From NCBI GenBank assembly GCA_029906195.1, contig JARWSJ010000001.1, forward strand, positions 992,001 through 1,056,000: a stretch of DNA of 64,000 bases, in the 5' to 3' direction. The DNA comes from Chitinophagaceae bacterium 26-R-25 (lineage in GTDB: Bacteria; Bacteroidota; Bacteroidia; Chitinophagales; Chitinophagaceae). Shown in pieces: positions 1 to 64,000 of the stretch (positions are counted from its first letter, which is position 1; each line of letters starts with the position of its first letter). A model generated the notes under the pieces. That model ran no database searches. It had not been told where the DNA came from and saw nothing but the letters and a program-made list of their open reading frames with translations. The position numbers and the translations under genes are program-made.

Positions 1-285
1 TTAAACTACGACCACCAGGATAATTATTATTTCGATCCGTCATCCGGCAAGCTGCTGAAAAGCCTGCCATACAGCGTGAAAAGCTCCGGCATGAAATTCA
101 ACGAAATGAATTACGGCCTGCATGTGGGCCAATATTTCAACTTGCCCGGCAAAATCGCCGCCTTCCTGGTGAGCCTCATCTGCGCCAGCCTTCCCATTAC
201 CGGCTTCATGATCTGGTACGGAAGGAAGTACAAGAAGCACCCGATGAAGCAGGGTGTGCCGGTGAAGAAGAAAGTGTTGGTTTAA
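1..285 (+). CDS. PepSY-associated membrane protein, C-terminal end (5' truncated by window)
   Basis: The reading frame is open from base 1 to a TAA at 283-285, so the gene starts outside the window. The visible 94 residues end with one hydrophobic helix followed by a lysine-rich tail. The order HVGQYFNLPGKI, hydrophobic stretch, then GFMIWYGRKYKK resembles the last transmembrane helix of PepSY-associated TM proteins (iron-regulated membrane protein group), inner membrane proteins often linked to siderophore or metal reductase functions. The family call rests on this terminal segment only. A GTG at 76 is not the true start, since the frame is open and protein-like before it. Confidence 0.6.
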   Translation, partial: LNYDHQDNYYFDPSSGKLLKSLPYSVKSSGMKFNEMNYGLHVGQYFNLPGKIAAFLVSLICASLPITGFMIWYGRKYKKHPMKQGVPVKKKVLV

Positions 286-312
286 TGGTTGAGAAGAAAG
301 TGTTGGTTTAAT
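266..312 (+). repeat. Tandem duplication of the gene end including the stop codon
   Basis: A 21-base unit at 266-286, which contains the last codons and stop of the PepSY gene, is repeated exactly at 292-312 after a five-base spacer. It looks like a recent local duplication. The second copy lies after the stop and is not translated. Confidence 0.8.
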
Positions 313-322
313 AAAGCTAAAC

Positions 323-378
323 GCCAAATGCCTAACGCTTAACGCCGCAGTTACAGCGTTAAGCGTTAGGCATTTGGC
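323..378. repeat. Perfect 23-bp inverted repeat between genes
   Basis: Arms at 323-345 and 356-378 are exact reverse complements around a 10-base loop. The arms are built from the near-repeats CTAACGCTTAACGC and GCCAAATG. A diverged relative with the same building blocks lies at about 45145-45216. It could form a strong hairpin in RNA or DNA and may act as a terminator after the PepSY gene, although no T-run follows. Confidence 0.8.
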
Positions 379-459
379 ATTCAGCAGTTAGCATGTTGAT
401 ATTTTGGCTTGCAATTGCCGCCAACTCTTGGTAAATTACGTATAACAAAAACGTATTGT

Positions 460-1044
460 ATGAGCTTGCCAAATCCATTGCAGAAAATAAGCGAGTTTGC
501 TTCTCATCTTTTTTCCAACAATCACGACAACGCGGGTAAGTTGTTCACCACTCAAAAGCAGTGGCAAAGCCTGGACATTTCTCCGCTTGCAAAGGCTGAA
601 TTAAACACATTGCAAACGCTGGTTCCTTTAAATAAAATGTGCAACTACATCGCATTGTTCGAAGGCGATGATGCCTCAGACAAGCTGGCTGCGGCTGCAC
701 TGATGGCGAAGGAAGAAGGCAGAAAGTTGTACAGGATAAATGTTTCGCAGGTCGTATCGAAATATGCCGGCGAAACAGAAAAGAACCTTGACAAGGTTTT
801 CAGCAATGCACAAAGCCATGACTGGATATTGTTCTTCGATGAAGCGGATGCATTGTTTGGTAAACGAACTACTGTGAAGGATTCGCATGACAAGTACGCG
901 AACCAGGACGTAAATTATTTAATGCACAAAATAGAAGATTACAAAGGCGTGGTGATTGTTGCAACAAATTCGATGCCTTCTGACGATGACGACATAAAGA
1001 AAATGTCACGCGCTGTGATTACATTCAAAAGGGCCCAGGCGTAG
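460..1044 (+). CDS. AAA-family ATPase-like protein with degenerate Walker A, C-terminally short
   Basis: A 194-residue protein aligned by eye with bacterial AAA ATPases of the SKYIGETEKNL / FFDEADALFGKR type. Walker B (ILFFDE, about 123-128), the SKYAGETEKNL segment and the sensor-1 Asn (VATN, about 167-170) are kept. At the Walker A position the sequence is GDDASDKL (69-76) instead of GPPGTGKT: the Lys remains, but two glycines and the Thr are lost. The protein stops soon after sensor 1, where the RRF arginine-finger region is replaced by KKMSRAV. I chose the ATG at 460; the extra 17 codons upstream do not look like protein. It is probably a pseudo-ATPase or a decaying gene. Its TAG stop is formed by a dispersed repeat beginning GTAGAGAC. 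Confidence 0.65.
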   Translation: MSLPNPLQKISEFASHLFSNNHDNAGKLFTTQKQWQSLDISPLAKAELNTLQTLVPLNKMCNYIALFEGDDASDKLAAAALMAKEEGRKLYRINVSQVVSKYAGETEKNLDKVFSNAQSHDWILFFDEADALFGKRTTVKDSHDKYANQDVNYLMHKIEDYKGVVIVATNSMPSDDDDIKKMSRAVITFKRAQA

Positions 1045-1158
1045 AGACGCATGATAATGCGTCTCCGCAACATTCGCGTTGCAGAAAGCGCAAATGGTCT
1101 TGTTTCTGTTACATTTTTTTGGTGATACAGTGAGACGCATTATCATGCGTTTCTACGG
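1041..1158. repeat. Paired-hairpin element of the GTAGAGAC family
   Basis: Begins GTAGAGACGCAT and ends ATGCGTTTCTAC. Two short palindromes (1044-1065 and about 1131-1155), each GAGACGCAT...ATGCGTCTC or nearly so, flank about 65 bases of spacer. Related elements occur at 9791-9973, 16208-16285 and 27811-27932. Confidence 0.8.
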
Positions 1159-1173
1159 CGACCCAAATAAAAA

Positions 1174-1234
1174 AACTGAATAACCAAGGTTTGTGAACAC
1201 CTCAGTTATTCAGTTAATCAGTTATTCAGCTATT
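1174..1234. repeat. CTGAATAA-type inverted-repeat element next to the purB stop
   Basis: A short left arm (AACTGAATAACC) faces a longer right arm of CAGTTATTCAG repeats at 1203-1234 across a loop of under 20 bases. The right arm directly adjoins the purB stop. Same arm family as 47424-47585 and 51972-52073. Confidence 0.7.
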
Positions 1235-2579
1235 AAAACGCTGCGCTCACACCAGTGTAATTGTGCGGCGTAATCTTTTTCAATTCTTTCTTCACATCAG
1301 CGCTCACTTTCAGCCCATCAATGAATTTATGCATCACCTGCTTGTTGATTGTTGCATTACCTCGAGTAAGATCTTTCAAAGCCTCGTAAGGTTTTGGATA
1401 ATTTTCACGACGGAGAACAGTTTGTATCGCCTCTGCCACAACCGCCCAGTTATTATCAAGGTCCGCCGCAAGTTTTTGTTCGTTTAGAACCAGTTTGCTC
1501 AAACCTTTTTCAATTGATTTGATCGCGATAATGGTATGCGCAAAAGGCACCCCGATATTTCTTAAAACTGTTGAATCCGTTAAGTCACGCTGCAGGCGGG
1601 AGATAGGTAGTTTGCCCGCAAGATGCTCAAACAATGCATTCGCAATACCCAGGTTTCCTTCGGCATTTTCAAAATCGATCGGGTTTACTTTGTGTGGCAT
1701 TGCAGAAGAACCCACTTCGCCTTTCTTTACTTTCTGCTTGAAGTAATCCATGCTAACATATGTCCAGATATCGCGGCAAAAATCGATCAGGATATTATTG
1801 ATGCGTTTAATGGCATCGAAGTGCGCAGCGAGGTTGTCGTAGTGTTCGATCTGCGTAGTGAATTGTTGTCTTTGCAAACCAAGTCTGTTTTCCACAAAAT
1901 CGTTTCCAAGCACCACCCAGTTCTTTTTCTCAAACGCCACATGATGTGCGTTGAAGTTTCCGGTTGCACCGCCAAATTTTGCGGAAAAAGGCACGTTGAT
2001 CACCTGCTCAACCTGGTTTTGTATTCTTTCCACAAAAACCATCACCTCTTTACCGAGTCGGGTAGGGCTTGCAGGTTGGCCGTGCGTACGCGCCAGCATG
2101 GAAATGTTTTTCCAGCTGTCAGCCAATATTTTCAGTTCGTTATTTAGATTTAAAACAGACGGTAAATATTCAATTTCAATCGCATGTTTCCATGAAAGCG
2201 GAATAGAAGTATTGTTCACGTCTTGTGAAGTCAAGCCAAAGTGAACCCACTCTTTCAGGCTTTCAACACCCGCTTCGTCCAGCTTTGATTTAATGAAATA
2301 CTCGACCGCCTTAACATCGTGATTGGTGATCTTTTCGGTTTCCTTGATCACTTGCGCATCTTCGATACTAAAGTTTTCTGCCACCAGGCGCAAAAAGTTC
2401 TTTGTTTTTGCATTCAGCGAAAAGAATTTCTTATCTGCCAGGAAAATGAAATATTCGATTTCCACGATAACGCGGTATTTCATCAACGCATATTCAGAAA
2501 AATATTCATCTAAATGCTGTACCTGTCTTCTATAGCGGCCATCAACAGGCGAAATGGCAGAAAGCGTATTTAATTCCAT
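1233..2579 (-). CDS. purB: Adenylosuccinate lyase
   Basis: A full-length 448-residue enzyme of the fumarase/aspartase superfamily. PurB cleaves SAICAR to AICAR and adenylosuccinate to AMP, both with release of fumarate, in cytosolic purine synthesis. The superfamily signature GSSAMPHKVNPIDFENAEGN is intact, as is the HFGLTSQDVNNTS segment. The N-terminus MELNTLSAISPVDGRY is typical of E. coli-like PurB, supporting the ATG start at 2579. It is transcribed divergently from mqnA across a 68-base gap, so the two genes share a promoter region. A CTGAATAA inverted-repeat element sits immediately after the stop. Confidence 0.97.
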   Translation of the reverse strand: MELNTLSAISPVDGRYRRQVQHLDEYFSEYALMKYRVIVEIEYFIFLADKKFFSLNAKTKNFLRLVAENFSIEDAQVIKETEKITNHDVKAVEYFIKSKLDEAGVESLKEWVHFGLTSQDVNNTSIPLSWKHAIEIEYLPSVLNLNNELKILADSWKNISMLARTHGQPASPTRLGKEVMVFVERIQNQVEQVINVPFSAKFGGATGNFNAHHVAFEKKNWVVLGNDFVENRLGLQRQQFTTQIEHYDNLAAHFDAIKRINNILIDFCRDIWTYVSMDYFKQKVKKGEVGSSAMPHKVNPIDFENAEGNLGIANALFEHLAGKLPISRLQRDLTDSTVLRNIGVPFAHTIIAIKSIEKGLSKLVLNEQKLAADLDNNWAVVAEAIQTVLRRENYPKPYEALKDLTRGNATINKQVMHKFIDGLKVSADVKKELKKITPHNYTGVSAAF

Positions 2580-2601
2580 GATTTGTTTTAAACAAAAATT
2601 C

Positions 2602-2628
2602 TTGTAATGATTGAGTACTGTACATTTG
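2602..2628 (+). promoter_or_regulatory. Candidate Bacteroidota promoter for mqnA
   Basis: TACATTTG at 2621-2628 fits the -7 consensus TAnnTTTG, and TTG at 2602-2604 lies 16 bases upstream, close to the usual -33 spacing. The mqnA GTG start follows 20 bases later. Confidence 0.4.
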
Positions 2629-2647
2629 CGAAATTAAATCAAACAGA

Positions 2648-3394
2648 GTGGAAAGAAAAATTAGAGTAGGATCTGTTAGCTACCTGAACGCAAAGCCTTT
2701 GCTGTACGGATTCGAGCAGGGCGCTATGAAAGACCAGATAGAGTTAATTACGGAATTTCCGTCCAAAATCGCCACCATGCTGGTGGAGGACAAAATTGAC
2801 ATAGGCCTCGTGCCCGTGGCCATCATTCCAAGGTTAAAAGAATGGCACATTAATACAAATTACTGCATTGGCTGCGACAAACCCGTAGCTTCCGTGTGCA
2901 TTTTCAGTGAAGTGCCCATTCATGAGATCAAAGAAGTACTGTTGGATTACCAGAGCCGCACTTCGGTTAGGCTTGCCCGCATATTGCTGAAAGAATTCTG
3001 GAAAGTGGACCCCGTTCTCACCGATGCCAAAGAAGATTTCCGTGAGCACATCTCCGGAACCACTGCTGGCGTAGTAATCGGCGACCGCGCCCTTGAGCAG
3101 CGCAAAACATCAAAATACATATACGACCTCGGCGAAGCATGGATCCAAATGACAGGTTTGCCCTTCGTGTTCGCAGCCTGGATCAGCAACAAGCAACTCG
3201 ATCCCGCCTTTATAGAAGAATTCAACAAAGCCAATGCCCTCGGCCTCGAGCACCTGGACGAGGTAGTTGCCGAGCATCCCTACACGATTTTCGATTTAAA
3301 AGAATACTATACGGAGCATATCAGCTACGAACTGACGGAACCGAAAAAACGCGGTCTGGAGTTGTTTTTGAGCAAACTGCCGGAGTATTTATAA
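2648..3394 (+). CDS. mqnA: Chorismate dehydratase (futalosine pathway)
   Basis: A 248-residue protein of the MqnA/MqnD periplasmic-binding-protein fold family. MqnA removes water from chorismate to give 3-enolpyruvoyl-benzoate, the first step of the futalosine route to menaquinone. The N-terminal signature RVGSVSYLNAKPLLYG and the segment DIGLVPVAIIP are typical. There is no signal peptide, consistent with a cytosolic enzyme. The start is GTG at 2648; the sequence just before it holds a promoter-like motif rather than coding sequence. Menaquinone is the expected quinone feeding the respiratory chain that ends in the cbb3 oxidase at 14 kb. No other mqn genes are in the window. Confidence 0.92.
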   Translation: MERKIRVGSVSYLNAKPLLYGFEQGAMKDQIELITEFPSKIATMLVEDKIDIGLVPVAIIPRLKEWHINTNYCIGCDKPVASVCIFSEVPIHEIKEVLLDYQSRTSVRLARILLKEFWKVDPVLTDAKEDFREHISGTTAGVVIGDRALEQRKTSKYIYDLGEAWIQMTGLPFVFAAWISNKQLDPAFIEEFNKANALGLEHLDEVVAEHPYTIFDLKEYYTEHISYELTEPKKRGLELFLSKLPEYL

Positions 3395-3548
3395 TTTGAA
3401 AATATGCTAATTTGAAAATTTGAAAATGCTTTGGTGTGCTCTTCATTATTCAATTTAAACACCTTGCTTAGCAAGAATGAATGAATATAATTTCGGAGCT
3501 GCGCTAGTCCATTTTCAAATTTTCAAATCTTCAAATTGTCAAATTTTC
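3395..3548. repeat. TTTGAAAA-type inverted-repeat element between convergent genes
   Basis: The left arm (3395-3427) is tandem AATTTGAAAA; the right arm (about 3511-3548) is its inverse, tandem TTTTCAAATTTTC. The loop is about 80 bases and unrelated. The element lies between convergent mqnA and the M1 peptidase gene and overlaps the peptidase 3' end, so the TGA stop is part of the right arm. Confidence 0.75.
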
Positions 3549-5191
3549 TTGGTGTCGACGTAAAGGTTCCTGTCCACCACAAACCCCGCATCTGCCGGCA
3601 TTCTCTCTGATTTCCATTCTTCGGTAGGGTAGAGCCATTTTTCCGGGCCCATTTTTACTTTAACAGGCATCGCGAATCCTTTCACGCAATTGCTCCATCT
3701 GTATTTAACCAGTCCCGCTTCGAATTTGTATTCCAAAACTGGAATTTGAACAGTTCGTAAATATTGATCAAATACTCTCGAGAAATTCAAACCAGAGTGA
3801 TGATTGATGTATGTTTCAATGTCCTTTGCAGTAACAGTTTGATGGTAAAATGTTTTGTTGAGGCCAACTAAAATATTCCTGAAAGTATCGTCATTATTGA
3901 TTATTTGGCGGATTGTGTGCAACATGTTGGCCCCTTTGTAATACATATCGCCACTACCTTCCTGGTTTACGCCATACACACCAATAATAGGAATATCATT
4001 CGCAATTTTTTTGCGACAGCCAATCACGTAATCATTCGCCGCTTCTTTGCCAAACATGCATTCAATGTAAAGCGTCTCAGAATAGTTCGTAAAGCTTTCG
4101 TGGATCCACATGTCCGCAATATCCTTGCAACTGATATTGTTGCCAAACCATTCGTGGCCGCTTTCATGAACAATGATAAAATCCCACTTCAAACCCCAAC
4201 CCGTTTCTGAAAGATCTTTACCGTAGTACCCGTTCTGATAGTTATTTCCGTAAGCAACGGCACTTTGGTGCTCCATGCCCAAATGCGGAGACTCCACCAG
4301 TTTGTAGCTATCATCATAAAACGGATATGGGCCAAACCATGACTCAAAACAACGCAACATTGGAGTTACCTGCGTGAATTGTTTTTTTGCTTTGTCCAGG
4401 TTGTAGTCCATCACCCAGTAGTTACAATCGAGCTTGCCTTTCGCGCCATCAAACACTTCACCGAAATTTACATACTTGCCAATGTAAGGAATGATATTGT
4501 AGTTGTTGATAGGATTTTTAACCTCCCATTTGTAAGTAGCCGTATTGTCGTTATTCTTTACAGTGCTTACCAGGCGGCCATTTCCTACAGCCATCAGTGT
4601 GTCCGGAACAATAATTGAAAGCGATGCGCCGCTATCTGGTTCATCTCCTAAATATTCTTTGCAAGGCACCCATGCACTCGCGCCAAGTCCTTCGCAGGCA
4701 ACTGTCATCCAGGGTCGGCCCTGCTTGTCTTTTGTAAATATCCAGCCGCCATCCCATGGAGCTTTCTTTGCAATTCTTGGATTGCCGTGAAAATAAACCG
4801 TAAGGTCACGCGGACCAGGTTTTATTTTATAACGTGCCGCAGAATCCCTGATGTGCACATGGAAAACATTGTTTTCTCTTTCGTACGTATATTTTTGTCC
4901 ATCGCCCACAATGCTATCGACTTCCATTGGTTGCTGGAAATCTATTTGCATCGTATGACCGCCGTTATCAAAATAGGTGATTTTGTTAGAGCCGGTAATT
5001 GATTTGTTCGCGTAGTCAGGTTTCACAGTGATGTCGTAACGCAGCAGGTCCCACCACGTTCTTTCGCTGTTCAGCGAACCACGCAAAGTGTCCGCATGGG
5101 TAAACGAAGCAAGCTTGTGCAAAGGCTGCGCAAAAGCCGAGCTGCCAACAAAAGAAGCCATTAAGATAAGTACGGACAGTTTTCCTTTCAT
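3539..5191 (-). CDS. Secreted M1-family metallopeptidase
   Basis: A 550-residue zinc aminopeptidase-like protein. The zinc motif HESGH followed 18 residues later by the Glu of HESFTNYSE is present (HExxH-x18-E), and GMEHQSAVAYGN matches the GAMEN exopeptidase motif. The start at 5191 gives a clear signal peptide (MKGKLSVLILMASFVGSSAFA, cut before QPL), pointing to export. The 19 extra in-frame codons upstream come from a repeat arm and are unlikely to be translated. Length fits the short Bacteroidota M1 enzymes that lack the C-terminal helical domain of eukaryotic members. Substrate unknown. The stop codon lies inside a TTTGAAAA repeat arm. Confidence 0.9.
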   Translation of the reverse strand: MKGKLSVLILMASFVGSSAFAQPLHKLASFTHADTLRGSLNSERTWWDLLRYDITVKPDYANKSITGSNKITYFDNGGHTMQIDFQQPMEVDSIVGDGQKYTYERENNVFHVHIRDSAARYKIKPGPRDLTVYFHGNPRIAKKAPWDGGWIFTKDKQGRPWMTVACEGLGASAWVPCKEYLGDEPDSGASLSIIVPDTLMAVGNGRLVSTVKNNDNTATYKWEVKNPINNYNIIPYIGKYVNFGEVFDGAKGKLDCNYWVMDYNLDKAKKQFTQVTPMLRCFESWFGPYPFYDDSYKLVESPHLGMEHQSAVAYGNNYQNGYYGKDLSETGWGLKWDFIIVHESGHEWFGNNISCKDIADMWIHESFTNYSETLYIECMFGKEAANDYVIGCRKKIANDIPIIGVYGVNQEGSGDMYYKGANMLHTIRQIINNDDTFRNILVGLNKTFYHQTVTAKDIETYINHHSGLNFSRVFDQYLRTVQIPVLEYKFEAGLVKYRWSNCVKGFAMPVKVKMGPEKWLYPTEEWKSERMPADAGFVVDRNLYVDTKKI

Positions 5192-5213
5192 GTTTAAATG
5201 ATTTTGATAAAAC

Positions 5214-5310
5214 GGAACGCAGATTTTCATGATTTTTATGATCCTCATGATTTTTTAAAAGTGTCAGATAAAATCAGAAAAATCATGAGGATCTTGAAAA
5301 TCTGCGTGCC
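5214..5310. repeat. CATGATTTT-type inverted-repeat element
   Basis: The left arm 5214-5256 (starting GGAACGCAGATTTTCATGA) and the right arm 5278-5310 (ending AAAATCTGCGTGCC) are inverted copies with about 20 bases between them. It lies just upstream of the M1 peptidase. A close relative with the same outer ends is at 19232-19412. Confidence 0.8.
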
Positions 5311-5369
5311 AACTAAGCAAATACTTCGCTAATTTAGAACCCTTTACGGTAACGAACGCACCTTTCATG

Positions 5370-5480
5370 TAAAAACTGAAGAATTTGAAATCAGAAAAAT
5401 TAGAAACATCAGAATTTGAAATAAAACATCCCGGTCGGAGGTCCCATTTTCAATTTTTCAAATGCTCAAATTTTCAAATT
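5370..5480. repeat. TTTGAAAT-type inverted-repeat element covering a gene start
   Basis: The left arm is about 5380-5424 (GAATTTGAAAT with variants) and the right arm about 5446-5480 (TTTTTCAAATGCTCAAATTTTC). The element overlaps the first 30 or so codons of the open frame of the downstream solute-binding protein. Confidence 0.65.
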
Positions 5481-7085
5481 GGTGTCCTCGTTCTGAGTAT
5501 GTTCATGTTTGCTTGTCGCACAAAACACAACGCCAACAGAAAAATATTTCATTACAACGAAAGCACCGGCATTGCCTCACTTGATCCTGCATTCGCAAAA
5601 AATCAATCCATCATGTGGGCGATTCACCAGTTGTATAACACGTTGGTGGAAGTAGATAGCGGTTTGAATATAAAGCCATCGTTGGCAAAAAGCTGGGATG
5701 TGAATGGCGAAAAAACGGTGTTTACCTTTCATCTCCGAACAGATGTTTTCTTTCACGACAACGAAGTTTTTCCTGGTGGTAAAGGACGAAGGCTTGTCGC
5801 AAAAGATGTTGAATACAGTTTCAAACGCATCATAGACAAAGCAACGGCCAGCAGTGGAGCGTGGATATTCAATGACAAAATAAAAGACGCCAGTGCTTTC
5901 AACGCCCTTGATGATAGCACGTTTCAGCTCACACTGGCAAAACCGTTTAATCCCGTTCTTGGTTTGCTCAGCATGCAATATTGCTCTATTGTTCCCCATG
6001 AAGCAGTTGAAAAATACGGAAAGAATTTTCGCAGCCATCCCTGCGGCACCGGCCCGTTTGAAATAGTGGCCTGGGAAGACGGACAGGCGCTGATAATGAA
6101 ACGCAATGACCATTATTTCGAACATGATTCTGCGGGAACGCAACTGCCATATCTCGATGGCATCAAAGTTTCATTTTACGACAGCAAGGCGACCGAGTTC
6201 CTGCTGTTTCGCCAGGGGCAACTGGATTTTGTCAACGACATTGAAGCATCCTTCAAAGACGAAATTCTTACCAAAAAAGGAGAGTTGAAAAATGAATGGA
6301 AAGACAAAGTGATCCTATCCAAACATCCTTACCTCAATATCGAGTATCTCGGAATATTGGTAGATTCCTCCAACGAACTGTTGAAACAGTCGCCCTTGCG
6401 ATTTAAAAAAGTGCGGCAGGCGATCAATTATGCGTTTGACCGCAAAAAAATGATGCTCTATTTACGTAACTCCATTGGCACACCTGCAGAAAGCGGTTTT
6501 GTGCCCCAGGGCTTGCCTTCTTTCGATGCAAACGCTGTCAGGGGTTATCATTACGATCTTGAAAAAGCAAGAGCTTTATTGAAAGAAGCTGGTTTTGCCG
6601 ATGGCCAGAACATGCCTGTAATCAAGCTTTTAACGATACCCATTTATGGTGAATTGGGCAGTTTTGTGGCTAAGCAATTAGAAGACGCAGGTATAAAAGT
6701 GCAGGTGGAAGTGGTGCAAAAAAGCCTTTTGCTGGAGCAAACTGCTAAATCTCAGGCGCTTTTCTTCCGCGGTAGCTGGATCGCCGACTATCCGGATGCA
6801 GAAAACTATCTCAGCGTTTTTTATTCAAAAAATCCGGCGCCACCAAATTATACAAGGTACCACAACCCGGCTTTTGATCTGTTATACGAAAGGGCAATGC
6901 AGGAGAACAATGATTCGCTACGATACCAGATTTATCGCCAAATGGACCAAATGGTAATGAATGATGCTCCTGTGGTTCCTTTGTGGTATGACGAGGTGAT
7001 TAGGCTCATTAACAAAAATGTAACAGGGTTTTATCCTAACGCGTTGAATTTATTGGAGCTGCGAACTGTTAAATTACACAAATAA
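5385..7085 (+). CDS. Peptide-type ABC transporter substrate-binding lipoprotein (SBP family 5)
   Basis: Extracellular solute-binding protein family 5 (DppA/OppA-like), about 566 residues. Early signatures are SLDPAFAKNQSIMWAIHQLYNTL and AKDVEYSFKRI; TGPFEIVAWEDG and the late DAPVVPLWYDE are also typical. A lipobox-like FMFAC precedes RTKHN, so a membrane-anchored lipoprotein is likely. The start is uncertain: the only long open start is TTG at 5385, inside a repeat arm, and no ATG gives a normal signal peptide. The leader before GVLVLSMFMFAC is therefore repeat-derived or translation begins at a rare codon. No permease or ATPase genes are adjacent, so its partners lie elsewhere. It could bind peptides or another oligomer. 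Confidence 0.85.
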   Translation: MKSEKLETSEFEIKHPGRRSHFQFFKCSNFQIGVLVLSMFMFACRTKHNANRKIFHYNESTGIASLDPAFAKNQSIMWAIHQLYNTLVEVDSGLNIKPSLAKSWDVNGEKTVFTFHLRTDVFFHDNEVFPGGKGRRLVAKDVEYSFKRIIDKATASSGAWIFNDKIKDASAFNALDDSTFQLTLAKPFNPVLGLLSMQYCSIVPHEAVEKYGKNFRSHPCGTGPFEIVAWEDGQALIMKRNDHYFEHDSAGTQLPYLDGIKVSFYDSKATEFLLFRQGQLDFVNDIEASFKDEILTKKGELKNEWKDKVILSKHPYLNIEYLGILVDSSNELLKQSPLRFKKVRQAINYAFDRKKMMLYLRNSIGTPAESGFVPQGLPSFDANAVRGYHYDLEKARALLKEAGFADGQNMPVIKLLTIPIYGELGSFVAKQLEDAGIKVQVEVVQKSLLLEQTAKSQALFFRGSWIADYPDAENYLSVFYSKNPAPPNYTRYHNPAFDLLYERAMQENNDSLRYQIYRQMDQMVMNDAPVVPLWYDEVIRLINKNVTGFYPNALNLLELRTVKLHK

Positions 7086-7152
7086 GACAAAATCATTTTT
7101 TATATAACATTCATCATAGTACCTTCGCGGCAATTTTTGAAATTGTTGACGA

Positions 7153-7887
7153 ATGACAGTAATACTTTGTTTCTTTTTCGCACATTGGTTTCTTTCCTTG
7201 TTTTTTCATACATTTTTTCTGCATAGATATGCATCCCATCAAATGTATACTACGGGTACAAAAAGGGAAAAACTCTTTTATTTTCTGACCTGGTTCACCC
7301 AGGGTTCCTCATTCCTGATTCCACGTGCGTATGCAGTAATGCACCGTATGCACCACGTATATAGCGATACTGAAAAGGATCCGCATTCTCCACACTTCTT
7401 TAAAGACGTGTGGCACATGATGATCCACACAAGACTCATGTACAATAATTTCCTGACTGGTAAGTCTTTGCCAGATCCTGAGTTTACCGAAGAGTATCTG
7501 CCGGTTTGGGAAAAATTGGACAAATTCGGAGATCACATGATCACCCGTATTGCATGGGTAGCAGTATACACAGGTATTTACATCGCGTTTGCTCCAAGTG
7601 CATGGTGGTTCTTGTTGCTGCCAGTTCACATTCTGATCGGACCCGTACAAGGCGCTATTGTAAACTGGTGTGGGCATAAATATGGTTATTCAAACTTCGA
7701 TAATGGTGATCATTCCAAAAATAGTGAGCCTTTCGGTATTTTCCTTTTGGGAGAGTTGTTCCAGAACAACCACCACAAATACGGTAAGAGTCCAAACTTT
7801 GCAAAGAAATGGTTTGAACTTGACCCTACTTATCAAATCATGCGTTTGATGAGTTTTACGAGGATCATTAAGCTGAAAAAAGCCTAA
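7153..7887 (+). CDS. Membrane fatty acid desaturase (acyl-CoA delta-9 type)
   Basis: A 244-residue integral membrane di-iron desaturase. Three histidine boxes are visible: HRYASH (24-29), HRMHH (64-68) and QNNHH (204-208), plus an accessory GHKYGYSNFDNGDHS segment. This pattern matches stearoyl-CoA / acyl-lipid delta-9 desaturases, which use oxygen to place a double bond in acyl chains and adjust membrane fluidity. Hydrophobic stretches at about 1-25, 40-60 and 133-170 fit the family. Length is short, but all boxes are present. It stands alone between two promoter gaps and is followed by a strong terminator. Acyl-CoA versus acyl-lipid specificity cannot be told. Confidence 0.88.
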   Translation: MTVILCFFFAHWFLSLFFHTFFLHRYASHQMYTTGTKREKLFYFLTWFTQGSSFLIPRAYAVMHRMHHVYSDTEKDPHSPHFFKDVWHMMIHTRLMYNNFLTGKSLPDPEFTEEYLPVWEKLDKFGDHMITRIAWVAVYTGIYIAFAPSAWWFLLLPVHILIGPVQGAIVNWCGHKYGYSNFDNGDHSKNSEPFGIFLLGELFQNNHHKYGKSPNFAKKWFELDPTYQIMRLMSFTRIIKLKKA

Positions 7888-7910
7888 AACGTTTCCAAAC
7901 AATATTTAAA

Positions 7911-7939
7911 ACCCCGACTAATGCAGTCGGGGTTTTTTT
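7911..7939 (+). terminator. Rho-independent terminator after the desaturase
   Basis: Stem ACCCCGACT / AGTCGGGGT at 7911-7919 and 7925-7933 with a five-base loop, followed by a run of seven T. It begins 23 bases after the desaturase stop. Confidence 0.9.
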
Positions 7940-8081
7940 ATGCTTTTAAGTGGCAAAGCAGTTTTGTATCTTGTTAGTATTGCATTTGGCCCAACAATGT
8001 GGAATAAGATCATCTCCGATGGAGTAAAGGCAAATGCAATCGGCCCCTGCAAAATAACATCACCCTCCAAACTCTGCTTTT

Positions 8082-9794
8082 ATGAAATGGTACATCTGGG
8101 TTTCATTTTCAGTTTTAACTTTCACTGCAGCACTACTAGTTGCCATGCAAAAACCGGTAAATACACCACTAACGATTTCACAAATAAATGAATGGAAAAA
8201 ACGATCGATCGGATGCTCCGGTTTTATAAGCGTGCCGGAAGATTTTTTGCGAAAAACGATAGAAATTAAAACCGGCATTGGTGAATTTAACCTCTCCATC
8301 ACCACCAAAAGCGCCGAAGCCCAGAAGTTTTTCAACCAGGGAATGGCCTACGTTTACAACTTCGAGTATGTACAAAGCGCAAGGTCATTCTATACCGCAC
8401 TACAATATGATACGACAGCAATGATCTACTGGGGCCTGGCAAATGCGTATGATGGTTTGGGGGATACCACCCAGGCAAGAAACATAATAGCAAAGGCATT
8501 TGCTTTGGCAGAGAATTTGACTCCACGCGAAAAGATGTTCATTCAGTTGCAATACGAATCGGATCAACCAGCATGGGACAGTGCGCAGACTCATCGCCAG
8601 AAAGAAAAAATGGAATCACTAATGGACGAGGCGAACTACGAGTTCGCCAACGATGCAGAGATGTGGGCCTTCACCGGCATGTTCAGATTTGACTATCACT
8701 CACCTGACGGCGAAACGGAGGAGCAGGCCAGCAGACATACCATTGATGACTATCTTTTAAAGTCACAGCAACTGCAGTACAATCATTTCGGCGTCTGGCA
8801 CATATTGATCCATGCAAATGAAGGTGCCACAGATTTTAAAAAGGCACTCGAATACGGAGCGATGTACACCAAGGCCGCACCCGCCATTCCTCATGCATGG
8901 CATATGTATGCTCATGATCTCATGAAAACAGGAAGGGTAGAAGAAGCAATTGAGAAATTCACTTATGCATTTAAGCTGGAAGAGCAGAAATACAAAACAG
9001 AAAACATGCCGACACATTACGACTGGCACCATGCGCACAACATGGAATTACTGGCTTATTGCTATCAATATTTGGGTAAATACAAAGATGCTGAACGGAT
9101 TTTCTCAGCGCTTGACACTTTAACTCCTTTCAATGCATATAGAATGGGTCAAATGCGCAAGGGGCATCCTTATTTTCTTATACAAAACAATCGATTGGAT
9201 GAAGCTATTGCGCTGGCGAAAAAACTAAGCGCTACAGGCGAATGGCAAAACAGGGGACATGGGTATCTTATTGAAGGATTGGCAAATGTTTTCAAGGGTA
9301 ACACCGCAGCGGCCAAAAGCTGTTACCAAAAGGGAATCTTTATCATTGATAGCCTCAGGAACGACGATCTGAAAAAAGGAATTCCATTGGCCACGATAGA
9401 AGAGAGGTCGAGCTACGCTTATGCCCGAATGAGCATGATCAAAATGGGAGTCGGACTGCTCGAAAACCCTTATGATACCACGTTTGTCAACCAAATGGAC
9501 CAAATACAGTCCACATTGCTTAGACAAACCGGGCCCGATCCATGGATTGACGCACTGTATTTCATGCAAATGCTCACCCAGTTAAGCTTCAAAACCGGCA
9601 ATCTTGAACTGGCAGAAACATCTGCTAATAACATGATAAAACATGATCCAAATTATCCGGGAACGTATTGGTTACTGGCGCAAATAAAAAACAAACAGGG
9701 AGATGTTGTAAAAGCAAATGAATATTTAGCGAAGGCAAAAACCGGTTACAGCAAAGCCGACAAGGAATTTCTGGATAGATTGAAATTCCCGTAG
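8082..9794 (+). CDS. Exported tetratricopeptide-repeat protein
   Basis: A 570-residue protein with an N-terminal hydrophobic segment (about residues 4-21) that is a signal peptide or anchor. From about residue 65 there are repeated helical pairs with TPR spacing, such as AEAQKFFNQGMAYVYNFEYVQSARSFYTAL, AMIYWGLANAYDGLGDTTQARNII and a C-terminal LAQIKNKQGDVVKANEYLAKA. No CxxCH heme motif or catalytic motif was seen. The family is common and uncharacterised in many bacteria; the role is probably scaffolding in the periplasm, but that is only a guess. The TAG stop is formed by the first bases of a GTAGAGAC element that follows. Confidence 0.75.
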   Translation: MKWYIWVSFSVLTFTAALLVAMQKPVNTPLTISQINEWKKRSIGCSGFISVPEDFLRKTIEIKTGIGEFNLSITTKSAEAQKFFNQGMAYVYNFEYVQSARSFYTALQYDTTAMIYWGLANAYDGLGDTTQARNIIAKAFALAENLTPREKMFIQLQYESDQPAWDSAQTHRQKEKMESLMDEANYEFANDAEMWAFTGMFRFDYHSPDGETEEQASRHTIDDYLLKSQQLQYNHFGVWHILIHANEGATDFKKALEYGAMYTKAAPAIPHAWHMYAHDLMKTGRVEEAIEKFTYAFKLEEQKYKTENMPTHYDWHHAHNMELLAYCYQYLGKYKDAERIFSALDTLTPFNAYRMGQMRKGHPYFLIQNNRLDEAIALAKKLSATGEWQNRGHGYLIEGLANVFKGNTAAAKSCYQKGIFIIDSLRNDDLKKGIPLATIEERSSYAYARMSMIKMGVGLLENPYDTTFVNQMDQIQSTLLRQTGPDPWIDALYFMQMLTQLSFKTGNLELAETSANNMIKHDPNYPGTYWLLAQIKNKQGDVVKANEYLAKAKTGYSKADKEFLDRLKFP

Positions 9795-9973
9795 AGACGC
9801 ATGATAATGCGTCTCCGTAACACCCGAATGATGTTCGTGCCAGAAATGATAATGCGTCTCTGTAACACCCGAATGAATGCAACAACACCCGAATGATGTG
9901 CCCAGAAATGACCGCACCAACACAGGGGCAATTCCCGGAAATGAAAGAGACGCATTTTCATGCGTCTCTACGG
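9791..9973. repeat. Multi-copy GTAGAGAC-family element
   Basis: Begins GTAGAGACGCATGATAATG and ends ATGCGTCTCTACGG. Inside are a partial third palindrome (ATGATAATGCGTCTC at about 9846) and three copies of AACACCCGAATGA with AGAAATGA spacers, suggesting internal tandem duplication of a unit of roughly 50-60 bases. It fills the gap between the TPR gene and the convergent regulator gene. Confidence 0.8.
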
Positions 9974-10005
9974 AATGTACAATATGTTTTGCGTTGAACC
10001 GTCTA

Positions 10006-11061
10006 TTAATACAACAGATTCTTCAGCTTATCGAAATTTTCTATTCTTATTTTACCCTCACGTATTTCAATCAGTTTTTCTGATTTAAAATCACTCAGCG
10101 TTCTGATAAGAGATTCAGTTGCCGTTCCCACATAGTGAGCGATGTCATCTCTTGAAATGGCGATCGGTGAATTGTTGTTGCCAACTTTAAGTTTCGCGCT
10201 GATGTCTATCAAAGCCTTTGCTACACGTTTTCTCAGAGAACTGTAAGCCAACTGCATCAATCTTTCTTCCTGGTCTTTTATATTCAGCGAAATGAGTTTG
10301 ATGAATTTGTGAGCAATGGTAAGATCATTAAATATAGCATTCAGGAATTCGTCTTTTGGAATGATAACGATCTCTGTTTCATCAAGTACTTCTGCGTTGT
10401 CATCATAAACGGAATTTTCTAACAAGGCATGATAGCCGATAAAATCGCCGTCGCTATATAAGTTTGTGATGTATTCTTTGCCGTCTTCATTTGTTTTGAA
10501 GGTTTTAATGCGACCTTTCTTAATGTAGAAAAGGCTTTTGGGTCTTTTCCCTTCTGAGTACATCTGTTGACGTTTGTGGTAGGTAACATGCTCGTATTGA
10601 TCCATCTGCATGTTCATAAAACCGGTACCCTTAAGGTCGCGCAGCAAGGAGTTGATGCCTTGCCCTGTCGCTTCATAACCTTTGTTAAGCACATCAAGCT
10701 TTTTCAGTCTTACCTCGATCGCTTTCAGTAACTCAATATCATCAAAAGGTTTGGTAATGAAATCATCTGCACCCATTTCCATGCCTTTTCTAAAGTCATT
10801 TCTTTCTGTTTTGGCAGTAAGAAATATAAAAGGCGTGTTCTCGGTCGTTGGGTTTTTTCTCAACATATGCAAAACGCCGTAGCCATCAAGTTCCGGCATC
10901 ATAATATCACAAACGATCAGATCGGGCTTGTTGGCAAGCGCCACCTCAATTCCTTTTTTTCCGTTTTCCGCATTCAGGGCGTTATAACCTGCGAGGGTAA
11001 GGATTTCAGTAATGTTTTCTCTGATCTCTGTTTGGTCATCAATAATCAAAATGTTTCTCAT
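10006..11061 (-). CDS. Response regulator: receiver domain fused to a CRP/FNR-type DNA-binding module
   Basis: A 351-residue transcription factor. Residues 1-120 form a receiver domain with acidic D8/D9, phospho-acceptor D52 (VCDIMMPELDG), T82 and K104. Residues 150-260 resemble a cNMP-binding beta-roll, and 270-335 a Crp-type winged helix (ISRDDIAHYVGTATESLIR). The recognition helix keeps Glu316 and Arg320 at the places of E209 and R213 in E. coli FNR, favouring TTGAT-like half sites. No N-terminal cysteine cluster is present, so oxygen would be sensed by a partner kinase rather than by Fe-S. I chose the ATG at 11061, directly before the receiver start, over an extension to 11106. It is divergent from ccoI and sits at the edge of the cbb3 cluster. 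Confidence 0.9.
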   Translation of the reverse strand: MRNILIIDDQTEIRENITEILTLAGYNALNAENGKKGIEVALANKPDLIVCDIMMPELDGYGVLHMLRKNPTTENTPFIFLTAKTERNDFRKGMEMGADDFITKPFDDIELLKAIEVRLKKLDVLNKGYEATGQGINSLLRDLKGTGFMNMQMDQYEHVTYHKRQQMYSEGKRPKSLFYIKKGRIKTFKTNEDGKEYITNLYSDGDFIGYHALLENSVYDDNAEVLDETEIVIIPKDEFLNAIFNDLTIAHKFIKLISLNIKDQEERLMQLAYSSLRKRVAKALIDISAKLKVGNNNSPIAISRDDIAHYVGTATESLIRTLSDFKSEKLIEIREGKIRIENFDKLKNLLY

Positions 11062-11120
11062 ACTTGTAAATTGATTCGTCGGGATCATGCAAAAGTCATA
11101 AGACATTGCTACTAAATATA

Positions 11121-11132
11121 TGACAAATGTCA
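11121..11132. promoter_or_regulatory. Palindrome TGACAAATGTCA in the divergent regulator/ccoI promoter region
   Basis: A two-fold symmetric site (TGACA-AA-TGTCA) in the gap between the receiver-CRP/FNR gene and ccoI. Position and symmetry suit a CRP/FNR-family operator, perhaps for autoregulation. No binding data. Confidence 0.35.
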
Positions 11133-11198
11133 GTTATTATAATGAGATACTTCAATCGTCACGGCTTGGTTTGTTTCTAATTTGCTTAAAATTTCATT

Positions 11199-13586
11199 TT
11201 GGAAGCACAAATAGCCGAAAGAGTACAATGTTACCATTGCGGTGAAGACTGCAATACTAGCCCAATACAATTGGATGACAAACTATTTTGTTGCGAAGGC
11301 TGTAAAATGGTGTACTCGCTGCTCAATAAAAGCGGATTGTGCGAATATTATGACCTAAATCAAAATCCCGGGATCAATCAGAAAATAACGGTAAGGCAGG
11401 GGAAATTTGCTTTTCTGCAAGACGAAAAAATTATGCAGCAGTTGATTTCATTTAAAGATGAAACGCAATCGCATGTTACGCTATACCTGCCGCAGATCCA
11501 TTGTAGTTCCTGTTTATGGCTGCTCGATAATTTGCCAAAATTGAATGATAATGTCATCAGTTCCAAAGTGAATTTTGTGAGGAAAGAAGTTGAGATCATT
11601 TTTAACCACGCGAAATTTTCACTCGAAGAAGTTGCGGTTCTGCTGACAAGCATTGGTTATGAGCCCTATATTTCATTGAATGATCTGGGAAAGAAAAAGC
11701 CGCGTGTTTCAAGGAAAATGATCTTTCAATTGGGCGTTGCAGGTTTCTGCTTTGCCAATGTCATGCTCATGAGTTTTCCGGAATACCTTGGCCTGGAAAA
11801 GAGCGAAGAGTACCTTCAATATTTTTTCCGTTATATCAATCTTGCACTCGCACTGCCGGTGTTTTTCTACAGCGCACAGCCGTTCTATGTCTCTGCATGG
11901 GGGAGTCTTAAACAAAAGTTCCTCAATATAGATGCACCTATCGTCCTGGCAATTTTTGTGACATTCTTTCGAAGTCTGTACGAAATACTCACTTCTACAG
12001 GCAGTGGTTATTTTGATTCGATGACTGGCATCGTTTTTTTCATGCTGATAGGAAGAGTATTGCAGGACAGAACTTATCAACGACTCTCATTTGACCGGGA
12101 TTATACTTCCTATTTCCCTATTGCCGTTAGCGTTTTGAAAGATGGTAAAGAAATTCCAACCGCATTACCGGATGTGAAAGCAGGAGATACTTTGCTGATA
12201 CATAACGAAGAGTTGGTGCCGGCGGATGGCATCATAACAAGGGGGCACGGTTATATTGATTACAGTTTCGTAACCGGCGAATCCATTCCCGTTACAAAAG
12301 AAATGGGTGAAATTATTTATGCCGGAGGCAAACAAAAGGGCGCTAACATTGAATTACTCGTGATAAAAGAAGTGGCGCAAAGCTATTTGACGAAATTGTG
12401 GAATAACGGGGATTCTCAAAAGAAAGAACAGCAGCAGAAAAAGTCATTTGTTCATGCACTGAGCAGGTATTTTACCATAATACTTTTCTCCATTGCATTG
12501 GTAACGGCCATATATTGGGCGTTTGTTGATCCGGCAAAAATCTGGAGCGCCGTTACAGCCATTCTTATAGTTGCCTGTCCTTGTGCTTTGTTATTATCCA
12601 ACACCTTTACAAATGGCAATGTGTTGCGTATTCTCAGCCGCAATGGATTCTATCTGCGCAATGCAGAAACAATAGAAGAAATAGCAAAAGTCGATAGTGT
12701 TGTTTTTGATAAAACAGGAACACTGACCAATGCACACAAACATGATATAGAATATATTGGCGAAGAAATTTCAAAAGAAACTGAACAGCAAATCGCCGCA
12801 TTGGCATCACAATCCAATCACCCGTTAAGCAGATCCCTGGCAGAGTTCCTGGGAAAAAATACTGCCACCCGGGTTGTTGATTTTACCGAAGAAACGGGTC
12901 TGGGCACATCAGGTTTAGTCAATGGAACCCTGTTAGCCATTGGGTCTGGCGAGTTTATTACAGGACACAGAAATGCACATGAAGAAGGGACGCGGGTATA
13001 TGTTTCTGTCAATAAACACTTTGTTGGTTATTTCACCTTCAGGAATCACTACCGACAAATCGAATCCTGTATAGATCAGTTGAAAAACAAAGTAGCGCTG
13101 TCTGTAATTTCCGGAGACAACTCTTCTGAAAAAAGTTCGTTAGGAAAAATTTTTGGCAGCAACAGCAAATTATTGTTTAATCAAAAGCCTGATGACAAAC
13201 TCGCTTACATTCAATCATTACAAAACAACGGGAGAACTGTGATGATGCTCGGCGACGGACTGAACGATGCAGCAGCATTGATGCAAAGCAATGTTGGCGT
13301 TGCCATCACTGACGACAGCAATAATTTTACCCCGGCCAGTGATGCTATCCTCGAAGCGGGCAAGCTCAATAAATTAGCAGGGTTCATACGTATCTGCAAG
13401 CTGAACAAACGAATCGTAATAGCCAGCTTCATTCTTTCTATCATCTATAACATTATCGGACTGTCATTTGCCGTGCAGGGAAACCTGTCACCGCTTATAG
13501 CTGCCATCCTTATGCCTTCAAGCTCGCTGAGCATTATATTGTTAACATTTGGTGCGAGCAATCTTCTAAGTAAGTATGAGCTATGA
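11199..13586 (+). CDS. ccoI: Copper-translocating P-type ATPase for cbb3 oxidase assembly
   Basis: A 795-residue P1B-type ATPase of the FixI/CcoI group. The N-terminus has a cysteine-rich segment (CYHCGEDC at 11-18, CCEGC at 31-35), then a heavy-metal-associated domain with CSSC. The membrane metal motif CPC (CPCALLLSN), phosphorylation motif DKTGTLTN and hinge GDGLNDAAAL are intact. It is expected to export copper across the inner membrane for the binuclear centre of cytochrome cbb3. The start is TTG at 11199, because no ATG fits; the cysteine-rich N-terminus begins at once. It leads the cluster and is separated from ccoS by a repeat element and an FNR box, so it probably has its own promoter. 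Confidence 0.93.
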   Translation: MEAQIAERVQCYHCGEDCNTSPIQLDDKLFCCEGCKMVYSLLNKSGLCEYYDLNQNPGINQKITVRQGKFAFLQDEKIMQQLISFKDETQSHVTLYLPQIHCSSCLWLLDNLPKLNDNVISSKVNFVRKEVEIIFNHAKFSLEEVAVLLTSIGYEPYISLNDLGKKKPRVSRKMIFQLGVAGFCFANVMLMSFPEYLGLEKSEEYLQYFFRYINLALALPVFFYSAQPFYVSAWGSLKQKFLNIDAPIVLAIFVTFFRSLYEILTSTGSGYFDSMTGIVFFMLIGRVLQDRTYQRLSFDRDYTSYFPIAVSVLKDGKEIPTALPDVKAGDTLLIHNEELVPADGIITRGHGYIDYSFVTGESIPVTKEMGEIIYAGGKQKGANIELLVIKEVAQSYLTKLWNNGDSQKKEQQQKKSFVHALSRYFTIILFSIALVTAIYWAFVDPAKIWSAVTAILIVACPCALLLSNTFTNGNVLRILSRNGFYLRNAETIEEIAKVDSVVFDKTGTLTNAHKHDIEYIGEEISKETEQQIAALASQSNHPLSRSLAEFLGKNTATRVVDFTEETGLGTSGLVNGTLLAIGSGEFITGHRNAHEEGTRVYVSVNKHFVGYFTFRNHYRQIESCIDQLKNKVALSVISGDNSSEKSSLGKIFGSNSKLLFNQKPDDKLAYIQSLQNNGRTVMMLGDGLNDAAALMQSNVGVAITDDSNNFTPASDAILEAGKLNKLAGFIRICKLNKRIVIASFILSIIYNIIGLSFAVQGNLSPLIAAILMPSSSLSIILLTFGASNLLSKYEL

Positions 13587-13601
13587 CGGTATAACAAATA
13601 A

Positions 13602-13761
13602 CGTGTGAAGTGTAAGGTGTAAGGTGAGGAGGGTCATTCCGGAGCATAAATTTTAAAGTCAAAAAAATGACATTGCTCCTTTGCTATTGCAACGAAAACA
13701 TCAACCCCTGACCCTAATTTCCCGTTGCGATGCAAAGCCTCACACTTACACCTTATCCCTC
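13602..13761. repeat. GTGTAAGG-type inverted-repeat element
   Basis: Left arm at 13602-13629 (GTGTAAGGTGTAAGGTGAGG) and an inverse arm at about 13737-13761 (CCTCACACTTACACCTTAT), loop about 108 bases. It lies just after ccoI, before the FNR box. Confidence 0.65.
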
Positions 13762-13807
13762 ATGCCATTACACCCCTTTGTAAATGTGATTAAAATCATG
13801 TTTTGGT

Positions 13808-13821
13808 TTGATGGCCATCAA
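13808..13821. promoter_or_regulatory. Perfect FNR box upstream of ccoS-ccoNOQP
   Basis: TTGATGGCCATCAA matches the FNR/anaerobox consensus TTGATnnnnATCAA at all ten defined positions. A -7-like TATTTTTA at 13844-13851 would put the transcription start near 13856 and centre the box at about -41, the classical class II activator position. A weaker symmetric site, TGATTAAAATCA, lies at 13787-13798. Confidence 0.75.
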
Positions 13822-13868
13822 CAAGTGGCCGCAGAACTGACAATATTTTTACACTCGAAATCATTCCA

Positions 13869-14030
13869 ATGAGTGTAATTGTCATTTTGTTGATTGCAAG
13901 TATATCAGTCGCGGCGCTCTTTCTCGGCGCTTTTATCTGGAACATAAAGAGTGGGCAATATGATGATGAATATGGTTCTTCCATTCGCATCCTCTTCGAC
14001 GATACCTCCAAAGAGACAAAAATCAAGTAA
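13869..14030 (+). CDS. ccoS: cbb3 oxidase maturation protein CcoS
   Basis: A 53-residue protein: a hydrophobic helix (about residues 3-25), then FIWNIKSGQYDDEYGSSIRILFDD. The motif of a short membrane helix followed by W-x-x-K-S-G-Q-Y-D-D is diagnostic for CcoS (FixS), which is needed to insert cofactors into cytochrome cbb3. It sits 32 bases upstream of ccoNO and 48 bases after an FNR box, making it the first gene of the oxidase transcript. The start is the ATG at 13869; there is no other candidate. Confidence 0.92.
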   Translation: MSVIVILLIASISVAALFLGAFIWNIKSGQYDDEYGSSIRILFDDTSKETKIK

Positions 14031-14062
14031 ACATACTACTGCAAACAAATCAAACCGAATAT

Positions 14063-16204
14063 ATGCAAATAGAGAAGTTTTATTATGACAACAAGACTGT
14101 GAAATGGTTTGCTTACGCTACTATTTTCTGGAGTATTGTTGGTATGCTTGCCGGCTTGTGGGCAGCAGTTTCAATCTACTATCCTGCGTTGAACCTGAAT
14201 TTTGCACCAACCACCTTTGGCCGTATGAGGCCGGTGCATACAAACGCCGTAATCTTTGCATTTGTGGGTAACGGTATTTTCATGGGGGTTTATTATTCAT
14301 TGCAGCGTTTGTGTAAAGCACGCATGTTCAGCGACCTGTTGAGTAAAATACACTTTTGGGGTTGGCAATTGATCATTGTGGCTGGCGCTCTTACATTGTG
14401 GGCTGGATACACAACCGGTAAAGAATACGCAGAACTTGAATGGCCGCTGGATATCGCCATTACGTTAGTGTGGGTGGCGTTTGGTGTAAACATGTTTGGT
14501 ACTATCGTTAAAAGAAGAGAAAGACATTTATATGTTGCTATCTGGTTTTATATCGGCACATGGATCACTGTTGCGATGTTGCATATCGTAAACTCATTTG
14601 AGCTTCCAATATCCCTCTTAAAAAGTTATAGCTGGTATGCGGGCGTACAGGATGCGCTGGTACAGTGGTGGTACGGGCACAATGCGGTTGCATTTTTCCT
14701 TACTACACCATACCTCGGTTTGATGTACTACTTCCTTCCAAAAGCTGCCAACAGACCGGTTTATTCATATAGGCTTTCTATCATTCACTTCTGGTCTTTA
14801 ATCTTCATTTATATCTGGGCAGGTCCTCACCACTTGTTATATACAGCATTGCCTGACTGGGCGCAATCACTGGGAACTGTGTTCTCTGTAATGTTGATTG
14901 CACCAAGCTGGGGTGGTATGATGAACGGATTGTTCACACTGCGTGGCGCATGGGATAAAGTGAAGGAGGAACCAGTGTTGAAATTCCTGGTGGTAGCACT
15001 TACATGTTATGGTATGGCTACTTTCGAGGGCCCGATGTTGTCAATCAAAAGTGTAAACGCTATTTCTCACTTTACTGACTGGACCATCGCTCACGTGCAC
15101 GTTGGCGCATTGGGTTGGAATGGCTTCCTGACTTTCGCAGTACTTTACTGGCTCATTCCAAAGATGTGGAAAACAGATTTGTACTCCAAAAAACTTGCAA
15201 ACACACACTTCTGGATCGGCACCATAGGTATCGTGTTGTATACAGTGCCAATGTACTGGGCAGGGTTCACACAAAGCCTTATGTGGAAATCATTCACAGA
15301 AGACGGCTTGCTAAAATTCCGTTTCCTGGAAACCGTTACGCATATCATGCCATTGTACATTACACGTAGCATTGGTGGTGCTTTGTATTTGTCTGGTGCT
15401 GTAGTAATGGTATACAATCTTTATAAAACCATTGCCAAAGGAAGCTTTGTCGCAGATGAAGCTGCAGAAGCTGCACCACTTGCGAAAGAAGTAGCAACGC
15501 ATGGCAAACAACACTGGCACAGCGTAATTGAAAAACGTCCGTTCCAAATGTTGATATTGAGCTTCATCGTTGTGGCAATCGGCGGTATCATCGAATTTAT
15601 GCCAACATTCCTTGTAAAAAGTAATATCCCAACCATTGCAAGTGTAAAACCATACACGCCGCTTGAATTGCATGGCCGTGACATTTACATAAGAGAAGGT
15701 TGTTACAACTGTCACTCACAAATGATCCGTCCGTTCAGAGATGAGGTTGCGAGATATGGCGAGTATTCAAAAGCAGGAGAGTTTGTGTATGATCACCCGT
15801 TCCAGTGGGGAAGTAAAAGAACCGGACCGGACTTGGCAAGAATTGGTGGAAAGTATCCTGACAGCTGGCATTACAACCACATGTTTGATCCGCAAACAAT
15901 GTCGCCAGGCTCCATCATGCCAAGATACGTATGGTTGTTTGAAGATCAAATTGATACTACAAAGACGCCTAAAATGATAAGGGCCATGCAGACGCTTGGT
16001 GTGCCCTACGAAAAAGGATATGATGCAACAGCAAACGCAGACCTGATGAACCAGGCTAAAGGAATCAAAGAAAGTTTGAAAGCTGACAAGATCAAAGTGC
16101 AAAGTACAGATGAGATCGTAGCATTGATAGCATACCTGCAAAGGGTAGGTAAAGACATTAAAGATGCACCAAAAGATCAAACAGCATCTGCAGCGGCTGA
16201 ATAA
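14063..16204 (+). CDS. ccoNO: cbb3-type cytochrome c oxidase, fused subunits I and II (CcoN-CcoO)
   Basis: 713 residues combining two oxidase subunits. The first part (about 1-460) is the multi-helix heme-copper subunit CcoN, with GHNAVAFFLTTPYLG, the WAGPHHLLYTALPDWAQ segment and the conserved IAHVHVGALGWNG. After a linker rich in Ala and Glu (about 465-480) and one more helix, the rest is CcoO, with a c-type heme motif CYNCH at about 547-551 followed by SQMIRPFRDEVARYGEYS. The complex reduces oxygen at low concentration and pumps protons. The ccoN-ccoO fusion is known in Bacteroidota. A repeat element begins three bases after the double stop, before ccoQ. Confidence 0.95.
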   Translation: MQIEKFYYDNKTVKWFAYATIFWSIVGMLAGLWAAVSIYYPALNLNFAPTTFGRMRPVHTNAVIFAFVGNGIFMGVYYSLQRLCKARMFSDLLSKIHFWGWQLIIVAGALTLWAGYTTGKEYAELEWPLDIAITLVWVAFGVNMFGTIVKRRERHLYVAIWFYIGTWITVAMLHIVNSFELPISLLKSYSWYAGVQDALVQWWYGHNAVAFFLTTPYLGLMYYFLPKAANRPVYSYRLSIIHFWSLIFIYIWAGPHHLLYTALPDWAQSLGTVFSVMLIAPSWGGMMNGLFTLRGAWDKVKEEPVLKFLVVALTCYGMATFEGPMLSIKSVNAISHFTDWTIAHVHVGALGWNGFLTFAVLYWLIPKMWKTDLYSKKLANTHFWIGTIGIVLYTVPMYWAGFTQSLMWKSFTEDGLLKFRFLETVTHIMPLYITRSIGGALYLSGAVVMVYNLYKTIAKGSFVADEAAEAAPLAKEVATHGKQHWHSVIEKRPFQMLILSFIVVAIGGIIEFMPTFLVKSNIPTIASVKPYTPLELHGRDIYIREGCYNCHSQMIRPFRDEVARYGEYSKAGEFVYDHPFQWGSKRTGPDLARIGGKYPDSWHYNHMFDPQTMSPGSIMPRYVWLFEDQIDTTKTPKMIRAMQTLGVPYEKGYDATANADLMNQAKGIKESLKADKIKVQSTDEIVALIAYLQRVGKDIKDAPKDQTASAAAE

Positions 16205-16207
16205 TAG

Positions 16208-16285
16208 GTAGAGACAAGGCATTGCCTTGTCTGTGATAAACAGCCATACTGGACATGAAAGACAAGGCACTGCCTTGTCTCTAAC
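16208..16285. repeat. GTAGAGAC-family paired hairpin inside the cco operon
   Basis: Two palindromes, GAGACAAGGCATTGCCTTGTC and GACAAGGCACTGCCTTGTCTC, flank about 35 bases. The outer ends GTAGAGAC and GTCTCTAAC match the family, but the stem core is ACAAGGCA rather than ACGCAT, with both sides changed together. It lies between ccoNO and ccoQ. Confidence 0.8.
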
Positions 16286-16306
16286 AAAAAATTTAAACAG
16301 TCAGTT

Positions 16307-16468
16307 ATGAAATTCGTCAACTATCTAGAGAAAATAAGCGGCGTAAGCATTTATCCGATAACATCCTTTCTCATTTTCGGAGTTTTCTTCCTGATCGTGC
16401 TCGCATGGGCAATTAAGGCAGATAAGAAATTGATTGAAGATATAAGCAACATTCCTTTAGATAAATAG
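16307..16468 (+). CDS. ccoQ: Small cbb3 oxidase subunit (CcoQ-like)
   Basis: A 53-residue protein with one membrane helix at about 17-37 (YPITSFLIFGVFFLIVLAWA) and a charged C-terminus. Position between ccoNO and ccoP, size and topology identify it as the CcoQ/FixQ-type subunit, which stabilises the oxidase. Sequence identity within this family is always low, so the call rests mainly on context. It starts at ATG 16307 and ends 13 bases before ccoP. Confidence 0.8.
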   Translation: MKFVNYLEKISGVSIYPITSFLIFGVFFLIVLAWAIKADKKLIEDISNIPLDK

Positions 16469-16480
16469 CAATCACCCCAA

Positions 16481-17665
16481 ATGATAAAGAATATGTCTAT
16501 CATAAAAACCAAAAACTTTTCGTTTAAAAAAATCCTTTTCCTTTTGCCTGGACTTCTGGCATTGGTTCCGTCCAGTGCATGGGCGCTCGGAGCAACAGAT
16601 ACGCCGTCAACACAAGAATCGTCTATGAACAATCCACTGGCGATATGGCTAACTGTTGTCATGGGAATACTGTTGCTGATCATTGCTTTGCTGGCCTACG
16701 TTGTGCGTAGTGGAATGGAGGTATACAGAGTGAAAAATATTGTTCCCAAAAACAGTACTACGATATACACTTTGCTATTTCTTGTTGCGGCGGGGCTGAG
16801 CATTTCATCTGCCCATGCAGAAACAACTGAAGTGGCGGCTACACACGCAGCAAGCACAATTGCAGGATTAAGTCCAGCTGCCTTTTATCTGATGATTGGC
16901 GTGATCATCGCAGAGTTGCTTGTCATATTTGCACTTATCTATAACCTGAAAGTTCTGCTTGGACTGGAAAAGAAAAAGTTGGATACGGAGGCTTTGGTTG
17001 AAGCACAAGGGGCAAATTCACTTTCCTGGTGGGAGCGCTTCAATGGCTTTAAACACGCTTCAGAAGAAGAAGCAATTGTTTTAGATCACGACTACGATGG
17101 CATTAGAGAGTTGGATAACAAATTGCCCCGCTGGTGGGTTTGGCTTTTTTACCTTACCATTTTTGGTGGCGTAGTTTATTTGTATCGTTTCCATATTGCG
17201 CATACTGCTCCGTTAAGTGGCGAAGAATACGCAATTGAAATGAAAAAAGCCGAAGTGGAAAAAGAGGCTTACCTGAAAAAATCTGCTAACAATGTCGACG
17301 AAAACAATGCGAAACTTTTAACAGCAGAAAATGATCTTGCTGCAGGTAAAGCTGTATTTACAACAGTTTGTAAAGCATGTCACGGAGAGAAGGGTGAAGG
17401 TGGCGTGGGTCCAAATCTTACCGATGATTATTGGTTACATGGAGGCGATATAAAATCTGTTTTCAAAACAATAAAATATGGTGTTGATGGCAAGGGTATG
17501 AAGAGCTGGAAAGATGACTATTCACCATTGCAGATCGAACAAATTGCCAGCTATGTGAAGTCATTGCACGGAACCAATCCGCCAAATGCCAAGCCAAAGC
17601 AAGGCGAGTTGTATGCAGAAGCAGGCGCAGTAACTGCGGTAGCCGATTCTGCAAAAACGAAATAA
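16481..17665 (+). CDS. ccoP: cbb3-type cytochrome c oxidase subunit III (CcoP), single heme
   Basis: 394 residues. Hydrophobic segments lie near 18-36, 52-76, 95-112, 135-157 and 218-240. The hallmark LDHDYDGIRELDNKLPRWW before the last helix is the CcoP signature. The periplasmic domain carries one c-type heme motif, CKACH (about 297-301), with GVGPNLTDDYWLHGG and a likely Met ligand in GKGMKSW. Proteobacterial CcoP has two hemes; only one CxxCH is present here. The N-terminal third holds extra helices, including a second signal-like stretch ending SSAHAE. The start may be ATG 16481 or 16493. CcoP passes electrons to CcoO. Confidence 0.92.
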   Translation: MIKNMSIIKTKNFSFKKILFLLPGLLALVPSSAWALGATDTPSTQESSMNNPLAIWLTVVMGILLLIIALLAYVVRSGMEVYRVKNIVPKNSTTIYTLLFLVAAGLSISSAHAETTEVAATHAASTIAGLSPAAFYLMIGVIIAELLVIFALIYNLKVLLGLEKKKLDTEALVEAQGANSLSWWERFNGFKHASEEEAIVLDHDYDGIRELDNKLPRWWVWLFYLTIFGGVVYLYRFHIAHTAPLSGEEYAIEMKKAEVEKEAYLKKSANNVDENNAKLLTAENDLAAGKAVFTTVCKACHGEKGEGGVGPNLTDDYWLHGGDIKSVFKTIKYGVDGKGMKSWKDDYSPLQIEQIASYVKSLHGTNPPNAKPKQGELYAEAGAVTAVADSAKTK

Positions 17666-17678
17666 TGACTTGATATTG

Positions 17679-17762
17679 TCCAAAGTGAAAAGTAAAAAGT
17701 CCAAAGTAAAAAGCCGCCCATGTCACAAGGTTTTGAATTTTGATTTTTAACTTTTTACTTCA
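17679..17762. repeat. AAAAGTCC-type inverted-repeat element between ccoP and ccoG
   Basis: Left arm 17679-17713 (GTAAAAAGTCCAAAGTAAAA) and inverse right arm 17731-17762 (TTTTTAACTTTTTACTT), loop about 17 bases. It splits the cco cluster between structural and assembly genes. Confidence 0.75.
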
Positions 17763-17793
17763 ATCAAACAGAATTTAATTCAAATAGACCACT

Positions 17794-19221
17794 ATGGCAA
17801 ATGCCTATCCGGACGGGAAAAAAAATGTGAAGGAAGAGGATGTTTCTTTCAGAGACAGGCTTGCAACGGTCGACGATACCGGAAAGCGTAAATGGATTTT
17901 TGCACAAAAGCCCAAAGGGAAATTCTACAGGGCCAGAACAATATGCAGTTGGTTTTTCTTTCTTTTGTTTATCGGTCTGCCGTTCGTGTATGTTAACGGC
18001 AGACCTCTTTTTCTTTTCAATTTTCCAAGCGCAAGATTTATTTTGTTTGGAAAAATTTTTTGGCCGCAGGACTTTTTCATCCTCGGTCTTGGAATGGTTG
18101 CTTTCATAATTTTTATTATTCTTTTTACCGCGGCCTTTGGGAGGCTGTTCTGTGGATGGGTTTGTCCGCAAACTATTTTCATGGAAATGTTTTTTCGTAA
18201 AGTTGAATATTGGATAGAAGGATCTGCCGCGGAGCAAAAGCTATTGGCAGGCGAAGGCTGGACAATTAAAAAGATATGGAGGAAAGGCGCCAAACATCTT
18301 GTTTTCTTTTTCCTCTCATTTATTATCGCGAATATTTTTCTTGCTTACGTCATCGGTGTAAAGGATCTGTACAAAATAATTACAGAACCCGTAAGTGAAC
18401 ATGTAGTTGGCTTGTTTTCAATATTGCTTTTCTCTGGAATTTTTTACGCGGTGTATGCATACTTCAGAGAGCAGGCATGTACCGTGGTTTGCCCATACGG
18501 AAGGCTGCAAAGTGTTTTGCTCGATAAAAACTCGATGATCGTTGCATACGATTACAAAAGAGGAGAACCTCGCGGTAAGTATAGCAAAGTCGCAAACGTT
18601 GACCTTGGTGATTGCCTCGATTGCTTTCAATGCGTAAAAGTATGTCCTACCGGTATAGACATCCGCAACGGTACCCAGATGGAGTGCGTTGGCTGTACCG
18701 CTTGTATTGATGCTTGTGATACGATGATGGAAAAAACCAACAGACCCACAGGACTGATCCGTTACGCATCTGAAAATGGCATTGAAACCGGTGAAAAGCT
18801 GCACTACTCAACAAGGATGAAATTGTACACGCTGTTGTTGGGCATATTGGTGATGATCCTTGCAACAATGCTGATGACGAGAAAGGATGTTGATGCAACG
18901 CTCATGCGCACTCCGGGTATGCTCTACCAGGAAAGAGGAAAAGATACTTTGACAAATTTGTATGATGTTAAAGTGGTGAACAAAACATACAATGATGTTC
19001 CGCTGACATTTAAACTGGAAGGTACGAATGGTCGTGTGGAAATTGTAGGAGGCAACCATATCCTGGTTCATAAAGACGGCCAGGGCGCAGGTTCTTTCTT
19101 TATTGCACTGCCTAAAAGCGACGTTAAAAAAAGAACAACAGCTATCAGCATCGGAATGTATAACGGAGACGAAAAGATTGATGAGATAGAGACGAAGTTT
19201 TTGGGCTTCGTGGACGAATGA
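17794..19221 (+). CDS. ccoG: cbb3 oxidase accessory iron-sulfur membrane protein CcoG
   Basis: A 475-residue membrane protein with N-terminal helices, the motif RLFCGWVCPQTIFMEMFFRKVEYWIEG and two ferredoxin-like clusters, CLDCFQCVKVCPTG and CVGCTACIDACD (about 275-310). This is the CcoG/FixG layout (RdxA-like), a protein implicated in reducing Cu(II) to Cu(I) for cbb3 assembly. The C-terminal third is an Ig-like periplasmic domain. The start at ATG 17794 gives a normal charged cytoplasmic N-terminus. It precedes ccoH, separated by a repeat element of about 180 bases. Confidence 0.94.
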   Translation: MANAYPDGKKNVKEEDVSFRDRLATVDDTGKRKWIFAQKPKGKFYRARTICSWFFFLLFIGLPFVYVNGRPLFLFNFPSARFILFGKIFWPQDFFILGLGMVAFIIFIILFTAAFGRLFCGWVCPQTIFMEMFFRKVEYWIEGSAAEQKLLAGEGWTIKKIWRKGAKHLVFFFLSFIIANIFLAYVIGVKDLYKIITEPVSEHVVGLFSILLFSGIFYAVYAYFREQACTVVCPYGRLQSVLLDKNSMIVAYDYKRGEPRGKYSKVANVDLGDCLDCFQCVKVCPTGIDIRNGTQMECVGCTACIDACDTMMEKTNRPTGLIRYASENGIETGEKLHYSTRMKLYTLLLGILVMILATMLMTRKDVDATLMRTPGMLYQERGKDTLTNLYDVKVVNKTYNDVPLTFKLEGTNGRVEIVGGNHILVHKDGQGAGSFFIALPKSDVKKRTTAISIGMYNGDEKIDEIETKFLGFVDE

Positions 19222-19231
19222 TGAGAGAAAA

Positions 19232-19412
19232 GGAACGCACATTTTCATGATTGTCATGATTTGATAGGATTGAATGAAATCATGTAAAGTCACGACAATT
19301 ATGATCGCTACATTCCAAACAATACTGAGAAAAATGATAAAAAACGGAACAACTATTTTCAGGGGATTAAAAAAACGTGAAAAATCATGACAATCATGAA
19401 AATCTGCGTTCC
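19232..19412. repeat. CATGATTTT-type inverted-repeat element between ccoG and ccoH
   Basis: Left arm 19232-19262 (GGAACGCACATTTTCATGA) and right arm 19380-19412 (ending AAAATCTGCGTTCC) are inverted copies across a loop of about 117 bases. The arms are near-identical to those at 5214-5310, although the loops are unrelated. Confidence 0.8.
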
Positions 19413-19440
19413 GATTATCTAACAACAAACAACTTAAAAA

Positions 19441-19881
19441 ATGAATTGGGGAAACAAACTACTAGTGGTATTTGCGGCGTTTGGTTGCTTCATTCTTTAT
19501 ATGGTTTACAGATGTACACAAACGCAGGTTGATCTTGTGTCAAAAGAATATTACAAGGATGAATTGGTGTATCAGAACGTGATTGATGGAAGAAACAATG
19601 CTGACATGCGTAGCAACAAAGTAAGTGTAACTCAGGATAATGCCAATGTTGCCATTCAGTTTCCTGAGGAAATGCGCGGCGAAAATGTGACCGGATCAAT
19701 ATGGTTCTATGCTCCAGCAAATGCTAAAAACGATTTGCAGGTGGCATTGAAAACGAATGGCTCGCTGGTTCAACAGGTATCTAAACAATCGCTCCAGCCC
19801 GGCAAGTACACTGTTAAGATCTCCTGGCAGGAAGCGGATAAAAAATTCTATAGCGAACAATCTTTAACTATCAGTAAATGA
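19441..19881 (+). CDS. ccoH: cbb3 oxidase accessory protein CcoH (FixH family)
   Basis: A 146-residue protein with a single N-terminal membrane helix (about 6-24) and a periplasmic beta-rich domain. The LVSKEYYKDELVYQNVIDGRNNA segment after the helix matches the FixH family (S-x-x-Y-Y-x-x-x-L). FixH/CcoH is needed for cbb3 assembly, probably with the CcoI copper pump. Its stop overlaps the next gene by four bases (ATGA), indicating translational coupling. Confidence 0.9.
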   Translation: MNWGNKLLVVFAAFGCFILYMVYRCTQTQVDLVSKEYYKDELVYQNVIDGRNNADMRSNKVSVTQDNANVAIQFPEEMRGENVTGSIWFYAPANAKNDLQVALKTNGSLVQQVSKQSLQPGKYTVKISWQEADKKFYSEQSLTISK

Positions 19882-20585
19882 TATGGCAGATCATCACATC
19901 GGGCTTTATGCTTGGGTTGTTTAGCAGCGCCCATTGCGTAGGCATGTGCGGACCGCTGGCGCTTGCATTGCCTGTAAAGCATTTGCCGGCTGCGGAAAGA
20001 AGATTGTCCATGACACTCTTTTATGGTGGTCGTATTGTGATGTATATGGTAGTCGGAACGCTGTTTGCTCTGCTGGGAAGAAGTTTCTATCTCGCCGGTT
20101 TGCAGCAGTGGCTGTCGATCATAAGTGGGTTGATGATCCTTGTTTTTTCAGCACAATATTTTCTGAAAAAAACAAATCGTTTGCCTGCGTTCATGAACAG
20201 GTTTCACAACTATCTAAACCTTTTCATGGCAAAGCAGTTTAAGAAACCTACCCTAAAAAGTTTTTTAATGCTTGGTTTTGCAAATGGATTACTGCCATGC
20301 GGAATGGTATATATTGCTGTTGCATTGGCGCTAACCACAAAAACAGTGTTCAATGGCGCATTGCTGATGGGAATGTTTGGAATCGGCACCCTGCCTGCGC
20401 TTATTTTACTTAGCTATGCGGGTTCATTTGTTAGCCTGCCGGTTCGCAACTACATAAGAAAAATAACACCTGTCTTTATGCTGGCAATTGGCCTGCTGCT
20501 CATATTGCGGGGCATGAACCTGGGTATTCCATATATCAGCCCGATAATGGCAGACGCACCGAGGGATGGCATATTGTGCCACTAA
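19878..20585 (+). CDS. SafE/TauE-like membrane protein of cbb3 oxidase clusters
   Basis: A 235-residue protein with about six membrane helices. The motif SSAHCVGMCGPLALALP near residues 15-31 and GFANGLLPCGMVYIAVALAL about residues 130-150 are the paired HCxxMCGP / GLLPCG motifs of the COG2836-type sulfite exporter/UreH-like family, related to the DsbD membrane domain. The conserved Cys and His residues suggest metal or thiol transport. Coupling to ccoH by a four-base overlap suggests a role in copper delivery to cbb3 oxidase; this is inferred from context. A sulfite export role is not supported by the neighbours. Confidence 0.8.
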   Translation: MIWQIITSGFMLGLFSSAHCVGMCGPLALALPVKHLPAAERRLSMTLFYGGRIVMYMVVGTLFALLGRSFYLAGLQQWLSIISGLMILVFSAQYFLKKTNRLPAFMNRFHNYLNLFMAKQFKKPTLKSFLMLGFANGLLPCGMVYIAVALALTTKTVFNGALLMGMFGIGTLPALILLSYAGSFVSLPVRNYIRKITPVFMLAIGLLLILRGMNLGIPYISPIMADAPRDGILCH

Positions 20586-20705
20586 CAAGTCAAAAGTAAA
20601 AAATAAAAAATCAAAAGGTTTATATACGGAGACTTGGAAGTTTGCCTGACATGCATTGTGTTGCACAGTTTTTGAATTTTGATTTTTTAATTTTTACTTT
20701 TCAAT
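20586..20705. repeat. AAAAGTCAAAA-type inverted-repeat element
   Basis: Left arm at about 20586-20616 (AGTCAAAAGTAAAAAATAAA) and right arm at about 20673-20705 (TTTTGATTTTTTAATTTTTAC), loop about 56 bases. It lies between the SafE-like gene and the kinase gene. Confidence 0.75.
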
Positions 20706-20716
20706 AACTTCACGGA

Positions 20717-22291
20717 ATGTTTAAGGAGAAAAATTTTCCAATCATATTATTCTGTTTCATTACTGTCATTTCATCTGCAGTGTTGCAATACATCAATCCG
20801 TTGTTTCGTTTTTTTGACGGAGGATTGATTACCGCAATTTTGCTGACCATATTTTTAAAAAATGATTTTTATACCCGGCTGATGGGTATTGTGAGTGTGG
20901 TGTTGGTAGCCGTTTCGGGATTCTACCCGCATGGAAGCATGCCGGCGGAGCAGATTTTGATGCAACACCTTTTTTCCGGAATCATTGTTGTGATGACGAT
21001 GGTTTTGACGCTCTATCTAAAACGTCTTTACCGCTCAGTTGATGCAGAAAAAAAACAGGTAAGCGCCTTGTTTGAATACGCTACAGAAGGCATTATTTTG
21101 ACTAATGATCGCGGAGAAATCGTGCTCGCAAATCCCGAGGCGCTTAGTCTCTTTGCGTATGATAAAAATGAAATGATCGGTCGCAACATCGACATTTTGA
21201 TCCCTGCCAAATTTCGCCCACATCATTCCGGTTACCGGAAAGGATATTATGAAAACCCGGGCAACAGGAAAATGGGACATGGCCGTGATCTTTATGCGGT
21301 AAGGAAAAACGGTAGCGAGTTTCCGGTGGAAGTGAGTCTGAGCCATTACAAGCAAAATGACCAGCAGTTTGTAATAGCCTTCATTGTGGACATTACCCAG
21401 AGAAAAGAAGCTGAGTTGATTTTACGTGAGCAAAAGGAACAATTGGAAAGAATCACAGACGACATCAAGCTGCTTAATACACAACTCGAGAACAAAGTAG
21501 AGGAGAGGACCTTGATCCTGAAAGAAGCGCTGGGCGAGCTTGAAAAGTCCCAAAGCGAGTTAAGCGAGGCCTTAAGCAAGGAGCGTGAGTTGAACGAGAT
21601 CAAGTCCAGGTTCGTTTCAATGGCCTCTCACGAGTTCAGAACACCGCTGGCTATCGTATTGTCATCAGCATCTCTGTTATCGCGGTACCAGCTAACCGAA
21701 GAGCAGGAGAAACGTGATAAACATATTTACCGCATAAAAAATTCAGTTAATCACCTCAATGATTTGCTACAGGATTTCCTTTCGTTCGGCAAATTGCAGG
21801 AGGGCAATTTTTTTACGGATGTGTACAACTTCGACATCCCTACGTTGTTGCAGGAGACGGTGGATGAGATAAAGGCGCTTCTTAAACCCGGCCAAACAAT
21901 TGAATTGCATTTTGAAGGTGAGCAGAATTTTGTGTCAGACAAACGTGTGTTGAAAAACGTGCTGATGAATTTGTTGGGAAATGCTATCAAGTTCTCGCCT
22001 GAGAATAAACCGATTATTTTAAAAGCAATATCAAAAGAAAATGAATTGCTTATTAGCATAGCTGACAAAGGAATAGGCATTGCAGAAGAAGATCAGCAAT
22101 ATCTTTTTAGTACCTTCTATCGCGGAAAGAATGCAGTGAACATCCAGGGTACTGGGCTGGGCCTTCATATCGTTTCCCGCTACATCAATTTGCTGCAGGG
22201 AAAAATTACCTACGAAAGCAAACTGAACGAAGGGACTACTTTTTATATCAGGTTGCCAAAAATGGAAAAACAGATACCTAGCGCAGAGTAG
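20717..22291 (+). CDS. PAS-domain sensor histidine kinase, FixL-like
   Basis: 524 residues: three or four membrane helices (about 7-105), a PAS domain (113-229), a coiled coil (230-297), the dimerisation domain with phospho-His305 (SMASHEFRTP), and an ATPase domain with an N box (NVLMNLLGNAIKFS), DKGIGI and GTGLGLHIV. In the PAS domain, RPHHSGYRKGYY...MGHGRDLYAVRKNGSEFP aligns with the heme pocket of rhizobial FixL: His170 and Arg190 are 20 residues apart, as are His200 and Arg220 of Bradyrhizobium FixL. Many non-heme PAS kinases share part of this motif. No response regulator is adjacent; the receiver-CRP/FNR protein at the far end of the cbb3 cluster is the obvious partner. Confidence 0.88.
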   Translation: MFKEKNFPIILFCFITVISSAVLQYINPLFRFFDGGLITAILLTIFLKNDFYTRLMGIVSVVLVAVSGFYPHGSMPAEQILMQHLFSGIIVVMTMVLTLYLKRLYRSVDAEKKQVSALFEYATEGIILTNDRGEIVLANPEALSLFAYDKNEMIGRNIDILIPAKFRPHHSGYRKGYYENPGNRKMGHGRDLYAVRKNGSEFPVEVSLSHYKQNDQQFVIAFIVDITQRKEAELILREQKEQLERITDDIKLLNTQLENKVEERTLILKEALGELEKSQSELSEALSKERELNEIKSRFVSMASHEFRTPLAIVLSSASLLSRYQLTEEQEKRDKHIYRIKNSVNHLNDLLQDFLSFGKLQEGNFFTDVYNFDIPTLLQETVDEIKALLKPGQTIELHFEGEQNFVSDKRVLKNVLMNLLGNAIKFSPENKPIILKAISKENELLISIADKGIGIAEEDQQYLFSTFYRGKNAVNIQGTGLGLHIVSRYINLLQGKITYESKLNEGTTFYIRLPKMEKQIPSAE

Positions 22292-22314
22292 GATGTTACC
22301 CCTCCGTTATATCG

Positions 22315-22355
22315 AAAAAGCGACACGACTTCCAATGAGATCATGTCGCTTTTTT
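22315..22355 (+). terminator. Terminator after the histidine kinase
   Basis: Stem AAAAAGCGACA / TGTCGCTTTTT at 22315-22325 and 22344-22354, with further partial pairing inside, and a U-rich 3' side (TTTTTTGTTTTT). It works in the kinase direction. Confidence 0.85.
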
Positions 22356-22683
22356 GTTTTTAGGTGATAATGAAATCGGGGCTCGATGTTTGAGTAATTG
22401 AAAGGAGCGTGGTTAGAATAAATGCTTCGTGTATATTTCTGATTCACATTTGCAAAATTGGTATTATTAAAAGTTGTGATGTCTATCGCTGATTTCACTA
22501 AAAAGCTATAGTGGATTGAGTTTGTCTTTGCTCGCTCAATAAAATATTTGGTAGTGATAGTTTGTTATCTGATTATCATGCTTTTGTGTAAAGTATTTGA
22601 TTTTTTACTGCTGATGTTTTTTACGGTCAGATAAAAAAGTAAATTGAATTTTGTTGTTTTCTCACAATCTGCATTTTATCTAC

Positions 22684-22703
22684 TTATCCACAGCTTACCC
22701 ACA
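22684..22703 (+). other. Two adjacent DnaA-box-like sequences
   Basis: TTATCCACA at 22684-22692 is a perfect consensus DnaA box; TTACCCACA at 22695-22703 has one mismatch. They are two bases apart, beside an AT-rich stretch. Two boxes are too few to call an origin. Confidence 0.35.
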
Positions 22704-22777
22704 GGTTTTTTACGATTCAGTTAATAACTAGGGAAAAATAACTATTATGGCATAATTTTTCTTTATTGGCAAACCAA

Positions 22778-22785
22778 TATATTTG
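22778..22785 (+). promoter_or_regulatory. Candidate -7 promoter element of smc
   Basis: TATATTTG fits TAnnTTTG, 23 bases before the GTG start. No clear -33 TTTG was found at the usual distance. Confidence 0.4.
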
Positions 22786-22808
22786 CCGTCCCACTAAAAT
22801 TAAGATCA

Positions 22809-25800
22809 GTGCGTTTAAAGAGTTTAGAAATCAAAGGGTTCAAAAGTTTTGCAGACAAAACGGTAGTCAACTTTGACGAGAACATTACCGGTATTGTTGG
22901 CCCCAACGGTTGTGGAAAAAGTAACATTATTGACAGTATTCGTTGGGTAATCGGCGAGCAAAAGATCAGTCAGCTACGTAGTGAAAACCTGGAGAGTCTT
23001 GTTTTCAACGGATCTAAAACCCGTTCTGCCAGTGGTTTGGCGGAGGTGAGCCTAACGTTTGAAAACACCCGTAATCTATTACCAACAGAGTTTACCACGA
23101 TTACCATCACCCGAAAATTCTATAAAAGCGGCGAAAGTGAATATCGCCTGAATGATGTAAGCTGCCGCCTGAAAGATATCCAGAATCTTTTCATGGATAC
23201 CGGGGTGAGCACTGATAGTTATTCGATCATTGAGCTGGGCATGGTGGATGATCTTATTAAGGATAAAGAGAATAGCCGTCGCCGGATGCTTGAGCAGGCT
23301 GCCGGTATTTCCATTTATAAAACACGTAAAAAAGAAGCGAAGCAAAAGCTGGATGCGGCAGAGCAGGATCTTGCCCGTATCGAGGATCTTTTGTTTGAGA
23401 TCAATAACCAGCTGAAATCACTGGAAAACCAGGCGAAAAAAGCGGAGAAATATTACGAGATCAAGAAAGAATATCGCGAACTCACAATTGAGTTGGCGAA
23501 AGCTTCATTAGAGGGGTTCAACCTAACTTATCGCGACCTTTCTTCGCAAACGGAAGAAGAGACCGACAAAAAGATCCAACTCGAAGCGATGATTGCGCAG
23601 GAAGAAGCGGCGATCGAACAAGAGAAAGTTGGTTTTATTGAAAAAGAAAGAGCGCTTCAAAGCATGCAGCATGAGTTTAACGATTTGCTGCAAAACCTGC
23701 GAGGTAAAGAGAATGAGAAAAACCTTGCTTCCCAGCGGTTGAATTTCCTGACAGAAAAAATCACCAGCCTGGAAGATTTCCTTCAAAAAAGCGAAGGCCA
23801 ATTGCAAGGTTTGGAAGAGAGCATCTCTTTCACTCAAAAGCAGGTGGAAGAGGAAAGCGGCAAGTTGGAAACGTTGCAAATGCAACTGGATGATAAGAAA
23901 GACATGGTTGACAGCCAGCGCCAGGCTTTTGACGAACGCAGAAAAGCGGTTGATGCATTAAGACAGGAAAATCAACAAATACAGCGTAGCCAGTTTGAAG
24001 CGGAAAAACGTGTGGCTATCGCTGATACGTCTATACAAAATATTCAGCGCACCATTAACCAGATTGAAGAGGAGCGAGAGGCGAGACACAGCCAGCTTAA
24101 ACAACTGGATGAAGAAATGAGTGTGAAGGAGCAGGAGCTGGAGACGAAGAAAACGGATCTGCAACAACTGCAGGAGCATCACGAAAGAACCAAAGAGCAA
24201 ATTTTGCAAACGCAAAGTGCATTGGAAGGTTTGCGCCAGACCCTTGCAGATGAAAGCCGTAAACTGGATGCGAAAAAGAACGAACATGATCTGTTGAAAA
24301 GCCTCATTGATAGCATGGAAGGCTATCCTGAGAGCGTGAAATTCTTACACAAAAATCCTAACTGGAACCATACGGCGCCAATTCTTTCTGATATTATTTA
24401 TGTAAAGGAAGAATATCGTGCGGCGGTCGAAAATGTGTTGGAGCCATACCTGAACTATTATGTTGTGAACAACTTGCAGGAAGGCTTGCAAGCCGTGCAT
24501 TTGCTGGATGCGAATAAAAAAGGTAAGGCTAACTTCTTCTTACTGGATAAACTGGATGCGTCAGAAGCCTATACACAAGCATCTCTGGCAAACGCGATTC
24601 CAGCGATTGACGTAATAGAGGTGGATGCACAATACAAAAAACTTGCTGAGCATTTATTGGGTAATGTTTTCATTGCAGAAAATGAAGAAGTGCTGAATAA
24701 CAGCAATGGCGCAGTGGTGCTCGAAAAAACAGGTAAATACGTAAAAGGAAAATATGCACTGACCGGAGGTAGCGTAGGTTTGTTTGAAGGCAAGAAAATT
24801 GGTCGTGCGAAAAATCTTGAAAAACTGCGTGATGAGATTGCGGCGCTGGAAACTGTTGTAAGCGGCATTAAAGCTTCTATCCAGGAGAAACATAATGAGG
24901 TTATCGGTTTTAACGAGCAGTTGAAAGAAAACGTGATCAAGCAAACGCAGTCCGACATCAATACTTTGACGAACCAGGTTTTTGCGTTGCAAAATAAAAT
25001 TGAGAACCTGCACGCGCAGCAATCAAGCAGTCGCAACAGGATGGAAGAAATGCAGCAAAATCTTGAAAGCACTAATGGTTCTGTTTCAGGAACACGTGAA
25101 GAGCTTTCTGCATTGGTTCGCCAGATCGAGGAAGTGGGCATGAAACTGATGGAAGTGGAAGGGGAGTACAAAGCTGCTGAAAATGCTTACAACGAAGCGA
25201 ACGCGCAGTACAATGAATTCAATCTTTCGCTTACACGTCAGCAGAGCCGCATCAATTCATTGAAACAGGAGCTTGCTTTCAAGACAAACCAGTTTAATGA
25301 TTTGAAAGTTCAAATCGAAAGCAATGCATCTCAATTAAAACAAACCAGCGAAAGCATTGCAGAGAGCGAAGAAACATTGAAAAACGCAGATAATGGTTTG
25401 TTGGATCTGTTGCGCAAAAAAGAAGAAGACGAAAAGAAATTGAACGAAGCGGACCAGGCTTTCTACAATCTGCGTAACCAGATGACCGAGAAAGAAAGTT
25501 TACTGCGTTCAAAAACAAAAGAGAAAGATATTCTTGAGCATTCATTGAGTGCTATAAAAGATAGATTGAACGAGCTGAAATTGCAACTTGCAGGGATGAA
25601 AGAACGCTTGCAGGTAGAGTTTAGAATTAACCTGGATGATATTATCGATCAGGCTCGTAATACTGAAACTCCGGTGGAAGAATTGCAGGAAAAAAGTGAC
25701 AGGATGAAGAAGCGCCTGGAGAATCTTGGCGAGGTGAACCCTACAGCCATTGAGGCTTTCCAGGAAATGAAGAAACGCTATGAGTTTATTCTTGAACAAA

Positions 25801-26345
25801 AGAATGACCTTGTTACTGCAAAGGACAGCTTGTTGCAAACCATTGCAGAAGTGGAGAGTACTGCGAACCAAAAATTCCTTGACACCTTCAACCAGGTAAA
25901 GGAAAACTTTATTAAAGTATTCAAGGCGTTGTTTACAGAGGAAGACCAGTGTGATCTTATTTTGGAGAACCCTGAAAACCTTGCTGAGACTGCGATCGAT
26001 ATTGTGGCGAAACCAAAAGGTAAACGTCCTTCGTCTATTACTCAGCTGAGTGGTGGTGAAAAGACATTGACAGCAACGGCGTTATTGTTTGCGATTTATT
26101 TGATCAAACCGGCACCGTTCTGTATCCTTGATGAGGTGGATGCTCCGCTGGATGATGCGAACGTTGGTAAATTTACCAACATGATTCGTCGTTTCAGTGA
26201 GGAGAGCCAGTTCATTATTGTTACACACAACAAAATGACGATGAGTGCTGTGGATGTAATTTACGGCGTAACCATGCAGGAGCCGGGTGTTAGCCGCCTT
26301 GTACCTGTTGACTTTAGAGCGTTGAGTGCGCCGGCAAGGCAATGA
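22809..26345 (+). CDS. smc: Chromosome partition protein SMC
   Basis: A full-length SMC ATPase of 1178 residues. Walker A GPNGCGKSN is at 31-39, followed by DSIRWVIGEQ. Two long coiled coils flank a hinge at about 500-660, and the C-terminal head has the signature LSGGEKTLTATALLFA and Walker B FCILDEVDAPLDD. SMC dimers, with ScpA and ScpB, compact and segregate the chromosome; neither scp gene is in the window. The start is GTG at 22809, directly before RLKSLEIKGFKSF, the usual SMC N-terminus. Its TGA stop lies at the edge of a GAATAATT repeat arm. Confidence 0.97.
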   Translation: MRLKSLEIKGFKSFADKTVVNFDENITGIVGPNGCGKSNIIDSIRWVIGEQKISQLRSENLESLVFNGSKTRSASGLAEVSLTFENTRNLLPTEFTTITITRKFYKSGESEYRLNDVSCRLKDIQNLFMDTGVSTDSYSIIELGMVDDLIKDKENSRRRMLEQAAGISIYKTRKKEAKQKLDAAEQDLARIEDLLFEINNQLKSLENQAKKAEKYYEIKKEYRELTIELAKASLEGFNLTYRDLSSQTEEETDKKIQLEAMIAQEEAAIEQEKVGFIEKERALQSMQHEFNDLLQNLRGKENEKNLASQRLNFLTEKITSLEDFLQKSEGQLQGLEESISFTQKQVEEESGKLETLQMQLDDKKDMVDSQRQAFDERRKAVDALRQENQQIQRSQFEAEKRVAIADTSIQNIQRTINQIEEEREARHSQLKQLDEEMSVKEQELETKKTDLQQLQEHHERTKEQILQTQSALEGLRQTLADESRKLDAKKNEHDLLKSLIDSMEGYPESVKFLHKNPNWNHTAPILSDIIYVKEEYRAAVENVLEPYLNYYVVNNLQEGLQAVHLLDANKKGKANFFLLDKLDASEAYTQASLANAIPAIDVIEVDAQYKKLAEHLLGNVFIAENEEVLNNSNGAVVLEKTGKYVKGKYALTGGSVGLFEGKKIGRAKNLEKLRDEIAALETVVSGIKASIQEKHNEVIGFNEQLKENVIKQTQSDINTLTNQVFALQNKIENLHAQQSSSRNRMEEMQQNLESTNGSVSGTREELSALVRQIEEVGMKLMEVEGEYKAAENAYNEANAQYNEFNLSLTRQQSRINSLKQELAFKTNQFNDLKVQIESNASQLKQTSESIAESEETLKNADNGLLDLLRKKEEDEKKLNEADQAFYNLRNQMTEKESLLRSKTKEKDILEHSLSAIKDRLNELKLQLAGMKERLQVEFRINLDDIIDQARNTETPVEELQEKSDRMKKRLENLGEVNPTAIEAFQEMKKRYEFILEQKNDLVTAKDSLLQTIAEVESTANQKFLDTFNQVKENFIKVFKALFTEEDQCDLILENPENLAETAIDIVAKPKGKRPSSITQLSGGEKTLTATALLFAIYLIKPAPFCILDEVDAPLDDANVGKFTNMIRRFSEESQFIIVTHNKMTMSAVDVIYGVTMQEPGVSRLVPVDFRALSAPARQ

Positions 26346-26446
26346 TTGAATAAGTGAATAATTGAATAATTGAGTGGGTGGAGATTGAGCAGGCTTTTTA
26401 TTCCGGTACCTATTATTATTCAATGAATCAATCATTCAATGATTTG
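26345..26446. repeat. TTGAATAA-type inverted-repeat element after smc
   Basis: Left arm 26345-26374 (TTGAATAAGTGAATAATTG) and an imperfect inverse arm at about 26410-26446 (TATTATTATTCAATGAATC). The left arm overlaps the smc stop. Confidence 0.65.
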
Positions 26447-26498
26447 AATGTTCGACTTTCTGAAATCATTTTTTAATCAATAACCTAAACCCTCAAAA

Positions 26499-26954
26499 AT
26501 GAAGAAAGAAGAATCTCGATTCAACATGATCGACTGGTGGAAAAAGGTCGTGTTTGAAAACTATGCCAACTTTAGTGGCAGGGCAAAAAGATCAGAATAC
26601 TGGTATTTTGTATTGTTCAACGTGCTGTTGATGTTTGTACCGGCTTTTGCACTTGGATTTTTATCGGACTTAGTAGGTGCAGAATCATTTTCAATTGGCG
26701 CTGGCGCTTTATATTTTATCTTCTTGCTGGGTACATTTATTCCCGGGCTCGCGGTGGCAGTAAGGAGATTACATGACATAGATAAAAGCGGCACATGGCT
26801 TTTCTTTTATTTTGTACCGTTCATTGGCGGTATCATGTTACTAGTTTGGCTGTGCTCTGAAGGCACCATAGGAAACAATAAATACGGTCGCGATCCAAAC
26901 GCACCTGAAGATGTGATTTTTGATTTCGAGCGACAACCGCTCGAACAGCAATAA
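26499..26954 (+). CDS. DUF805 inner membrane protein
   Basis: 151 residues. The family marks are FSGRAKRSEYWYFVLFNVLL near the N-terminus, AVAVRRLHDIDKSGTWLFFYFVPFIGGIMLLVWLC in the middle and the C-terminal TIGNNKYGRDPN. Three or four membrane helices are predicted by eye. DUF805 (YhaH/YhaI-like) proteins are widespread and have no established function. It stands alone with its own terminator. The start ATG at 26499 leaves a 20-residue hydrophilic head including WWKKVVFENYANF, the usual start of the family. Confidence 0.88.
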   Translation: MKKEESRFNMIDWWKKVVFENYANFSGRAKRSEYWYFVLFNVLLMFVPAFALGFLSDLVGAESFSIGAGALYFIFLLGTFIPGLAVAVRRLHDIDKSGTWLFFYFVPFIGGIMLLVWLCSEGTIGNNKYGRDPNAPEDVIFDFERQPLEQQ

Positions 26955-26978
26955 GCAACCAACGTGTCTTTTATAAGC

Positions 26979-27008
26979 AAGCCTTTCTGCAGAGAAAGGC
27001 TTTGCTGT
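26979..27008 (+). terminator. Terminator after the DUF805 gene
   Basis: Stem AAGCCTTTCT / AGAAAGGCTT at 26979-26988 and 26993-27002 with a four-base loop, then TGCTGTTTTT. Confidence 0.75.
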
Positions 27009-27032
27009 TTTTATGATTGAGTAAGCTAGTTA

Positions 27033-27359
27033 TCAAACTAGTTGCAAATATTGATTTTCTATCGTTACATTAAAATGGATTTCGGCTTTTAAAGCCTTAA
27101 AGACCTTTAATATCGTATCAATTGTCGCACTGTTGGCACTACTTTCCAATTTTGAGATTTGTGCTTTTTGCACACCAACCAATTCGCCTAATTGTTCTTG
27201 TGTCAAATTGCGTTCCTGTCGTGCTGTTTTTATCATTCTGCTCAAAACATCCATGCTAAGTTCATACTCGTATTGGTCTCTGTCTTTTGAACCTTTTTTG
27301 CCGATGTATTTGTCTTTCATTTCGGCAAGTGAATATGATTTTATTGCTGTCTTTGCCAT
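27033..27359 (-). CDS. HigA-like antitoxin with XRE helix-turn-helix
   Basis: 108 residues from the ATG at 27359. The C-terminal part (about 40-95) is a Cro/C1-type helix-turn-helix: MIKTARQERNLTQEQLGELVGVQKAQISKLESSANSATIDTILKVFKAL. It follows a RelE/HigB-type toxin gene with a seven-base gap on the same strand. Toxin-before-antitoxin order is the hallmark of higBA modules. The antitoxin should neutralise the toxin and repress the operon. The longer frame to 27461 overlaps the toxin gene and is not needed. Confidence 0.88.
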   Translation of the reverse strand: MAKTAIKSYSLAEMKDKYIGKKGSKDRDQYEYELSMDVLSRMIKTARQERNLTQEQLGELVGVQKAQISKLESSANSATIDTILKVFKALKAEIHFNVTIENQYLQLV

Positions 27360-27366
27360 AAGGTTA

Positions 27367-27705
27367 CTATTGAAGTTTGCTTGCAAAATATTTAGTTCTA
27401 ATGTTGATTGCTCTTTCAATTTCATTCGCTGGTACTTTGTCGACTTTTTTAATAAACCCATGAGTTGCGAAGACTAACGTTTCGGTTTCATCATCTTTGT
27501 CCCAAAATGCAAGTAACCTGATTTGCACGCCGGCGAAGGTTGTCCTGAATTCCCAAATCTCTTTTTGCAGTTTCTTGAAAAGTCTCGGATCATTGCATTG
27601 CTCGGCAAGGTCAATGTTGTAAAATATCTTTCTGATTGCTTTGGGGTCAAGTCCTGCTATAAATCTATCTGCATCTTCTAAAAATCGTGTCTGAAAGTAC
27701 CGCAA
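27367..27705 (-). CDS. HigB/Gp49-like toxin, RelE/ParE superfamily
   Basis: 112 residues. MRYFQTRFLEDADRFIAGLDPKAIRKIFYNI, then LFKKLQKEIWEFRTTFAGVQIRLLAFWD and LVFATHGFIKKVDKVPANEIERA match the phage-derived Gp49-like/HigB family, whose members cut mRNA on the ribosome. The late F-x-KK-x-x-K-x-P-x-x-E-I-x-x-A motif is typical. The start must be TTG at 27705 because a stop lies directly upstream in frame and no ATG follows in the conserved head. It is the first gene of the pair with the antitoxin at 27033-27359. Confidence 0.85.
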   Translation of the reverse strand: MRYFQTRFLEDADRFIAGLDPKAIRKIFYNIDLAEQCNDPRLFKKLQKEIWEFRTTFAGVQIRLLAFWDKDDETETLVFATHGFIKKVDKVPANEIERAINIRTKYFASKLQ

Positions 27706-27810
27706 TTAATCTGTTTCGGTAAAGGTAATGAATGTTTCTAAAATTGGAAACTCTGTTTTTTTGAAAATTTGAGTGGCGTTGAATAAATGACTGATCAACG
27801 TCGTGAATGC

Positions 27811-27932
27811 CCGTAGAGACGCATTGCATGCGTCTCTGTACCCCCGCGTGCACGCAACAAAACGGCGAAGATTTAGATTTTTGTGCTGTCAGGTTTGGGG
27901 TGCAAGGGAGACGCGTTCAACGCGTCTCTACA
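27811..27932. repeat. GTAGAGAC-family paired-hairpin element
   Basis: The first hairpin, at about 27813-27838, is GTAGAGACGCATTGCATGCG then TCTC; the second, at about 27907-27930, is GGAGACGCGTTCAACGCG then TCTCTAC. About 68 bases separate them. The second stem has core ACGCGTT instead of ACGCAT, changed on both sides. Confidence 0.8.
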
Positions 27933-27972
27933 GAACGTTCATAAAATGAAAATGTCAGCGATTAAACCACTG

Positions 27973-28380
27973 TCACGCCGCTTGCTTTTTTACAATTTTG
28001 GACGCAATAAAAGCGAACAATCCCAAAATGAGACCGGACATCACTCCGACAATTGGGCCTGTCATCAGCATCATGAGTTTTGGTGCGTCTGGCATTGGCA
28101 TTTTTTTCATCATTTCTGCTTCCTGTGCATGATTGCTGATGTAAGTGTTAAAGAGAAGAATGTGCGCAGCGGTGATCCAAACACAGTTTACGAGGCTAAC
28201 TAAAAACCCATGCAGAAAATATTTTGAAGAGCAATTTTTGGCAATTAAGTAAGCACAAATAATAAATATTGCCAGCCAGCATAATGGCTCAAGTTTCGAT
28301 GGGATAAAATAAACAGTACCTAACGCCATCGCCAAACCGAACAGTGAAAGTTTGAAGATTAAGTTCCAATTTAAATTCAT
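27973..28380 (-). CDS. Small membrane protein of unknown function
   Basis: 135 residues with four likely membrane helices (about 7-25, 31-47, 55-77, 103-127) and a methionine-rich loop AEMMKKMPMPDAPKLMMLMTG before the last helix. I do not recognise the family. The start ATG at 28380 is well placed and the frame is clearly protein-like. It is not obviously linked to the toxin-antitoxin pair on one side or the receptor gene on the other. Confidence 0.65.
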   Translation of the reverse strand: MNLNWNLIFKLSLFGLAMALGTVYFIPSKLEPLCWLAIFIICAYLIAKNCSSKYFLHGFLVSLVNCVWITAAHILLFNTYISNHAQEAEMMKKMPMPDAPKLMMLMTGPIVGVMSGLILGLFAFIASKIVKKQAA

Positions 28381-28493
28381 ATGGTGGGGTTTTGATTTGT
28401 CTTACGTTAACGTTCACCGATATTCCGCATCTTCGAGATTTGACGCTTGTGTCCTGATGTTCAGTAATGTATATCTTTTCTTTTGAAAATACA

Positions 28494-28527
28494 ACAAGGC
28501 CACATCCTTTACCGAATGTGGCCTTGT
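28494..28527 (-). terminator. Hairpin after the TonB-dependent receptor gene
   Basis: Perfect 12-bp stem ACAAGGCCACAT / ATGTGGCCTTGT with a ten-base loop, 30 bases beyond the receptor stop on the minus strand. The following bases (TGTATTTTC) are only moderately T-rich. Confidence 0.75.
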
Positions 28528-28556
28528 AATTATTCGTTATTAATTATTTAATTCGC

Positions 28557-31208
28557 CTACTGTCCCATGCCGCCCATGTTCTCCATTCCTTCCTGACCGC
28601 CTTTCATGTTCTTTCTCTTGAATAAAGAAGCATCGAATTTACCGAAACGGTAGTTGAAGTTCACACGTACAACCTGCGCATCTCTTGTACGTAAAGAGTT
28701 TTGCACGAAGAAATCAGACGCTGAATACATGTCAGTCCTTCTTGTTTTGAAGATATCGTTCATGTTTACAGAAATAGAAGCTGCTTTGTTTTTAAGGAAC
28801 TCATATTTAACTGCGATATCAACACCACCTGTTGGTCTTAAGTAACCTTGTGCAGTGGTAGTAGGGCCACCCCAAGGACCGCGACCGCCGCCAGAGCTGA
28901 AGCTTCCGCCCGGAGGTAACACTGTTTTGGAAGTGTAGTCTCCAGATAACTGAATCGTAAAGTTTTTCGGAAGCTTGAACGTGTTGCTCAATTTTGCAAA
29001 ATAGCTGATGATATTATCCTGTGGTTTGATCGTAGTATCACCTGAGTTGATCTTTGATGTAAAGAAGTTGATGTTGCTGTTTACATCCCACCATTTTGTA
29101 ATAGCGTTTTTGCCGGTCAACTCAAGACCTGTTACATAACTGCTGTTGGCGTTGATGTAGGTATTGACTAAAACTGCTTTTCCTGTTACGGGGTTGTAGT
29201 CTTTTTCCTGGCTCCTTGTAATGAGGTCAGTAGTGTATTTGTAATATACTGTAGCCAAAAACATATCATTGCCATGGTAAGTTTTTGAATAGCCCAACTC
29301 AATTGAATTCGTGAACTCCGGTTTCAAATTAGGATTACCGCGATTCAGGTTAAGTGAATCTGAGTAATCTGTAAAAGGATACAATTGGAAGAAGTTCGGT
29401 CTGTTTACTTTTCTCGTATAGTTCAATTGAATGTCTTCGCCTTCGCCAAGCTTTTGCGTTAAGAACAACGTAGGGAACAAGCTGATAGGGAAAGTGTTCT
29501 TGAAATAGTTTGATGTGTCTTTAAAATCGTTTGTAGTGCTGTGAACAGTGCCGCTATTTTCAGAACTCTCAGCGCGCAAACCAAGCTGATAACCGAATTT
29601 GCCGCCCTTTACCTGGTTAGAATAAGTTGCATATGCTGCATACACTTTATCTGAGTTGTTATACAAAGAAGAAAGTTGTGGCAACTTGATTTTATTCCCG
29701 TTATGATCCACTGTGTAAATATCATTATGGCTATCCACATTTCTTACAGCTGCACGCAGACCCATTTCCACTTTTGATTTTTCGCCAAGTGGGTTTACAT
29801 AATCTGTTTGTGCCGTGAAGGAATTGTTTGTACCACCGCCATCAGTAAGCTGATTGAAGTAGCCAAAGTAATCGTTGTTTGGTCTTAAGTAAGTAGTTGA
29901 ACCGGTAAAGTTTTCGTTTTCGTTATTACTTCCGTTGTATGTTACGTCAGCAGTCAGTTCTTTGCCTGGCTTTGCAAAATTGTGTTTGTAGTTAAGACTG
30001 GCGCCGGTATTGCGGAACATTGAATTACCGTTCGCTTCTCTATCCGTGTAATAGTATTTTGTATCAAGCGGTGGCATTACGCTGTCGGTGTACATTTGGC
30101 TCGAAGTGTTGGGCTTGAATTTACCACGAACGAAGTTCCCTGAAACAGAAATCGTGTTGCGGTTATCAATGAAGTAATCCAAACCAGCGCGTGAGAAAAT
30201 GAAATCGCCGTTGCTTATATTTTTGTCATATTGTTTCAGCAGGGTAACGGTATCCAGGTTTGTCGCACGGGAAGTGGTACCGTTGGAAATAGATTTACGC
30301 TGGTTGTAGTTGATGTTTGCAAACACGTTTACTTTTCCCTGACGGAGGTTCAAATCAGCGCCACCGCCCACTTTGCCACGACTGTCAACGTTTGCACGCA
30401 CGTTTCCGCTATAACCGGCTTTCTTGTTTTTCTTTAAAACGATATTCAAAATACCAGAGTTACCGCCGGATGCATCGTATTTTGCAGAAGCATTTGTAAT
30501 TACTTCTACGCTTTCAATAGCATCAGCAGGAATTTGATCTAGTGTAAGATTTGTCGGGCGACCATCTACAAATAATTGTGGCGTCGTGTTTCTCAAAGTA
30601 ACGTTGCCATCAATATCTACCTGCAAAGAAGGCACGTTTCTGATCACATCTACACCGGAACCTCCGGCAGACGTAATGTTTTTGTCAACATTAAACACCT
30701 TCCTGTCGATCTTCATTTCAACCATTGGCTTGGATGCTGTAACTGTTACGCCTTCCAATACCTTTGCATCTTGTTTCATTTTGATATTGCCGAGGTCCTT
30801 GTCAGTCGCATTGAGTGCAGCTGACATATCTCCGCCTTGCATTCCTTTTAAATCAAACGCAACTTTCATGTCGATTGGCTCATGTCCAATCGCAGTGATG
30901 GTAATTCGGAACTGGCCAAAAAGGGGAACGTTTTCAAGACTAAAATCACCATTGCTTCTTGTAAGCATTCCGGTGATCACTGTATCTTTTCTTTTACGGG
31001 TAAGTGTATCGAATTTGCTTTGAATCAGTTCGATTGTAGCAGCGTCAATTCCTTTGTTCGTTTTTTCGTCTACGATCTTGCCATACATTCTACCAGTCAT
31101 ATTGCCTCCTCCTGTGCGTCTTTGGCCGCCGCCACCTCCCGGGTATTGCGCGTGCGCAGAAATGGAAAAAACTGTTGCCAGTAGTAAGAAAAGATAAATT
31201 TGTCTCAT
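28557..31208 (-). CDS. TonB-dependent receptor-like outer membrane protein
   Basis: 883 residues. A signal peptide (MRQIYLFLLLATVFSISAHA) is followed by a Gly-rich stretch, a carboxypeptidase-like regulatory domain (about 38-120: GRMYGKIVDEKTNKGIDAATIELIQ), a plug domain (VTVTASKPMVEMKIDRKVFNVDKN, then LFVDGRPTNLTLDQIPADAIESVEVITNASAKYDA) and a large beta barrel of the OMP_b-brl_3 type. It probably imports a ligand with TonB-ExbBD energy; the ligand is unknown. The barrel ends at FNYRFGKFDASLF and is followed by about 25 residues rich in Gly and Met, unusual because these barrels normally end in an aromatic residue. Confidence 0.9.
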   Translation of the reverse strand: MRQIYLFLLLATVFSISAHAQYPGGGGGQRRTGGGNMTGRMYGKIVDEKTNKGIDAATIELIQSKFDTLTRKRKDTVITGMLTRSNGDFSLENVPLFGQFRITITAIGHEPIDMKVAFDLKGMQGGDMSAALNATDKDLGNIKMKQDAKVLEGVTVTASKPMVEMKIDRKVFNVDKNITSAGGSGVDVIRNVPSLQVDIDGNVTLRNTTPQLFVDGRPTNLTLDQIPADAIESVEVITNASAKYDASGGNSGILNIVLKKNKKAGYSGNVRANVDSRGKVGGGADLNLRQGKVNVFANINYNQRKSISNGTTSRATNLDTVTLLKQYDKNISNGDFIFSRAGLDYFIDNRNTISVSGNFVRGKFKPNTSSQMYTDSVMPPLDTKYYYTDREANGNSMFRNTGASLNYKHNFAKPGKELTADVTYNGSNNENENFTGSTTYLRPNNDYFGYFNQLTDGGGTNNSFTAQTDYVNPLGEKSKVEMGLRAAVRNVDSHNDIYTVDHNGNKIKLPQLSSLYNNSDKVYAAYATYSNQVKGGKFGYQLGLRAESSENSGTVHSTTNDFKDTSNYFKNTFPISLFPTLFLTQKLGEGEDIQLNYTRKVNRPNFFQLYPFTDYSDSLNLNRGNPNLKPEFTNSIELGYSKTYHGNDMFLATVYYKYTTDLITRSQEKDYNPVTGKAVLVNTYINANSSYVTGLELTGKNAITKWWDVNSNINFFTSKINSGDTTIKPQDNIISYFAKLSNTFKLPKNFTIQLSGDYTSKTVLPPGGSFSSGGGRGPWGGPTTTAQGYLRPTGGVDIAVKYEFLKNKAASISVNMNDIFKTRRTDMYSASDFFVQNSLRTRDAQVVRVNFNYRFGKFDASLFKRKNMKGGQEGMENMGGMGQ

Positions 31209-31453
31209 TGTGTGATTGCTTGTATTTTCTGGATCTTGTAGTTAATATGAGGGACGAAAAGCAAAGGAAAATATTGTAAATGCCATGCCTCCATTTTACA
31301 TATTAAGGGCTAATTGGGGGCAAATATCTTCCTTAATAGTCTTTTATACACTAACAAAATGATGAGTGGTTTAGTACTCGAACCAGTGGCGAAATATTGA
31401 AAATTAAAGTTTTGTGAAGGTGCGACGGTGTACTATTCTATAAGATTTGTGCA

Positions 31454-32017
31454 CTATTTTACGATAAAATATGTAGATACTACCGATATGATGCCGATGA
31501 TAAAACCTATAACAGCTCCGGCAACTTCAATAGATGAAAATTGTTTTGCAAAAGCTTGTTTGATGGTGGCTTGAATTTTTTCTTCCGGAATTGACTGCAG
31601 TTTGTAAGCGATTACTTTTTTCAGGTCAAAGTCATTTTGTAACTCTTTCGCGTAATTCTGCATGATTTGAGGAAAAAGCGATTGCAGTTCATCAAGAAAA
31701 ACCTGTTTCAGCTGGGCGATTGTTTTCTCACCAATGAACATTCCCACCACCGGCATTGACTGTTTGAGTTTTACTTTTAGAAAATGGTCAATGTGGTCAT
31801 CGATAACCGGCATAATCTTTTGCAGGTTGGCTGGGTCAGTGATTTTTTCAGAAATTTCATCGAAGGAGAATATTTCGTCGACAGGAATGCTTGCTGCAAG
31901 TTTGCTCACATTCGATTTGTTTGAGAAGCGTTTAATAAAAACCTGCAGGGCAATTTTATTACATATCCAACCAATAAAAGCCGCAATTACAGGAACAATC
32001 AACAATGCAGGATTCAT
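31454..32017 (-). CDS. DUF445 family membrane protein
   Basis: 187 residues from the ATG at 32017, giving MNPALLIVPVIAAFIGWICNKIAL as the first helix. A second helix closes the protein (about 163-185). Between them is a helical region with FSFDEISEKITDPANLQKIMPVIDDHIDHFLKVKL. This matches short DUF445 (YheB-like) proteins: N-terminal GWxTNxxA-type helix, soluble coil, C-terminal helix. Function unknown. The 32 codons upstream of the chosen start look untranslated. A gap of 245 bases separates it from the receptor gene. Confidence 0.8.
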   Translation of the reverse strand: MNPALLIVPVIAAFIGWICNKIALQVFIKRFSNKSNVSKLAASIPVDEIFSFDEISEKITDPANLQKIMPVIDDHIDHFLKVKLKQSMPVVGMFIGEKTIAQLKQVFLDELQSLFPQIMQNYAKELQNDFDLKKVIAYKLQSIPEEKIQATIKQAFAKQFSSIEVAGAVIGFIIGIISVVSTYFIVK

Positions 32018-32502
32018 AAAAAGAATTTGAGAGCGCAAAGAAAGGAAGATAATTCGAAAATAAGGGAATTTGGGAATTTGAAAATGGTGGGGGCGAATCG
32101 CATTCGCCCTCAAAAAAAAGGCAGTTGCTAACCCAGACCGTTAATTACACTGATCCAAAAGATATAATATAAGGATTGTAACAATAATTATGTTTAAGCA
32201 ACCATTTGATTGTGGGGTACTACGGTTGTGATTATTAAGGTGATAGGTATTGTGTTGACGCATGTCATTCTCTGAAACCCGTTCCTTTTCTGCGCAGACT
32301 TTTGTCGATCGCATGATTGATTCCGTTTATTTTGAAGACTTTATTCTGCTGTTGGCTATTTCTCGTACATTTTAAACGTTGCCGACATTGGAGTGCATTT
32401 GGTCACGATCGGGAAGGTAATTGATCAGGGATTTTACATTGCAGTTTATATGAACCGGTCTAAACAGCGGCATAATTTGAAAAACTACAATAAGGGGAAT
32501 AA
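32018..32502. other. 485-base gap without a recognised gene
   Basis: No convincing frame on either strand and no long inverted repeat. It contains a short fragment of simple-repeat type (GGGAATTTGGGAATTTGAAAA, about 32063-32083) near the DUF445 side. It may include the DUF445 promoter. Confidence 0.5.
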
Positions 32503-32541
32503 AAAAAGCTGAAAACCTATTAATAAGTATTTCAGCTTTTT
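32503..32541 (-). terminator. Terminator of the tRNA-His gene
   Basis: Stem AAAAAGCTGAAA / TTTCAGCTTTTT at 32503-32514 and 32530-32541, directly next to the tRNA 3' end. On the minus strand the stem is followed by a T-run. Confidence 0.85.
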
Positions 32542-32542
32542 G

Positions 32543-32617
32543 GGTGGATGACCGGGTTCGAACCGGCGACCCTCAGAACCACAATCTGATGCTCTAACCA
32601 ACTGAGCTACAACCACC
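32543..32617 (-). tRNA. tRNA-His (anticodon GTG)
   Basis: On the minus strand the sequence folds as a cloverleaf: D-arm TAGCTCAGTTGGTTAGAGC, anticodon stem CAGA/TCTG with loop TTGTGGT (anticodon GTG), and T-arm CCGGTTCGAACCCGG. The extra 5' G (position -1) facing C73 that marks tRNA-His is present. As read, the acceptor stem has one T-T mismatch (5-68). CCA is not encoded in full. Confidence 0.93.
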
Positions 32618-33043
32618 GTGTATGGGGATGCAAAAGTAAGGTAATTCCTATTCCACACAAAAAAATGAGCACTTTTTTTGAAAAATAATTTCTGTTAGAT
32701 GTTGAGGGAAAGGAAGTTGAGCGTGCGGGTAACCAGTAGCCGGTGGCCGGATGCCAGCGGTAACATTCAATTCATAAATGATCCCTCAACTTATTGTAGT
32801 GATTGGTTTGTTGACACATATCCCACATAAAACACCGGCCACTGGCTACTGGCCACAGGCTGCAATGCTTCAATTTGCAGCCCGACCAAATATTCTTCCA
32901 ACTTTTTCGTTAAATATTTCACGCTTCATTACCGTTCATAATATTCTGGCAAAGACGTTGTTAATAGTTAATTCATTTTACAACAAGCCATTAATTTTAT
33001 TGTTATTTTTGGAGAGAAGTGTATAAAATGTACAATTTGTTGA
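32618..33043. other. 426-base gap before the S41 protease gene
   Basis: Contains an inverted-repeat element at 32732-32860 and an AT-rich leader. The open frame at 32778-33026 runs through the repeat and has no protein features, so I do not call it. TGTACAATTTG near 33027-33037 is close to, but not, the promoter consensus. Confidence 0.5.
32732..32860. repeat. CCAGTAGCCGGTGGCCGG inverted-repeat element
   Basis: Left arm 32732-32758 and right arm 32833-32860 (CACCGGCCACTGGCTACTGG) are inverted near-copies across a loop of about 75 bases. The GC-rich arms differ from the AT-rich families, but the design is the same. Confidence 0.8.
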
Positions 33044-35200
33044 ATGAAAAAAGTGCTTCAATTTATGTTTAGTAAAAGAAGTTTGCCGTTTTTAATAGTG
33101 GTGTTAGCGGGCGCATTATTTATTGGTTTTCAGTCTCTGGGCACAAAGGGCCATAATCCTCCCACAAAGTATGAAAAGATCCTCCATAATGTAGGCGAAA
33201 TGCTGGACCAGGTTCACTACAGTCCGAAGGCAATTAATGATAGTTTTTCAAGGGAAGTTTTTAAGAAGTATTTAGTGGCGATTGACCCGGACAAAAACTT
33301 TTTCCTGCAATCTGACATCAATCAATTAAAAATGTACGAGACTAAACTGGATGATGAAATCCTGGGTGGTCCTGTGCAATTTGTGCCTGCCGTAGCTGAA
33401 ATATTTAAGAAAAGGGTTGCAGAGGCAGACTCTATTACTAAACTGCTGCTGTCAAAACCATTTGACTTCAAAGCAAACGAAGAAGTGGTACTGGATGCAG
33501 AAAAACTTGACTTTCCAAAAGATGATGCGGAAAGAAAAGATATGTGGCGCAAACGCCTGAAATATATGGTGCTTGAGCGCTACGTGGACATGCAGGACGC
33601 GCAGGAAAAAAACAAAGCGAACGATAAGGATAAAGCTGTGACTGTAAAAACAAACGAACAGCTGGAATCTGATGCAAGGGACCGTGTGCAAAAGATCATG
33701 AACAAAACCTTCGACAGGTATAAATTCAAATTTTCTGTGGACGATCAGTTCAATACTTATGTGAACACGATCACTACAACAATGGATCCACACACAAGCT
33801 TTTTCCCTCCGGTAGATAAAAGATATTTTGATGAGCAAATGAGTGGCCGTTTCTTTGGTATCGGTGCTTCTCTTCGTGAAGAAGATGGCGGTATTAAGGT
33901 AATGACACTCGTTACAGGTAGCCCGGCATGGAAATCCGGACAGGTTGCTGTTGGCGATATTATTGCGAAAGTGGCACAGGGAAATGGTGAAGCTGTTGAC
34001 CTGACTGGTTATGCTGTTGAAGATGCCGTTAAACTCATCAGGGGTGATAAAGGAACTGAAGTAAAGCTTACGTTGAAAAAAACTGACGGAAGCATGAAAG
34101 TTATTTCTCTTATCCGTGATGAAATTGTACAGGATGAAACTTTTGCAAGAAGCACGATTGTAGATAATGGTAAATCTAAAGTTGGTTACATCTACCTGCC
34201 TGAGTTTTACGCAGACTTCGATAACCCTAAAGGTGCCCGTTGTTCTGCAGACGTTGCAAAAGAACTGATCAAATTGAAAGAACAAAACGTAGATGGCGTG
34301 GTGCTTGATCTTCGTAACAATGGCGGTGGTTCATTGTTTGACGTTGTTCAGATGGTTGGTTTGTTCATTGAAGATGGTCCTGTTGTACAAGTGAAAGACA
34401 GAGATGGTAAGCCAAGCATTTTGCGTGATCGCGATAAAAACATTTTGTATGATGGTCCGTTGGCGGTAATGGTAAATGAATTCAGTGCTTCGGCATCTGA
34501 GATCTTTGCTGCTGCTATACAGGATTATCATCGTGGAGTGATTATTGGCAGCACATCTACTTATGGTAAAGGAACCGTTCAGCGTAATATCGGTTTGGAC
34601 AAAGAAACGGGCATGTTCTCTTCCAATAGTGAGCTGGGAACAATTAAACTGACTTTGCAGAAATTTTATCGCATCAATGGCGGTTCTACACAGTTGAAAG
34701 GCGTAAGCTCTGATGTGGTATTGCCTGATGTATTTGAATATTCCAAACTTCGTGAAAAGGATGATCCTGATGCTTTGCCTTGGGACGAAATTCAAAAAGC
34801 AGATTACAATACATGGAAACCGGGCTTTGATATGAACATTGTTTATAACAACAGCAACGGCCGCGTAAACAGCAATCCTGCATTCACTGAAATTAAAACG
34901 GACACCAAATGGCTGGCTGATCAAAATGATAAAGTGTATTCTTTGAACATTGATAAGTTCAGAGAAGAAAAAAAGAATATCAGCACTACTGTTAAGAAGC
35001 TTGAAGCTTTGAATAAATTGCCGAAAGAGCTTGATGTAGTTACGCTTCCTCAGGATGCAAACAGATATGCAAATGACAAGGATCGCCAGGATCGTTTCAA
35101 ACAATGGCAAAAGTCTTTGAAGAATGACATCTACCTGAATGAGGCGGTGAACGTGGTGAATGATATGGTGGTGCAGAGGAACTTAGCGAAAGCGAAGTAG
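33044..35200 (+). CDS. Carboxy-terminal processing protease, S41 family (Prc/Tsp-like)
   Basis: 718 residues. An N-terminal signal anchor (about 10-28), a helical N-domain, then a PDZ domain (about 260-340: GIGASLREEDGGIKVMTLVTGSPAWKSGQVAVGDII) are followed by the serine protease core: VVLDLRNNGGGSLFDVVQM, catalytic Ser in VNEFSASASEI, and catalytic Lys in STYGKGTVQ. The C-terminal 180 residues match the extra domain of the large Prc/Tsp proteases (about 680 residues in E. coli). It probably trims or degrades periplasmic proteins from their C-termini. Start ATG 33044; TAG stop followed at once by an AATTGAAA arm. Confidence 0.94.
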   Translation: MKKVLQFMFSKRSLPFLIVVLAGALFIGFQSLGTKGHNPPTKYEKILHNVGEMLDQVHYSPKAINDSFSREVFKKYLVAIDPDKNFFLQSDINQLKMYETKLDDEILGGPVQFVPAVAEIFKKRVAEADSITKLLLSKPFDFKANEEVVLDAEKLDFPKDDAERKDMWRKRLKYMVLERYVDMQDAQEKNKANDKDKAVTVKTNEQLESDARDRVQKIMNKTFDRYKFKFSVDDQFNTYVNTITTTMDPHTSFFPPVDKRYFDEQMSGRFFGIGASLREEDGGIKVMTLVTGSPAWKSGQVAVGDIIAKVAQGNGEAVDLTGYAVEDAVKLIRGDKGTEVKLTLKKTDGSMKVISLIRDEIVQDETFARSTIVDNGKSKVGYIYLPEFYADFDNPKGARCSADVAKELIKLKEQNVDGVVLDLRNNGGGSLFDVVQMVGLFIEDGPVVQVKDRDGKPSILRDRDKNILYDGPLAVMVNEFSASASEIFAAAIQDYHRGVIIGSTSTYGKGTVQRNIGLDKETGMFSSNSELGTIKLTLQKFYRINGGSTQLKGVSSDVVLPDVFEYSKLREKDDPDALPWDEIQKADYNTWKPGFDMNIVYNNSNGRVNSNPAFTEIKTDTKWLADQNDKVYSLNIDKFREEKKNISTTVKKLEALNKLPKELDVVTLPQDANRYANDKDRQDRFKQWQKSLKNDIYLNEAVNVVNDMVVQRNLAKAK

Positions 35201-35207
35201 AGGGAGT

Positions 35208-35350
35208 GGAAAATTGAAAGTTGAAAATTGAAAATGGGGCTTTGGCGCCAGTTTTTCTAAATAAAAAAGCAGCACAATCGTGCTGCTTTTTTATTTAGAG
35301 ATGCGGATATAGAATCACATTTTCAACTTTCAATTTTCAATTTTCAATTA
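35208..35350. repeat. AATTGAAA-type inverted-repeat element containing a terminator
   Basis: Left arm 35208-35235 (GAAAATTGAAAGTTGAAAA) and right arm 35318-35350 (TTTTCAACTTTCAATTTTC), with a perfect transcription terminator nested in the loop. The right arm reaches the stop of the convergent DinB gene. Confidence 0.8.
35257..35298. terminator. Bidirectional terminator between S41 protease and DinB genes
   Basis: Perfect 18-bp stem at 35257-35274 / 35281-35298 (core AAAAAAGCAGCA / TGCTGCTTTTTT) with a six-base loop. It has A-runs and T-runs on both sides, so it can end both convergent transcripts. Confidence 0.9.
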
Positions 35351-35860
35351 CCCCAGGTATCTCTCCTTTAAGATCCCAATGTGATGCTGCACGTGGCCGG
35401 CGCACATGAAGCCAAGGGCAGTAACGTTGAGGAGGTTATTATTAGCAGTTCCGCTTAAAAGCCATTGTTCTTTTGTAAAAGAATTAAACATGGCAATGTT
35501 TGCCTTCCTGAGGTGTTTGAATTCCTCAATCATGTCCTTCCATTTTCTTTGATCGACGGGTGTGTTGTCGCCCCATACGTTTTCGTCGAAGCCAGAGAGG
35601 TTCACACCCTCGTTTTTAGAGAACCGAAGCGCTCTGTATGCAAAAACACGTTCTGTATCTATCACATGTTGTAAAACCTGCTTGATTGTCCATTTGCCTT
35701 CGCCGTAAGCATAGTTGATCTTCTTTCGGGGAATACGTTTCAGCAGTTTAAGAAATGAGTTCAAATTATTATCAAGCGCTTCCATTGCATCATCTTCTTT
35801 CACCACATCGATATAGCGTTTGAAATACTCGGCAGATACGACGTTTGTTTTTGTGGACAT
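35348..35860 (-). CDS. DinB-family protein (DinB_2-like)
   Basis: 170 residues in a four-helix bundle pattern. The candidate metal-binding His residues of the DinB/YfiT fold are visible: QVLQHVIDTERVFAYRALRF and, near the C-terminus, AGHVQHHIGILKERY. The early YAYGEGKWTIKQVLQH is typical of the DinB_2 group. These proteins are often thiol-dependent transferases or of unknown role. The start ATG at 35860 is followed by a normal sequence; the stop TAA joins an AATTGAAA arm. Confidence 0.88.
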   Translation of the reverse strand: MSTKTNVVSAEYFKRYIDVVKEDDAMEALDNNLNSFLKLLKRIPRKKINYAYGEGKWTIKQVLQHVIDTERVFAYRALRFSKNEGVNLSGFDENVWGDNTPVDQRKWKDMIEEFKHLRKANIAMFNSFTKEQWLLSGTANNNLLNVTALGFMCAGHVQHHIGILKERYLG

Positions 35861-35881
35861 AGTGGTTGGGTTTGCTTAAAG

Positions 35882-36057
35882 ATAATTAAGAATTAGGAAT
35901 TAGGAATTAGGAATTAAGAATTAAGAATTAAGAATTAAGAATTGACAAGTGCGACTCTCTACCAATGACTTCTTGGTTCCATCGCAAGATTGCAGGGGAT
36001 GGTTAGGAACAGCACATAATGAATTCTTAATTCTTAATTTTTAATTCCTAATTCCAA
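35882..36057. repeat. GAATTAGGAATTAAG inverted-repeat element
   Basis: The left arm 35882-35943 has about eight copies of a 7-base unit (AATTAGG / AATTAAG); the right arm 36018-36057 is its inverse (TTAATTCTTAATTTTTAATTC). The loop of about 74 bases is unrelated. It is the clearest example of the simple-repeat design in the window. Confidence 0.85.
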
Positions 36058-36075
36058 TATATAAAAATCCTTGAT

Positions 36076-36083
36076 TATATTTG
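36076..36083 (+). promoter_or_regulatory. Candidate -7 promoter element of the GMC oxidoreductase gene
   Basis: TATATTTG matches TAnnTTTG, 48 bases before the ATG. Confidence 0.35.
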
Positions 36084-36131
36084 AGAAGCAGGCTACGCCT
36101 GCAATAACCAACACCTATAAACGCAAATTGA

Positions 36132-37598
36132 ATGGGCGCGACCAAAACAACTTACGATCTGATTGTTACGGGAACGGGTTTTGCTTCAACCTTCTTTCTA
36201 AAAAAATATCTCGAAAAAAGCGGTCCTGATAAAAAAGTACTTGTTATTGAACGTGGGCAGCTTTTTCCTTATACCGACAGGATTGCTTATGCACAGGGAA
36301 AGAATCCCGTGTATCTCGATAAAATGGAATCGCACGATGATTCGTTTATCAATACCAACAAGGTTAAGCCCTGGTTATTTGATGTAAACTTTGGTGGTAG
36401 CAGCAATTGCTGGTGGGGATGCACGCCCCGCTTTATGCCAAATGATTTTGCGATGAAAACATTGTATGGTCAGGCGATTGATTGGCCAATTACCTACAAT
36501 GATCTTGAACCATATTATTGCGAAGCAGAAAGCATTATTAACATTGCGGGGCCTGAACATACACCGTTTCCTAAAAGCCAACCATATCCATTGCCGGCCC
36601 ATGCATTGAGTACCGTTGATTTGAAAATGCAGAAGGCATACGGCAATACGCAATGGGTGAGCCAACCAGCCGCAAGAGCAAGCAAGGTATTGAGTACACG
36701 CAATGCTTGTTGCAGTTCTTACTCTTGTAATCTGTGTCCTGCAAACGCAAAGTTTACTATTGAAAACGGTTTGCGTAATACCGTGTACACCGATCCCCGT
36801 GTGGAACTGAAAGAAGGATTGCAAGTATATAAAGTGGAGTTTGCGGGCAACGTAGCAAAGGGTGTTGTGTGTGTGGACAGGCTGCATCCTGATTTAAATA
36901 ATCCGGAAGTATTTGAAGGAAATATTATAGCGCTTGGCGCAAATGCAATTTTCAATCCTCATATCTTATTAAGCAGTGGTGACAAGAATCCTTTTGTAGG
37001 AAAGGGTTTGAGTGAACAGTGTGGTTTCTTTACAGATATTCATATTGGCATGTCGAATGTAGGTGGCGGTTCATCTATTTCAGCAAACGGCTATATGCAA
37101 TACGATGGCGACTTTAGAAAGAACGGGTCATCCGTTCTTATTGAGAATCACAACCAGGCATTTGTGAGAAATGAGAAAGGGAAGTGGCGCCACATGGCAA
37201 GATTCAAGTTTGTGTTGGAGAGTATTCCTGATCTTACGAACAATGTGGTAAAGCTCAGCGACAATCCACTGAAGCCGCTTGTAGAGTACAAAGAGCTGAA
37301 TGACTATGTGATCAGTGGCAGAAAAAGAATTGAAGATGAAATGCACAAAATATTTGCGCCGCTTGATATTGAGGAAGTGTTGGTAGACAAAGCATATACA
37401 GATACAGAATGTCACGTGCTTTCATCTGCAAGAATGGGCAAGGATGCATCTGAAAGTGTGGTGGACAAACACATGATCCATCATCAATACAGAAACTTGT
37501 TTGTGCTTGGCGGCAGCTCATTTCCAACCATTTCAGCAGCTAATCCGACACTCACCATTTCCGCGTTGTCGTTGATGTCGGCGGATAAGAATTTTTAG
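36132..37598 (+). CDS. GMC-family FAD oxidoreductase with candidate Fe-S cysteines
   Basis: 488 residues. The N-terminal dinucleotide fold is LIVTGTGFASTFFLKKYLEK...VLVIERG; the FAD/active-site region is VNFGGSSNCWWGCTPRF; the C-terminal GMC motifs are CHVLSSARMGKDASESVVD and NPTLTISAL. Cysteines C193, C194, C199 and C202 (ACCSSYSCNLCP) recall the 3Fe-4S site of bacterial FAD glucose dehydrogenase. There is no signal peptide. The next gene encodes a small Tat-signal protein, as in dehydrogenases whose catalytic subunit is exported together with a Tat-bearing small subunit. It likely oxidises a sugar or alcohol in the periplasm; the substrate cannot be read from sequence. Confidence 0.85.
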   Translation: MGATKTTYDLIVTGTGFASTFFLKKYLEKSGPDKKVLVIERGQLFPYTDRIAYAQGKNPVYLDKMESHDDSFINTNKVKPWLFDVNFGGSSNCWWGCTPRFMPNDFAMKTLYGQAIDWPITYNDLEPYYCEAESIINIAGPEHTPFPKSQPYPLPAHALSTVDLKMQKAYGNTQWVSQPAARASKVLSTRNACCSSYSCNLCPANAKFTIENGLRNTVYTDPRVELKEGLQVYKVEFAGNVAKGVVCVDRLHPDLNNPEVFEGNIIALGANAIFNPHILLSSGDKNPFVGKGLSEQCGFFTDIHIGMSNVGGGSSISANGYMQYDGDFRKNGSSVLIENHNQAFVRNEKGKWRHMARFKFVLESIPDLTNNVVKLSDNPLKPLVEYKELNDYVISGRKRIEDEMHKIFAPLDIEEVLVDKAYTDTECHVLSSARMGKDASESVVDKHMIHHQYRNLFVLGGSSFPTISAANPTLTISALSLMSADKNF

Positions 37599-37601
37599 AA
37601 G

Positions 37602-37728
37602 AAGTTGTTAGTTGATGGTTGTTAGTTGTTGGTAAGTATGATTACACTGTCAGGCTGAGCTTGTCGAAGCCTAAACAATCGGAAATTCTTAATTCTTAAT
37701 TTCTAATTCCTAATTCCTAATTCCTCAG
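37602..37728. repeat. Mixed repeat block between the GMC gene and its small partner
   Basis: A TTGTTAGTTG-type arm (37602-37632), a TCAGGCTGAGCTTGTCGAAG sequence (37650-37672) and a TTCTTAATTCC-type arm (37687-37728). The two arms are of different families and not complementary, so this looks like the remains of two elements. Confidence 0.65.
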
Positions 37729-37731
37729 TAT

Positions 37732-38175
37732 ATGGCAAGTCGAAGAAAATTTTTAAAATTAACTGCAGGCGGCATTCTCGCACTGGGAGCTGGTTATGTG
37801 GGTGTAAAGAGTTTTTCTCCGTTTAGGAAAGTAATCATTGATATACTGTACGAAGACTTGAAGGGTCTGAAAATAAAACAAGGCGATATTGAAAAGTTTG
37901 CTGATAAAGCGGCGGAGGTAAACCCGTGGCATTTTAATGCAAAGAAGCAAAAACTGATGGCCGCATACGGCCCGATCAAATGGATGCCACTGCCTTTCAA
38001 GAAAGAATACAAACTGTACAGAGATGATGTCGTTTCCCGCTTTCTGTTGTCCACCGATTTCTTTACAAACAAAATGGACGAAAGCAAAGAGATTGCTTAC
38101 ATGGGCGCCATCTGGGGACCTTACAGCACGCCGTGTTTGAATCCGTTTAGTTCGATGTTTTACAATGCCGCATAG
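37732..38175 (+). CDS. Tat-exported small protein, probable partner of the GMC oxidoreductase
   Basis: 147 residues. The N-terminus MASRRKFLKLTAGGILALGAG is a twin-arginine signal (SRRKFLK, hydrophobic stretch). The rest is about 115 residues with DILYEDLKGLKIKQGDIEKFADKA and a C-terminal GAIWGPYSTPCLNPFSSMF. Placement right after a GMC oxidoreductase that lacks a signal suggests a gluconate-2-dehydrogenase-subunit-3-like or FAD-GDH gamma-like chaperone subunit that carries the folded enzyme through the Tat pore. The assignment is by context; I cannot see a diagnostic family motif. Confidence 0.65.
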   Translation: MASRRKFLKLTAGGILALGAGYVGVKSFSPFRKVIIDILYEDLKGLKIKQGDIEKFADKAAEVNPWHFNAKKQKLMAAYGPIKWMPLPFKKEYKLYRDDVVSRFLLSTDFFTNKMDESKEIAYMGAIWGPYSTPCLNPFSSMFYNAA

Positions 38176-38179
38176 GAGT

Positions 38180-38274
38180 AGTTGAAAATTGAAAGTGGAA
38201 AATTGAAAATGGTATGTGTATTGCATCCAGTGACTTCGACTAACTTTAAATTTTCAATTTTCAACTTTCAATTG
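38180..38274. repeat. AATTGAAA-type inverted-repeat element between convergent genes
   Basis: Left arm 38180-38211 (GTTGAAAATTGAAAGTGG) and right arm 38247-38274 (TTTAAATTTTCAATTTTC). The right arm touches the stop of the barrel protein gene. Confidence 0.8.
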
Positions 38275-39465
38275 TTAAAACGCTTCTCCGAAATCAACAT
38301 AAAAACCTCTCACCCCATGTGGACCAAAGCCGCAGTCGATGCGAAGGTTGGTGTTGTTCTTAGTATCTACTCGAATACGTAAACCGCCACCGTAAGAAAG
38401 CCAGAAGCCGCTTGGTTTTAGATGGCCGTAATAATCCGCAACACGCCCGGTGCCTATCCAGCCGGCAATGCCAAAGATGTTCCAGACGGGCATGCGATAT
38501 TCCACCTGGGCATCTACAAGCACTTTATCGCGAATGGCGCCTTCATAGTAACCACGCATTTTTTTGTCGCCACCCATTTTTGCCAATTCAAAAAATGGAA
38601 CAGTGCCTGATGTGAAAGTCGTTGTTGCCTGCGCCGCAATAATATGTCTTAGCCAGGGATTGAAATAGGTGCGTCCATCCAATTCAAACTTTATGAATTG
38701 ATACTTGCTGCCCATCCACGGCTCATAAAAGAGAATGTCTGTTAGAATGAAATGGCCATTGTATGGATTATAACGATTGTCGCGGCTGTCATAAGCCATA
38801 GAAAACCCAGCGCCTATACAGGTTCCACCCTCAGTGCCGGGTATGTTGTTCTTAACGAGATAGCCAGTGCTATCAACCTCTATTTTAAAATAATCAGCCA
38901 GATCAAGTGCCGCACCGAAGTATAGATTTTTTGCAATGAGCCGCATTGGATTGGTAACAAATTTTATACGATCTACAGAAACTTCTTCCTCATTATCCCT
39001 GCTTACATCATTGCCAATGCCGTAAATATATTCGGGTGTTCGTTTGTAATTGATGTAGCTTATAATGAGCCATCTGTTTTTATCGAAACTAAGATCGTTT
39101 GCTATCGATGCATTGATTCGCCCCTTTGTTGAATAGGAGACAACACCAGAAATTCTTGAAGGCTTAGAGATGGTGTCTTTCTTTGAAAGGTTAAAAAGAT
39201 TAAACTTCGCAAGGCCAAGTGTAGTGCCCGCTTCGGTGCTATAAGAGGCTAGAGGGACAGGGATTATTTTAAATAGTTTCTCTGCCTTCTGATTGAATTT
39301 ATCAAACTTGGAAGAATCTTTTTTTACTGTGTCAGCCGGTGCTGTTGTGCTGTCTTTCGAAACAATAGTAGTGTCCTGCGCCATGCTGGTAAAATAAGAT
39401 AATAGCATTAGCGCCATGAGATGAATAGAATAAGGAAAAATATTTTTACATAGCCTGCATAGCAT
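38275..39465 (-). CDS. BamA/TamA-family outer membrane beta-barrel protein (no POTRA)
   Basis: 396 residues. A signal peptide ends near SYFTSMAQ (the start may be the later Met at 39417). The C-terminal half matches the bacterial surface antigen (Omp85) barrel: FSMAYDSRDNRYNPYNGHFI, then MGGDKKMRGYYEGAIRDKVLVDAQVEYRMPV with the conserved RG(Y/F) of Omp85 loop 6. No POTRA repeats precede the barrel, only a short region with Ser/Thr/Lys-rich sequence. It is probably an outer membrane protein of unknown transport or assembly role, last in a minus-strand run with another related barrel. Confidence 0.85.
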   Translation of the reverse strand: MLCRLCKNIFPYSIHLMALMLLSYFTSMAQDTTIVSKDSTTAPADTVKKDSSKFDKFNQKAEKLFKIIPVPLASYSTEAGTTLGLAKFNLFNLSKKDTISKPSRISGVVSYSTKGRINASIANDLSFDKNRWLIISYINYKRTPEYIYGIGNDVSRDNEEEVSVDRIKFVTNPMRLIAKNLYFGAALDLADYFKIEVDSTGYLVKNNIPGTEGGTCIGAGFSMAYDSRDNRYNPYNGHFILTDILFYEPWMGSKYQFIKFELDGRTYFNPWLRHIIAAQATTTFTSGTVPFFELAKMGGDKKMRGYYEGAIRDKVLVDAQVEYRMPVWNIFGIAGWIGTGRVADYYGHLKPSGFWLSYGGGLRIRVDTKNNTNLRIDCGFGPHGVRGFYVDFGEAF

Positions 39466-39529
39466 AAATATTCTTCAGGGTTAATCGAATGTATTGGGTA
39501 ATGAGTTGTGAGTATTGAGTAAACGCTAC

Positions 39530-39590
39530 GCTTCACTTTTAACCTTCCATTTCATTTTCAACTTTCAACTTTCAATTTTCAATTATTTCA
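39530..39590. repeat. Single AATTGAAA-type arm
   Basis: Tandem TTTTCAACTTTCAATTTTC copies end at the stop of the next barrel gene. No matching left arm was seen nearby, so this is half an element. Confidence 0.6.
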
Positions 39591-40758
39591 GCCAATTGCT
39601 TCCAAACACTATATAATACGCCCAGTCAGAATTACTGAACGCAACATCCACGCCCATTCTTAATCCGAACTTTCTTGCCATTAAATATCGGAAGCCGGTG
39701 CCATAACTGTACACTAATGTTGAACTGCCAAAATCTTTCCATTCGTCAAAAGCCTTGCCCGTACCACCATACAACATAATGCTCCATCGTTTATAAAAAT
39801 CCCAACGTGCTTCCAGTTCGGTGAGCAGATCGGCATTGCCCTGGTATCTTGCGGTTGGAACACCGCGCATGTCAATGTAAGGCTTCAGGTAAAAAGGCTG
39901 GTCACCAAAGGACTGCTGGCCATCTACGCGCCAGCCGCCAACCAGTTTTTTAGAAATGGTTTTGTAAGCATACATATAGTAGTTCAAATGCCAGAAGTCG
40001 TAATCACTGCCGAAAATGTTATCAGATCTTATGGCATCAAAATGAACTTTAAAACCCTTGTTAGGCGTAAAGGTATTGTCTCTGTTATCCAATTCTACTA
40101 CGGCTCCCAGCTGACTGACTATGCTGGAATATTCCTTTTGCGTTACAAAATCCGGTGGCAACATATGGTTCCCGGTGTACTCTACATCTGTTTTGAGAAA
40201 AAGATATTTTAAACCTGCATACCAATGCGAGAAGCCGATTCTTTTAGTGGCTTGCAATAAAACGGGGATTGTCTTCATGTTAAACGCAAATTCTTTTTCA
40301 CCAACGTCAGGCAGCGTTCGATAGAAAGACATGTTTATATTACCATATGCACCGAAAGCAAGGTATTTGATCCGGCTTTTAATAATTGTTCCGGAACGGA
40401 AAGCTCCGGCGAGCCATGTGTTGTTGACAGTATAAAATGCCAGGCCACCAGTAATTGACGGCGCTACCGGTGTTATTACACGCTTGCCATTGATAGAATC
40501 GATATAAGGCGTTTGTTTTTTTATAAACACAGGAGCAACACCTCCACCAAAGCCTCCTATAGCAGGCTCTGTGATGATTATAGGGATGGGTATGAAACCA
40601 TTTGCGTCGATCAGGTAATCACTTACATCAAATGCACCGTCGAGCGAATCTTTTGTGGAGATTTGTTTTTTGTTATGCTGCGCATGCAGCGCCACACAAA
40701 TAAATGTGAAGAAGACTAAACAAAATATTTTCCTGGTATAAACTGTACTTCGCATCAA
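39583..40758 (-). CDS. Second BamA/TamA-like outer membrane barrel protein
   Basis: 391 residues with a signal peptide (cut near CVALHAQ). The pattern GGGVAPVFIKK (28-90 region), VVELDNRDNTFTPNKGFKVHF and YKRWSIMLYGGTGKAFDEWKDF...YSYGTGFRYLMARKFGLRMGVDVAFS is that of Omp85-like barrels without POTRA domains. The C-terminus ends FGSNWLK. It lies upstream of the related gene at 38275-39465 on the same strand and may be a diverged duplicate. Its function is unknown. Confidence 0.8.
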   Translation of the reverse strand: MMRSTVYTRKIFCLVFFTFICVALHAQHNKKQISTKDSLDGAFDVSDYLIDANGFIPIPIIITEPAIGGFGGGVAPVFIKKQTPYIDSINGKRVITPVAPSITGGLAFYTVNNTWLAGAFRSGTIIKSRIKYLAFGAYGNINMSFYRTLPDVGEKEFAFNMKTIPVLLQATKRIGFSHWYAGLKYLFLKTDVEYTGNHMLPPDFVTQKEYSSIVSQLGAVVELDNRDNTFTPNKGFKVHFDAIRSDNIFGSDYDFWHLNYYMYAYKTISKKLVGGWRVDGQQSFGDQPFYLKPYIDMRGVPTARYQGNADLLTELEARWDFYKRWSIMLYGGTGKAFDEWKDFGSSTLVYSYGTGFRYLMARKFGLRMGVDVAFSNSDWAYYIVFGSNWLK

Positions 40759-40802
40759 GGTTCTGTTTTTTCTGATAGTTGAATGTGGTCAGAGAACATA
40801 TT

Positions 40803-41846
40803 CTAATCGTGTCTTTTAAATAATCTGAATCTATAGTTAGCCGAAAGCAGCAATGACGAGCGTCCACCCAGAAAGCCAACTTCTGTTCTTACCTGCCAGG
40901 AGTGACTAAATTGAAATTGACCACCTACACACATGCTCCAGTCAGATGTTGGTCTTTTGTTGAGCGAGTAGTGGACGATGACGTCTTTGTCGCCTCCATT
41001 GTTTATTTTATTGATGACGGCTTGCGCCAGTTGTTTCATTACAATTTTTTGAGCAGGAGTGAGGTTCTGGTACCAACCTGCTGTTTCGTTTACAATGCTT
41101 TCCATGTCAGATAGAGACGCATCTGTTTTCAGGTCGGCAAGATTGATAGTGCCTTCTGTTGTTCTGTTAATAAAAAAACCTTGCGCGCCTACCCATACGG
41201 CAATGCTTCTATAGGGTTTATCTTTCATCAGAAAGTTTTTCCCCAGGCGGGCATCAATCATGTTGGCACTTATGGTGCCGGAAATTTTGTCCATGTGCGT
41301 CCATGTGTGATTGAAATCAATAATGCTTATGAACCCGTGATAGCCGGCCGCAAACGTTGTTCCCAATCCAAATGTGTTGCCATGGAACTTTGCATTGGTG
41401 TTCATTACAAATGGCTCTACAATAGAAACATTTGTTTGCGCCGTGCTAAAACCACCAATGGCATACAGATCCAGAAACGGCAATATCCATACATCGGGCC
41501 TTACGGTTACAGATTGTGTTTTCGCAACAACGTCACCAAACTTTATAAACTCCAGCGGCACTGGTTCCATGTCGTTAAATCCAACTTTTAAATCGCTTAT
41601 CAGCACTTTTTGTTTGGCAAAAAGTGTGTTTAACATTATGCCACTGTTGTATGGCAAATCAAAACCTTTGCCTGAAGCCTTTTTACCCAGTATTGGCAGC
41701 GTCCATTTGTAATCAGAGTTTTTAATACTATCCACATATGCCTGCTGTTTGGGGCCGTATTTAGTACCGGCTCCGGCTTGCGCCAACACGCTGTTTGCCT
41801 GTATCGAAACAGCAACAATACATAAACCGGTAAGCAATTTTTTCAT
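40803..41846 (-). CDS. Predicted outer membrane protein of unknown function
   Basis: 347 residues with a signal peptide (MKKLLTGLCIVAVSIQANSVLA). Alternating hydrophobic segments and the aromatic C-terminus LLLSANYRFRLFKRHD suggest a beta barrel. I do not recognise a named family. Context: between an arylsulfatase gene and two Omp85-like barrel genes on the same strand, with gaps of 44 and 199 bases, so co-transcription is plausible with the barrels at least. Confidence 0.7.
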   Translation of the reverse strand: MKKLLTGLCIVAVSIQANSVLAQAGAGTKYGPKQQAYVDSIKNSDYKWTLPILGKKASGKGFDLPYNSGIMLNTLFAKQKVLISDLKVGFNDMEPVPLEFIKFGDVVAKTQSVTVRPDVWILPFLDLYAIGGFSTAQTNVSIVEPFVMNTNAKFHGNTFGLGTTFAAGYHGFISIIDFNHTWTHMDKISGTISANMIDARLGKNFLMKDKPYRSIAVWVGAQGFFINRTTEGTINLADLKTDASLSDMESIVNETAGWYQNLTPAQKIVMKQLAQAVINKINNGGDKDVIVHYSLNKRPTSDWSMCVGGQFQFSHSWQVRTEVGFLGGRSSLLLSANYRFRLFKRHD

Positions 41847-42045
41847 TGTGTAATATGGTTTTATAGCGTAGGGTCTGTTGGCTTACATGCCTATGCTTTG
41901 TCGAAAGCAAGTGGCTGCCGGGGCTGTATATATTGTGTTATCGAAAGGGTACGTTGTTTGAACAAACAGATAGCACCATGAGTACATCACAATGCTATCT
42001 GCCCGCTTCATTTATTTCTAATTCCTAATGCCTAATTCCTAGTTT

Positions 42046-43623
42046 CTAGTTGTTCGGTCTTGTCATTCGTTCTACATCTTTCAATCGTTTCAATGCGTCT
42101 TGTTGACGCAACATACCGTAGTTAATGCCCGCTGCGTTAAGAGAGCTTCCTTCCTGGTAAGGATATTTGTCAAAGTCGGAGAAGAAATCTTTTATTACAC
42201 CCTGTATGGGTATGATGAGCCACATTTGTCGCGCAATAAAATCAATATTAGCACCGCCTTCGTCAAACCCGCGTTCGTATGGGTCCATCCGTAAATTTTG
42301 GATCATTGCCCATGAAGGTGTTTGACGCACCCCTGTTGCAATATTTCCGTGCTCTACGGCAAAACTTAATTTCCAGTCATCAAGACGAATGGCATCAAGA
42401 TCGCCACCCTGGTTGAAATACATGACTCTGTCGCGAGGGCCCTTTGCAACTTTGCCCTGGAAGTATGGAGTAAAGTCATATCCATCTAAATGCACTTTAA
42501 AAGATTTGCCGGCACCACTCCAGCCAGTCATCATTTTTTCTTTAATGCCCGGAGCACCTGCAGCATCGCAAAGTGTGGGGAACCAGTCAATCAGTGAAAT
42601 AATATCGTTATAAACTGTTCCTGGTTTTACAACGCCCGGCCATTTTACGATCATTGGAATGCGCATGCCACCTTCCCATGTAGTTCCTTTTTCTCCTTTG
42701 AACGGCGTCATACCGCCATCGGGCCATAGTGCAATCTCCGCGCCGTTATCAGTCGTATATACAACGATGGTGTTGTCATCTATTTTAAGATCTTCCAATT
42801 GTTTCAGCAATTCACCTACCATGCCATCATGTTCTACCATGCCATCAGCTTCTATGCCTTTGCCAGTCTTGCCAAGCGAAGCTGGCTTCAGGTGCGTGAA
42901 GATGTGCATACGAGTGCTGTTGAACCACACAAAGAATGGTTTGTTTGCTTTGGCATTTTTGTCGATGAATTTTTTTGCAGCGCCCAAAAATTCTTCATCA
43001 ACGGTTTCCATTCTTTTAGTTGTAAGAGGACCTGTGTCTTCGATTTTTCCATCTGCAGTAGAATGAATAACTCCGCGAGGGCCATATTTCTTTCTGAACT
43101 CAGGATCTTTCGGATAGAAATAACCTTCGGGTTCTTCTTCTGCATTCAGGTGGTACAGGTTGCCAAAGAATTCATCAAACCCATGTTTTGTAGGCAAGTG
43201 TTCATCACGGTCGCCAAGGTGGTTTTTTCCAAACTGGCCGGTGGCATAACCTTGGGCCTTCATAACATCAGCAATGGTTGGCATCCAGCTCGTAATGCCA
43301 TGCGGATCACCGGGCATGCCGATGGTTAATAAGCCCGTGCGGAAAGGCTCTTCACCAAGAATGAATGATGCGCGGCCCGCTGTACAACTTTGCTGGCCAT
43401 AGGCGTCTGTAAAGATGGCACCTTCCCGGGCAATGCGATCAATGTTAGGTGTTTTATAACCCATCATTCCCATTGAATAAGCACTGATTTGTGAGATACC
43501 AATATCATCGCCAAAAATGACAAGGATGTTGGGCTTCTTCTGTGCATAAATACTTGTTGCAAACAGGACGCAAATAAACGCTGCTCCCAATGCGAAAAGT
43601 TTCGATTTTGTTCGTTGTTGCAT
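42046..43623 (-). CDS. Exported type I arylsulfatase
   Basis: 525 residues with a signal peptide (cut near TSIYAQKK). The sulfatase fold begins PNILVIFGDDIG with metal-binding D39/D40. The formylglycine site is C80-T-A-G-R (CxAxR form), which fits cysteine-type sulfatases that need an FGE or anaerobic maturase; neither is in the window. Later motifs include GKNHLGDRDEHLPTKHGFDEFFG and TTDNGAEIALWPDGGMTPFKGEKGTTWEGG. It probably removes sulfate from organic esters in the periplasm. The stop TAG falls within a CTAGAAACTAGG / GGAATTAGG repeat arm. The neighbour upstream is a HAD phosphatase. Confidence 0.93.
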   Translation of the reverse strand: MQQRTKSKLFALGAAFICVLFATSIYAQKKPNILVIFGDDIGISQISAYSMGMMGYKTPNIDRIAREGAIFTDAYGQQSCTAGRASFILGEEPFRTGLLTIGMPGDPHGITSWMPTIADVMKAQGYATGQFGKNHLGDRDEHLPTKHGFDEFFGNLYHLNAEEEPEGYFYPKDPEFRKKYGPRGVIHSTADGKIEDTGPLTTKRMETVDEEFLGAAKKFIDKNAKANKPFFVWFNSTRMHIFTHLKPASLGKTGKGIEADGMVEHDGMVGELLKQLEDLKIDDNTIVVYTTDNGAEIALWPDGGMTPFKGEKGTTWEGGMRIPMIVKWPGVVKPGTVYNDIISLIDWFPTLCDAAGAPGIKEKMMTGWSGAGKSFKVHLDGYDFTPYFQGKVAKGPRDRVMYFNQGGDLDAIRLDDWKLSFAVEHGNIATGVRQTPSWAMIQNLRMDPYERGFDEGGANIDFIARQMWLIIPIQGVIKDFFSDFDKYPYQEGSSLNAAGINYGMLRQQDALKRLKDVERMTRPNN

Positions 43624-43679
43624 GATTTGGTATTTATTTGATTGGAAAAAGAGTTCGCAGGATTAGGGGGAGTGTTGCA

Positions 43680-44654
43680 TTAGTTTGTGACAAAAATTGT
43701 TTTCCAATTTCCCTTCATGCTCACTACATGCCAGCCGTATTTTTTTGCCCAATTCAAAGACTTGTTGTCTTTTTCCTGGTAGTAGGCTTCACGTTCCTTA
43801 TCATCGTGATTTACGATCAATTGATAGGATGGATATTTTCCGCCTTGCGAAAACCGTAACATGTACACATCACCGGCGCCACCTTCATTGCCGCAGGCAA
43901 ATATTGGCCGCTTGCCGATGTGATATTGTATGCTGACAGGCTTTGCCTGTTTATCATTAAATGTTGCCAGCTTAGGCATGCGATAAATATCATTGATGCC
44001 GGCACTGTCTTTGTACACATAAACAAATGTGGAACCAATGACCTGTTCAGGAGGAATGCCGTAATATTTTGTAGAGATGGAACGCATAAAGTCGACCGTG
44101 CCGCCGGAACAGATGTATGTTTTAAATCCATTGGCACGCAAGTATTGCAGGAGCTCTACCTGTGGCTTGTAAACAAGTTCTGCAATGGGTTTGCCATTCG
44201 GAGCTTTTGCATTTGCAAAAAAATCTGCTACCTGTTTTTCATACTCTTCCTCTGTTAGGCCGGTATGTGTGGCTACTACTAATTTTATCAGGTCTTGTTC
44301 CGACATTTTTTGGATGTAGGTCATGTCGTTGGATGTAATTGCCTTGTAGGGTTGCTTTTGTTTTAGCGATGGATTTTTTTCGACCATTTGCTTTGTACGA
44401 TACATGGCAAAAAGGCCCTGTATTAAAGGCTTTTCGCACCATAATGTACCATCGTTGTCAAATGTTGCCACGCGATCTTCTACCGGAACAAACGTAGAGG
44501 TGCCATCCATCGTAACACTTTTTACAAAAGCTATGATACTGGCCTTTAAAGTATCATCGTTCCATGATGGCAAGGGATCGTCTTGCGCAAATGAAAAACT
44601 GGATGATACAATACAAGAAAGGATAAGTAAAAGAATGATGATGTTCTTTTTCAT
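43680..44654 (-). CDS. Exported HAD-family phosphatase
   Basis: 324 residues from the ATG at 44654, giving signal peptide MKKNIIILLLILSCIVSSSFSFA. The HAD motif I is FDNDGTLW (DxDGT); motif II is in YICSGGTVD; later KRPIFACGNEGGAGD is motif IV-like. The group resembles haloacid-dehalogenase-like hydrolases of the periplasm with phosphoserine-phosphatase-like cores. It ends 57 bases before the sulfatase gene on the same strand, so the two are likely one transcript and may act on related sulfated or phosphorylated substrates. Substrate unknown. Confidence 0.87.
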   Translation of the reverse strand: MKKNIIILLLILSCIVSSSFSFAQDDPLPSWNDDTLKASIIAFVKSVTMDGTSTFVPVEDRVATFDNDGTLWCEKPLIQGLFAMYRTKQMVEKNPSLKQKQPYKAITSNDMTYIQKMSEQDLIKLVVATHTGLTEEEYEKQVADFFANAKAPNGKPIAELVYKPQVELLQYLRANGFKTYICSGGTVDFMRSISTKYYGIPPEQVIGSTFVYVYKDSAGINDIYRMPKLATFNDKQAKPVSIQYHIGKRPIFACGNEGGAGDVYMLRFSQGGKYPSYQLIVNHDDKEREAYYQEKDNKSLNWAKKYGWHVVSMKGNWKTIFVTN

Positions 44655-44796
44655 AATAATTTGATTGAAGGAAATCGGCAACAGATCCAGGCAGCGGGCT
44701 TTTACAGGTATTGTTTTGCACGGTGAAAAACTTTAAGAACTATTGGGATTGTTTGACTACAAGCCCAATAGTTCTTTTTGGAAATGGTTGGAAATG

Positions 44797-45099
44797 CTAT
44801 TTGTTATTCTTGTTTTGCCTGGTGATCTTTTCTTCCTGTAGTTCTATTTTTAATGCCTGGTTAGCGATGATCTTTTTTAATGTAGCATTTTCCTCGAGCA
44901 ATTTTTTTATAGTGCTCTGCGATTGAAACTCAGAAGGATTTTTATCGGCATTTTCTTGTTGCTGTTTTTCTTTCCACCGGTGAAAAACGCTGTACGATAG
45001 CTTATACTTATGCAGCGCCTGCGAAATGCCCGAAAGTTCTGCCTCGTTTAGAATTTGCTGTTTTTCCTCTTCAGTAAATTTTCTTCTTTTGGCAGGCAT
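44797..45099 (-). CDS. Orphan IS3-family OrfA-like transposase protein
   Basis: 100 residues. MPAKRRKFTEEEKQQILNEAELSG...ALHKYKLSYSVFHRWKEKQQQ is the helix-turn-helix of IS3/IS911-type OrfA, followed by a leucine-zipper-like coiled coil (IKKLLEENATLKKIIANQALKIELQEEKI). No OrfB with a DDE catalytic core lies next to it and I see no terminal inverted repeats with target duplication. It is either a remnant of an insertion sequence or a retained DNA-binding protein. Confidence 0.8.
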   Translation of the reverse strand: MPAKRRKFTEEEKQQILNEAELSGISQALHKYKLSYSVFHRWKEKQQQENADKNPSEFQSQSTIKKLLEENATLKKIIANQALKIELQEEKITRQNKNNK

Positions 45100-45144
45100 A
45101 GGCTGGGCTTTTATCCTGTGAAAAATTTATAAGAAGTGAGCAAT

Positions 45145-45216
45145 GCCAAATGCTCAACGCTGAACGCTCAACGCAGTTATGATGCATTAGGCGTTAGGCA
45201 TTTGGCGTTATGCGTT
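45145..45216. repeat. GCCAAATGC-type inverted-repeat element
   Basis: Left arm about 45145-45174 (GCCAAATGCTCAACGCTG, then AACGCTCAACGC) and right arm about 45184-45216 (GGCGTTAGGCATTTGGCGTT). A diverged relative of the perfect repeat at 323-378. Confidence 0.75.
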
Positions 45217-45253
45217 ACCACTTACATTAAAGGATGTTTTCGCTCGCCCATTG

Positions 45254-45829
45254 CTATTTCTTTGCCGGAGCCATGCCTGGAGGGAAACTTTCCATGATTT
45301 TTTGTACTGCCAAAGGAATCTTTGTATCCGGATCTTTGATGGGCTTGTCAATTTCTTTATTCCCAATACCTTCCCACAGCAGGTTTTTAGTTTTCGCATC
45401 AACTACTTCGATGATCACCGAACCATCTTTATATTCCTGCACGTTGTAAGTGGTGTAACCGGTTGCGCCCATGCCGCCGCCCCAGCCATATGGCCTGTAG
45501 TAACCTCCATAACCATAATAGTTCGTGTTAGAGCTGATGGATTGTTTGTCTTTCAAAATGGTTACCGAATTCACCAGCAGATCTGCATCAGCCGACTGTG
45601 TAAAACCTTTTTTAGTCATCTCAGCAATGATCGCATTATCGATGCGGTTTTGGTTAAGCTGGCTAATGGACTGTTTGGTTGGGTCTGGTTTAACCAGTGC
45701 AAATGTTTTGTACTGTGAGAAATTTGCAGCCTTGTCATAATCGCTCGTCACCTTTATTGTAGGGCCGCATGACGTCATAACAAATCCTGCAACAGAAGCA
45801 GTTAGAAACACAAGGAGGATCTTTTTCAT
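45254..45829 (-). CDS. DUF4136 lipoprotein
   Basis: 191 residues. The signal with lipobox is VAGFVMTSC at the N-terminus. DUF4136 marks are VTSDYDKAANFSQYKTFAL, NRIDNAIIAEMTKKGFTQSADADLLVN and LLWEGIGNKEI. A Gly/Tyr-rich insert (NYYGYGGYYRPYGWGGGMG) lies mid-protein, as in many members. Function is unknown; members are envelope lipoproteins of Bacteroidota and Proteobacteria. It has its own upstream region on the minus strand. Confidence 0.88.
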   Translation of the reverse strand: MKKILLVFLTASVAGFVMTSCGPTIKVTSDYDKAANFSQYKTFALVKPDPTKQSISQLNQNRIDNAIIAEMTKKGFTQSADADLLVNSVTILKDKQSISSNTNYYGYGGYYRPYGWGGGMGATGYTTYNVQEYKDGSVIIEVVDAKTKNLLWEGIGNKEIDKPIKDPDTKIPLAVQKIMESFPPGMAPAKK

Positions 45830-46394
45830 ATTTTTTTGTTTTGTGAAAAAAGAAAAATGGAATTTATAAAGTAGTTGTATTGTTTAAGTTTAAACTAGTG
45901 TGCGCATTAAATAGGGTAGGGATTGTCCAAACTATTTTGTTAACTAATAGGGTACGGCGTAAGCACTAAAGGGACTTTGTGAAAGCTATCTTATCGACCT
46001 GTACTGAGATACAGAGAGCATGATATTTTAGTAAAACCGAAGCTCCTCTGAACACAATGCCCTAATCAACAAGCAACTCTCCAATATGTTCAAACTTTTT
46101 TTCAATTAATATAAAATTATCAATATCAGCTGCTACGTTATTTTCCACCGGGGTTTCGGATATACACAGATGTATAAACGCTTAAACCATTATGATTTAG
46201 AATTGTTGATTAGTTTTTAGCAAGGGTTGAAGAATAGTAAGGGTAACTTTTTTGTACTTAGAGATAGATATCTTACAACAATGGGGTTTTAAAATGGTTT
46301 ATGAAACATTGATTTTTACCGGAAATATTTTTTTGATACCCTAAATGAAAAAGCCCTGCTTTAGCCATATTATTTGATTTAAATAACCAACCGA
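45830..46394. other. 565-base gap between divergent DUF4136 and DUF481 genes
   Basis: AT-rich, no plausible gene and no long repeat arms, unlike most gaps here. It must hold promoters for both neighbours; no clear TAnnTTTG with a -33 partner was found. A small unannotated RNA cannot be excluded. Confidence 0.5.
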
Positions 46395-47423
46395 ATGTTC
46401 ATTCGTAATGCTTTGCTTTTTTTGCTGACCGCTATTATTTATCTGCCTTCATCGGCTCAGCAAAAAGATTCCATTTTTCTGAACAACGGTCAGATTCTTA
46501 TTGGTAAAATTGAAAACGGTAGCTTGGGCGAAATAAGCATTGACGATGCCGATCTGAAAATGCTAAATGTGAAACTGTACAAAATCAAACGCATCGTAAC
46601 TTTTACCCGTGTTAAAATTGAAATGGTTGACAAACGCATATTTTATGGGGTACTGAAGCCTTCATTAAAACTCAACCATGCCGAAATATTACTGGACGAC
46701 AGTACCACTATGACGGTTCATTTAACGGAGATCAACCAGCTGATTACGCTGGAGAAGAATTTTTTTCAAAGGCTTACAGGTAACTTTTCATTGGGCTTTA
46801 GTTATGCAAAGTCAAGCGGAGTAGGGCAGGCATCCATCAGTGCCCTGGTCCAATACTCAACGCCTTCATTTGAAAATGAGTTGTCCTTATCTTCCATTTC
46901 ATCAATTGATTCATCCCATTTTTCACGTGACCAGGGAAATGTGGCACTCTATTCGGGTTACAATATCACCTCTACAGTGTTTGCGGCAGGCATGCTGCAG
47001 TACCAGCGCAATCTCGAACTATCCATAGCCCGGCGTTACCAGGAAATGCTTGGCGGTGGCATGAAATTTTTTGTACGGGAGAACTGGGAACTGCAGGGGC
47101 TCACCGGACTTGCCATAAACCAGGAAAAGAGCACAGACGACGGAGCACCCTCGGTTGTAACATTGGAAATACCGGTAATGATGCGTTTCAATTTTTTCAA
47201 GTTCCGCCACCCCGATATTCAAATCTCTACCAATCAGGCACTGTACTTCAGTTTGACTGAGAAGGGCCGTGTCCGTTTCGATGGCAGCACAAACTTTTCA
47301 TGGCAGTTAATACGCTATTTCTATCTGAAGGTCAATCCATATACGAACTACGATAGCAAGCCCCCCGCGGGCTCCAGCAATTTTGACTATGGTATGACCG
47401 TAGGGATTTCCTATAAGTTTTAA
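46395..47423 (+). CDS. DUF481-family outer membrane protein
   Basis: 342 residues with a signal peptide (cut near PSSAQQ). The first third (DSIFLNNGQILIGKIENGSLGEISIDDADLKMLNVKLYKIKRI) is a beta-rich domain that precedes the barrel in this family; the rest (SLGFSYAKSSGVGQASISALVQYSTPSFENELSLSSISS...YGMTVGISYKF) matches DUF481, a barrel ending in Phe. Function unknown, sometimes called a salt-induced outer membrane protein. The stop TAA is followed within five bases by a CTGAATAA arm. Confidence 0.87.
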   Translation: MFIRNALLFLLTAIIYLPSSAQQKDSIFLNNGQILIGKIENGSLGEISIDDADLKMLNVKLYKIKRIVTFTRVKIEMVDKRIFYGVLKPSLKLNHAEILLDDSTTMTVHLTEINQLITLEKNFFQRLTGNFSLGFSYAKSSGVGQASISALVQYSTPSFENELSLSSISSIDSSHFSRDQGNVALYSGYNITSTVFAAGMLQYQRNLELSIARRYQEMLGGGMKFFVRENWELQGLTGLAINQEKSTDDGAPSVVTLEIPVMMRFNFFKFRHPDIQISTNQALYFSLTEKGRVRFDGSTNFSWQLIRYFYLKVNPYTNYDSKPPAGSSNFDYGMTVGISYKF

Positions 47424-47585
47424 TGACTGAATAACTGAATAACTGAATAACCGAATAACTGAATAATTGAATAACTGAATAACTGAGGGGAAACTGTTGA
47501 ATAATTTACTTATTGATGCTCGAGGCCTGTTTTGCAAAACTGACCTTCAACCACTCAGTTATTCAGTTTATTCAGTTATTCAGCC
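47424..47585. repeat. CTGAATAA-type inverted-repeat element
   Basis: Left arm 47427-47489 (eight copies of CTGAATAA with variants) and right arm about 47549-47585 (CAGTTATTCAGTTTATTCAG). The loop of about 60 bases is unrelated to other loops. Confidence 0.85.
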
Positions 47586-47681
47586 CTTAGTCAAACTACC
47601 TAGAAACATGGATTTTAGCGCATTCGCAAAAACGAAGCAAATAGTTTGATAACTTAGCTTTGTATTAAAGCCTGATTAGAC

Positions 47682-48359
47682 TTGAGTAGCACAAAGAACT
47701 ATCCGTTTCAAAACAAGTCGCTAACTAATATTCGCAATGAGAAATGGAAGGATATTCCCGGATTTGAAGGCATTTACCAGGCTTCAAGTATGGGTAGAGT
47801 TAAATCTCTTGACCGTATCATTTCGCACCCGCGATTAAAAGAGCAATTTGTTGAAGGGAAAATATTAAGCCAGTCGATTGCTGAGAATCGCAACATCAAA
47901 ACCGGTGTTCCCATGGTTGACCTGCGTGTAAGCCTGAGCAGCGAAGGCGCGCAGTACTACTACAACACGAGACGCATTATTTACATCACTTTTATTGATC
48001 CCAATCTTGACTACAGCAAAGATGAATTGTACATCATCAATAAAGATGGTAATGGTTATAACAATCGTCTTAGCAATTTAAAAGCGGTAACAAGAAGTGA
48101 AAAACAAAAGCGTGTATTTGAACGGGGTCGCCACGACACGTATTTAAAAACAGCCGACCGCTCCAAATGGCCCAAAAATTACGGTGGATATACGCGTCGG
48201 AAACCAGTTAAGCAATATCTCAAAGGCAAGCTCATCGCCCGTTACGAAAGCGTTAGCGAAGCTGCAAGACAAACCGGCTGTGACGAAAAGGGAATTATTT
48301 TAACTGCGAAGAATGTGCATCATCAGTGTGGAGGGTTTAAGTGGAAATACAGCAAGTAA
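47682..48359 (+). CDS. NUMOD4/NUMOD1 homing-endonuclease-like protein, HNH core degenerate
   Basis: 225 residues. A NUMOD4 motif (EKWKDIPGFEGIYQASSMGRVKSLDR, about 19-44) is followed by an HNH-like region where the usual VNHIDGNxxNN is IINKDGNGYNN (about 118-128), so the catalytic His is replaced by Asn; the earlier VHRLV segment also lacks His. A NUMOD1 DNA-binding motif closes the protein (KPVKQYLKGKLIARYESVSEAARQTGCDEKGI...GGFKWKYSK). No intron or intein host is apparent, so it is free-standing. It starts at TTG 47682 with no ATG alternative. Possibly a DNA-binding relic. Confidence 0.8.
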   Translation: MSSTKNYPFQNKSLTNIRNEKWKDIPGFEGIYQASSMGRVKSLDRIISHPRLKEQFVEGKILSQSIAENRNIKTGVPMVDLRVSLSSEGAQYYYNTRRIIYITFIDPNLDYSKDELYIINKDGNGYNNRLSNLKAVTRSEKQKRVFERGRHDTYLKTADRSKWPKNYGGYTRRKPVKQYLKGKLIARYESVSEAARQTGCDEKGIILTAKNVHHQCGGFKWKYSK

Positions 48360-48494
48360 TTAATAATTAATAAAGAATAATTAATACGGCAATATTCAAA
48401 ATAGAAGTCGACATCCATCATGTTAAATAGCTAAACAAACTATACCTTAAATGAATGACGCTCTATTAATTATTATATATTAATTATTAATTCG
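48357..48494. repeat. AATTAATAATTAATA-type inverted-repeat element
   Basis: Left arm 48357-48386 (TAATTAATAATTAATAAAG) and right arm about 48464-48494 (CTATTAATTATTATATATT and on), loop about 80 bases. The TAA stop of the NUMOD4 gene is the first repeat base triplet. Confidence 0.8.
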
Positions 48495-48515
48495 AAAAAG
48501 AGACTTCTTGCACAC

Positions 48516-49472
48516 TTAGAAATATACCCAGTGCCCCCTAAGCTTCCCCTGCGAGTTAAGCTCCAATGTTGGCGCCGGAAACTTCACCGCATTCAACGCA
48601 AAGAAAACACTGCGAAGCAACTTGCTCTTCGTTCTAATTTTGGTAAAATCAATGTCAGGAGCAATGTAGAAACGTCTTACCCGTGGATAACCTGTATAGT
48701 CATACGCGTGACCATTGTCGTCCGTCCATTTATTTTCATAAGCGCCCAACATAAGATCTGAACTGTAACCAAATGACACGTTCAGCCACTTGGGAATGCG
48801 GCTCTCTTTCCAAAAGGAATGCAGGTTTGCACTCAGCCAATACGTTTGTGAATTATAATCCTTCAAAATTCTTTCTCCCGGTCCGCTGCCAAAAAGATCA
48901 TTGCGGCGCGAAATTAGATCTGCAGGATATTTATAAGGATAGTAGCTGAATTTTATCTGCAGGCGCTGTTCGTGCCAGCCCAATTCCTGTGCTACAAATG
49001 AACCCGCGCCGAGTGTATTGGCAGCCATGTCTCCCCAGCTAAAGCCCCATTCTGCAGAAAATCCATCCTGAATTTCAATAACACTCTGATAGGCCAGGGC
49101 ACTGGCACCTCCCAGCCAGATACTCGTTTTATCTTTCAATCCAGACCATCGCCAAGCCTCTGTCGAAAGTCGGGCAATCTGGTACGCCGTCCATGTGTGG
49201 CCGGCCTTGTCCATTTGGTTCCATTCGCCGTTATCATTAAAAAAATGAAAATGCTCTTTCGGGTAATCCGCGTACCATGCCTTGTTCAATGCTACATATG
49301 TTCCTACCCAAAGGCCCACGTGTGCCCCTGTGGTGATCCAGAATTTTGTTTTATTAAATGTAGCATGTGGGATGGAATCTTCAGACTGAGTCTGAGCGAA
49401 ACTCTGAAAGCTGGACAATGATGTTGTCCCCAGCAGCAACAAGGCCGTCAATAGTTGTTTAATCTTCTTCAT
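48516..49472 (-). CDS. DUF2279 family envelope protein
   Basis: 318 residues with a signal peptide (cut near SFQSFAQTQ). Marks of DUF2279 are HFHFFNDNGEWNQMDKAGHTWTAYQIARLSTEAWRWSG and IEIQDGFSAEWGFSWGDMAANTLGAGSFVAQELGWHEQRLQIKFSYYP. The protein is probably in the outer membrane or periplasm; no activity is known. The remaining part ends RGHWVYF, a barrel-like aromatic end. It stands between the NUMOD4 gene and the divergent phosphohexomutase gene. Confidence 0.87.
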   Translation of the reverse strand: MKKIKQLLTALLLLGTTSLSSFQSFAQTQSEDSIPHATFNKTKFWITTGAHVGLWVGTYVALNKAWYADYPKEHFHFFNDNGEWNQMDKAGHTWTAYQIARLSTEAWRWSGLKDKTSIWLGGASALAYQSVIEIQDGFSAEWGFSWGDMAANTLGAGSFVAQELGWHEQRLQIKFSYYPYKYPADLISRRNDLFGSGPGERILKDYNSQTYWLSANLHSFWKESRIPKWLNVSFGYSSDLMLGAYENKWTDDNGHAYDYTGYPRVRRFYIAPDIDFTKIRTKSKLLRSVFFALNAVKFPAPTLELNSQGKLRGHWVYF

Positions 49473-49586
49473 TAAGAGGCGGAAAAATAAAAAATAAACG
49501 AATCACATCTGTTATTTGACGTAGTGATTAGCACTTTTTTTACAAAGATTCATTTTTTGTTCATGGCATTGTGTTTGAATATCACC

Positions 49587-49594
49587 TATTTTTG
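49587..49594 (+). promoter_or_regulatory. Candidate -7 promoter element of the phosphohexomutase gene
   Basis: TATTTTTG fits TAnnTTTG, 61 bases before the ATG. A TTTG at 49573-49576 is too close for a standard -33 box. Confidence 0.3.
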
Positions 49595-49655
49595 TCGTCT
49601 TCGGACTAATTTGATAATGTAATATTTTTAAATAAGTAAAAGTAAAATATAACAT

Positions 49656-51380
49656 ATGGATGCCGCGATCAATGAAAAAGTCAACTCATGGTTAAATGGT
49701 AACTATGATGAAGCTACAAAAAACGAAATCAAAAAAATTGCATCAGAAAATCCACAGGAATTAGCAGAATCATTTTACCGCAGCCTCGAATTCGGAACAG
49801 GTGGACTTCGTGGTATCATGGGCGTTGGTACCAACCGCATGAATAAGTACACGGTTGGCATGGCAACACAAGGTTATGCGAATTATCTTAAGCAACAATT
49901 CCCAAATGAAGAGGTTCGCGTGGCAATTGCACACGACTGTCGCAACAACAGCCGCTTTTTTGCTGAAACAACAGCGAACGTGTTTGCTGCAAATGGCATC
50001 AAGGTTTTCTTGTTTGAAAGCCTTCGCCCAACGCCGGAACTTTCATTTACCATAAGATTAAAAAAATGCCAGGGTGGTGTAGTTTGTACAGCTTCACACA
50101 ATCCTAAAGAGTATAATGGTTACAAAGCTTATTGGAACGATGGCGGCCAGCTGGTGCCACCGCACGATAAAAATGTGATCAAAGAAGTAGAAAAAATCGC
50201 TTCTGTAGATGAAGTGAAATGGAGTGGTGGAGAAGCAAACATTACGATTATAGGTAGCGAAATAGATGCTCAGTACATCAACATGGTAAAAGGCCTGAGC
50301 GTTTACCCTGAAGTGATCAAGCAACAGCACGATCTTAAAATCGTTTATACTTCCATCCACGGTTCAGGTATTAAACTGGTGCCAGAGGTATTAAAGGAGT
50401 TTGGTTTTGACAACGTAAACATCGTGATGGAACAAGCCGAGCCAAACGGTAATTTCCCAACGGTTGTTTATCCGAACCCGGAAGAAGCCGAAGCAATGAG
50501 CATCGGTTTGAAAAAAGCAAAAGAACTGGATGCTGATATCTTATTGGGCACTGACCCCGATGCGGATCGCGTAGGCATTGGTATGAAAGACAGACAAGGC
50601 AATTGGGTGCTAATGAACGGTAACCAAACAGCCGTATTGGCATTCAACTACATGATCGAAGCGCGTAAAGTAAAAGGTTTGGCACAGCCAAATGATATGG
50701 TGGTGAAAACGATCGTTACCACAGATATGATCAATGAGATCGCCCGTCAGAGCAATATCAACTGCTATGATGTGTTGACCGGTTTCAAATGGATCGCGGA
50801 ATTGATCAAGGAAAAAGAAAGTAAGGAAAACTATATCGTTGGTGGAGAAGAAAGCTATGGCTTGATGATCGGCGATAAAGTACGCGATAAAGATGCGGTA
50901 AGTGCCGTTGCATTGCTTTGCGAAATGGTTGCTTACGAAAAGAACAAAGGCAGAACGCTGTACGACAAATTGATTGATCTGTATGTACAATATGGCTTCT
51001 ACAAAGAGCGCCTGATCTCCATAACCAAAAAAGGAATGGATGGCCAGCAGCAAATTGCGGCAATGATGGAAACATACAGAAGCAATCCGCCAAAGGAGAT
51101 CAACGGTGTGGCTGTTGCTCAATTGCTGGATTACGAAAAACTGGAAGGGAAGAACCTGCAAACAGGCGAAACCTGGAAAATCACTTTGCCAAAAAGCAAC
51201 GTGTTGCAGTTTATCCTGGCAGATGGCAGCAAAATTTCAGCCAGACCAAGCGGCACCGAGCCTAAGATCAAATTCTATTTCAGCGTGAACACGAAACTGG
51301 CAAATGCTGCTGATTTCGAAGCCACTGAGAAGACTTTGGACGGGAAAATCGACGGGATTATTAAAGATATGAAGCTGTAG
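49656..51380 (+). CDS. Phosphoglucomutase / phosphomannomutase
   Basis: 574 residues of the alpha-D-phosphohexomutase family. The phosphoserine loop is TASHNPKEYNGYK (about 149-161), the metal loop DPDADRVGIG (about 306-315), the sugar loop GGEESYG (about 398-404) and the phosphate loop RPSGTEPKIKFYFS near the C-terminus, so all four active-site motifs are intact. It interconverts hexose 1- and 6-phosphates in the cytosol, linking glycogen, nucleotide sugars and glycolysis. Glucose versus mannose preference is not clear from sequence. Length fits PgcA/Pgm2-like enzymes. A strong hairpin follows. Confidence 0.93.
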   Translation: MDAAINEKVNSWLNGNYDEATKNEIKKIASENPQELAESFYRSLEFGTGGLRGIMGVGTNRMNKYTVGMATQGYANYLKQQFPNEEVRVAIAHDCRNNSRFFAETTANVFAANGIKVFLFESLRPTPELSFTIRLKKCQGGVVCTASHNPKEYNGYKAYWNDGGQLVPPHDKNVIKEVEKIASVDEVKWSGGEANITIIGSEIDAQYINMVKGLSVYPEVIKQQHDLKIVYTSIHGSGIKLVPEVLKEFGFDNVNIVMEQAEPNGNFPTVVYPNPEEAEAMSIGLKKAKELDADILLGTDPDADRVGIGMKDRQGNWVLMNGNQTAVLAFNYMIEARKVKGLAQPNDMVVKTIVTTDMINEIARQSNINCYDVLTGFKWIAELIKEKESKENYIVGGEESYGLMIGDKVRDKDAVSAVALLCEMVAYEKNKGRTLYDKLIDLYVQYGFYKERLISITKKGMDGQQQIAAMMETYRSNPPKEINGVAVAQLLDYEKLEGKNLQTGETWKITLPKSNVLQFILADGSKISARPSGTEPKIKFYFSVNTKLANAADFEATEKTLDGKIDGIIKDMKL

Positions 51381-51383
51381 GAA

Positions 51384-51490
51384 AGTAAAAAGTCAAAAAT
51401 AAAAAGTCAAAAACTTTAGGTGCAGCCTCGTTATAAACAGCGATGCACCTAAAGTTTTTGATTTTTGCATTTTTATTTTTGACTTGAATC
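51384..51490. repeat. AAAAGTCAAAA-type inverted-repeat element
   Basis: Left arm 51384-51412 (GTAAAAAGTCAAAAATAAAA) and right arm about 51455-51490 (TTTTTGATTTTTGCATTTTT). The loop begins GGTGCAGCCTCGTT, a variant of the loop motif seen in two other elements. Confidence 0.75.
51409..51459 (+). terminator. Strong hairpin after the phosphohexomutase gene
   Basis: Perfect 16-bp stem (AAAAACTTTAGGTGCA / TGCACCTAAAGTTTTT) at 51409-51424 and 51444-51459, with T-run on the 3' side. It likely ends the mutase transcript. Confidence 0.8.
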
Positions 51491-51568
51491 TTTAAGTGTA
51501 ACATTTTGATAACCAACGCAACATTTAAAGCTTTTTAATTTTTACTTTTTAATTTTGCCTTTTAATCC

Positions 51569-51576
51569 TATCTTTG
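51569..51576 (+). promoter_or_regulatory. Candidate -7 promoter element of rpmE2
   Basis: TATCTTTG matches TAnnTTTG, followed by a leader of about 55 bases before the ATG. The upstream TTTG lies at a non-standard distance. Confidence 0.45.
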
Positions 51577-51596
51577 CAGTCCAAATTTTTATAAGT

Positions 51597-51614
51597 ATAC
51601 GGCAAAATCCGTAT
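51597..51614 (+). promoter_or_regulatory. Small hairpin in the rpmE2 leader
   Basis: ATACGG / CCGTAT stem with a six-base loop within the 5' untranslated region of L31. L31 leaders are often autoregulated in other phyla; this site is a candidate only. Confidence 0.3.
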
Positions 51615-51635
51615 GCACCTTAAAATCAAAGAGTT

Positions 51636-51884
51636 ATGAAACAAGGTATCCATCCAGCTAATTACAAATTTGTCATATTTAAAGACATGAGTAATGGCGA
51701 GACATTTTTAGGTAAATCAACTGCCCATTCTAAGGAAACTATTACTTGGGAAGACGGCAAGGAATACCCAGTTATTAAATTGGAGATTTCTAATACTTCT
51801 CACCCTTTCTTTACTGGTAAGAACGTATTGGTTGATACAGCAGGTCGTATCGACAAATTCAAAAAGAAATACGCGAAAAAATAG
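51636..51884 (+). CDS. rpmE2: 50S ribosomal protein L31 type B
   Basis: 82 residues: MKQGIHPANYKFVIFKDMSNGETFLGKSTAHSKETITWEDGKEYPVIKLEISNTSHPFFTGK...VDTAGRIDKFKKKY. This is the zinc-free type B form: the CxxC pairs of type A are absent. It binds the large ribosomal subunit. It has its own promoter candidate and a terminator 24 bases after the stop. Confidence 0.97.
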   Translation: MKQGIHPANYKFVIFKDMSNGETFLGKSTAHSKETITWEDGKEYPVIKLEISNTSHPFFTGKNVLVDTAGRIDKFKKKYAKK

Positions 51885-51908
51885 TTTCAGCAGTTTCTAC
51901 AAAATATT

Positions 51909-51938
51909 ATCCCGGAGCACACGCTTCGGGATTTTTGT
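51909..51938 (+). terminator. Terminator after rpmE2
   Basis: Stem ATCCCGGAGC / GCTTCGGGAT (one G-T pair) with a four-base loop and then TTTTGTTTT. Confidence 0.85.
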
Positions 51939-51971
51939 TTTCTGGAATTGACCAGCCTGATTGTTCTTTGT

Positions 51972-52073
51972 GACTGAATAACTGAGTAACTGAATAACTG
52001 AAAGCTTCAACGTCGATTTTGCTTTTCAACATACGGACATTCAGTTATTCAGTTACTCAGTTATTCAGTTATT
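51972..52073. repeat. CTGAATAA-type inverted-repeat element
   Basis: Left arm 51972-52002 (ACTGAATAACTGAGTAACTG) and right arm 52039-52073 (TCAGTTATTCAGTTACTCAG), loop about 37 bases. Upstream of the SDR gene. Confidence 0.85.
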
Positions 52074-52137
52074 GTGTCATCTGCGTGCCGCTCTTCCCAT
52101 CGAAAAAATCATTATTTTAGTTCCCCAAGCATTAAAC

Positions 52138-52818
52138 ATGAAGAACATTATTGTAACCGGAGCAAATGGCAACCTTGGCGTTGCTGTGGTAAAAAAAGTA
52201 TTAGCCGATGGCAACAGAGTAATTGCCGTAGGATCATCAGGAAATACATTGGGCTTTGCAAGAGACGACAGCAATTTCGAGCTTCACGATATAGATCTCA
52301 CCAAACATGAGGACGCATGGACATTCAGTGAAACTGTGATCGAAAAATACGGACAAATAGATGGCGCTGCATTGCTTGTTGGTGGTTTTGCTATGAGCAA
52401 TATAAAAGATTTGCAGATTGAAGACATGGAGAAAATGATTCGCCTGAACTTTGCTACTGCATTCAATATAGCCAAGCCATTGTTCAATCACATGTTGGCG
52501 AATAATAATGGTAAAATAGTTTTTGTTGGGGCAAAACCTGCTCTTGAACCGCACATGGCAAAAAACATGATTGCTTACTCATTAAGCAAGTCTCTTTTGT
52601 TCTCTTTCGCAGAAATTTTAAATGCGTCTGCCGAAGGCAAAAATGTAAACACGTCTGTAGTTGTTCCTCAAACCATTGATACACCTCAGAACAGGAAAGA
52701 CATGCCAGATGCCGATTTCAGCAAATGGTCAAAACCAGAAGACATCGCAGAAGTTTTCTCATTCATTTTTAATGAGAAATCGAATGTGGTGAAGCAAGCG
52801 GTTTACAAACTTTATTAA
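52138..52818 (+). CDS. Short-chain dehydrogenase/reductase
   Basis: 226 residues from the ATG at 52138. The dinucleotide-binding start KNIIVTGANGNLGVAVVKK has TGANGNLG in place of TGxxxGxG, as in many SDRs; the active-site pair is YSLSK (Tyr and Lys of YxxxK, about 158-162). It is an oxidoreductase of unknown substrate, probably NAD(P)-dependent. The 22 upstream codons in the same frame come from a repeat arm and are ignored. TAA stop, then an ATTAAGAATT repeat arm. Confidence 0.9.
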   Translation: MKNIIVTGANGNLGVAVVKKVLADGNRVIAVGSSGNTLGFARDDSNFELHDIDLTKHEDAWTFSETVIEKYGQIDGAALLVGGFAMSNIKDLQIEDMEKMIRLNFATAFNIAKPLFNHMLANNNGKIVFVGAKPALEPHMAKNMIAYSLSKSLLFSFAEILNASAEGKNVNTSVVVPQTIDTPQNRKDMPDADFSKWSKPEDIAEVFSFIFNEKSNVVKQAVYKLY

Positions 52819-52958
52819 TTAAGAATTACGAATTAAGAATTAGGAATTGTTTCGGTGCAGCATTGTTTATAAGCATTTATCTTACTTTGTGTCTAGCGAT
52901 AATAAACATGTTTTCGGGCGACCTAATTCCTAATTCCTAATTTCTAATTCCTAATTCC
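52815..52958. repeat. GAATTAGGAATTAAG inverted-repeat element
   Basis: Left arm 52815-52849 (AATTAAGAATTACGAATTAA) and right arm about 52921-52958 (CTAATTCCTAATTCCTAATT), loop about 70 bases. The loop holds GGTGCAGCATTGTT at 52854-52867, directly after the left arm. Confidence 0.85.
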
Positions 52959-52973
52959 TCCCTAAGTTTGCGT

Positions 52974-54761
52974 ATGAAGCAAAAATTAAAAACTGCTTAC
53001 AGTTCTATCTTCACCTATTTGCGGGAAAAGGTGAACCGTGTGCAGTACATAATGATTGTGGCGAGTCTGGTTGGTTTGTGTTCGGGATTGGTAGCGGTGC
53101 TTTTAAAAACGTTTGTACACTATATCGAAAAATGGATCAGCGAAATTCCTGTGTCGCGTTTTTCTTACCTCTTGTTTCCCGGTTTGGGATTGCTGATTAC
53201 GGTAATTATCATCTACAAATTTTATGGTGGCCATATTGAAAAAGGAATAGCAATGGTGCTGCGGTCAATCGCAAGAAGATCGTCTTTTATTCCTTTCAGT
53301 CATACTTACATGCATGTTGTCACAAGCTCCGTCACCGTTGGGTTAGGAGGGTCAGTGGGGCTGGAGGCGCCCATCGTTGCGACAGGTTCGGCTGTTGGTT
53401 CCAATCTTGCACGCATTCATCAACTCAATTACCAGGAAAGAACATTGCTGATAGCGTGTGGTGCTGCGGCCGGTATTGCTGCTGTATTCAATGCGCCGAT
53501 AGCCGGCGTGATATTCGCCATAGAAGTGTTGCTGGCAGAAACGATCATCAGTTATTTTATCCCGTTGATCATATCGGCAGTAATCGGAGCGCTGTGTTCA
53601 AAGATCATTCTGAATGAGGATATTCTTTTCAACTTCGTGCTCAAGCAAACTTTTAATTATTACAATGTTCCGTTTTATATATTGCTTGGTGCGTTGTGCG
53701 GTTTCATTTCTTTGTATTATGCAAATGTGTTTAAAAAAGTAGAGCACAAAATGCACGACTGGCATTTAAATCCCTATGTAAAAGCATTGATCGGCGGATT
53801 GTTCCTGCTGGTCATTTACATTTTATTCCCGACGCTTTTCGGGGAAGGATATGACAGCGTGAAATTGGTGGCAAACGGCGACAGCAACATTATCCACGAC
53901 AATACAAGACTGTTCGCATTGATGAACCACGAGTGGGCGATAATTGTTTTTGTAGGAGCCGTAATGCTGTTAAAGCCAGTCGCTGCCGGTATAACCATCG
54001 GTAGCGGTGGAAACGGCGGAAACTTTGCGCCTTCGCTATTTGTAGGCGCATATCTTGGATTTTTCTTTTCCAGATTATTGAATGCAACAAAATGGTTTGA
54101 TACTCCCGTCGGAAACTTCAGTCTCGTGGGCATGGCGGGTGTGTTGAGTGGTGTAATGTATTGTCCGCTTACGGCGATATTTCTTATCGCTGAAATTACA
54201 AGCGGCTACGAACTCATCATTCCATTGATGATCGTTTCTTCCATGTCATTTTTCATTGTGAAACACTACCAGCCCTATTCTATGGAAACGCGGAAGCTTG
54301 CAATGGAGGGCCAGATTTTTACGCACAAACGTGAGCAGAATATTTTAACGTCTATCCAATTGGACGATATCATTAAGAACAATTACCAAAGCATTTCTAT
54401 CGACAGCTCGTTGCGCGATTTGGTGGAAATGATCAAGCTGAGCGATAAAAACATTTTTGCAGTAGAAGATAAGAAAGGAAATTTTATCGGCATTGTAGAA
54501 CTGAACGATGTAAAAAAGCAAATGTTCAATCCTGAGTTGTTTGACAAAGTGAGCATTCGGCAGATCATGAAGAAAGCTCCGGAGGTCATTTATTCAGGTG
54601 AAAGCATGACACGTGTAATGGAAAAGTTCGATCTCACCCACAGCTGGTATTTGCCGGTGTTATCGGAGGACAGAAAATTTATCGGCTTCATTTCCAAAAC
54701 AAAAATATTCGAACAGTACAGGCAGATTATTTCGGCACAGAGCGATTTATATGACAATTAG
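52974..54761 (+). CDS. ClC-family chloride channel or H+/Cl- antiporter with CBS domains
   Basis: 595 residues. The ClC core (about 30-430) has GLGGSVGLEAPIVATGSAVGSN (GxExP with gating Glu) and GSGGNGGNFAPSLFVGAYLG; a C-terminal pair of CBS domains follows (about 460-590). It probably moves chloride across the inner membrane, with CBS domains sensing nucleotides. I take ATG 52974, not the TTG at 52968. A promoter-like TAAGTTTG lies at 52963-52970, touching the start, so the mRNA may be leaderless or start further in. The TAG stop is formed by a GAATTAGG arm. Confidence 0.9.
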   Translation: MKQKLKTAYSSIFTYLREKVNRVQYIMIVASLVGLCSGLVAVLLKTFVHYIEKWISEIPVSRFSYLLFPGLGLLITVIIIYKFYGGHIEKGIAMVLRSIARRSSFIPFSHTYMHVVTSSVTVGLGGSVGLEAPIVATGSAVGSNLARIHQLNYQERTLLIACGAAAGIAAVFNAPIAGVIFAIEVLLAETIISYFIPLIISAVIGALCSKIILNEDILFNFVLKQTFNYYNVPFYILLGALCGFISLYYANVFKKVEHKMHDWHLNPYVKALIGGLFLLVIYILFPTLFGEGYDSVKLVANGDSNIIHDNTRLFALMNHEWAIIVFVGAVMLLKPVAAGITIGSGGNGGNFAPSLFVGAYLGFFFSRLLNATKWFDTPVGNFSLVGMAGVLSGVMYCPLTAIFLIAEITSGYELIIPLMIVSSMSFFIVKHYQPYSMETRKLAMEGQIFTHKREQNILTSIQLDDIIKNNYQSISIDSSLRDLVEMIKLSDKNIFAVEDKKGNFIGIVELNDVKKQMFNPELFDKVSIRQIMKKAPEVIYSGESMTRVMEKFDLTHSWYLPVLSEDRKFIGFISKTKIFEQYRQIISAQSDLYDN

Positions 54762-54824
54762 GAATTAAGAATTAGGAATTAGGAATTGGTTGCTGTGGTA
54801 CAGTGTAATTGACCATCAGAGACC

Positions 54825-54903
54825 AGCCCCAGAGGGGCGACACGTTAGTAGATAATGTGAAGATCGGCGAATCAAATGCGAGTCCCAGAGGGGCGACATG
54901 TTA
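54825..54903 (+). repeat. Two copies of the AGCCCCAGAGGGGCGACATGTTA repeat family
   Basis: Copies at 54825-54847 and 54881-54903, same orientation, about 56 bases apart. Each has an internal palindrome CCCC-AGA-GGGG. Four more copies are at 56562-56752 on the other side of uxuA. Confidence 0.8.
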
Positions 54904-54995
54904 AATTGTCTAGGTGTAACATTTTTCCGAAGTTGATATTAAAGTTGCAAACCTGTCAGGGCTTTGACTTTCCAGACTATTAGCAACACCAAAAG

Positions 54996-55030
54996 AAAAG
55001 CCCCGTCAGGTGAAAACCTGTCGGGGCTTT
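54996..55030. terminator. Terminator between the ClC gene and uxuA
   Basis: Stem AAAGCCCCGTCAGGT / ACCTGTCGGGGCTTT with a GAAA loop and a single T-T mismatch. A-run and T-run on both sides allow use in either direction. Confidence 0.8.
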
Positions 55031-55141
55031 ATATTCAGTTGTTTCAAATTGAAATTCAAACACACCAGTAAAACATCACCTTCACGTCAAGCGACATACC
55101 CCTCACTCTCAACTCTCCATTCTCAACTCTCAACTAATCGT

Positions 55142-56308
55142 TTACAGCGACCTCGCGATGCCCAACTCCAAACCTCTCAACTCCGCTATGCCTCTCAATC
55201 TGCCAATTGCAGAGTAGCCGGGATAAGTTGTTTTCTTCAAGTCGTCCAGCATTTGGTGACCATGATCGGGACGCATCGGAATAGATTGATTTCTTTTTTG
55301 CATCAGCAAAACGATTTCTTTTACCACAGCAAACATATCAACGTCGCCATCAAGGTGATCAGCTTCAAAGAAATTGCCTTCCGCATCACGTTTGGTGCTA
55401 CGAAGGTGGATGAAGTGGATATGATCTCCGAGGCGTTTTACCATACCAGCAAGATCATTATCGCTACGCACGCCATATGAGCCAGTACAATAGCACAAGC
55501 CATTTGCAGGCGAAGGCGCCGCGTTGATCAATTCCATTGCATCTTTTTCTGTGCTTACAATTCTTGGCAAGCCGAGGATAGGATAGGGAGGATCGTCTGG
55601 GTGGATGGCCATTTTCAAACCTGCTTCTTCAGCAACGGGAACAACCTGTTGTAAGAAATAGAACAAATGTTGTTTCAGCTTTTGCGCATCTATGCCTTCG
55701 TATGTTTTTAATGCTTTTAATATTTGCTCTTCCGTAAATCTTTCTTCACTGCCTGGCAGACCGAGTAACGCATTTTTGTACAATGTCTCTTTTTCTTCGG
55801 GAGTCATTGTTGTAAATCTTGTTTTCGCTTTGCTGATTTCTTCTGCAGTATAGTCGGCCTCTGCATTGGGACGTTTTAAAATGAACAGATCAAATGCAAT
55901 GAATGCTGATTTTTCAAAATAAAGCGCCTTGCTGCCATCGGGCATTACGTAGTTGATCTCTGTGCGCATCCAGTCGAGAATAGGCATGAAGTTGTAGGTA
56001 ACCACCTTTAAACCACAAGCGGCCACATTACGCAGACTCACTTTATAGTTCTCGATATATTGTTTGTAATTGCCGATTTGTTTTTTTATGTCTTCATGTA
56101 CAGGCAGGCTCTCAATCACTGTCCAGGTAAGACCTGCGCTTTCCACTTGTTGTTTTCTTTTATTGATTTCTTCCACTGTCCATATTTCTCCGACAGGTAC
56201 GTGGTGCAATGCAGTAACCACGCCGGTACAACCAGATTGCCTGATGTCCCAAAGACTCACAGGATCATTCGGACCGTACCAACGCATCGTTTGTTCCATT
56301 AATTTCAT
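55142..56308 (-). CDS. uxuA: D-mannonate dehydratase
   Basis: 388 residues: [40 protein letters not shown] at the N-terminus and [21 protein letters not shown] in the metal-binding region are strong UxuA signatures. It dehydrates D-mannonate to 2-keto-3-deoxygluconate in glucuronate breakdown, using Mn or Fe. The start may be ATG 56308 or the Met at codon 4. Its neighbourhood (LacI regulator, GH3, SusCD) suggests catabolism of glucuronic-acid side chains of xylan. No uxuB, uxaC or kdgK is visible. It is flanked on both sides by clusters of AGCCCCAGAGGGGC repeats. Confidence 0.95.
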
Positions 56309-56561
56309 GAGAAGAAGTTTTGAGTTCTAAGTTATGAGTTATAAGTTTTGAGTTCTGAGTTCCGGGCAGCAAAACTAAAGGATTGCGCCGTGAAATAGCA
56401 AAGGAAATTTGTCGTTTAAAGTTGGAAACGTTCCCGGGGTGGGAAGTTAAAAGTCAAAAGTAAAAAGTCAAAAAAGTGGTGCAGCATTGTTCCTTGCGGC
56501 GGGGCGATGACATCATAGCCGCCAACTTATGTGATGTATGTGCGAATGAACAGACAAAATT

Positions 56562-56752
56562 TAACGTGTCGCCCCTCTGGGGCTGGCTCTAATGTTTCAA
56601 ATTCTCTTCTATTTTGCTGCTACTAACGTGCCGCCCCGCTGGGGTATGAGGAACACTCGGAGACTTCAACTAAGCCCCAGCGGGGCGACACATTCGTAGC
56701 AACATTATTAGGTTCACGAACCGAATACGAGCCCCAGAGGGGTGACATGTTA
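56562..56752. repeat. Four copies of the AGCCCCAGAGGGGCGACA repeat, in both orientations
   Basis: Copies at 56562-56584 (minus), 56624-56644 (minus), 56673-56694 (plus) and 56730-56752 (plus), the first pair facing the second. Two have CCCC-AGC-GGGG or GCT cores, two AGA or TCT. Confidence 0.8.
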
Positions 56753-56850
56753 AATATCGCGAAGCGAAAAATTTGCTATGGGGGTATTAAGTCGAAGGCT
56801 ATCGTGTCTTCACGAACCGCGGCACTAGGGACTTGCCCATAAATTAGACA

Positions 56851-56911
56851 AGGCTTCGACAAGGTCAGCCTGATACTCTGCTTTCGCGCCAGGCTGAGCT
56901 TGTCGAAGCCC
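56851..56911. repeat. Inverted pair of TTCGACAAG...CAGCCTG repeats
   Basis: AGGCTTCGACAAGGTCAGCC at 56851 (minus orientation) and AGGCTGAGCTTGTCGAAGCC at 56891 (plus orientation), 17 bases apart, forming a large hairpin. A single copy is at 37650-37672. This sequence type is widespread in bacterial intergenic regions. Confidence 0.75.
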
Positions 56912-56993
56912 TGATAAACAGAAACGTATTCGCACAAAAATCGTTAACTAACCGGGAATGAATTCTTAATTCCTAATTCTTAATTCCTAACTG

Positions 56994-58031
56994 CTAATTG
57001 CCTCCTTTCCCTTTCAAACTCGACGCCCTCACTACAATCTCCGACCGCAGGATGATCTTGTTTGTAGTGCTGATATTGCCATCGCCGGTGAGGTGATCAA
57101 TCAGGTTGCGCATCGCCATTTCGCCCATTTCATAACACGGATAGTTAACCGTAGTAAGGTGCGGTTCTACAATCTTGGAAATAGGATCGTTGTTGAATCC
57201 GGCGAATGCAATGTCGCCGGGAATAGAATAGCCCGCAGTTTTGATAATCTGCATGCAATTCGCGGCACACACGTCGTTTGCCACGAATACAGCATCGGGC
57301 TTATTGGGCATTTGCAATATTTTTTTGCCGAGTTCTTTACCAGCTTCTTCACTAAGTTCATTAACAATCAAAAGTTCGTCCTGGAACTCAAAGCCGGAAT
57401 CGCGCAAAGCATCTTTGTAACCACGGCATCTTTCTGCATACACATTTCTGGTAAGGTTACCCGCAATGTGCATGATTCGCTTACAACCCTCGTCAATCAA
57501 GTGTTTGGTGATGTCGTAGCCGTTGCGATAGTTATCAATAATTACATTCAGGCTGCGGCTGTCTTCGTACACACGGTCAAAGAAAACAACAGGAATGTTT
57601 TTATCAAAAAACACATCAAAATGTTCCATGTTCTCGGTGTCGTAGGCAAGGGAAACCAACAGGCCATCCACACGGCTGTTAAACATTGTGATGGTGTTTG
57701 CGATCTCTTTTTTTACTGACTCCAGCGACTGGCTTATGATCAGATTATAGCCATTCTCGTTGGCAATTTTTTCCATGCCTGCGATAGCTGAAGAAACGAA
57801 ATAACTGTTAAGTTTGGGGACAATTACACCGATGGTGTTTGTTTTTTGCTTTCTCAGATTCCTGGCAAAATTGTTCGAACGGTAGCCCATTTCTTTAGCG
57901 GCTTCCTGCACCTTTTTCTTGGTCGACTTACTAATGCCCGGATGATCCTTCAAACTACGGCTAACAGTGGCTGCGGATATCTTCAAATGCTTGGCAAGGT
58001 CGTATATCGTGATCTCTTTGTCTTCTTTCAT
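56994..58031 (-). CDS. LacI-family transcriptional regulator
   Basis: 345 residues. The N-terminal helix-turn-helix is ITIYDLAKHLKISAATVSRSLKDHPGISKSTKKKVQEAAKEMGYRSN, with the hinge helix NFARNLRKQKTN, then a periplasmic-binding-protein-like sugar-sensing domain (GVIVPKLNSYFVSSAIAGMEKIANENGYN...). It is divergent from the GH3/SusCD operon, and LacI-type palindromes lie in the shared gap. It probably represses the hemicellulose locus until a sugar acid or oligosaccharide binds. The stop TAG is set in a GAATTAGG-type arm. Confidence 0.93.
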   Translation of the reverse strand: MKEDKEITIYDLAKHLKISAATVSRSLKDHPGISKSTKKKVQEAAKEMGYRSNNFARNLRKQKTNTIGVIVPKLNSYFVSSAIAGMEKIANENGYNLIISQSLESVKKEIANTITMFNSRVDGLLVSLAYDTENMEHFDVFFDKNIPVVFFDRVYEDSRSLNVIIDNYRNGYDITKHLIDEGCKRIMHIAGNLTRNVYAERCRGYKDALRDSGFEFQDELLIVNELSEEAGKELGKKILQMPNKPDAVFVANDVCAANCMQIIKTAGYSIPGDIAFAGFNNDPISKIVEPHLTTVNYPCYEMGEMAMRNLIDHLTGDGNISTTNKIILRSEIVVRASSLKGKGGN

Positions 58032-58044
58032 ACAATCGTTTGCG
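58032..58044. promoter_or_regulatory. Candidate LacI-type operator 1
   Basis: ACAATCGTTTGCG, a weaker copy of the palindrome at 58089-58102, overlapping the first bases before the LacI start. Position suits autorepression. Confidence 0.4.
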
Positions 58045-58088
58045 TATTGATTCTGGGTACTAAATTAACTTTTTTTTGAAATTTTTTA

Positions 58089-58102
58089 TGCAATCGGTTG
58101 CA
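58089..58102. promoter_or_regulatory. Candidate LacI-type operator 2
   Basis: TGCAATCGGTTGCA, a symmetric site with TGCAA/TTGCA arms and CG-centred core, the usual form of LacI-family operators, between the regulator and the GH3 gene. Confidence 0.65.
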
Positions 58103-58219
58103 AATACAAAAAAAATTATGATATTAGCATTGTGTTAATGTCAAATGTGTCTCGCCAAAACGAAAAAAGACACTAAACGAGAGGTTGCTTTTTCAGCTAT
58201 AAGACCATTTATAAGCCAT

Positions 58220-60412
58220 ATGAAGAGAAGATTCTGCATAACTGCGTTCGGAATTTTTACAGCTGTTTCGATGCTCCAGGCACAGACCAGCAAGCCTGTT
58301 TATTTAGACATTAACAAAGCCCGCGAGGTTCGTGTGCAGGACCTGTTAAAGAGAATGACGCTGGAAGAGAAAGTGAGCCAGATGATGAACAGCAATTCCG
58401 CAATTCCCCGCCTTCAAATTCCCGAATACAACTGGTGGAACGAAAGTTTACATGGTGTGGCCCGTTCAGGAGTTGCAACCGTTTTTCCGCAGGCAATTGG
58501 CCTGAGTGCAACATTTGATGACAATCTGGCTTTAAAAGTATCTACTGCCATTTCAGACGAGGCCCGTGCTATATATAATGTGTCAATAGCAAAAGGCTAT
58601 CGTCAGAAATACGCAGGCCTCACTTTCTGGACACCAAACATTAATATATTCCGCGACCCAAGATGGGGGCGTGGCCAGGAAACTTACGGAGAAGATCCGT
58701 TCCTTACTTCAAGAATCGGTGTTGCTTTTGTAAAAGGTTTGCAGGGCAATGATCCTGACTATTTAAAAGTGGCCGCTTGTGCCAAACACTACGCAGTACA
58801 TAGCGGACCGGAAAGACTGCGTCATGAATTTGATGCAAAGGCTTCCATGAAGGATATGCGTGAAACTTATCTGCATGCTTTCAAAGCATTGGTAACAGAG
58901 GCGCACGTTGAAGCGGTAATGTGTGCTTATAACAGAACCAATAGTGAAGTGTGCTGCGGCAATACATTCTTATTGCAGGATGTGTTGAGAGATGAGTGGA
59001 AATTCAAGGGACATGTGGTTTCCGATTGCGGCGCCATAGAAGATTTTTACAAAGGACATAAAGTTGTAGCCAACAGCGCGGAAGCTGCTGCCCTTGCGGT
59101 TAAACGTGGGGTGAGTCTTGATTGCGGGGGTGAATATGCTTCACTGATTGATGCAGTAAAACAAAAATTAATTACAGAAAAAGAGATCGATAGCGCACTT
59201 GCCATTTTGCTTCGCACAAAAATGAAGCTGGGTATTTTTGATCCTGCTTCTTCAAATCCTTACAGCAAAATTTCTGCAAACGCTATTAATAGCGCGGAAC
59301 ACAGAGCATTGTCAAAAGAAGTAGCGCTGAAATCAATTGTGTTGCTGAAAAACAACGGAGCGCTTCCTTTAAAAACTGATCTAAAAAAATATTTCGTAAC
59401 CGGGCCAAACGCAGCAGATATAATGTCTCTGATCGGTAACTATTATGGAGTAAATCCACAGATGGTTACGTACATGGAAGGCATTGCTTCGCATATTTCT
59501 CCTGAAAGCCAAATGCAGTACAGGCCTGGTTGTTTGCTGGACAGAAACAATATCAATCCTATTGACTGGACAACTGATGAAGCAAGAAACACAGACGCAA
59601 CAATTGTTGTGTTGGGTATTAACGGATTGATCGAAGGTGAAGAAGGCGAGTCTATTGCTTCTCCATCTTTTGGTGACAGACTTGATTATAACATTCCTCA
59701 AAACCAGATTGAGTTTTTGAGAAAAATGAAAAAAGATAATCCCAAACCTATAATAGCCATAATTACAGGAGGATCTCCTATGAACCTTTCTGAAATTCAT
59801 GATTTGGCCGATGCTGTATTACTCGCATGGTATCCCGGCGAGGAAGGCGGAAATGCAGTGGCAGACATCATTTTCGGTAAAGTTTCTCCTTCCGGAAAAT
59901 TGCCTGTTACTTTTCCAAAATCTTTGCAACAGTTACCAACATACGAAGATTATAGTTTGAAGGGCAGGACCTACCGCTACATGACCGAAGAGCCAATGTA
60001 TCCTTTCGGTTATGGTTTAACGTACTCAAAATTTGATTACGGTACCTTGAAAACATCTACGCAAAACGTAAAGAAAGGTCAGCCGATGACAGTTGAAACA
60101 ACTGTTACAAACAAAGGCAAGACTGCATCTGACGAAGTGATCCAATTGTATATCTCTCATCAGGGTGCTGGTGAAAACGAGCCGTTGTACAGCCTGAAAG
60201 GTTTCACAAGAATCAACCTGGCGGCGGGCGCATCAAAAGTGGTGAAGTTTACCGTAACACCAGATATGTTATCCCTTGTAAACGATAACGGCGAAACCCT
60301 TGAAACAACTGGTAAAGTGACTTTCTATGTAGGAGGTTCTTCACCAATGCAAAGAAGTGAGACGTTGGGAATTGCTAAACCGGCAGCAGGGAATGTTGCA
60401 ATAGTCGAATAA
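58220..60412 (+). CDS. Glycoside hydrolase family 3, probable beta-xylosidase or beta-glucosidase
   Basis: 730 residues from ATG 58220, giving signal peptide MKRRFCITAFGIFTAVSMLQA. The catalytic nucleophile Asp269 is in VVSDCGAI. The (alpha/beta)8 N-domain has FWTPNINIFRDPRWGRGQETYGEDPFLTSRIG and AACAKHYAVHSGPE; the C-terminal domain includes the GH3 C-domain and a fibronectin-like end (VEVTTTVTNKGKTASDEVIQLYISH-like). The subfamily resembles xylan 1,4-beta-xylosidases of Bacteroidota. It is exported and likely acts in the periplasm. TAA is followed at once by an AATTGAAA arm. Divergent from the LacI gene. Confidence 0.92.
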   Translation: MKRRFCITAFGIFTAVSMLQAQTSKPVYLDINKAREVRVQDLLKRMTLEEKVSQMMNSNSAIPRLQIPEYNWWNESLHGVARSGVATVFPQAIGLSATFDDNLALKVSTAISDEARAIYNVSIAKGYRQKYAGLTFWTPNINIFRDPRWGRGQETYGEDPFLTSRIGVAFVKGLQGNDPDYLKVAACAKHYAVHSGPERLRHEFDAKASMKDMRETYLHAFKALVTEAHVEAVMCAYNRTNSEVCCGNTFLLQDVLRDEWKFKGHVVSDCGAIEDFYKGHKVVANSAEAAALAVKRGVSLDCGGEYASLIDAVKQKLITEKEIDSALAILLRTKMKLGIFDPASSNPYSKISANAINSAEHRALSKEVALKSIVLLKNNGALPLKTDLKKYFVTGPNAADIMSLIGNYYGVNPQMVTYMEGIASHISPESQMQYRPGCLLDRNNINPIDWTTDEARNTDATIVVLGINGLIEGEEGESIASPSFGDRLDYNIPQNQIEFLRKMKKDNPKPIIAIITGGSPMNLSEIHDLADAVLLAWYPGEEGGNAVADIIFGKVSPSGKLPVTFPKSLQQLPTYEDYSLKGRTYRYMTEEPMYPFGYGLTYSKFDYGTLKTSTQNVKKGQPMTVETTVTNKGKTASDEVIQLYISHQGAGENEPLYSLKGFTRINLAAGASKVVKFTVTPDMLSLVNDNGETLETTGKVTFYVGGSSPMQRSETLGIAKPAAGNVAIVE

Positions 60413-60503
60413 TTGAAAATTGAAAGTTGAAAATTGAAAATTATTGATAGTTGTTAGAATGTACCATACAAAGGCTAACAACTATCAACTAACAACTAAC
60501 AAC
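60412..60503. repeat. AATTGAAA and TTGTTAG repeat block
   Basis: An AATTGAAA-type left arm (60412-60442) merges into TGATAGTTGTTAG (60445-60457), which pairs perfectly with CTAACAACTATCA (60474-60486), then further AACTAACAAC copies to about 60503. Loop 16 bases. Confidence 0.75.
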
Positions 60504-60642
60504 CCCAAATTAATAAACCAAAACCAAATGCTTAGCCAAAACGAAATTGCCATGAACACATCTTAAATGCGTCTGCGGACGCGCAACAAATCTTTCGCAC
60601 CAATTTTCCAAATATTAATTCACAAATGAACTGCTTGTTTTT

Positions 60643-63600
60643 ATGAGTACTACTATCAAAAAAAAATCAGTAGTAAGGCAGAGAAGACTAAACTTATTCG
60701 GTGTTCTTCTGCTATTGCTAACCGTATGCAGTAATATGCTGTATGCGCAAACTAACAATGTCAAAATAACCGGTACGGTTACAGACGATGCCGGTAAGGC
60801 ATTACAAGGAGTGACTATCGCTGTAGGCGCCCATGCGACTTCTACTAACAGCGAAGGTGCTTATTCTATCACAGTGCCAGCCAAAAGCACGTTGACTTTT
60901 ACTTATGTAGGTTTTCTTAGTATCAGCCGCAAAGTGGGTGAAAAAGATGATATCCTGAGCATCAAAATGGAAAGCAAAACCAAAGAGATGGAGCAGGTTG
61001 TTGTAGTTGGTTATGGTACCCAGAAAAAGAAAGATGTTACAGGTTCTGTAACAACCGTAAATGAAAAAGCACTAAGAGAGGTTCCTGCAACCAACATTGC
61101 CCAGGCTTTGCAAGGTAGAGCTGCGGGTTTGGATATCCAGGAGACTGGTACTAAACCAGGCGATGGCGTGCAAATCAGGATTCGTGGTGTTCGTTCCATT
61201 GCCGGTTCAAATAGTCCGCTTATTGTTCTTGACGGTATTCCTTTTGGTGGTAGCCTTAATGACATCAACCCTGATGACATCTCTTCAGTGGATGTATTGA
61301 AAGATGCGTCTGCAACAGCTATCTACGGTTCACGCGGCTCTAACGGTGTTATCATCGTTACTACAAAAAGAGGAAAAAACGGAGAAGCAAAAGTTTCCTA
61401 CAGCGGTTACTACGGTATCGGTAAAGTAGGTGACTATAAATACCCTGTATTCAATGGTGATCAATATAAAGCTTCACGTGATATCTCATCATGGACAGCG
61501 GGTTATATGCCAGATGAAATTACATCATTACAAACTGGCCGCAGAACTGACTGGCAGGACCTGATGTACGAAACAGCGCACAAAACAGATAACAACCTTA
61601 CTGTTTCAGGTGGCAGCAATGGTAGCAACTACTCTTTGGGTGGTGGTTATTACAAGCAGGATGCAGTGCTTCCGGGGCAGGATTTCACACGTTATTCATT
61701 ACGCGGAACCATCGATTCTAAAATAGGCAAGAAGACAAGAGTGGGATTAAACACAATGAACAGCTATTCGATCACGAATGGTTCTCAGTTTGTGAATCCT
61801 TTATACAATATGCTTACGATGAGCCCGTTGATGCCTGCTTACAACGCTGATGGCAGCATTAATGTGATGCCTTCCGGTAACACCATCGACCAGCCTACTA
61901 CCTATAGCCCGCTGTTGCTAAAAAATAATAACAACAACTGGGTAGACAAGGTAAGACGTATGAACTCTTTCAACAGCTTGTTTGGTGAGTATGAATTTAT
62001 TCCTGGTTTGAAATATCGTATCAACGTTGGTCTGAACTTCAGTCAACAAGAAAACGATCAGTTCCAGGGCACGGATTCTAAAACCAATCCAAACTATTTC
62101 AGACCAGGTCAGGGAAACACTGCTTCTGTAAACAATGCAGAAACATGGATGTACCTGGTTGAAAATATGTTGATGTATGAAAAAACTTTCAAACAGGACC
62201 ATAGAATAAATTTTACCGGATTGTACAGTGTTGAAGAGTCTCAAACGCACAATACTTATATCCAGAAAGATTCCATTACGGATGACTTTACGCAATTCTA
62301 CAACCTTGCGATGTCAAGCCCTAATGGTGCGTTGGTTTACAATGGTGCAGAAAGCAAATATGGTTTGATCTCTTACATGGCGAGATTGAACTATGCTTAC
62401 AAAGACAAATACTTACTAACGGGAACGTACAGACGAGATGGTTCTTCACGTTTGGCTTCGGGCAACAAATGGCACGATTACTTCGCAGGATCTGCCGGTT
62501 GGATCATCAGCAACGAGAAATTCCTGAAAAACGCAGAATGGTTGAATAGCCTGAAATTGAGAGCTGGCTTTGGTCAAACATCTAACCAGTCTGTTAACCC
62601 ATATGCATCTTTAGGTTCTGTAAACAACAGTGATGGTGTGCCGTTCAACGGTGGTTTCGGAACGATCAAATACAACTATGGCCCGTCTGTAGTTTCTGGT
62701 TATGCACCGAATACTCTGCCGAACAGTACACTGGATTGGGAGTACACTAAAAACATAAACGTGGGTGTTGACTTCGCAGTGTTTAACAGCAGACTTACAG
62801 GATCATTGGAATACTATAAACAAAATACCAATAAGGTGTTGTATGATGTAGCATTGCCAGTAACATCCGGTATCAGCGGTAACTATCAAACAAACATTGG
62901 TGAGATTCAAAACTGGGGTATGGAACTTTCTTTGTCTTCAGTGAATCTTAAAATGTCAAACGGTTTCACGTGGACAACAGACCTGAACTTGTTCTTCAAC
63001 AAGAACAAAGTGGTTAGACTGAGTTCAGGCGTAAACCAGGATGTTGCGCGTCAGTTGTTTGTAGGAGAGTCCATGACTTCAATCTGGGATTTCAAAAAAC
63101 TTGGTGTATGGCAGACAAACGAAGCAAAGGATGCTGCTGTGTATGGTTATGTGCCTGGCCAGTTGAAGCTTGAAGACTACAACCACGATGGTAAGATCAG
63201 CCAGGATGATAAACATATCATCGGCAATGGCGATCCTAAGATCCAGGGCGGTATGGTGAACAGATTTAACTACAAAAACTTTGACCTTTCTGTTGTAATG
63301 TATGGTCGCTTCGGTGGTACATTAATCAGCCAGATCCATCAGTCAACAGGTAGCGCAGGTTCTTATGATATCATGATGAACGGTAGAAGAAACAGTGTGG
63401 CGGTGGATTATTGGACACCAACCAATGCAACAAACTGGTTCCCTATGTTTAGTGATAACATCAGCCCTAATGCTGCAAATGCATGGACAACACTGGGTTA
63501 TTACGATGCATCATTCTTAAGAATCAGCAGTATTAATCTTGGATACACATTTAGTCAAAAAACACTAAGAAGGTCTGGTATACAATCTGTGAGAGTATAT

Positions 63601-63810
63601 GCAACTACAGATAACGTAGCTACATTGTTCTCTCCTTACAAGAACCAAACGGGAATCACGCCTATCGGTACAAGCACAGGTGACCAAACAATTGGTAAAG
63701 CTGCAGGTAACATCAGGTCGAATACGTCAACTGGTAACAACACGATTACCATTAACACATCGACTCCGCTTACACACAACTTTATTCTTGGCTTGAACCT
63801 TTCCTTTTAA
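60643..63810 (+). CDS. SusC/RagA-family TonB-linked outer membrane protein
   Basis: 1055 residues. After a signal peptide (cut near NMLYAQT), a carboxypeptidase-like domain (about 42-120: KITGTVTDDAGKALQGVTIAVGAHATSTNSEG), TonB box region (EQVVVVGYGTQKKKDVTGSV) and plug domain with ALQGRAAGLDIQ and SVDVLKDASATAIYGSRGSNGVIIVTTKRGK lead into a 22-strand barrel ending LNLSF. SusC imports oligosaccharides through the outer membrane with a SusD lid. The SusD gene follows 20 bases later. With GH3, LacI and uxuA it forms a polysaccharide utilisation locus, probably for xylan or a glucuronoxylan. Confidence 0.96.
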   Translation: MSTTIKKKSVVRQRRLNLFGVLLLLLTVCSNMLYAQTNNVKITGTVTDDAGKALQGVTIAVGAHATSTNSEGAYSITVPAKSTLTFTYVGFLSISRKVGEKDDILSIKMESKTKEMEQVVVVGYGTQKKKDVTGSVTTVNEKALREVPATNIAQALQGRAAGLDIQETGTKPGDGVQIRIRGVRSIAGSNSPLIVLDGIPFGGSLNDINPDDISSVDVLKDASATAIYGSRGSNGVIIVTTKRGKNGEAKVSYSGYYGIGKVGDYKYPVFNGDQYKASRDISSWTAGYMPDEITSLQTGRRTDWQDLMYETAHKTDNNLTVSGGSNGSNYSLGGGYYKQDAVLPGQDFTRYSLRGTIDSKIGKKTRVGLNTMNSYSITNGSQFVNPLYNMLTMSPLMPAYNADGSINVMPSGNTIDQPTTYSPLLLKNNNNNWVDKVRRMNSFNSLFGEYEFIPGLKYRINVGLNFSQQENDQFQGTDSKTNPNYFRPGQGNTASVNNAETWMYLVENMLMYEKTFKQDHRINFTGLYSVEESQTHNTYIQKDSITDDFTQFYNLAMSSPNGALVYNGAESKYGLISYMARLNYAYKDKYLLTGTYRRDGSSRLASGNKWHDYFAGSAGWIISNEKFLKNAEWLNSLKLRAGFGQTSNQSVNPYASLGSVNNSDGVPFNGGFGTIKYNYGPSVVSGYAPNTLPNSTLDWEYTKNINVGVDFAVFNSRLTGSLEYYKQNTNKVLYDVALPVTSGISGNYQTNIGEIQNWGMELSLSSVNLKMSNGFTWTTDLNLFFNKNKVVRLSSGVNQDVARQLFVGESMTSIWDFKKLGVWQTNEAKDAAVYGYVPGQLKLEDYNHDGKISQDDKHIIGNGDPKIQGGMVNRFNYKNFDLSVVMYGRFGGTLISQIHQSTGSAGSYDIMMNGRRNSVAVDYWTPTNATNWFPMFSDNISPNAANAWTTLGYYDASFLRISSINLGYTFSQKTLRRSGIQSVRVYATTDNVATLFSPYKNQTGITPIGTSTGDQTIGKAAGNIRSNTSTGNNTITINTSTPLTHNFILGLNLSF

Positions 63811-63830
63811 CTAATTAAAGATTAAGAATC

Positions 63831-64000
63831 ATGAAGACAAAATATAAAATACTTGCTACACTGGTAGGCGTCGGAGTTGCCGGAATGATGGGATGTAGCA
63901 AAAAGCTGGAAGAGCATCCTTACACAACTTTCACAACAGACTATTTTAAAACGCCAACTGGTTTTCAAAATGGTATCAACGCATTATACTCAGGAATGAG
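63831..64000 (+). CDS. SusD/RagB-family lipoprotein, N-terminal part
   Basis: Open to the window end. The first 56 codons give MKTKYKILATLVGVGVAGMMGC with a lipobox-like end and cysteine, then SKKLEEHPYTTFTTDYFKTPTGFQNGINALYSGM, the usual SusD start (LEExPxTxxxxxxFxTxxG). It is the oligosaccharide-binding lid partner of the SusC upstream. Cut off by the window; length unknown. Confidence 0.9.
   Translation, partial: MKTKYKILATLVGVGVAGMMGCSKKLEEHPYTTFTTDYFKTPTGFQNGINALYSGM

Follow-up and report, generated by a model that had tools for sequence, protein, structure and literature searches.

What are the short tandem arrays that lie in inverted pairs between the genes of this stretch of the Chitinophagaceae bacterium 26-R-25 genome, and do they belong to a genome-wide family? 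Our detector found 18 inverted array pairs in the 64,000 nucleotides analysed (the window). Twelve of the 15 sites listed in the original prediction were among them (3395, 17679, 20586, 32732, 35208, 35882, 38180, 47424, 48357, 51384, 51972, and 52815), and the other three (1174, 13602, and 60412) were not recovered by the inverted-pair detector. Six further pairs had not been listed (313, 5222, 19241, 26341, 45142, and 56316, the last being weak). In the 1.2 Mb searched there were 230 inverted versus 16 direct pairs, in agreement with the genome-wide family that had been proposed. When the threshold was relaxed, inverted pairs numbered 65 and direct pairs 4, whereas a 400-kb second-order Markov control contained neither, and the same detector returned 0 array pairs from 50 kb of E. 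coli. Arrays scoring at least 11 in 400 kb had a period of 7 in 98 cases and of 8 in 30 (0 and 0 in the second-order Markov control), and periods of 5, 6, 9, and 10 yielded 1, 1, 3, and 0 arrays. Units of 7 and 8 bases had been expected and both occur, together with fewer of 9 bases that had not. Chance low-complexity sequence was ruled out by the period spectrum, the Markov control, and E. coli. Three tandem copies of AATTGAA with up to two mismatches matched 483 places on the plus and 483 on the minus strand of the whole genome, overlapping places included; the reversed pattern matched 5 and 2.

With gene boundaries taken from ORF calls made within the analysis, 4 of 133 pairs lay inside called ORFs and the rest were intergenic, with tandem 7-base units. 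Elements are typically about 80–170 bp long and occupied 327 of 1240 gaps of 40–600 bp in three genome samples. The only match to Rfam at gathering scores was tRNA. We named the word families from the detected pairs; the word list behind the arm-order table was shorter than that used for the mixed-pair and orientation counts, and the comparison of orthologous gaps used a longer one.

Within the window, where elements are given without strand, pair detection identified AACGCTA (period 7, arms 313–345 and 355–393), GATTTTCAT (period 9, 5222–5251 and 5270–5303), ATTTTCATG (period 9, 19241–19261 and 19383–19404), AATAATTG (period 8, 26341–26373 and 26420–26444), GTAGCCG (period 7, 32729–32750 and 32833–32860), AACGCTC (period 7, 45142–45174 and 45184–45217), and CTGAATAA (period 8, 47422–47486 and 47555–47583). 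AAAGTAA (period 7) has arms at 17682–17713 and 17731–17760, and the orthologous gap of genome G002 has no element. An AAAAGTC element has a left arm at 51382–51412, a near right arm at 51455–51482, and a second right array at 51532–51556. Three sites are less regular: at 1174–1234 the left arm is a single CTGAATAA unit facing a right array (1202–1234), and at 13603–13757 a GTGTAAG left array (13603–13626) faces a degenerate right arm near 13740–13757, neither being recovered as a pair; the arrays at 56316–56362 (AGTTCTG) and 56444–56473 (AAAAGTC-like) form a doubtful element with an inverted score of 14 and a direct score of 10.

The prediction that arms are complementary around variable loops was borne out. 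Its further statement that both arms always belong to one family was not, as 56 of 334 neighbouring left–right array pairs in three genomes carried different words, some of these mixed pairs being nested elements. Three mixed pairs lie in the window: GTTGTTA (37603–37633) with AATTARG (37684–37725), a GTATTGA-like array (39491–39521) with AATTGAA (39556–39584, by eye), and AATTGAA (60411–60442) with AACAACT (60475–60503).

The arrays have a fixed orientation with respect to genes. Of 412 arrays adjoining a stop codon, 408 had one and the same reading direction relative to their gene, and the rule was obeyed by 132 of 135 arrays that belong to no inverted pair. One such array, AATTAGG at 54756–54787 on the plus strand with no detected partner, overlaps the end of the ORF at 52968–54761. 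Arrays are also anchored at the stop: of the 363 arm edges located −40 to +60 from a stop codon, 230 were between −12 and +4, and the median fraction of slack lying on the stop side was 0.074 for 168 cases in tandem gaps. The stop codon used depends on the arm family (chi2 53, p 4e-7). Since arm edges cluster at stop codons whose use varies by arm family, the elements appear often to supply the stop. Consistent with this, an identical stop codon was retained in 0.52 of 23 orthologous gaps with different arms, as compared with 0.71–0.78 in the other classes. Against it, the stops beside AATTGAA, a word that contains TGA, were near background (9/41 TGA). We also considered whether stop codons cause the polarity. 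For arms of period 7 or 8, stop density was 0.149 in the left reading and 0.057 in the right reading; permutation of letters within units keeps 0.136, and we rejected this origin because composition explains most of the difference. A U-tract logic was likewise rejected, as by eye the ATGATTTTC and AGTTGTT arms lack a T-rich right arm.

RNA folding of eight whole elements gave z scores of −2.7 to −12.5, whereas the one arm folded alone reached −1.1 kcal/mol (z −0.6). In the window, z was −12.5 for AATTGAA at 35209–35235 and 35321–35349 and −5.7 for AATTTGAA (period 8) at 3393–3427 and 3511–3548, both between convergent ORF ends; −9.9 for CTGAATAA (period 8) at 51973–52002 and 52039–52073; −4.7 for AATTARG at 52817–52848 and 52922–52959; and −4.5 for AATTGAA at 38182–38210 and 38242–38271. 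The loop of the element at 35209–35349 contains a terminator-like hairpin. Elements occupied 82 of 232 convergent, 202 of 783 tandem, and 43 of 225 divergent gaps of 40–600 bp, and their presence in divergent gaps counts against a 3′-end hairpin. Classical terminators were found in 26 of 82 occupied versus 71 of 150 unoccupied convergent gaps. They were not depleted in occupied tandem gaps (37/202 versus 104/581), which argues against a terminator role. By eye, one element sits within what is in G002 an intact terminator-like hairpin.

We hold with middling confidence that these elements are dispersed REP-dimer-like 3′-end hairpins and putative terminators, for which role they are candidates by position, folding, and terminator counts. 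Each arm comprises several copies of a 7–9 base word read inward from the stop codon of the neighbouring gene, and it usually faces an arm with that word on the opposite strand. The copies would probably spread as units, through some activity, to the 3′ ends of genes and into terminator hairpins already present. Transcripts of either strand could then form a long hairpin directly after the stop codon that ends or protects the mRNA, which would explain why elements are retained at gene ends, and a tandem arm should still pair after gain or loss of a unit. If so, a large share of the intergenic gaps of this genus would consist of fast-replaced repeats, in many cases bearing the stop codon and possibly also the terminator. 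This would provide a tractable case of a genome that repeatedly swaps its 3′-end signals, and bacterial heptamer repeats, long unexplained, would become testable across close species.

The suggested selection on a long hairpin was supported in part. Of 154 compared elements, 57 were picked for the similarity of their loops; their arms were 85% and their loops 74% identical, which together with the folding favours such selection; the orientation kept by unpaired arrays does not, nor does the covariation proposed as a check. Paired double changes in the loop-selected set were no more frequent in register (27/1124) than when shifted by one or two units (62/2667). In an arm-selected set the values were 24/1068 and 24/2470, and because the two sets disagree we do not claim covariation.

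Whole elements are present as dispersed copies. Subfamilies occur at scattered loci, for example copies of CACTAAGG, which are MITE-like in having terminal inverted repeats, and 34 of 186 loops had near full-length copies elsewhere (67–95% identity; shuffled loops, 0). Copying as a unit stays presumptive for the majority of elements, since 152 of 186 loops lacked a near full-length copy in the 1.2 Mb covered. This last observation would also be expected if the arrays were simple sequence repeats that slippage had expanded in place, without mobility, with the inverted arms kept only by selection for a 3′ hairpin. Slippage could likewise account for unit numbers that vary between orthologues while the loop is retained (at least four cases), and for position 933332 of the G000 sample, where by eye G000 and G002 differ in the left arm but have a similar loop and right arm. 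We consider slippage unlikely in view of the scattered subfamilies, of orthologous gaps that are occupied in one genome and empty in another, and of the wider distribution of AATTAGG, which was present in 35 of 395 genomes of the phylum (control, 0) and had the same polarity in 5/5 AATTAGG-type pairs, one from a 63% GC genome, in 20 regions picked for a match to this word.

The orthologous gaps, proposed as a check on presence and absence, also revealed turnover of words between the same genes. Where both gaps were occupied, the word differed in 33 of 106 comparisons with AATTARG and AATTAAT merged (48 unmerged), the three pairwise comparisons among G000, G001, and G002 not being independent. 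In the window, AAGTCAA (period 7, 20587–20616 and 20670–20701) is replaced in G001 by a AATTTGAA element. AATTARG with eight or more units in its left arm (about 35884–35943; right arm 36022–36055; pair detection) corresponds in G001 to AATTAAT arms with a different loop. Conversely, AATTAAT at 48357–48386 and 48464–48492 (pair detection) corresponds to AATTARG arms in G001 and G002, with the stop codons TAA, TAG, and TAA in G000, G001, and G002. Because species differ in the elements that fill stop-to-stop gaps, insertion of a single hairpin fits poorly. These differences, the word-linked stop codons, and the orientation of arrays without a detected partner suggest, as a rather improbable reading, an active Bacteroidota system that would write word-specific, strand-oriented arrays onto gene 3′ ends from the stop codon and could overwrite words.

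The layout resembles that of REP dimers, in which inverted units stand head to head around spacers that vary; many such dimers lie 3′ of a coding region, some provide its TAG stop, and some are hybrid (PMC3733652). It is nevertheless very unlikely that our elements are canonical RAYT-mobilised REPs, REPINs, or MITEs. A REP unit is a single palindrome with a GTAG or CGTC tag, the GTAG type of which can have a RAYT (PMC3733652), whereas the present arms are tandem words without a tag or known transposase. The one arm folded singly showed no clear fold. As predicted for arms unlike standard REPs, the tags were not enriched: GTAG occurred at 0.074 of outer ends (shuffled, 0.077) and 0.036 of inner ends (0.057), and CGTC at 0.006 (0.015) and 0.022 (0.020). 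GTAG-tagged dimers coexist with heptamer elements in the same genome. No target-site duplication was detected, the mean longest flanking match being 3.694 versus 3.702 for re-paired flanks (n = 385). Our search for a mobilising enzyme covered Y1_Tnp (PF01797) only and found none: in three genomes, 1 of 10 loci was flanked on both sides by elements within 500 bases, as compared with 55 of 762 other genes under 300 aa, and we rejected a RAYT link. The flanked locus (L285, G001) has AATTTGAA elements at −7 and 427 bases.

Cyanobacterial STRRs are mostly single arrays with few words. They share with our elements a 7-bp repeat between genes and the potential to form hairpins (Mazel 1990; Jackman and Mulligan 1995; both as cited in PMC2670836). 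The STRR word CCCCAAT gave 0 and 0 matches in this genome. This type of repeat is known from a few other bacteria, and the paired heptamer elements are a form of it that uses many words. The closest precedent is the GGGAATC repeat of Xanthomonas, which also forms inverted heptamer pairs near stop codons and at which transcripts start or stop more often when it is G4-forming (Rehm et al, 2015; PMC4692102). That repeat is a single G-rich word discussed as a G-quadruplex, whereas the present elements use a variety of words, mostly AT-rich and 7, 8, or 9 bases long, that switch at orthologous sites and form mixed pairs. Inverted heptamer pairs in Bacteroidota were described in none of the literature matches listed, in a search that covered few subscription journals.

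The intergenic TAACTGA heptamers, found also in five Bacteroidetes, were proposed to be regulator-binding arrays in Beggiatoaceae (MacGregor 2015; PMC4679880). By analogy, our arrays might bind an RNA- or DNA-binding regulator; their near-constant spacing (7–9 bases) and the resemblance of CTGAATAA to TAACTGA (PMC4679880) would fit. We find this highly doubtful, as many words can fill one position and orthologues exchange them, and as our arrays lie at stop codons and not immediately before starts. The TAACTGA repeats are nearly all direct, and in the genome on which that study centred most of them immediately precede start codons (PMC4679880). The predicted replication or repair process that copies one arm into the other is extremely improbable. 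In its favour, the two arms share unit variants in the families CTGAATAA and AATTARG. Against it, such sharing was not significant in the three other families tested, within-family arm likeness was 0.823 in the same element and 0.817 in different elements (reached by 126 of 2000 permutations), and 56 pairs are mixed.

In the 20 regions picked for AATTAGG, inverted pairs were found in 7 and totalled 23, with 17 direct pairs, mostly in L276, so many such arrays in other genera have no detected partner. Five left–right array pairs, spaced 311–2239 bases apart with words that agree in the first four letters, were considered as autonomous elements.

Arrays were detected as self-matches at fixed lags, using a strict cut-off (score ≥ 11) and a second-order Markov control. 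In 400 kb, this score yielded 98 lag-7 and 30 lag-8 arrays (0 and 0 in the control), and 1, 1, 3 and 0 at the neighbouring lags 5, 6, 9 and 10; with a looser score, lag 9 gave 59 arrays versus 16 in the control. Two arrays no more than 300 bases apart were taken as a pair, and at the looser score 65 pairs were inverted versus 4 direct, with 0 of each in the control. The 1.2 Mb sampled from the source genome (G000; six contigs, 6.51 Mb) contained 230 inverted and 16 direct pairs, and 0.6 Mb from each of two congeneric genomes contained 57 and 8 (G001) and 102 and 8 (G002). Both are syntenic with G000, at aligned-block nucleotide identities of about 75–96% and 80–95%, respectively. No pair of either kind was found in 50 kb of E. 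coli. Dropping overlapping pairs left 186 elements in the 1.2 Mb, with loops of 25–250 bases (median 71). The window spans G000:C1:992001–1056000, and the relatives of its phosphomannomutase-like protein indicate Chitinophagaceae (Bacteroidota). It has 18 inverted pairs; these include 12 of the 15 sites in the original prediction but not the remaining three.

None of the 38 units listed in the pair table occurred in the opposite reading as a left arm, and one unit did so, once, as a right arm. For adjacent labelled arrays 3–249 bases apart in the three genomes, left-right order joined the same word 278 times and different words 56 times, so that the two arms do not always belong to one family as had been proposed; the other orders were right-left (3), left-left (19) and right-right (34). 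Where an array lay no more than 15 bases from a stop codon, it had the left form in that gene's sense in 408 of 412 cases. The same held for 132 of 135 arrays near a stop codon that were in no detected inverted pair, and the orientation rule is therefore independent of detected pairing, a decayed partner below threshold being possible. A left-arm letter bias (A over T, G over C) accompanies orientation, and the stop-codon content of the arms is mostly a by-product. Five AATTAGG-type pairs from other genera were all oriented as in G000. Two CTGAATAA-like pairs in Niastella populi (locus L056) run the opposite way, and polarity thus looks inherited by lineage.

Relative to a stop codon, 363 arm edges lie between −40 and +60, and 230 of these fall between −12 and +4. 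In tandem gaps with slack (n = 168), the stop-side share of the slack had a median of 0.074 and was < 0.1 in 92 and > 0.9 in 8. Elements occupied 82/232 convergent, 202/783 tandem and 43/225 divergent gaps. Stop usage depended on the arm word (chi2 53, p 4e-7): TAG adjoined AATTARG arms in 23/44 cases (0.28 overall), TGA adjoined AATTTGAA arms in 15/34 (0.22 overall), and TAA adjoined AAAAGTC arms in 23/31 (0.50 overall). Stops at AATTGAA arms were near background (15 TAG, 17 TAA, 9 TGA; n = 41). Because usage differs by arm word, yet is near background at AATTGAA, elements often, but not always, supply the stop codon.

Among 458 orthologous gap pairs, drawn from three pairwise comparisons that are not independent, the word matched in 73 and differed in 33; in 96 just one genome carried an element, and in 256 neither did. 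At window gap 48360–48515, the arms are AATTAAT in G000, AATTAGG in G001 and AATTAAG in G002, and the codon following AAG is TAA, TAG and TAA, respectively. Identity over the last 30 coding bases was 0.78 in different-arm gaps (n = 23), 0.81 in similar-arm gaps (n = 31) and 0.82 in element-free gaps (n = 90); over the first 20 post-stop bases it was 0.41, 0.71 and 0.59, and the stop was kept in 0.52, 0.71 and 0.78. By eye, one G000 element sits in the middle of a terminator-like hairpin whose G002 counterpart is intact. An AATTARG element at the G002 counterpart of G000 sample position 270994 carries within its right arm an insert bounded by AATGTCGTTTAGTTAAG / CTTAACTAAACGGCATT.

Arm-to-arm copying, which had been suggested as one possible origin of the design, was not supported, as within-family arm-arm coupling was not significant (126/2000 permutations), although shared unit variants were seen in two of the five families tested. 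In the 57 of 154 compared elements picked by loop similarity, identity was 0.853 in arms, 0.736 in loops and 0.885 in the coding flank. Gapped sites in this set numbered 385 in arms versus 122 in loops, and arms therefore gain and lose units; arm covariation, the proposed check, did not pass its shift control in the same set. RNA folding of eight whole window elements gave z of −2.7 to −12.5. Classical terminators were found in 26/82 convergent gaps with an element versus 71/150 without, and in 37/202 versus 104/581 tandem gaps, where there was no deficit. A putative role in termination is plausible, since the hairpins fold and classical terminators are fewer in occupied convergent gaps, but not in tandem ones.

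Some elements are copied whole: matches elsewhere in the 1.2 Mb, covering 70% or more of the loop, were found for 34 of the 186 loops, every match adjoining arrays, and shuffled loops gave 0 in the same search. No target-site duplication was found at element flanks. As expected from the original prediction, the arms are unlike standard REP, with no REP tag (GTAG/CGTC) found on them. With Y1_Tnp (PF01797) as the transposase type searched, 1/10 such loci in the three genomes was flanked on each side by an element no more than 500 bases away; for genes < 300 aa the figure was 55/762. At this one locus (L285, G001:C10:54101–60500), a 179-aa Y1_Tnp ORF ends at a AATTTGAA element, and another lies 427 bases past its other end.

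GTAG-tagged REP-like dimers stand alongside heptamer elements at window 1041–1156, 9791–9971 and 27813–27931; their sequence is GTAGAGACGC ... GCGTCTCTAC, or GCGTTTCTAC at 1041–1156. Pairs of this tag no more than 200 bases apart in the 1.2 Mb were forward-then-reverse in 6 cases and reverse-then-forward in 0. A CTTCGACAAGCTCAG palindrome family occurs at window 37655 and 56894, and at G000:C1 near 1631404, near 1701324 and at 1645753, the last three within loops of AATTTGAA elements. This looks as though hairpin loops draw in further insertions.

The paired-array layout itself is already known, being shared with the Xanthomonas GGGAATC repeats described by Rehm et al (PMC4692102). Stop supply and hybrid dimers are described for REP (PMC3733652), and TAACTGA arrays, Bacteroidetes included, by MacGregor (PMC4679880). 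Given these precedents, the elements are of an already-known kind with new features: many words, an orientation that is anchored at the stop and needs no detected pairing, and switching of the word across orthologous gaps.

AATTAGG arrays were present in 35/395 Bacteroidota genomes and 27/171 genera (control 0), and CACTAAGG arrays in 5/395 genomes. AATTGAA x3 matched 183–483 times per strand in each genome of this genus (n = 3); none of the 26 other relatives exceeded 7. Twenty regions from other genera, picked for an AATTAGG match, had an inverted pair in 7, with five pairs of AATTAGG type among them. A further 0.99 Mb of loci, chosen on other grounds, contained 27 inverted and 11 direct pairs; five of the inverted pairs were in L005–L007, from this genus, and the rest had other words. 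Locus L262 (genome G192) is a region of 63% GC, yet its arms are AT-rich and AATTAGG-type, which suggests that the word was transferred or is strongly constrained.
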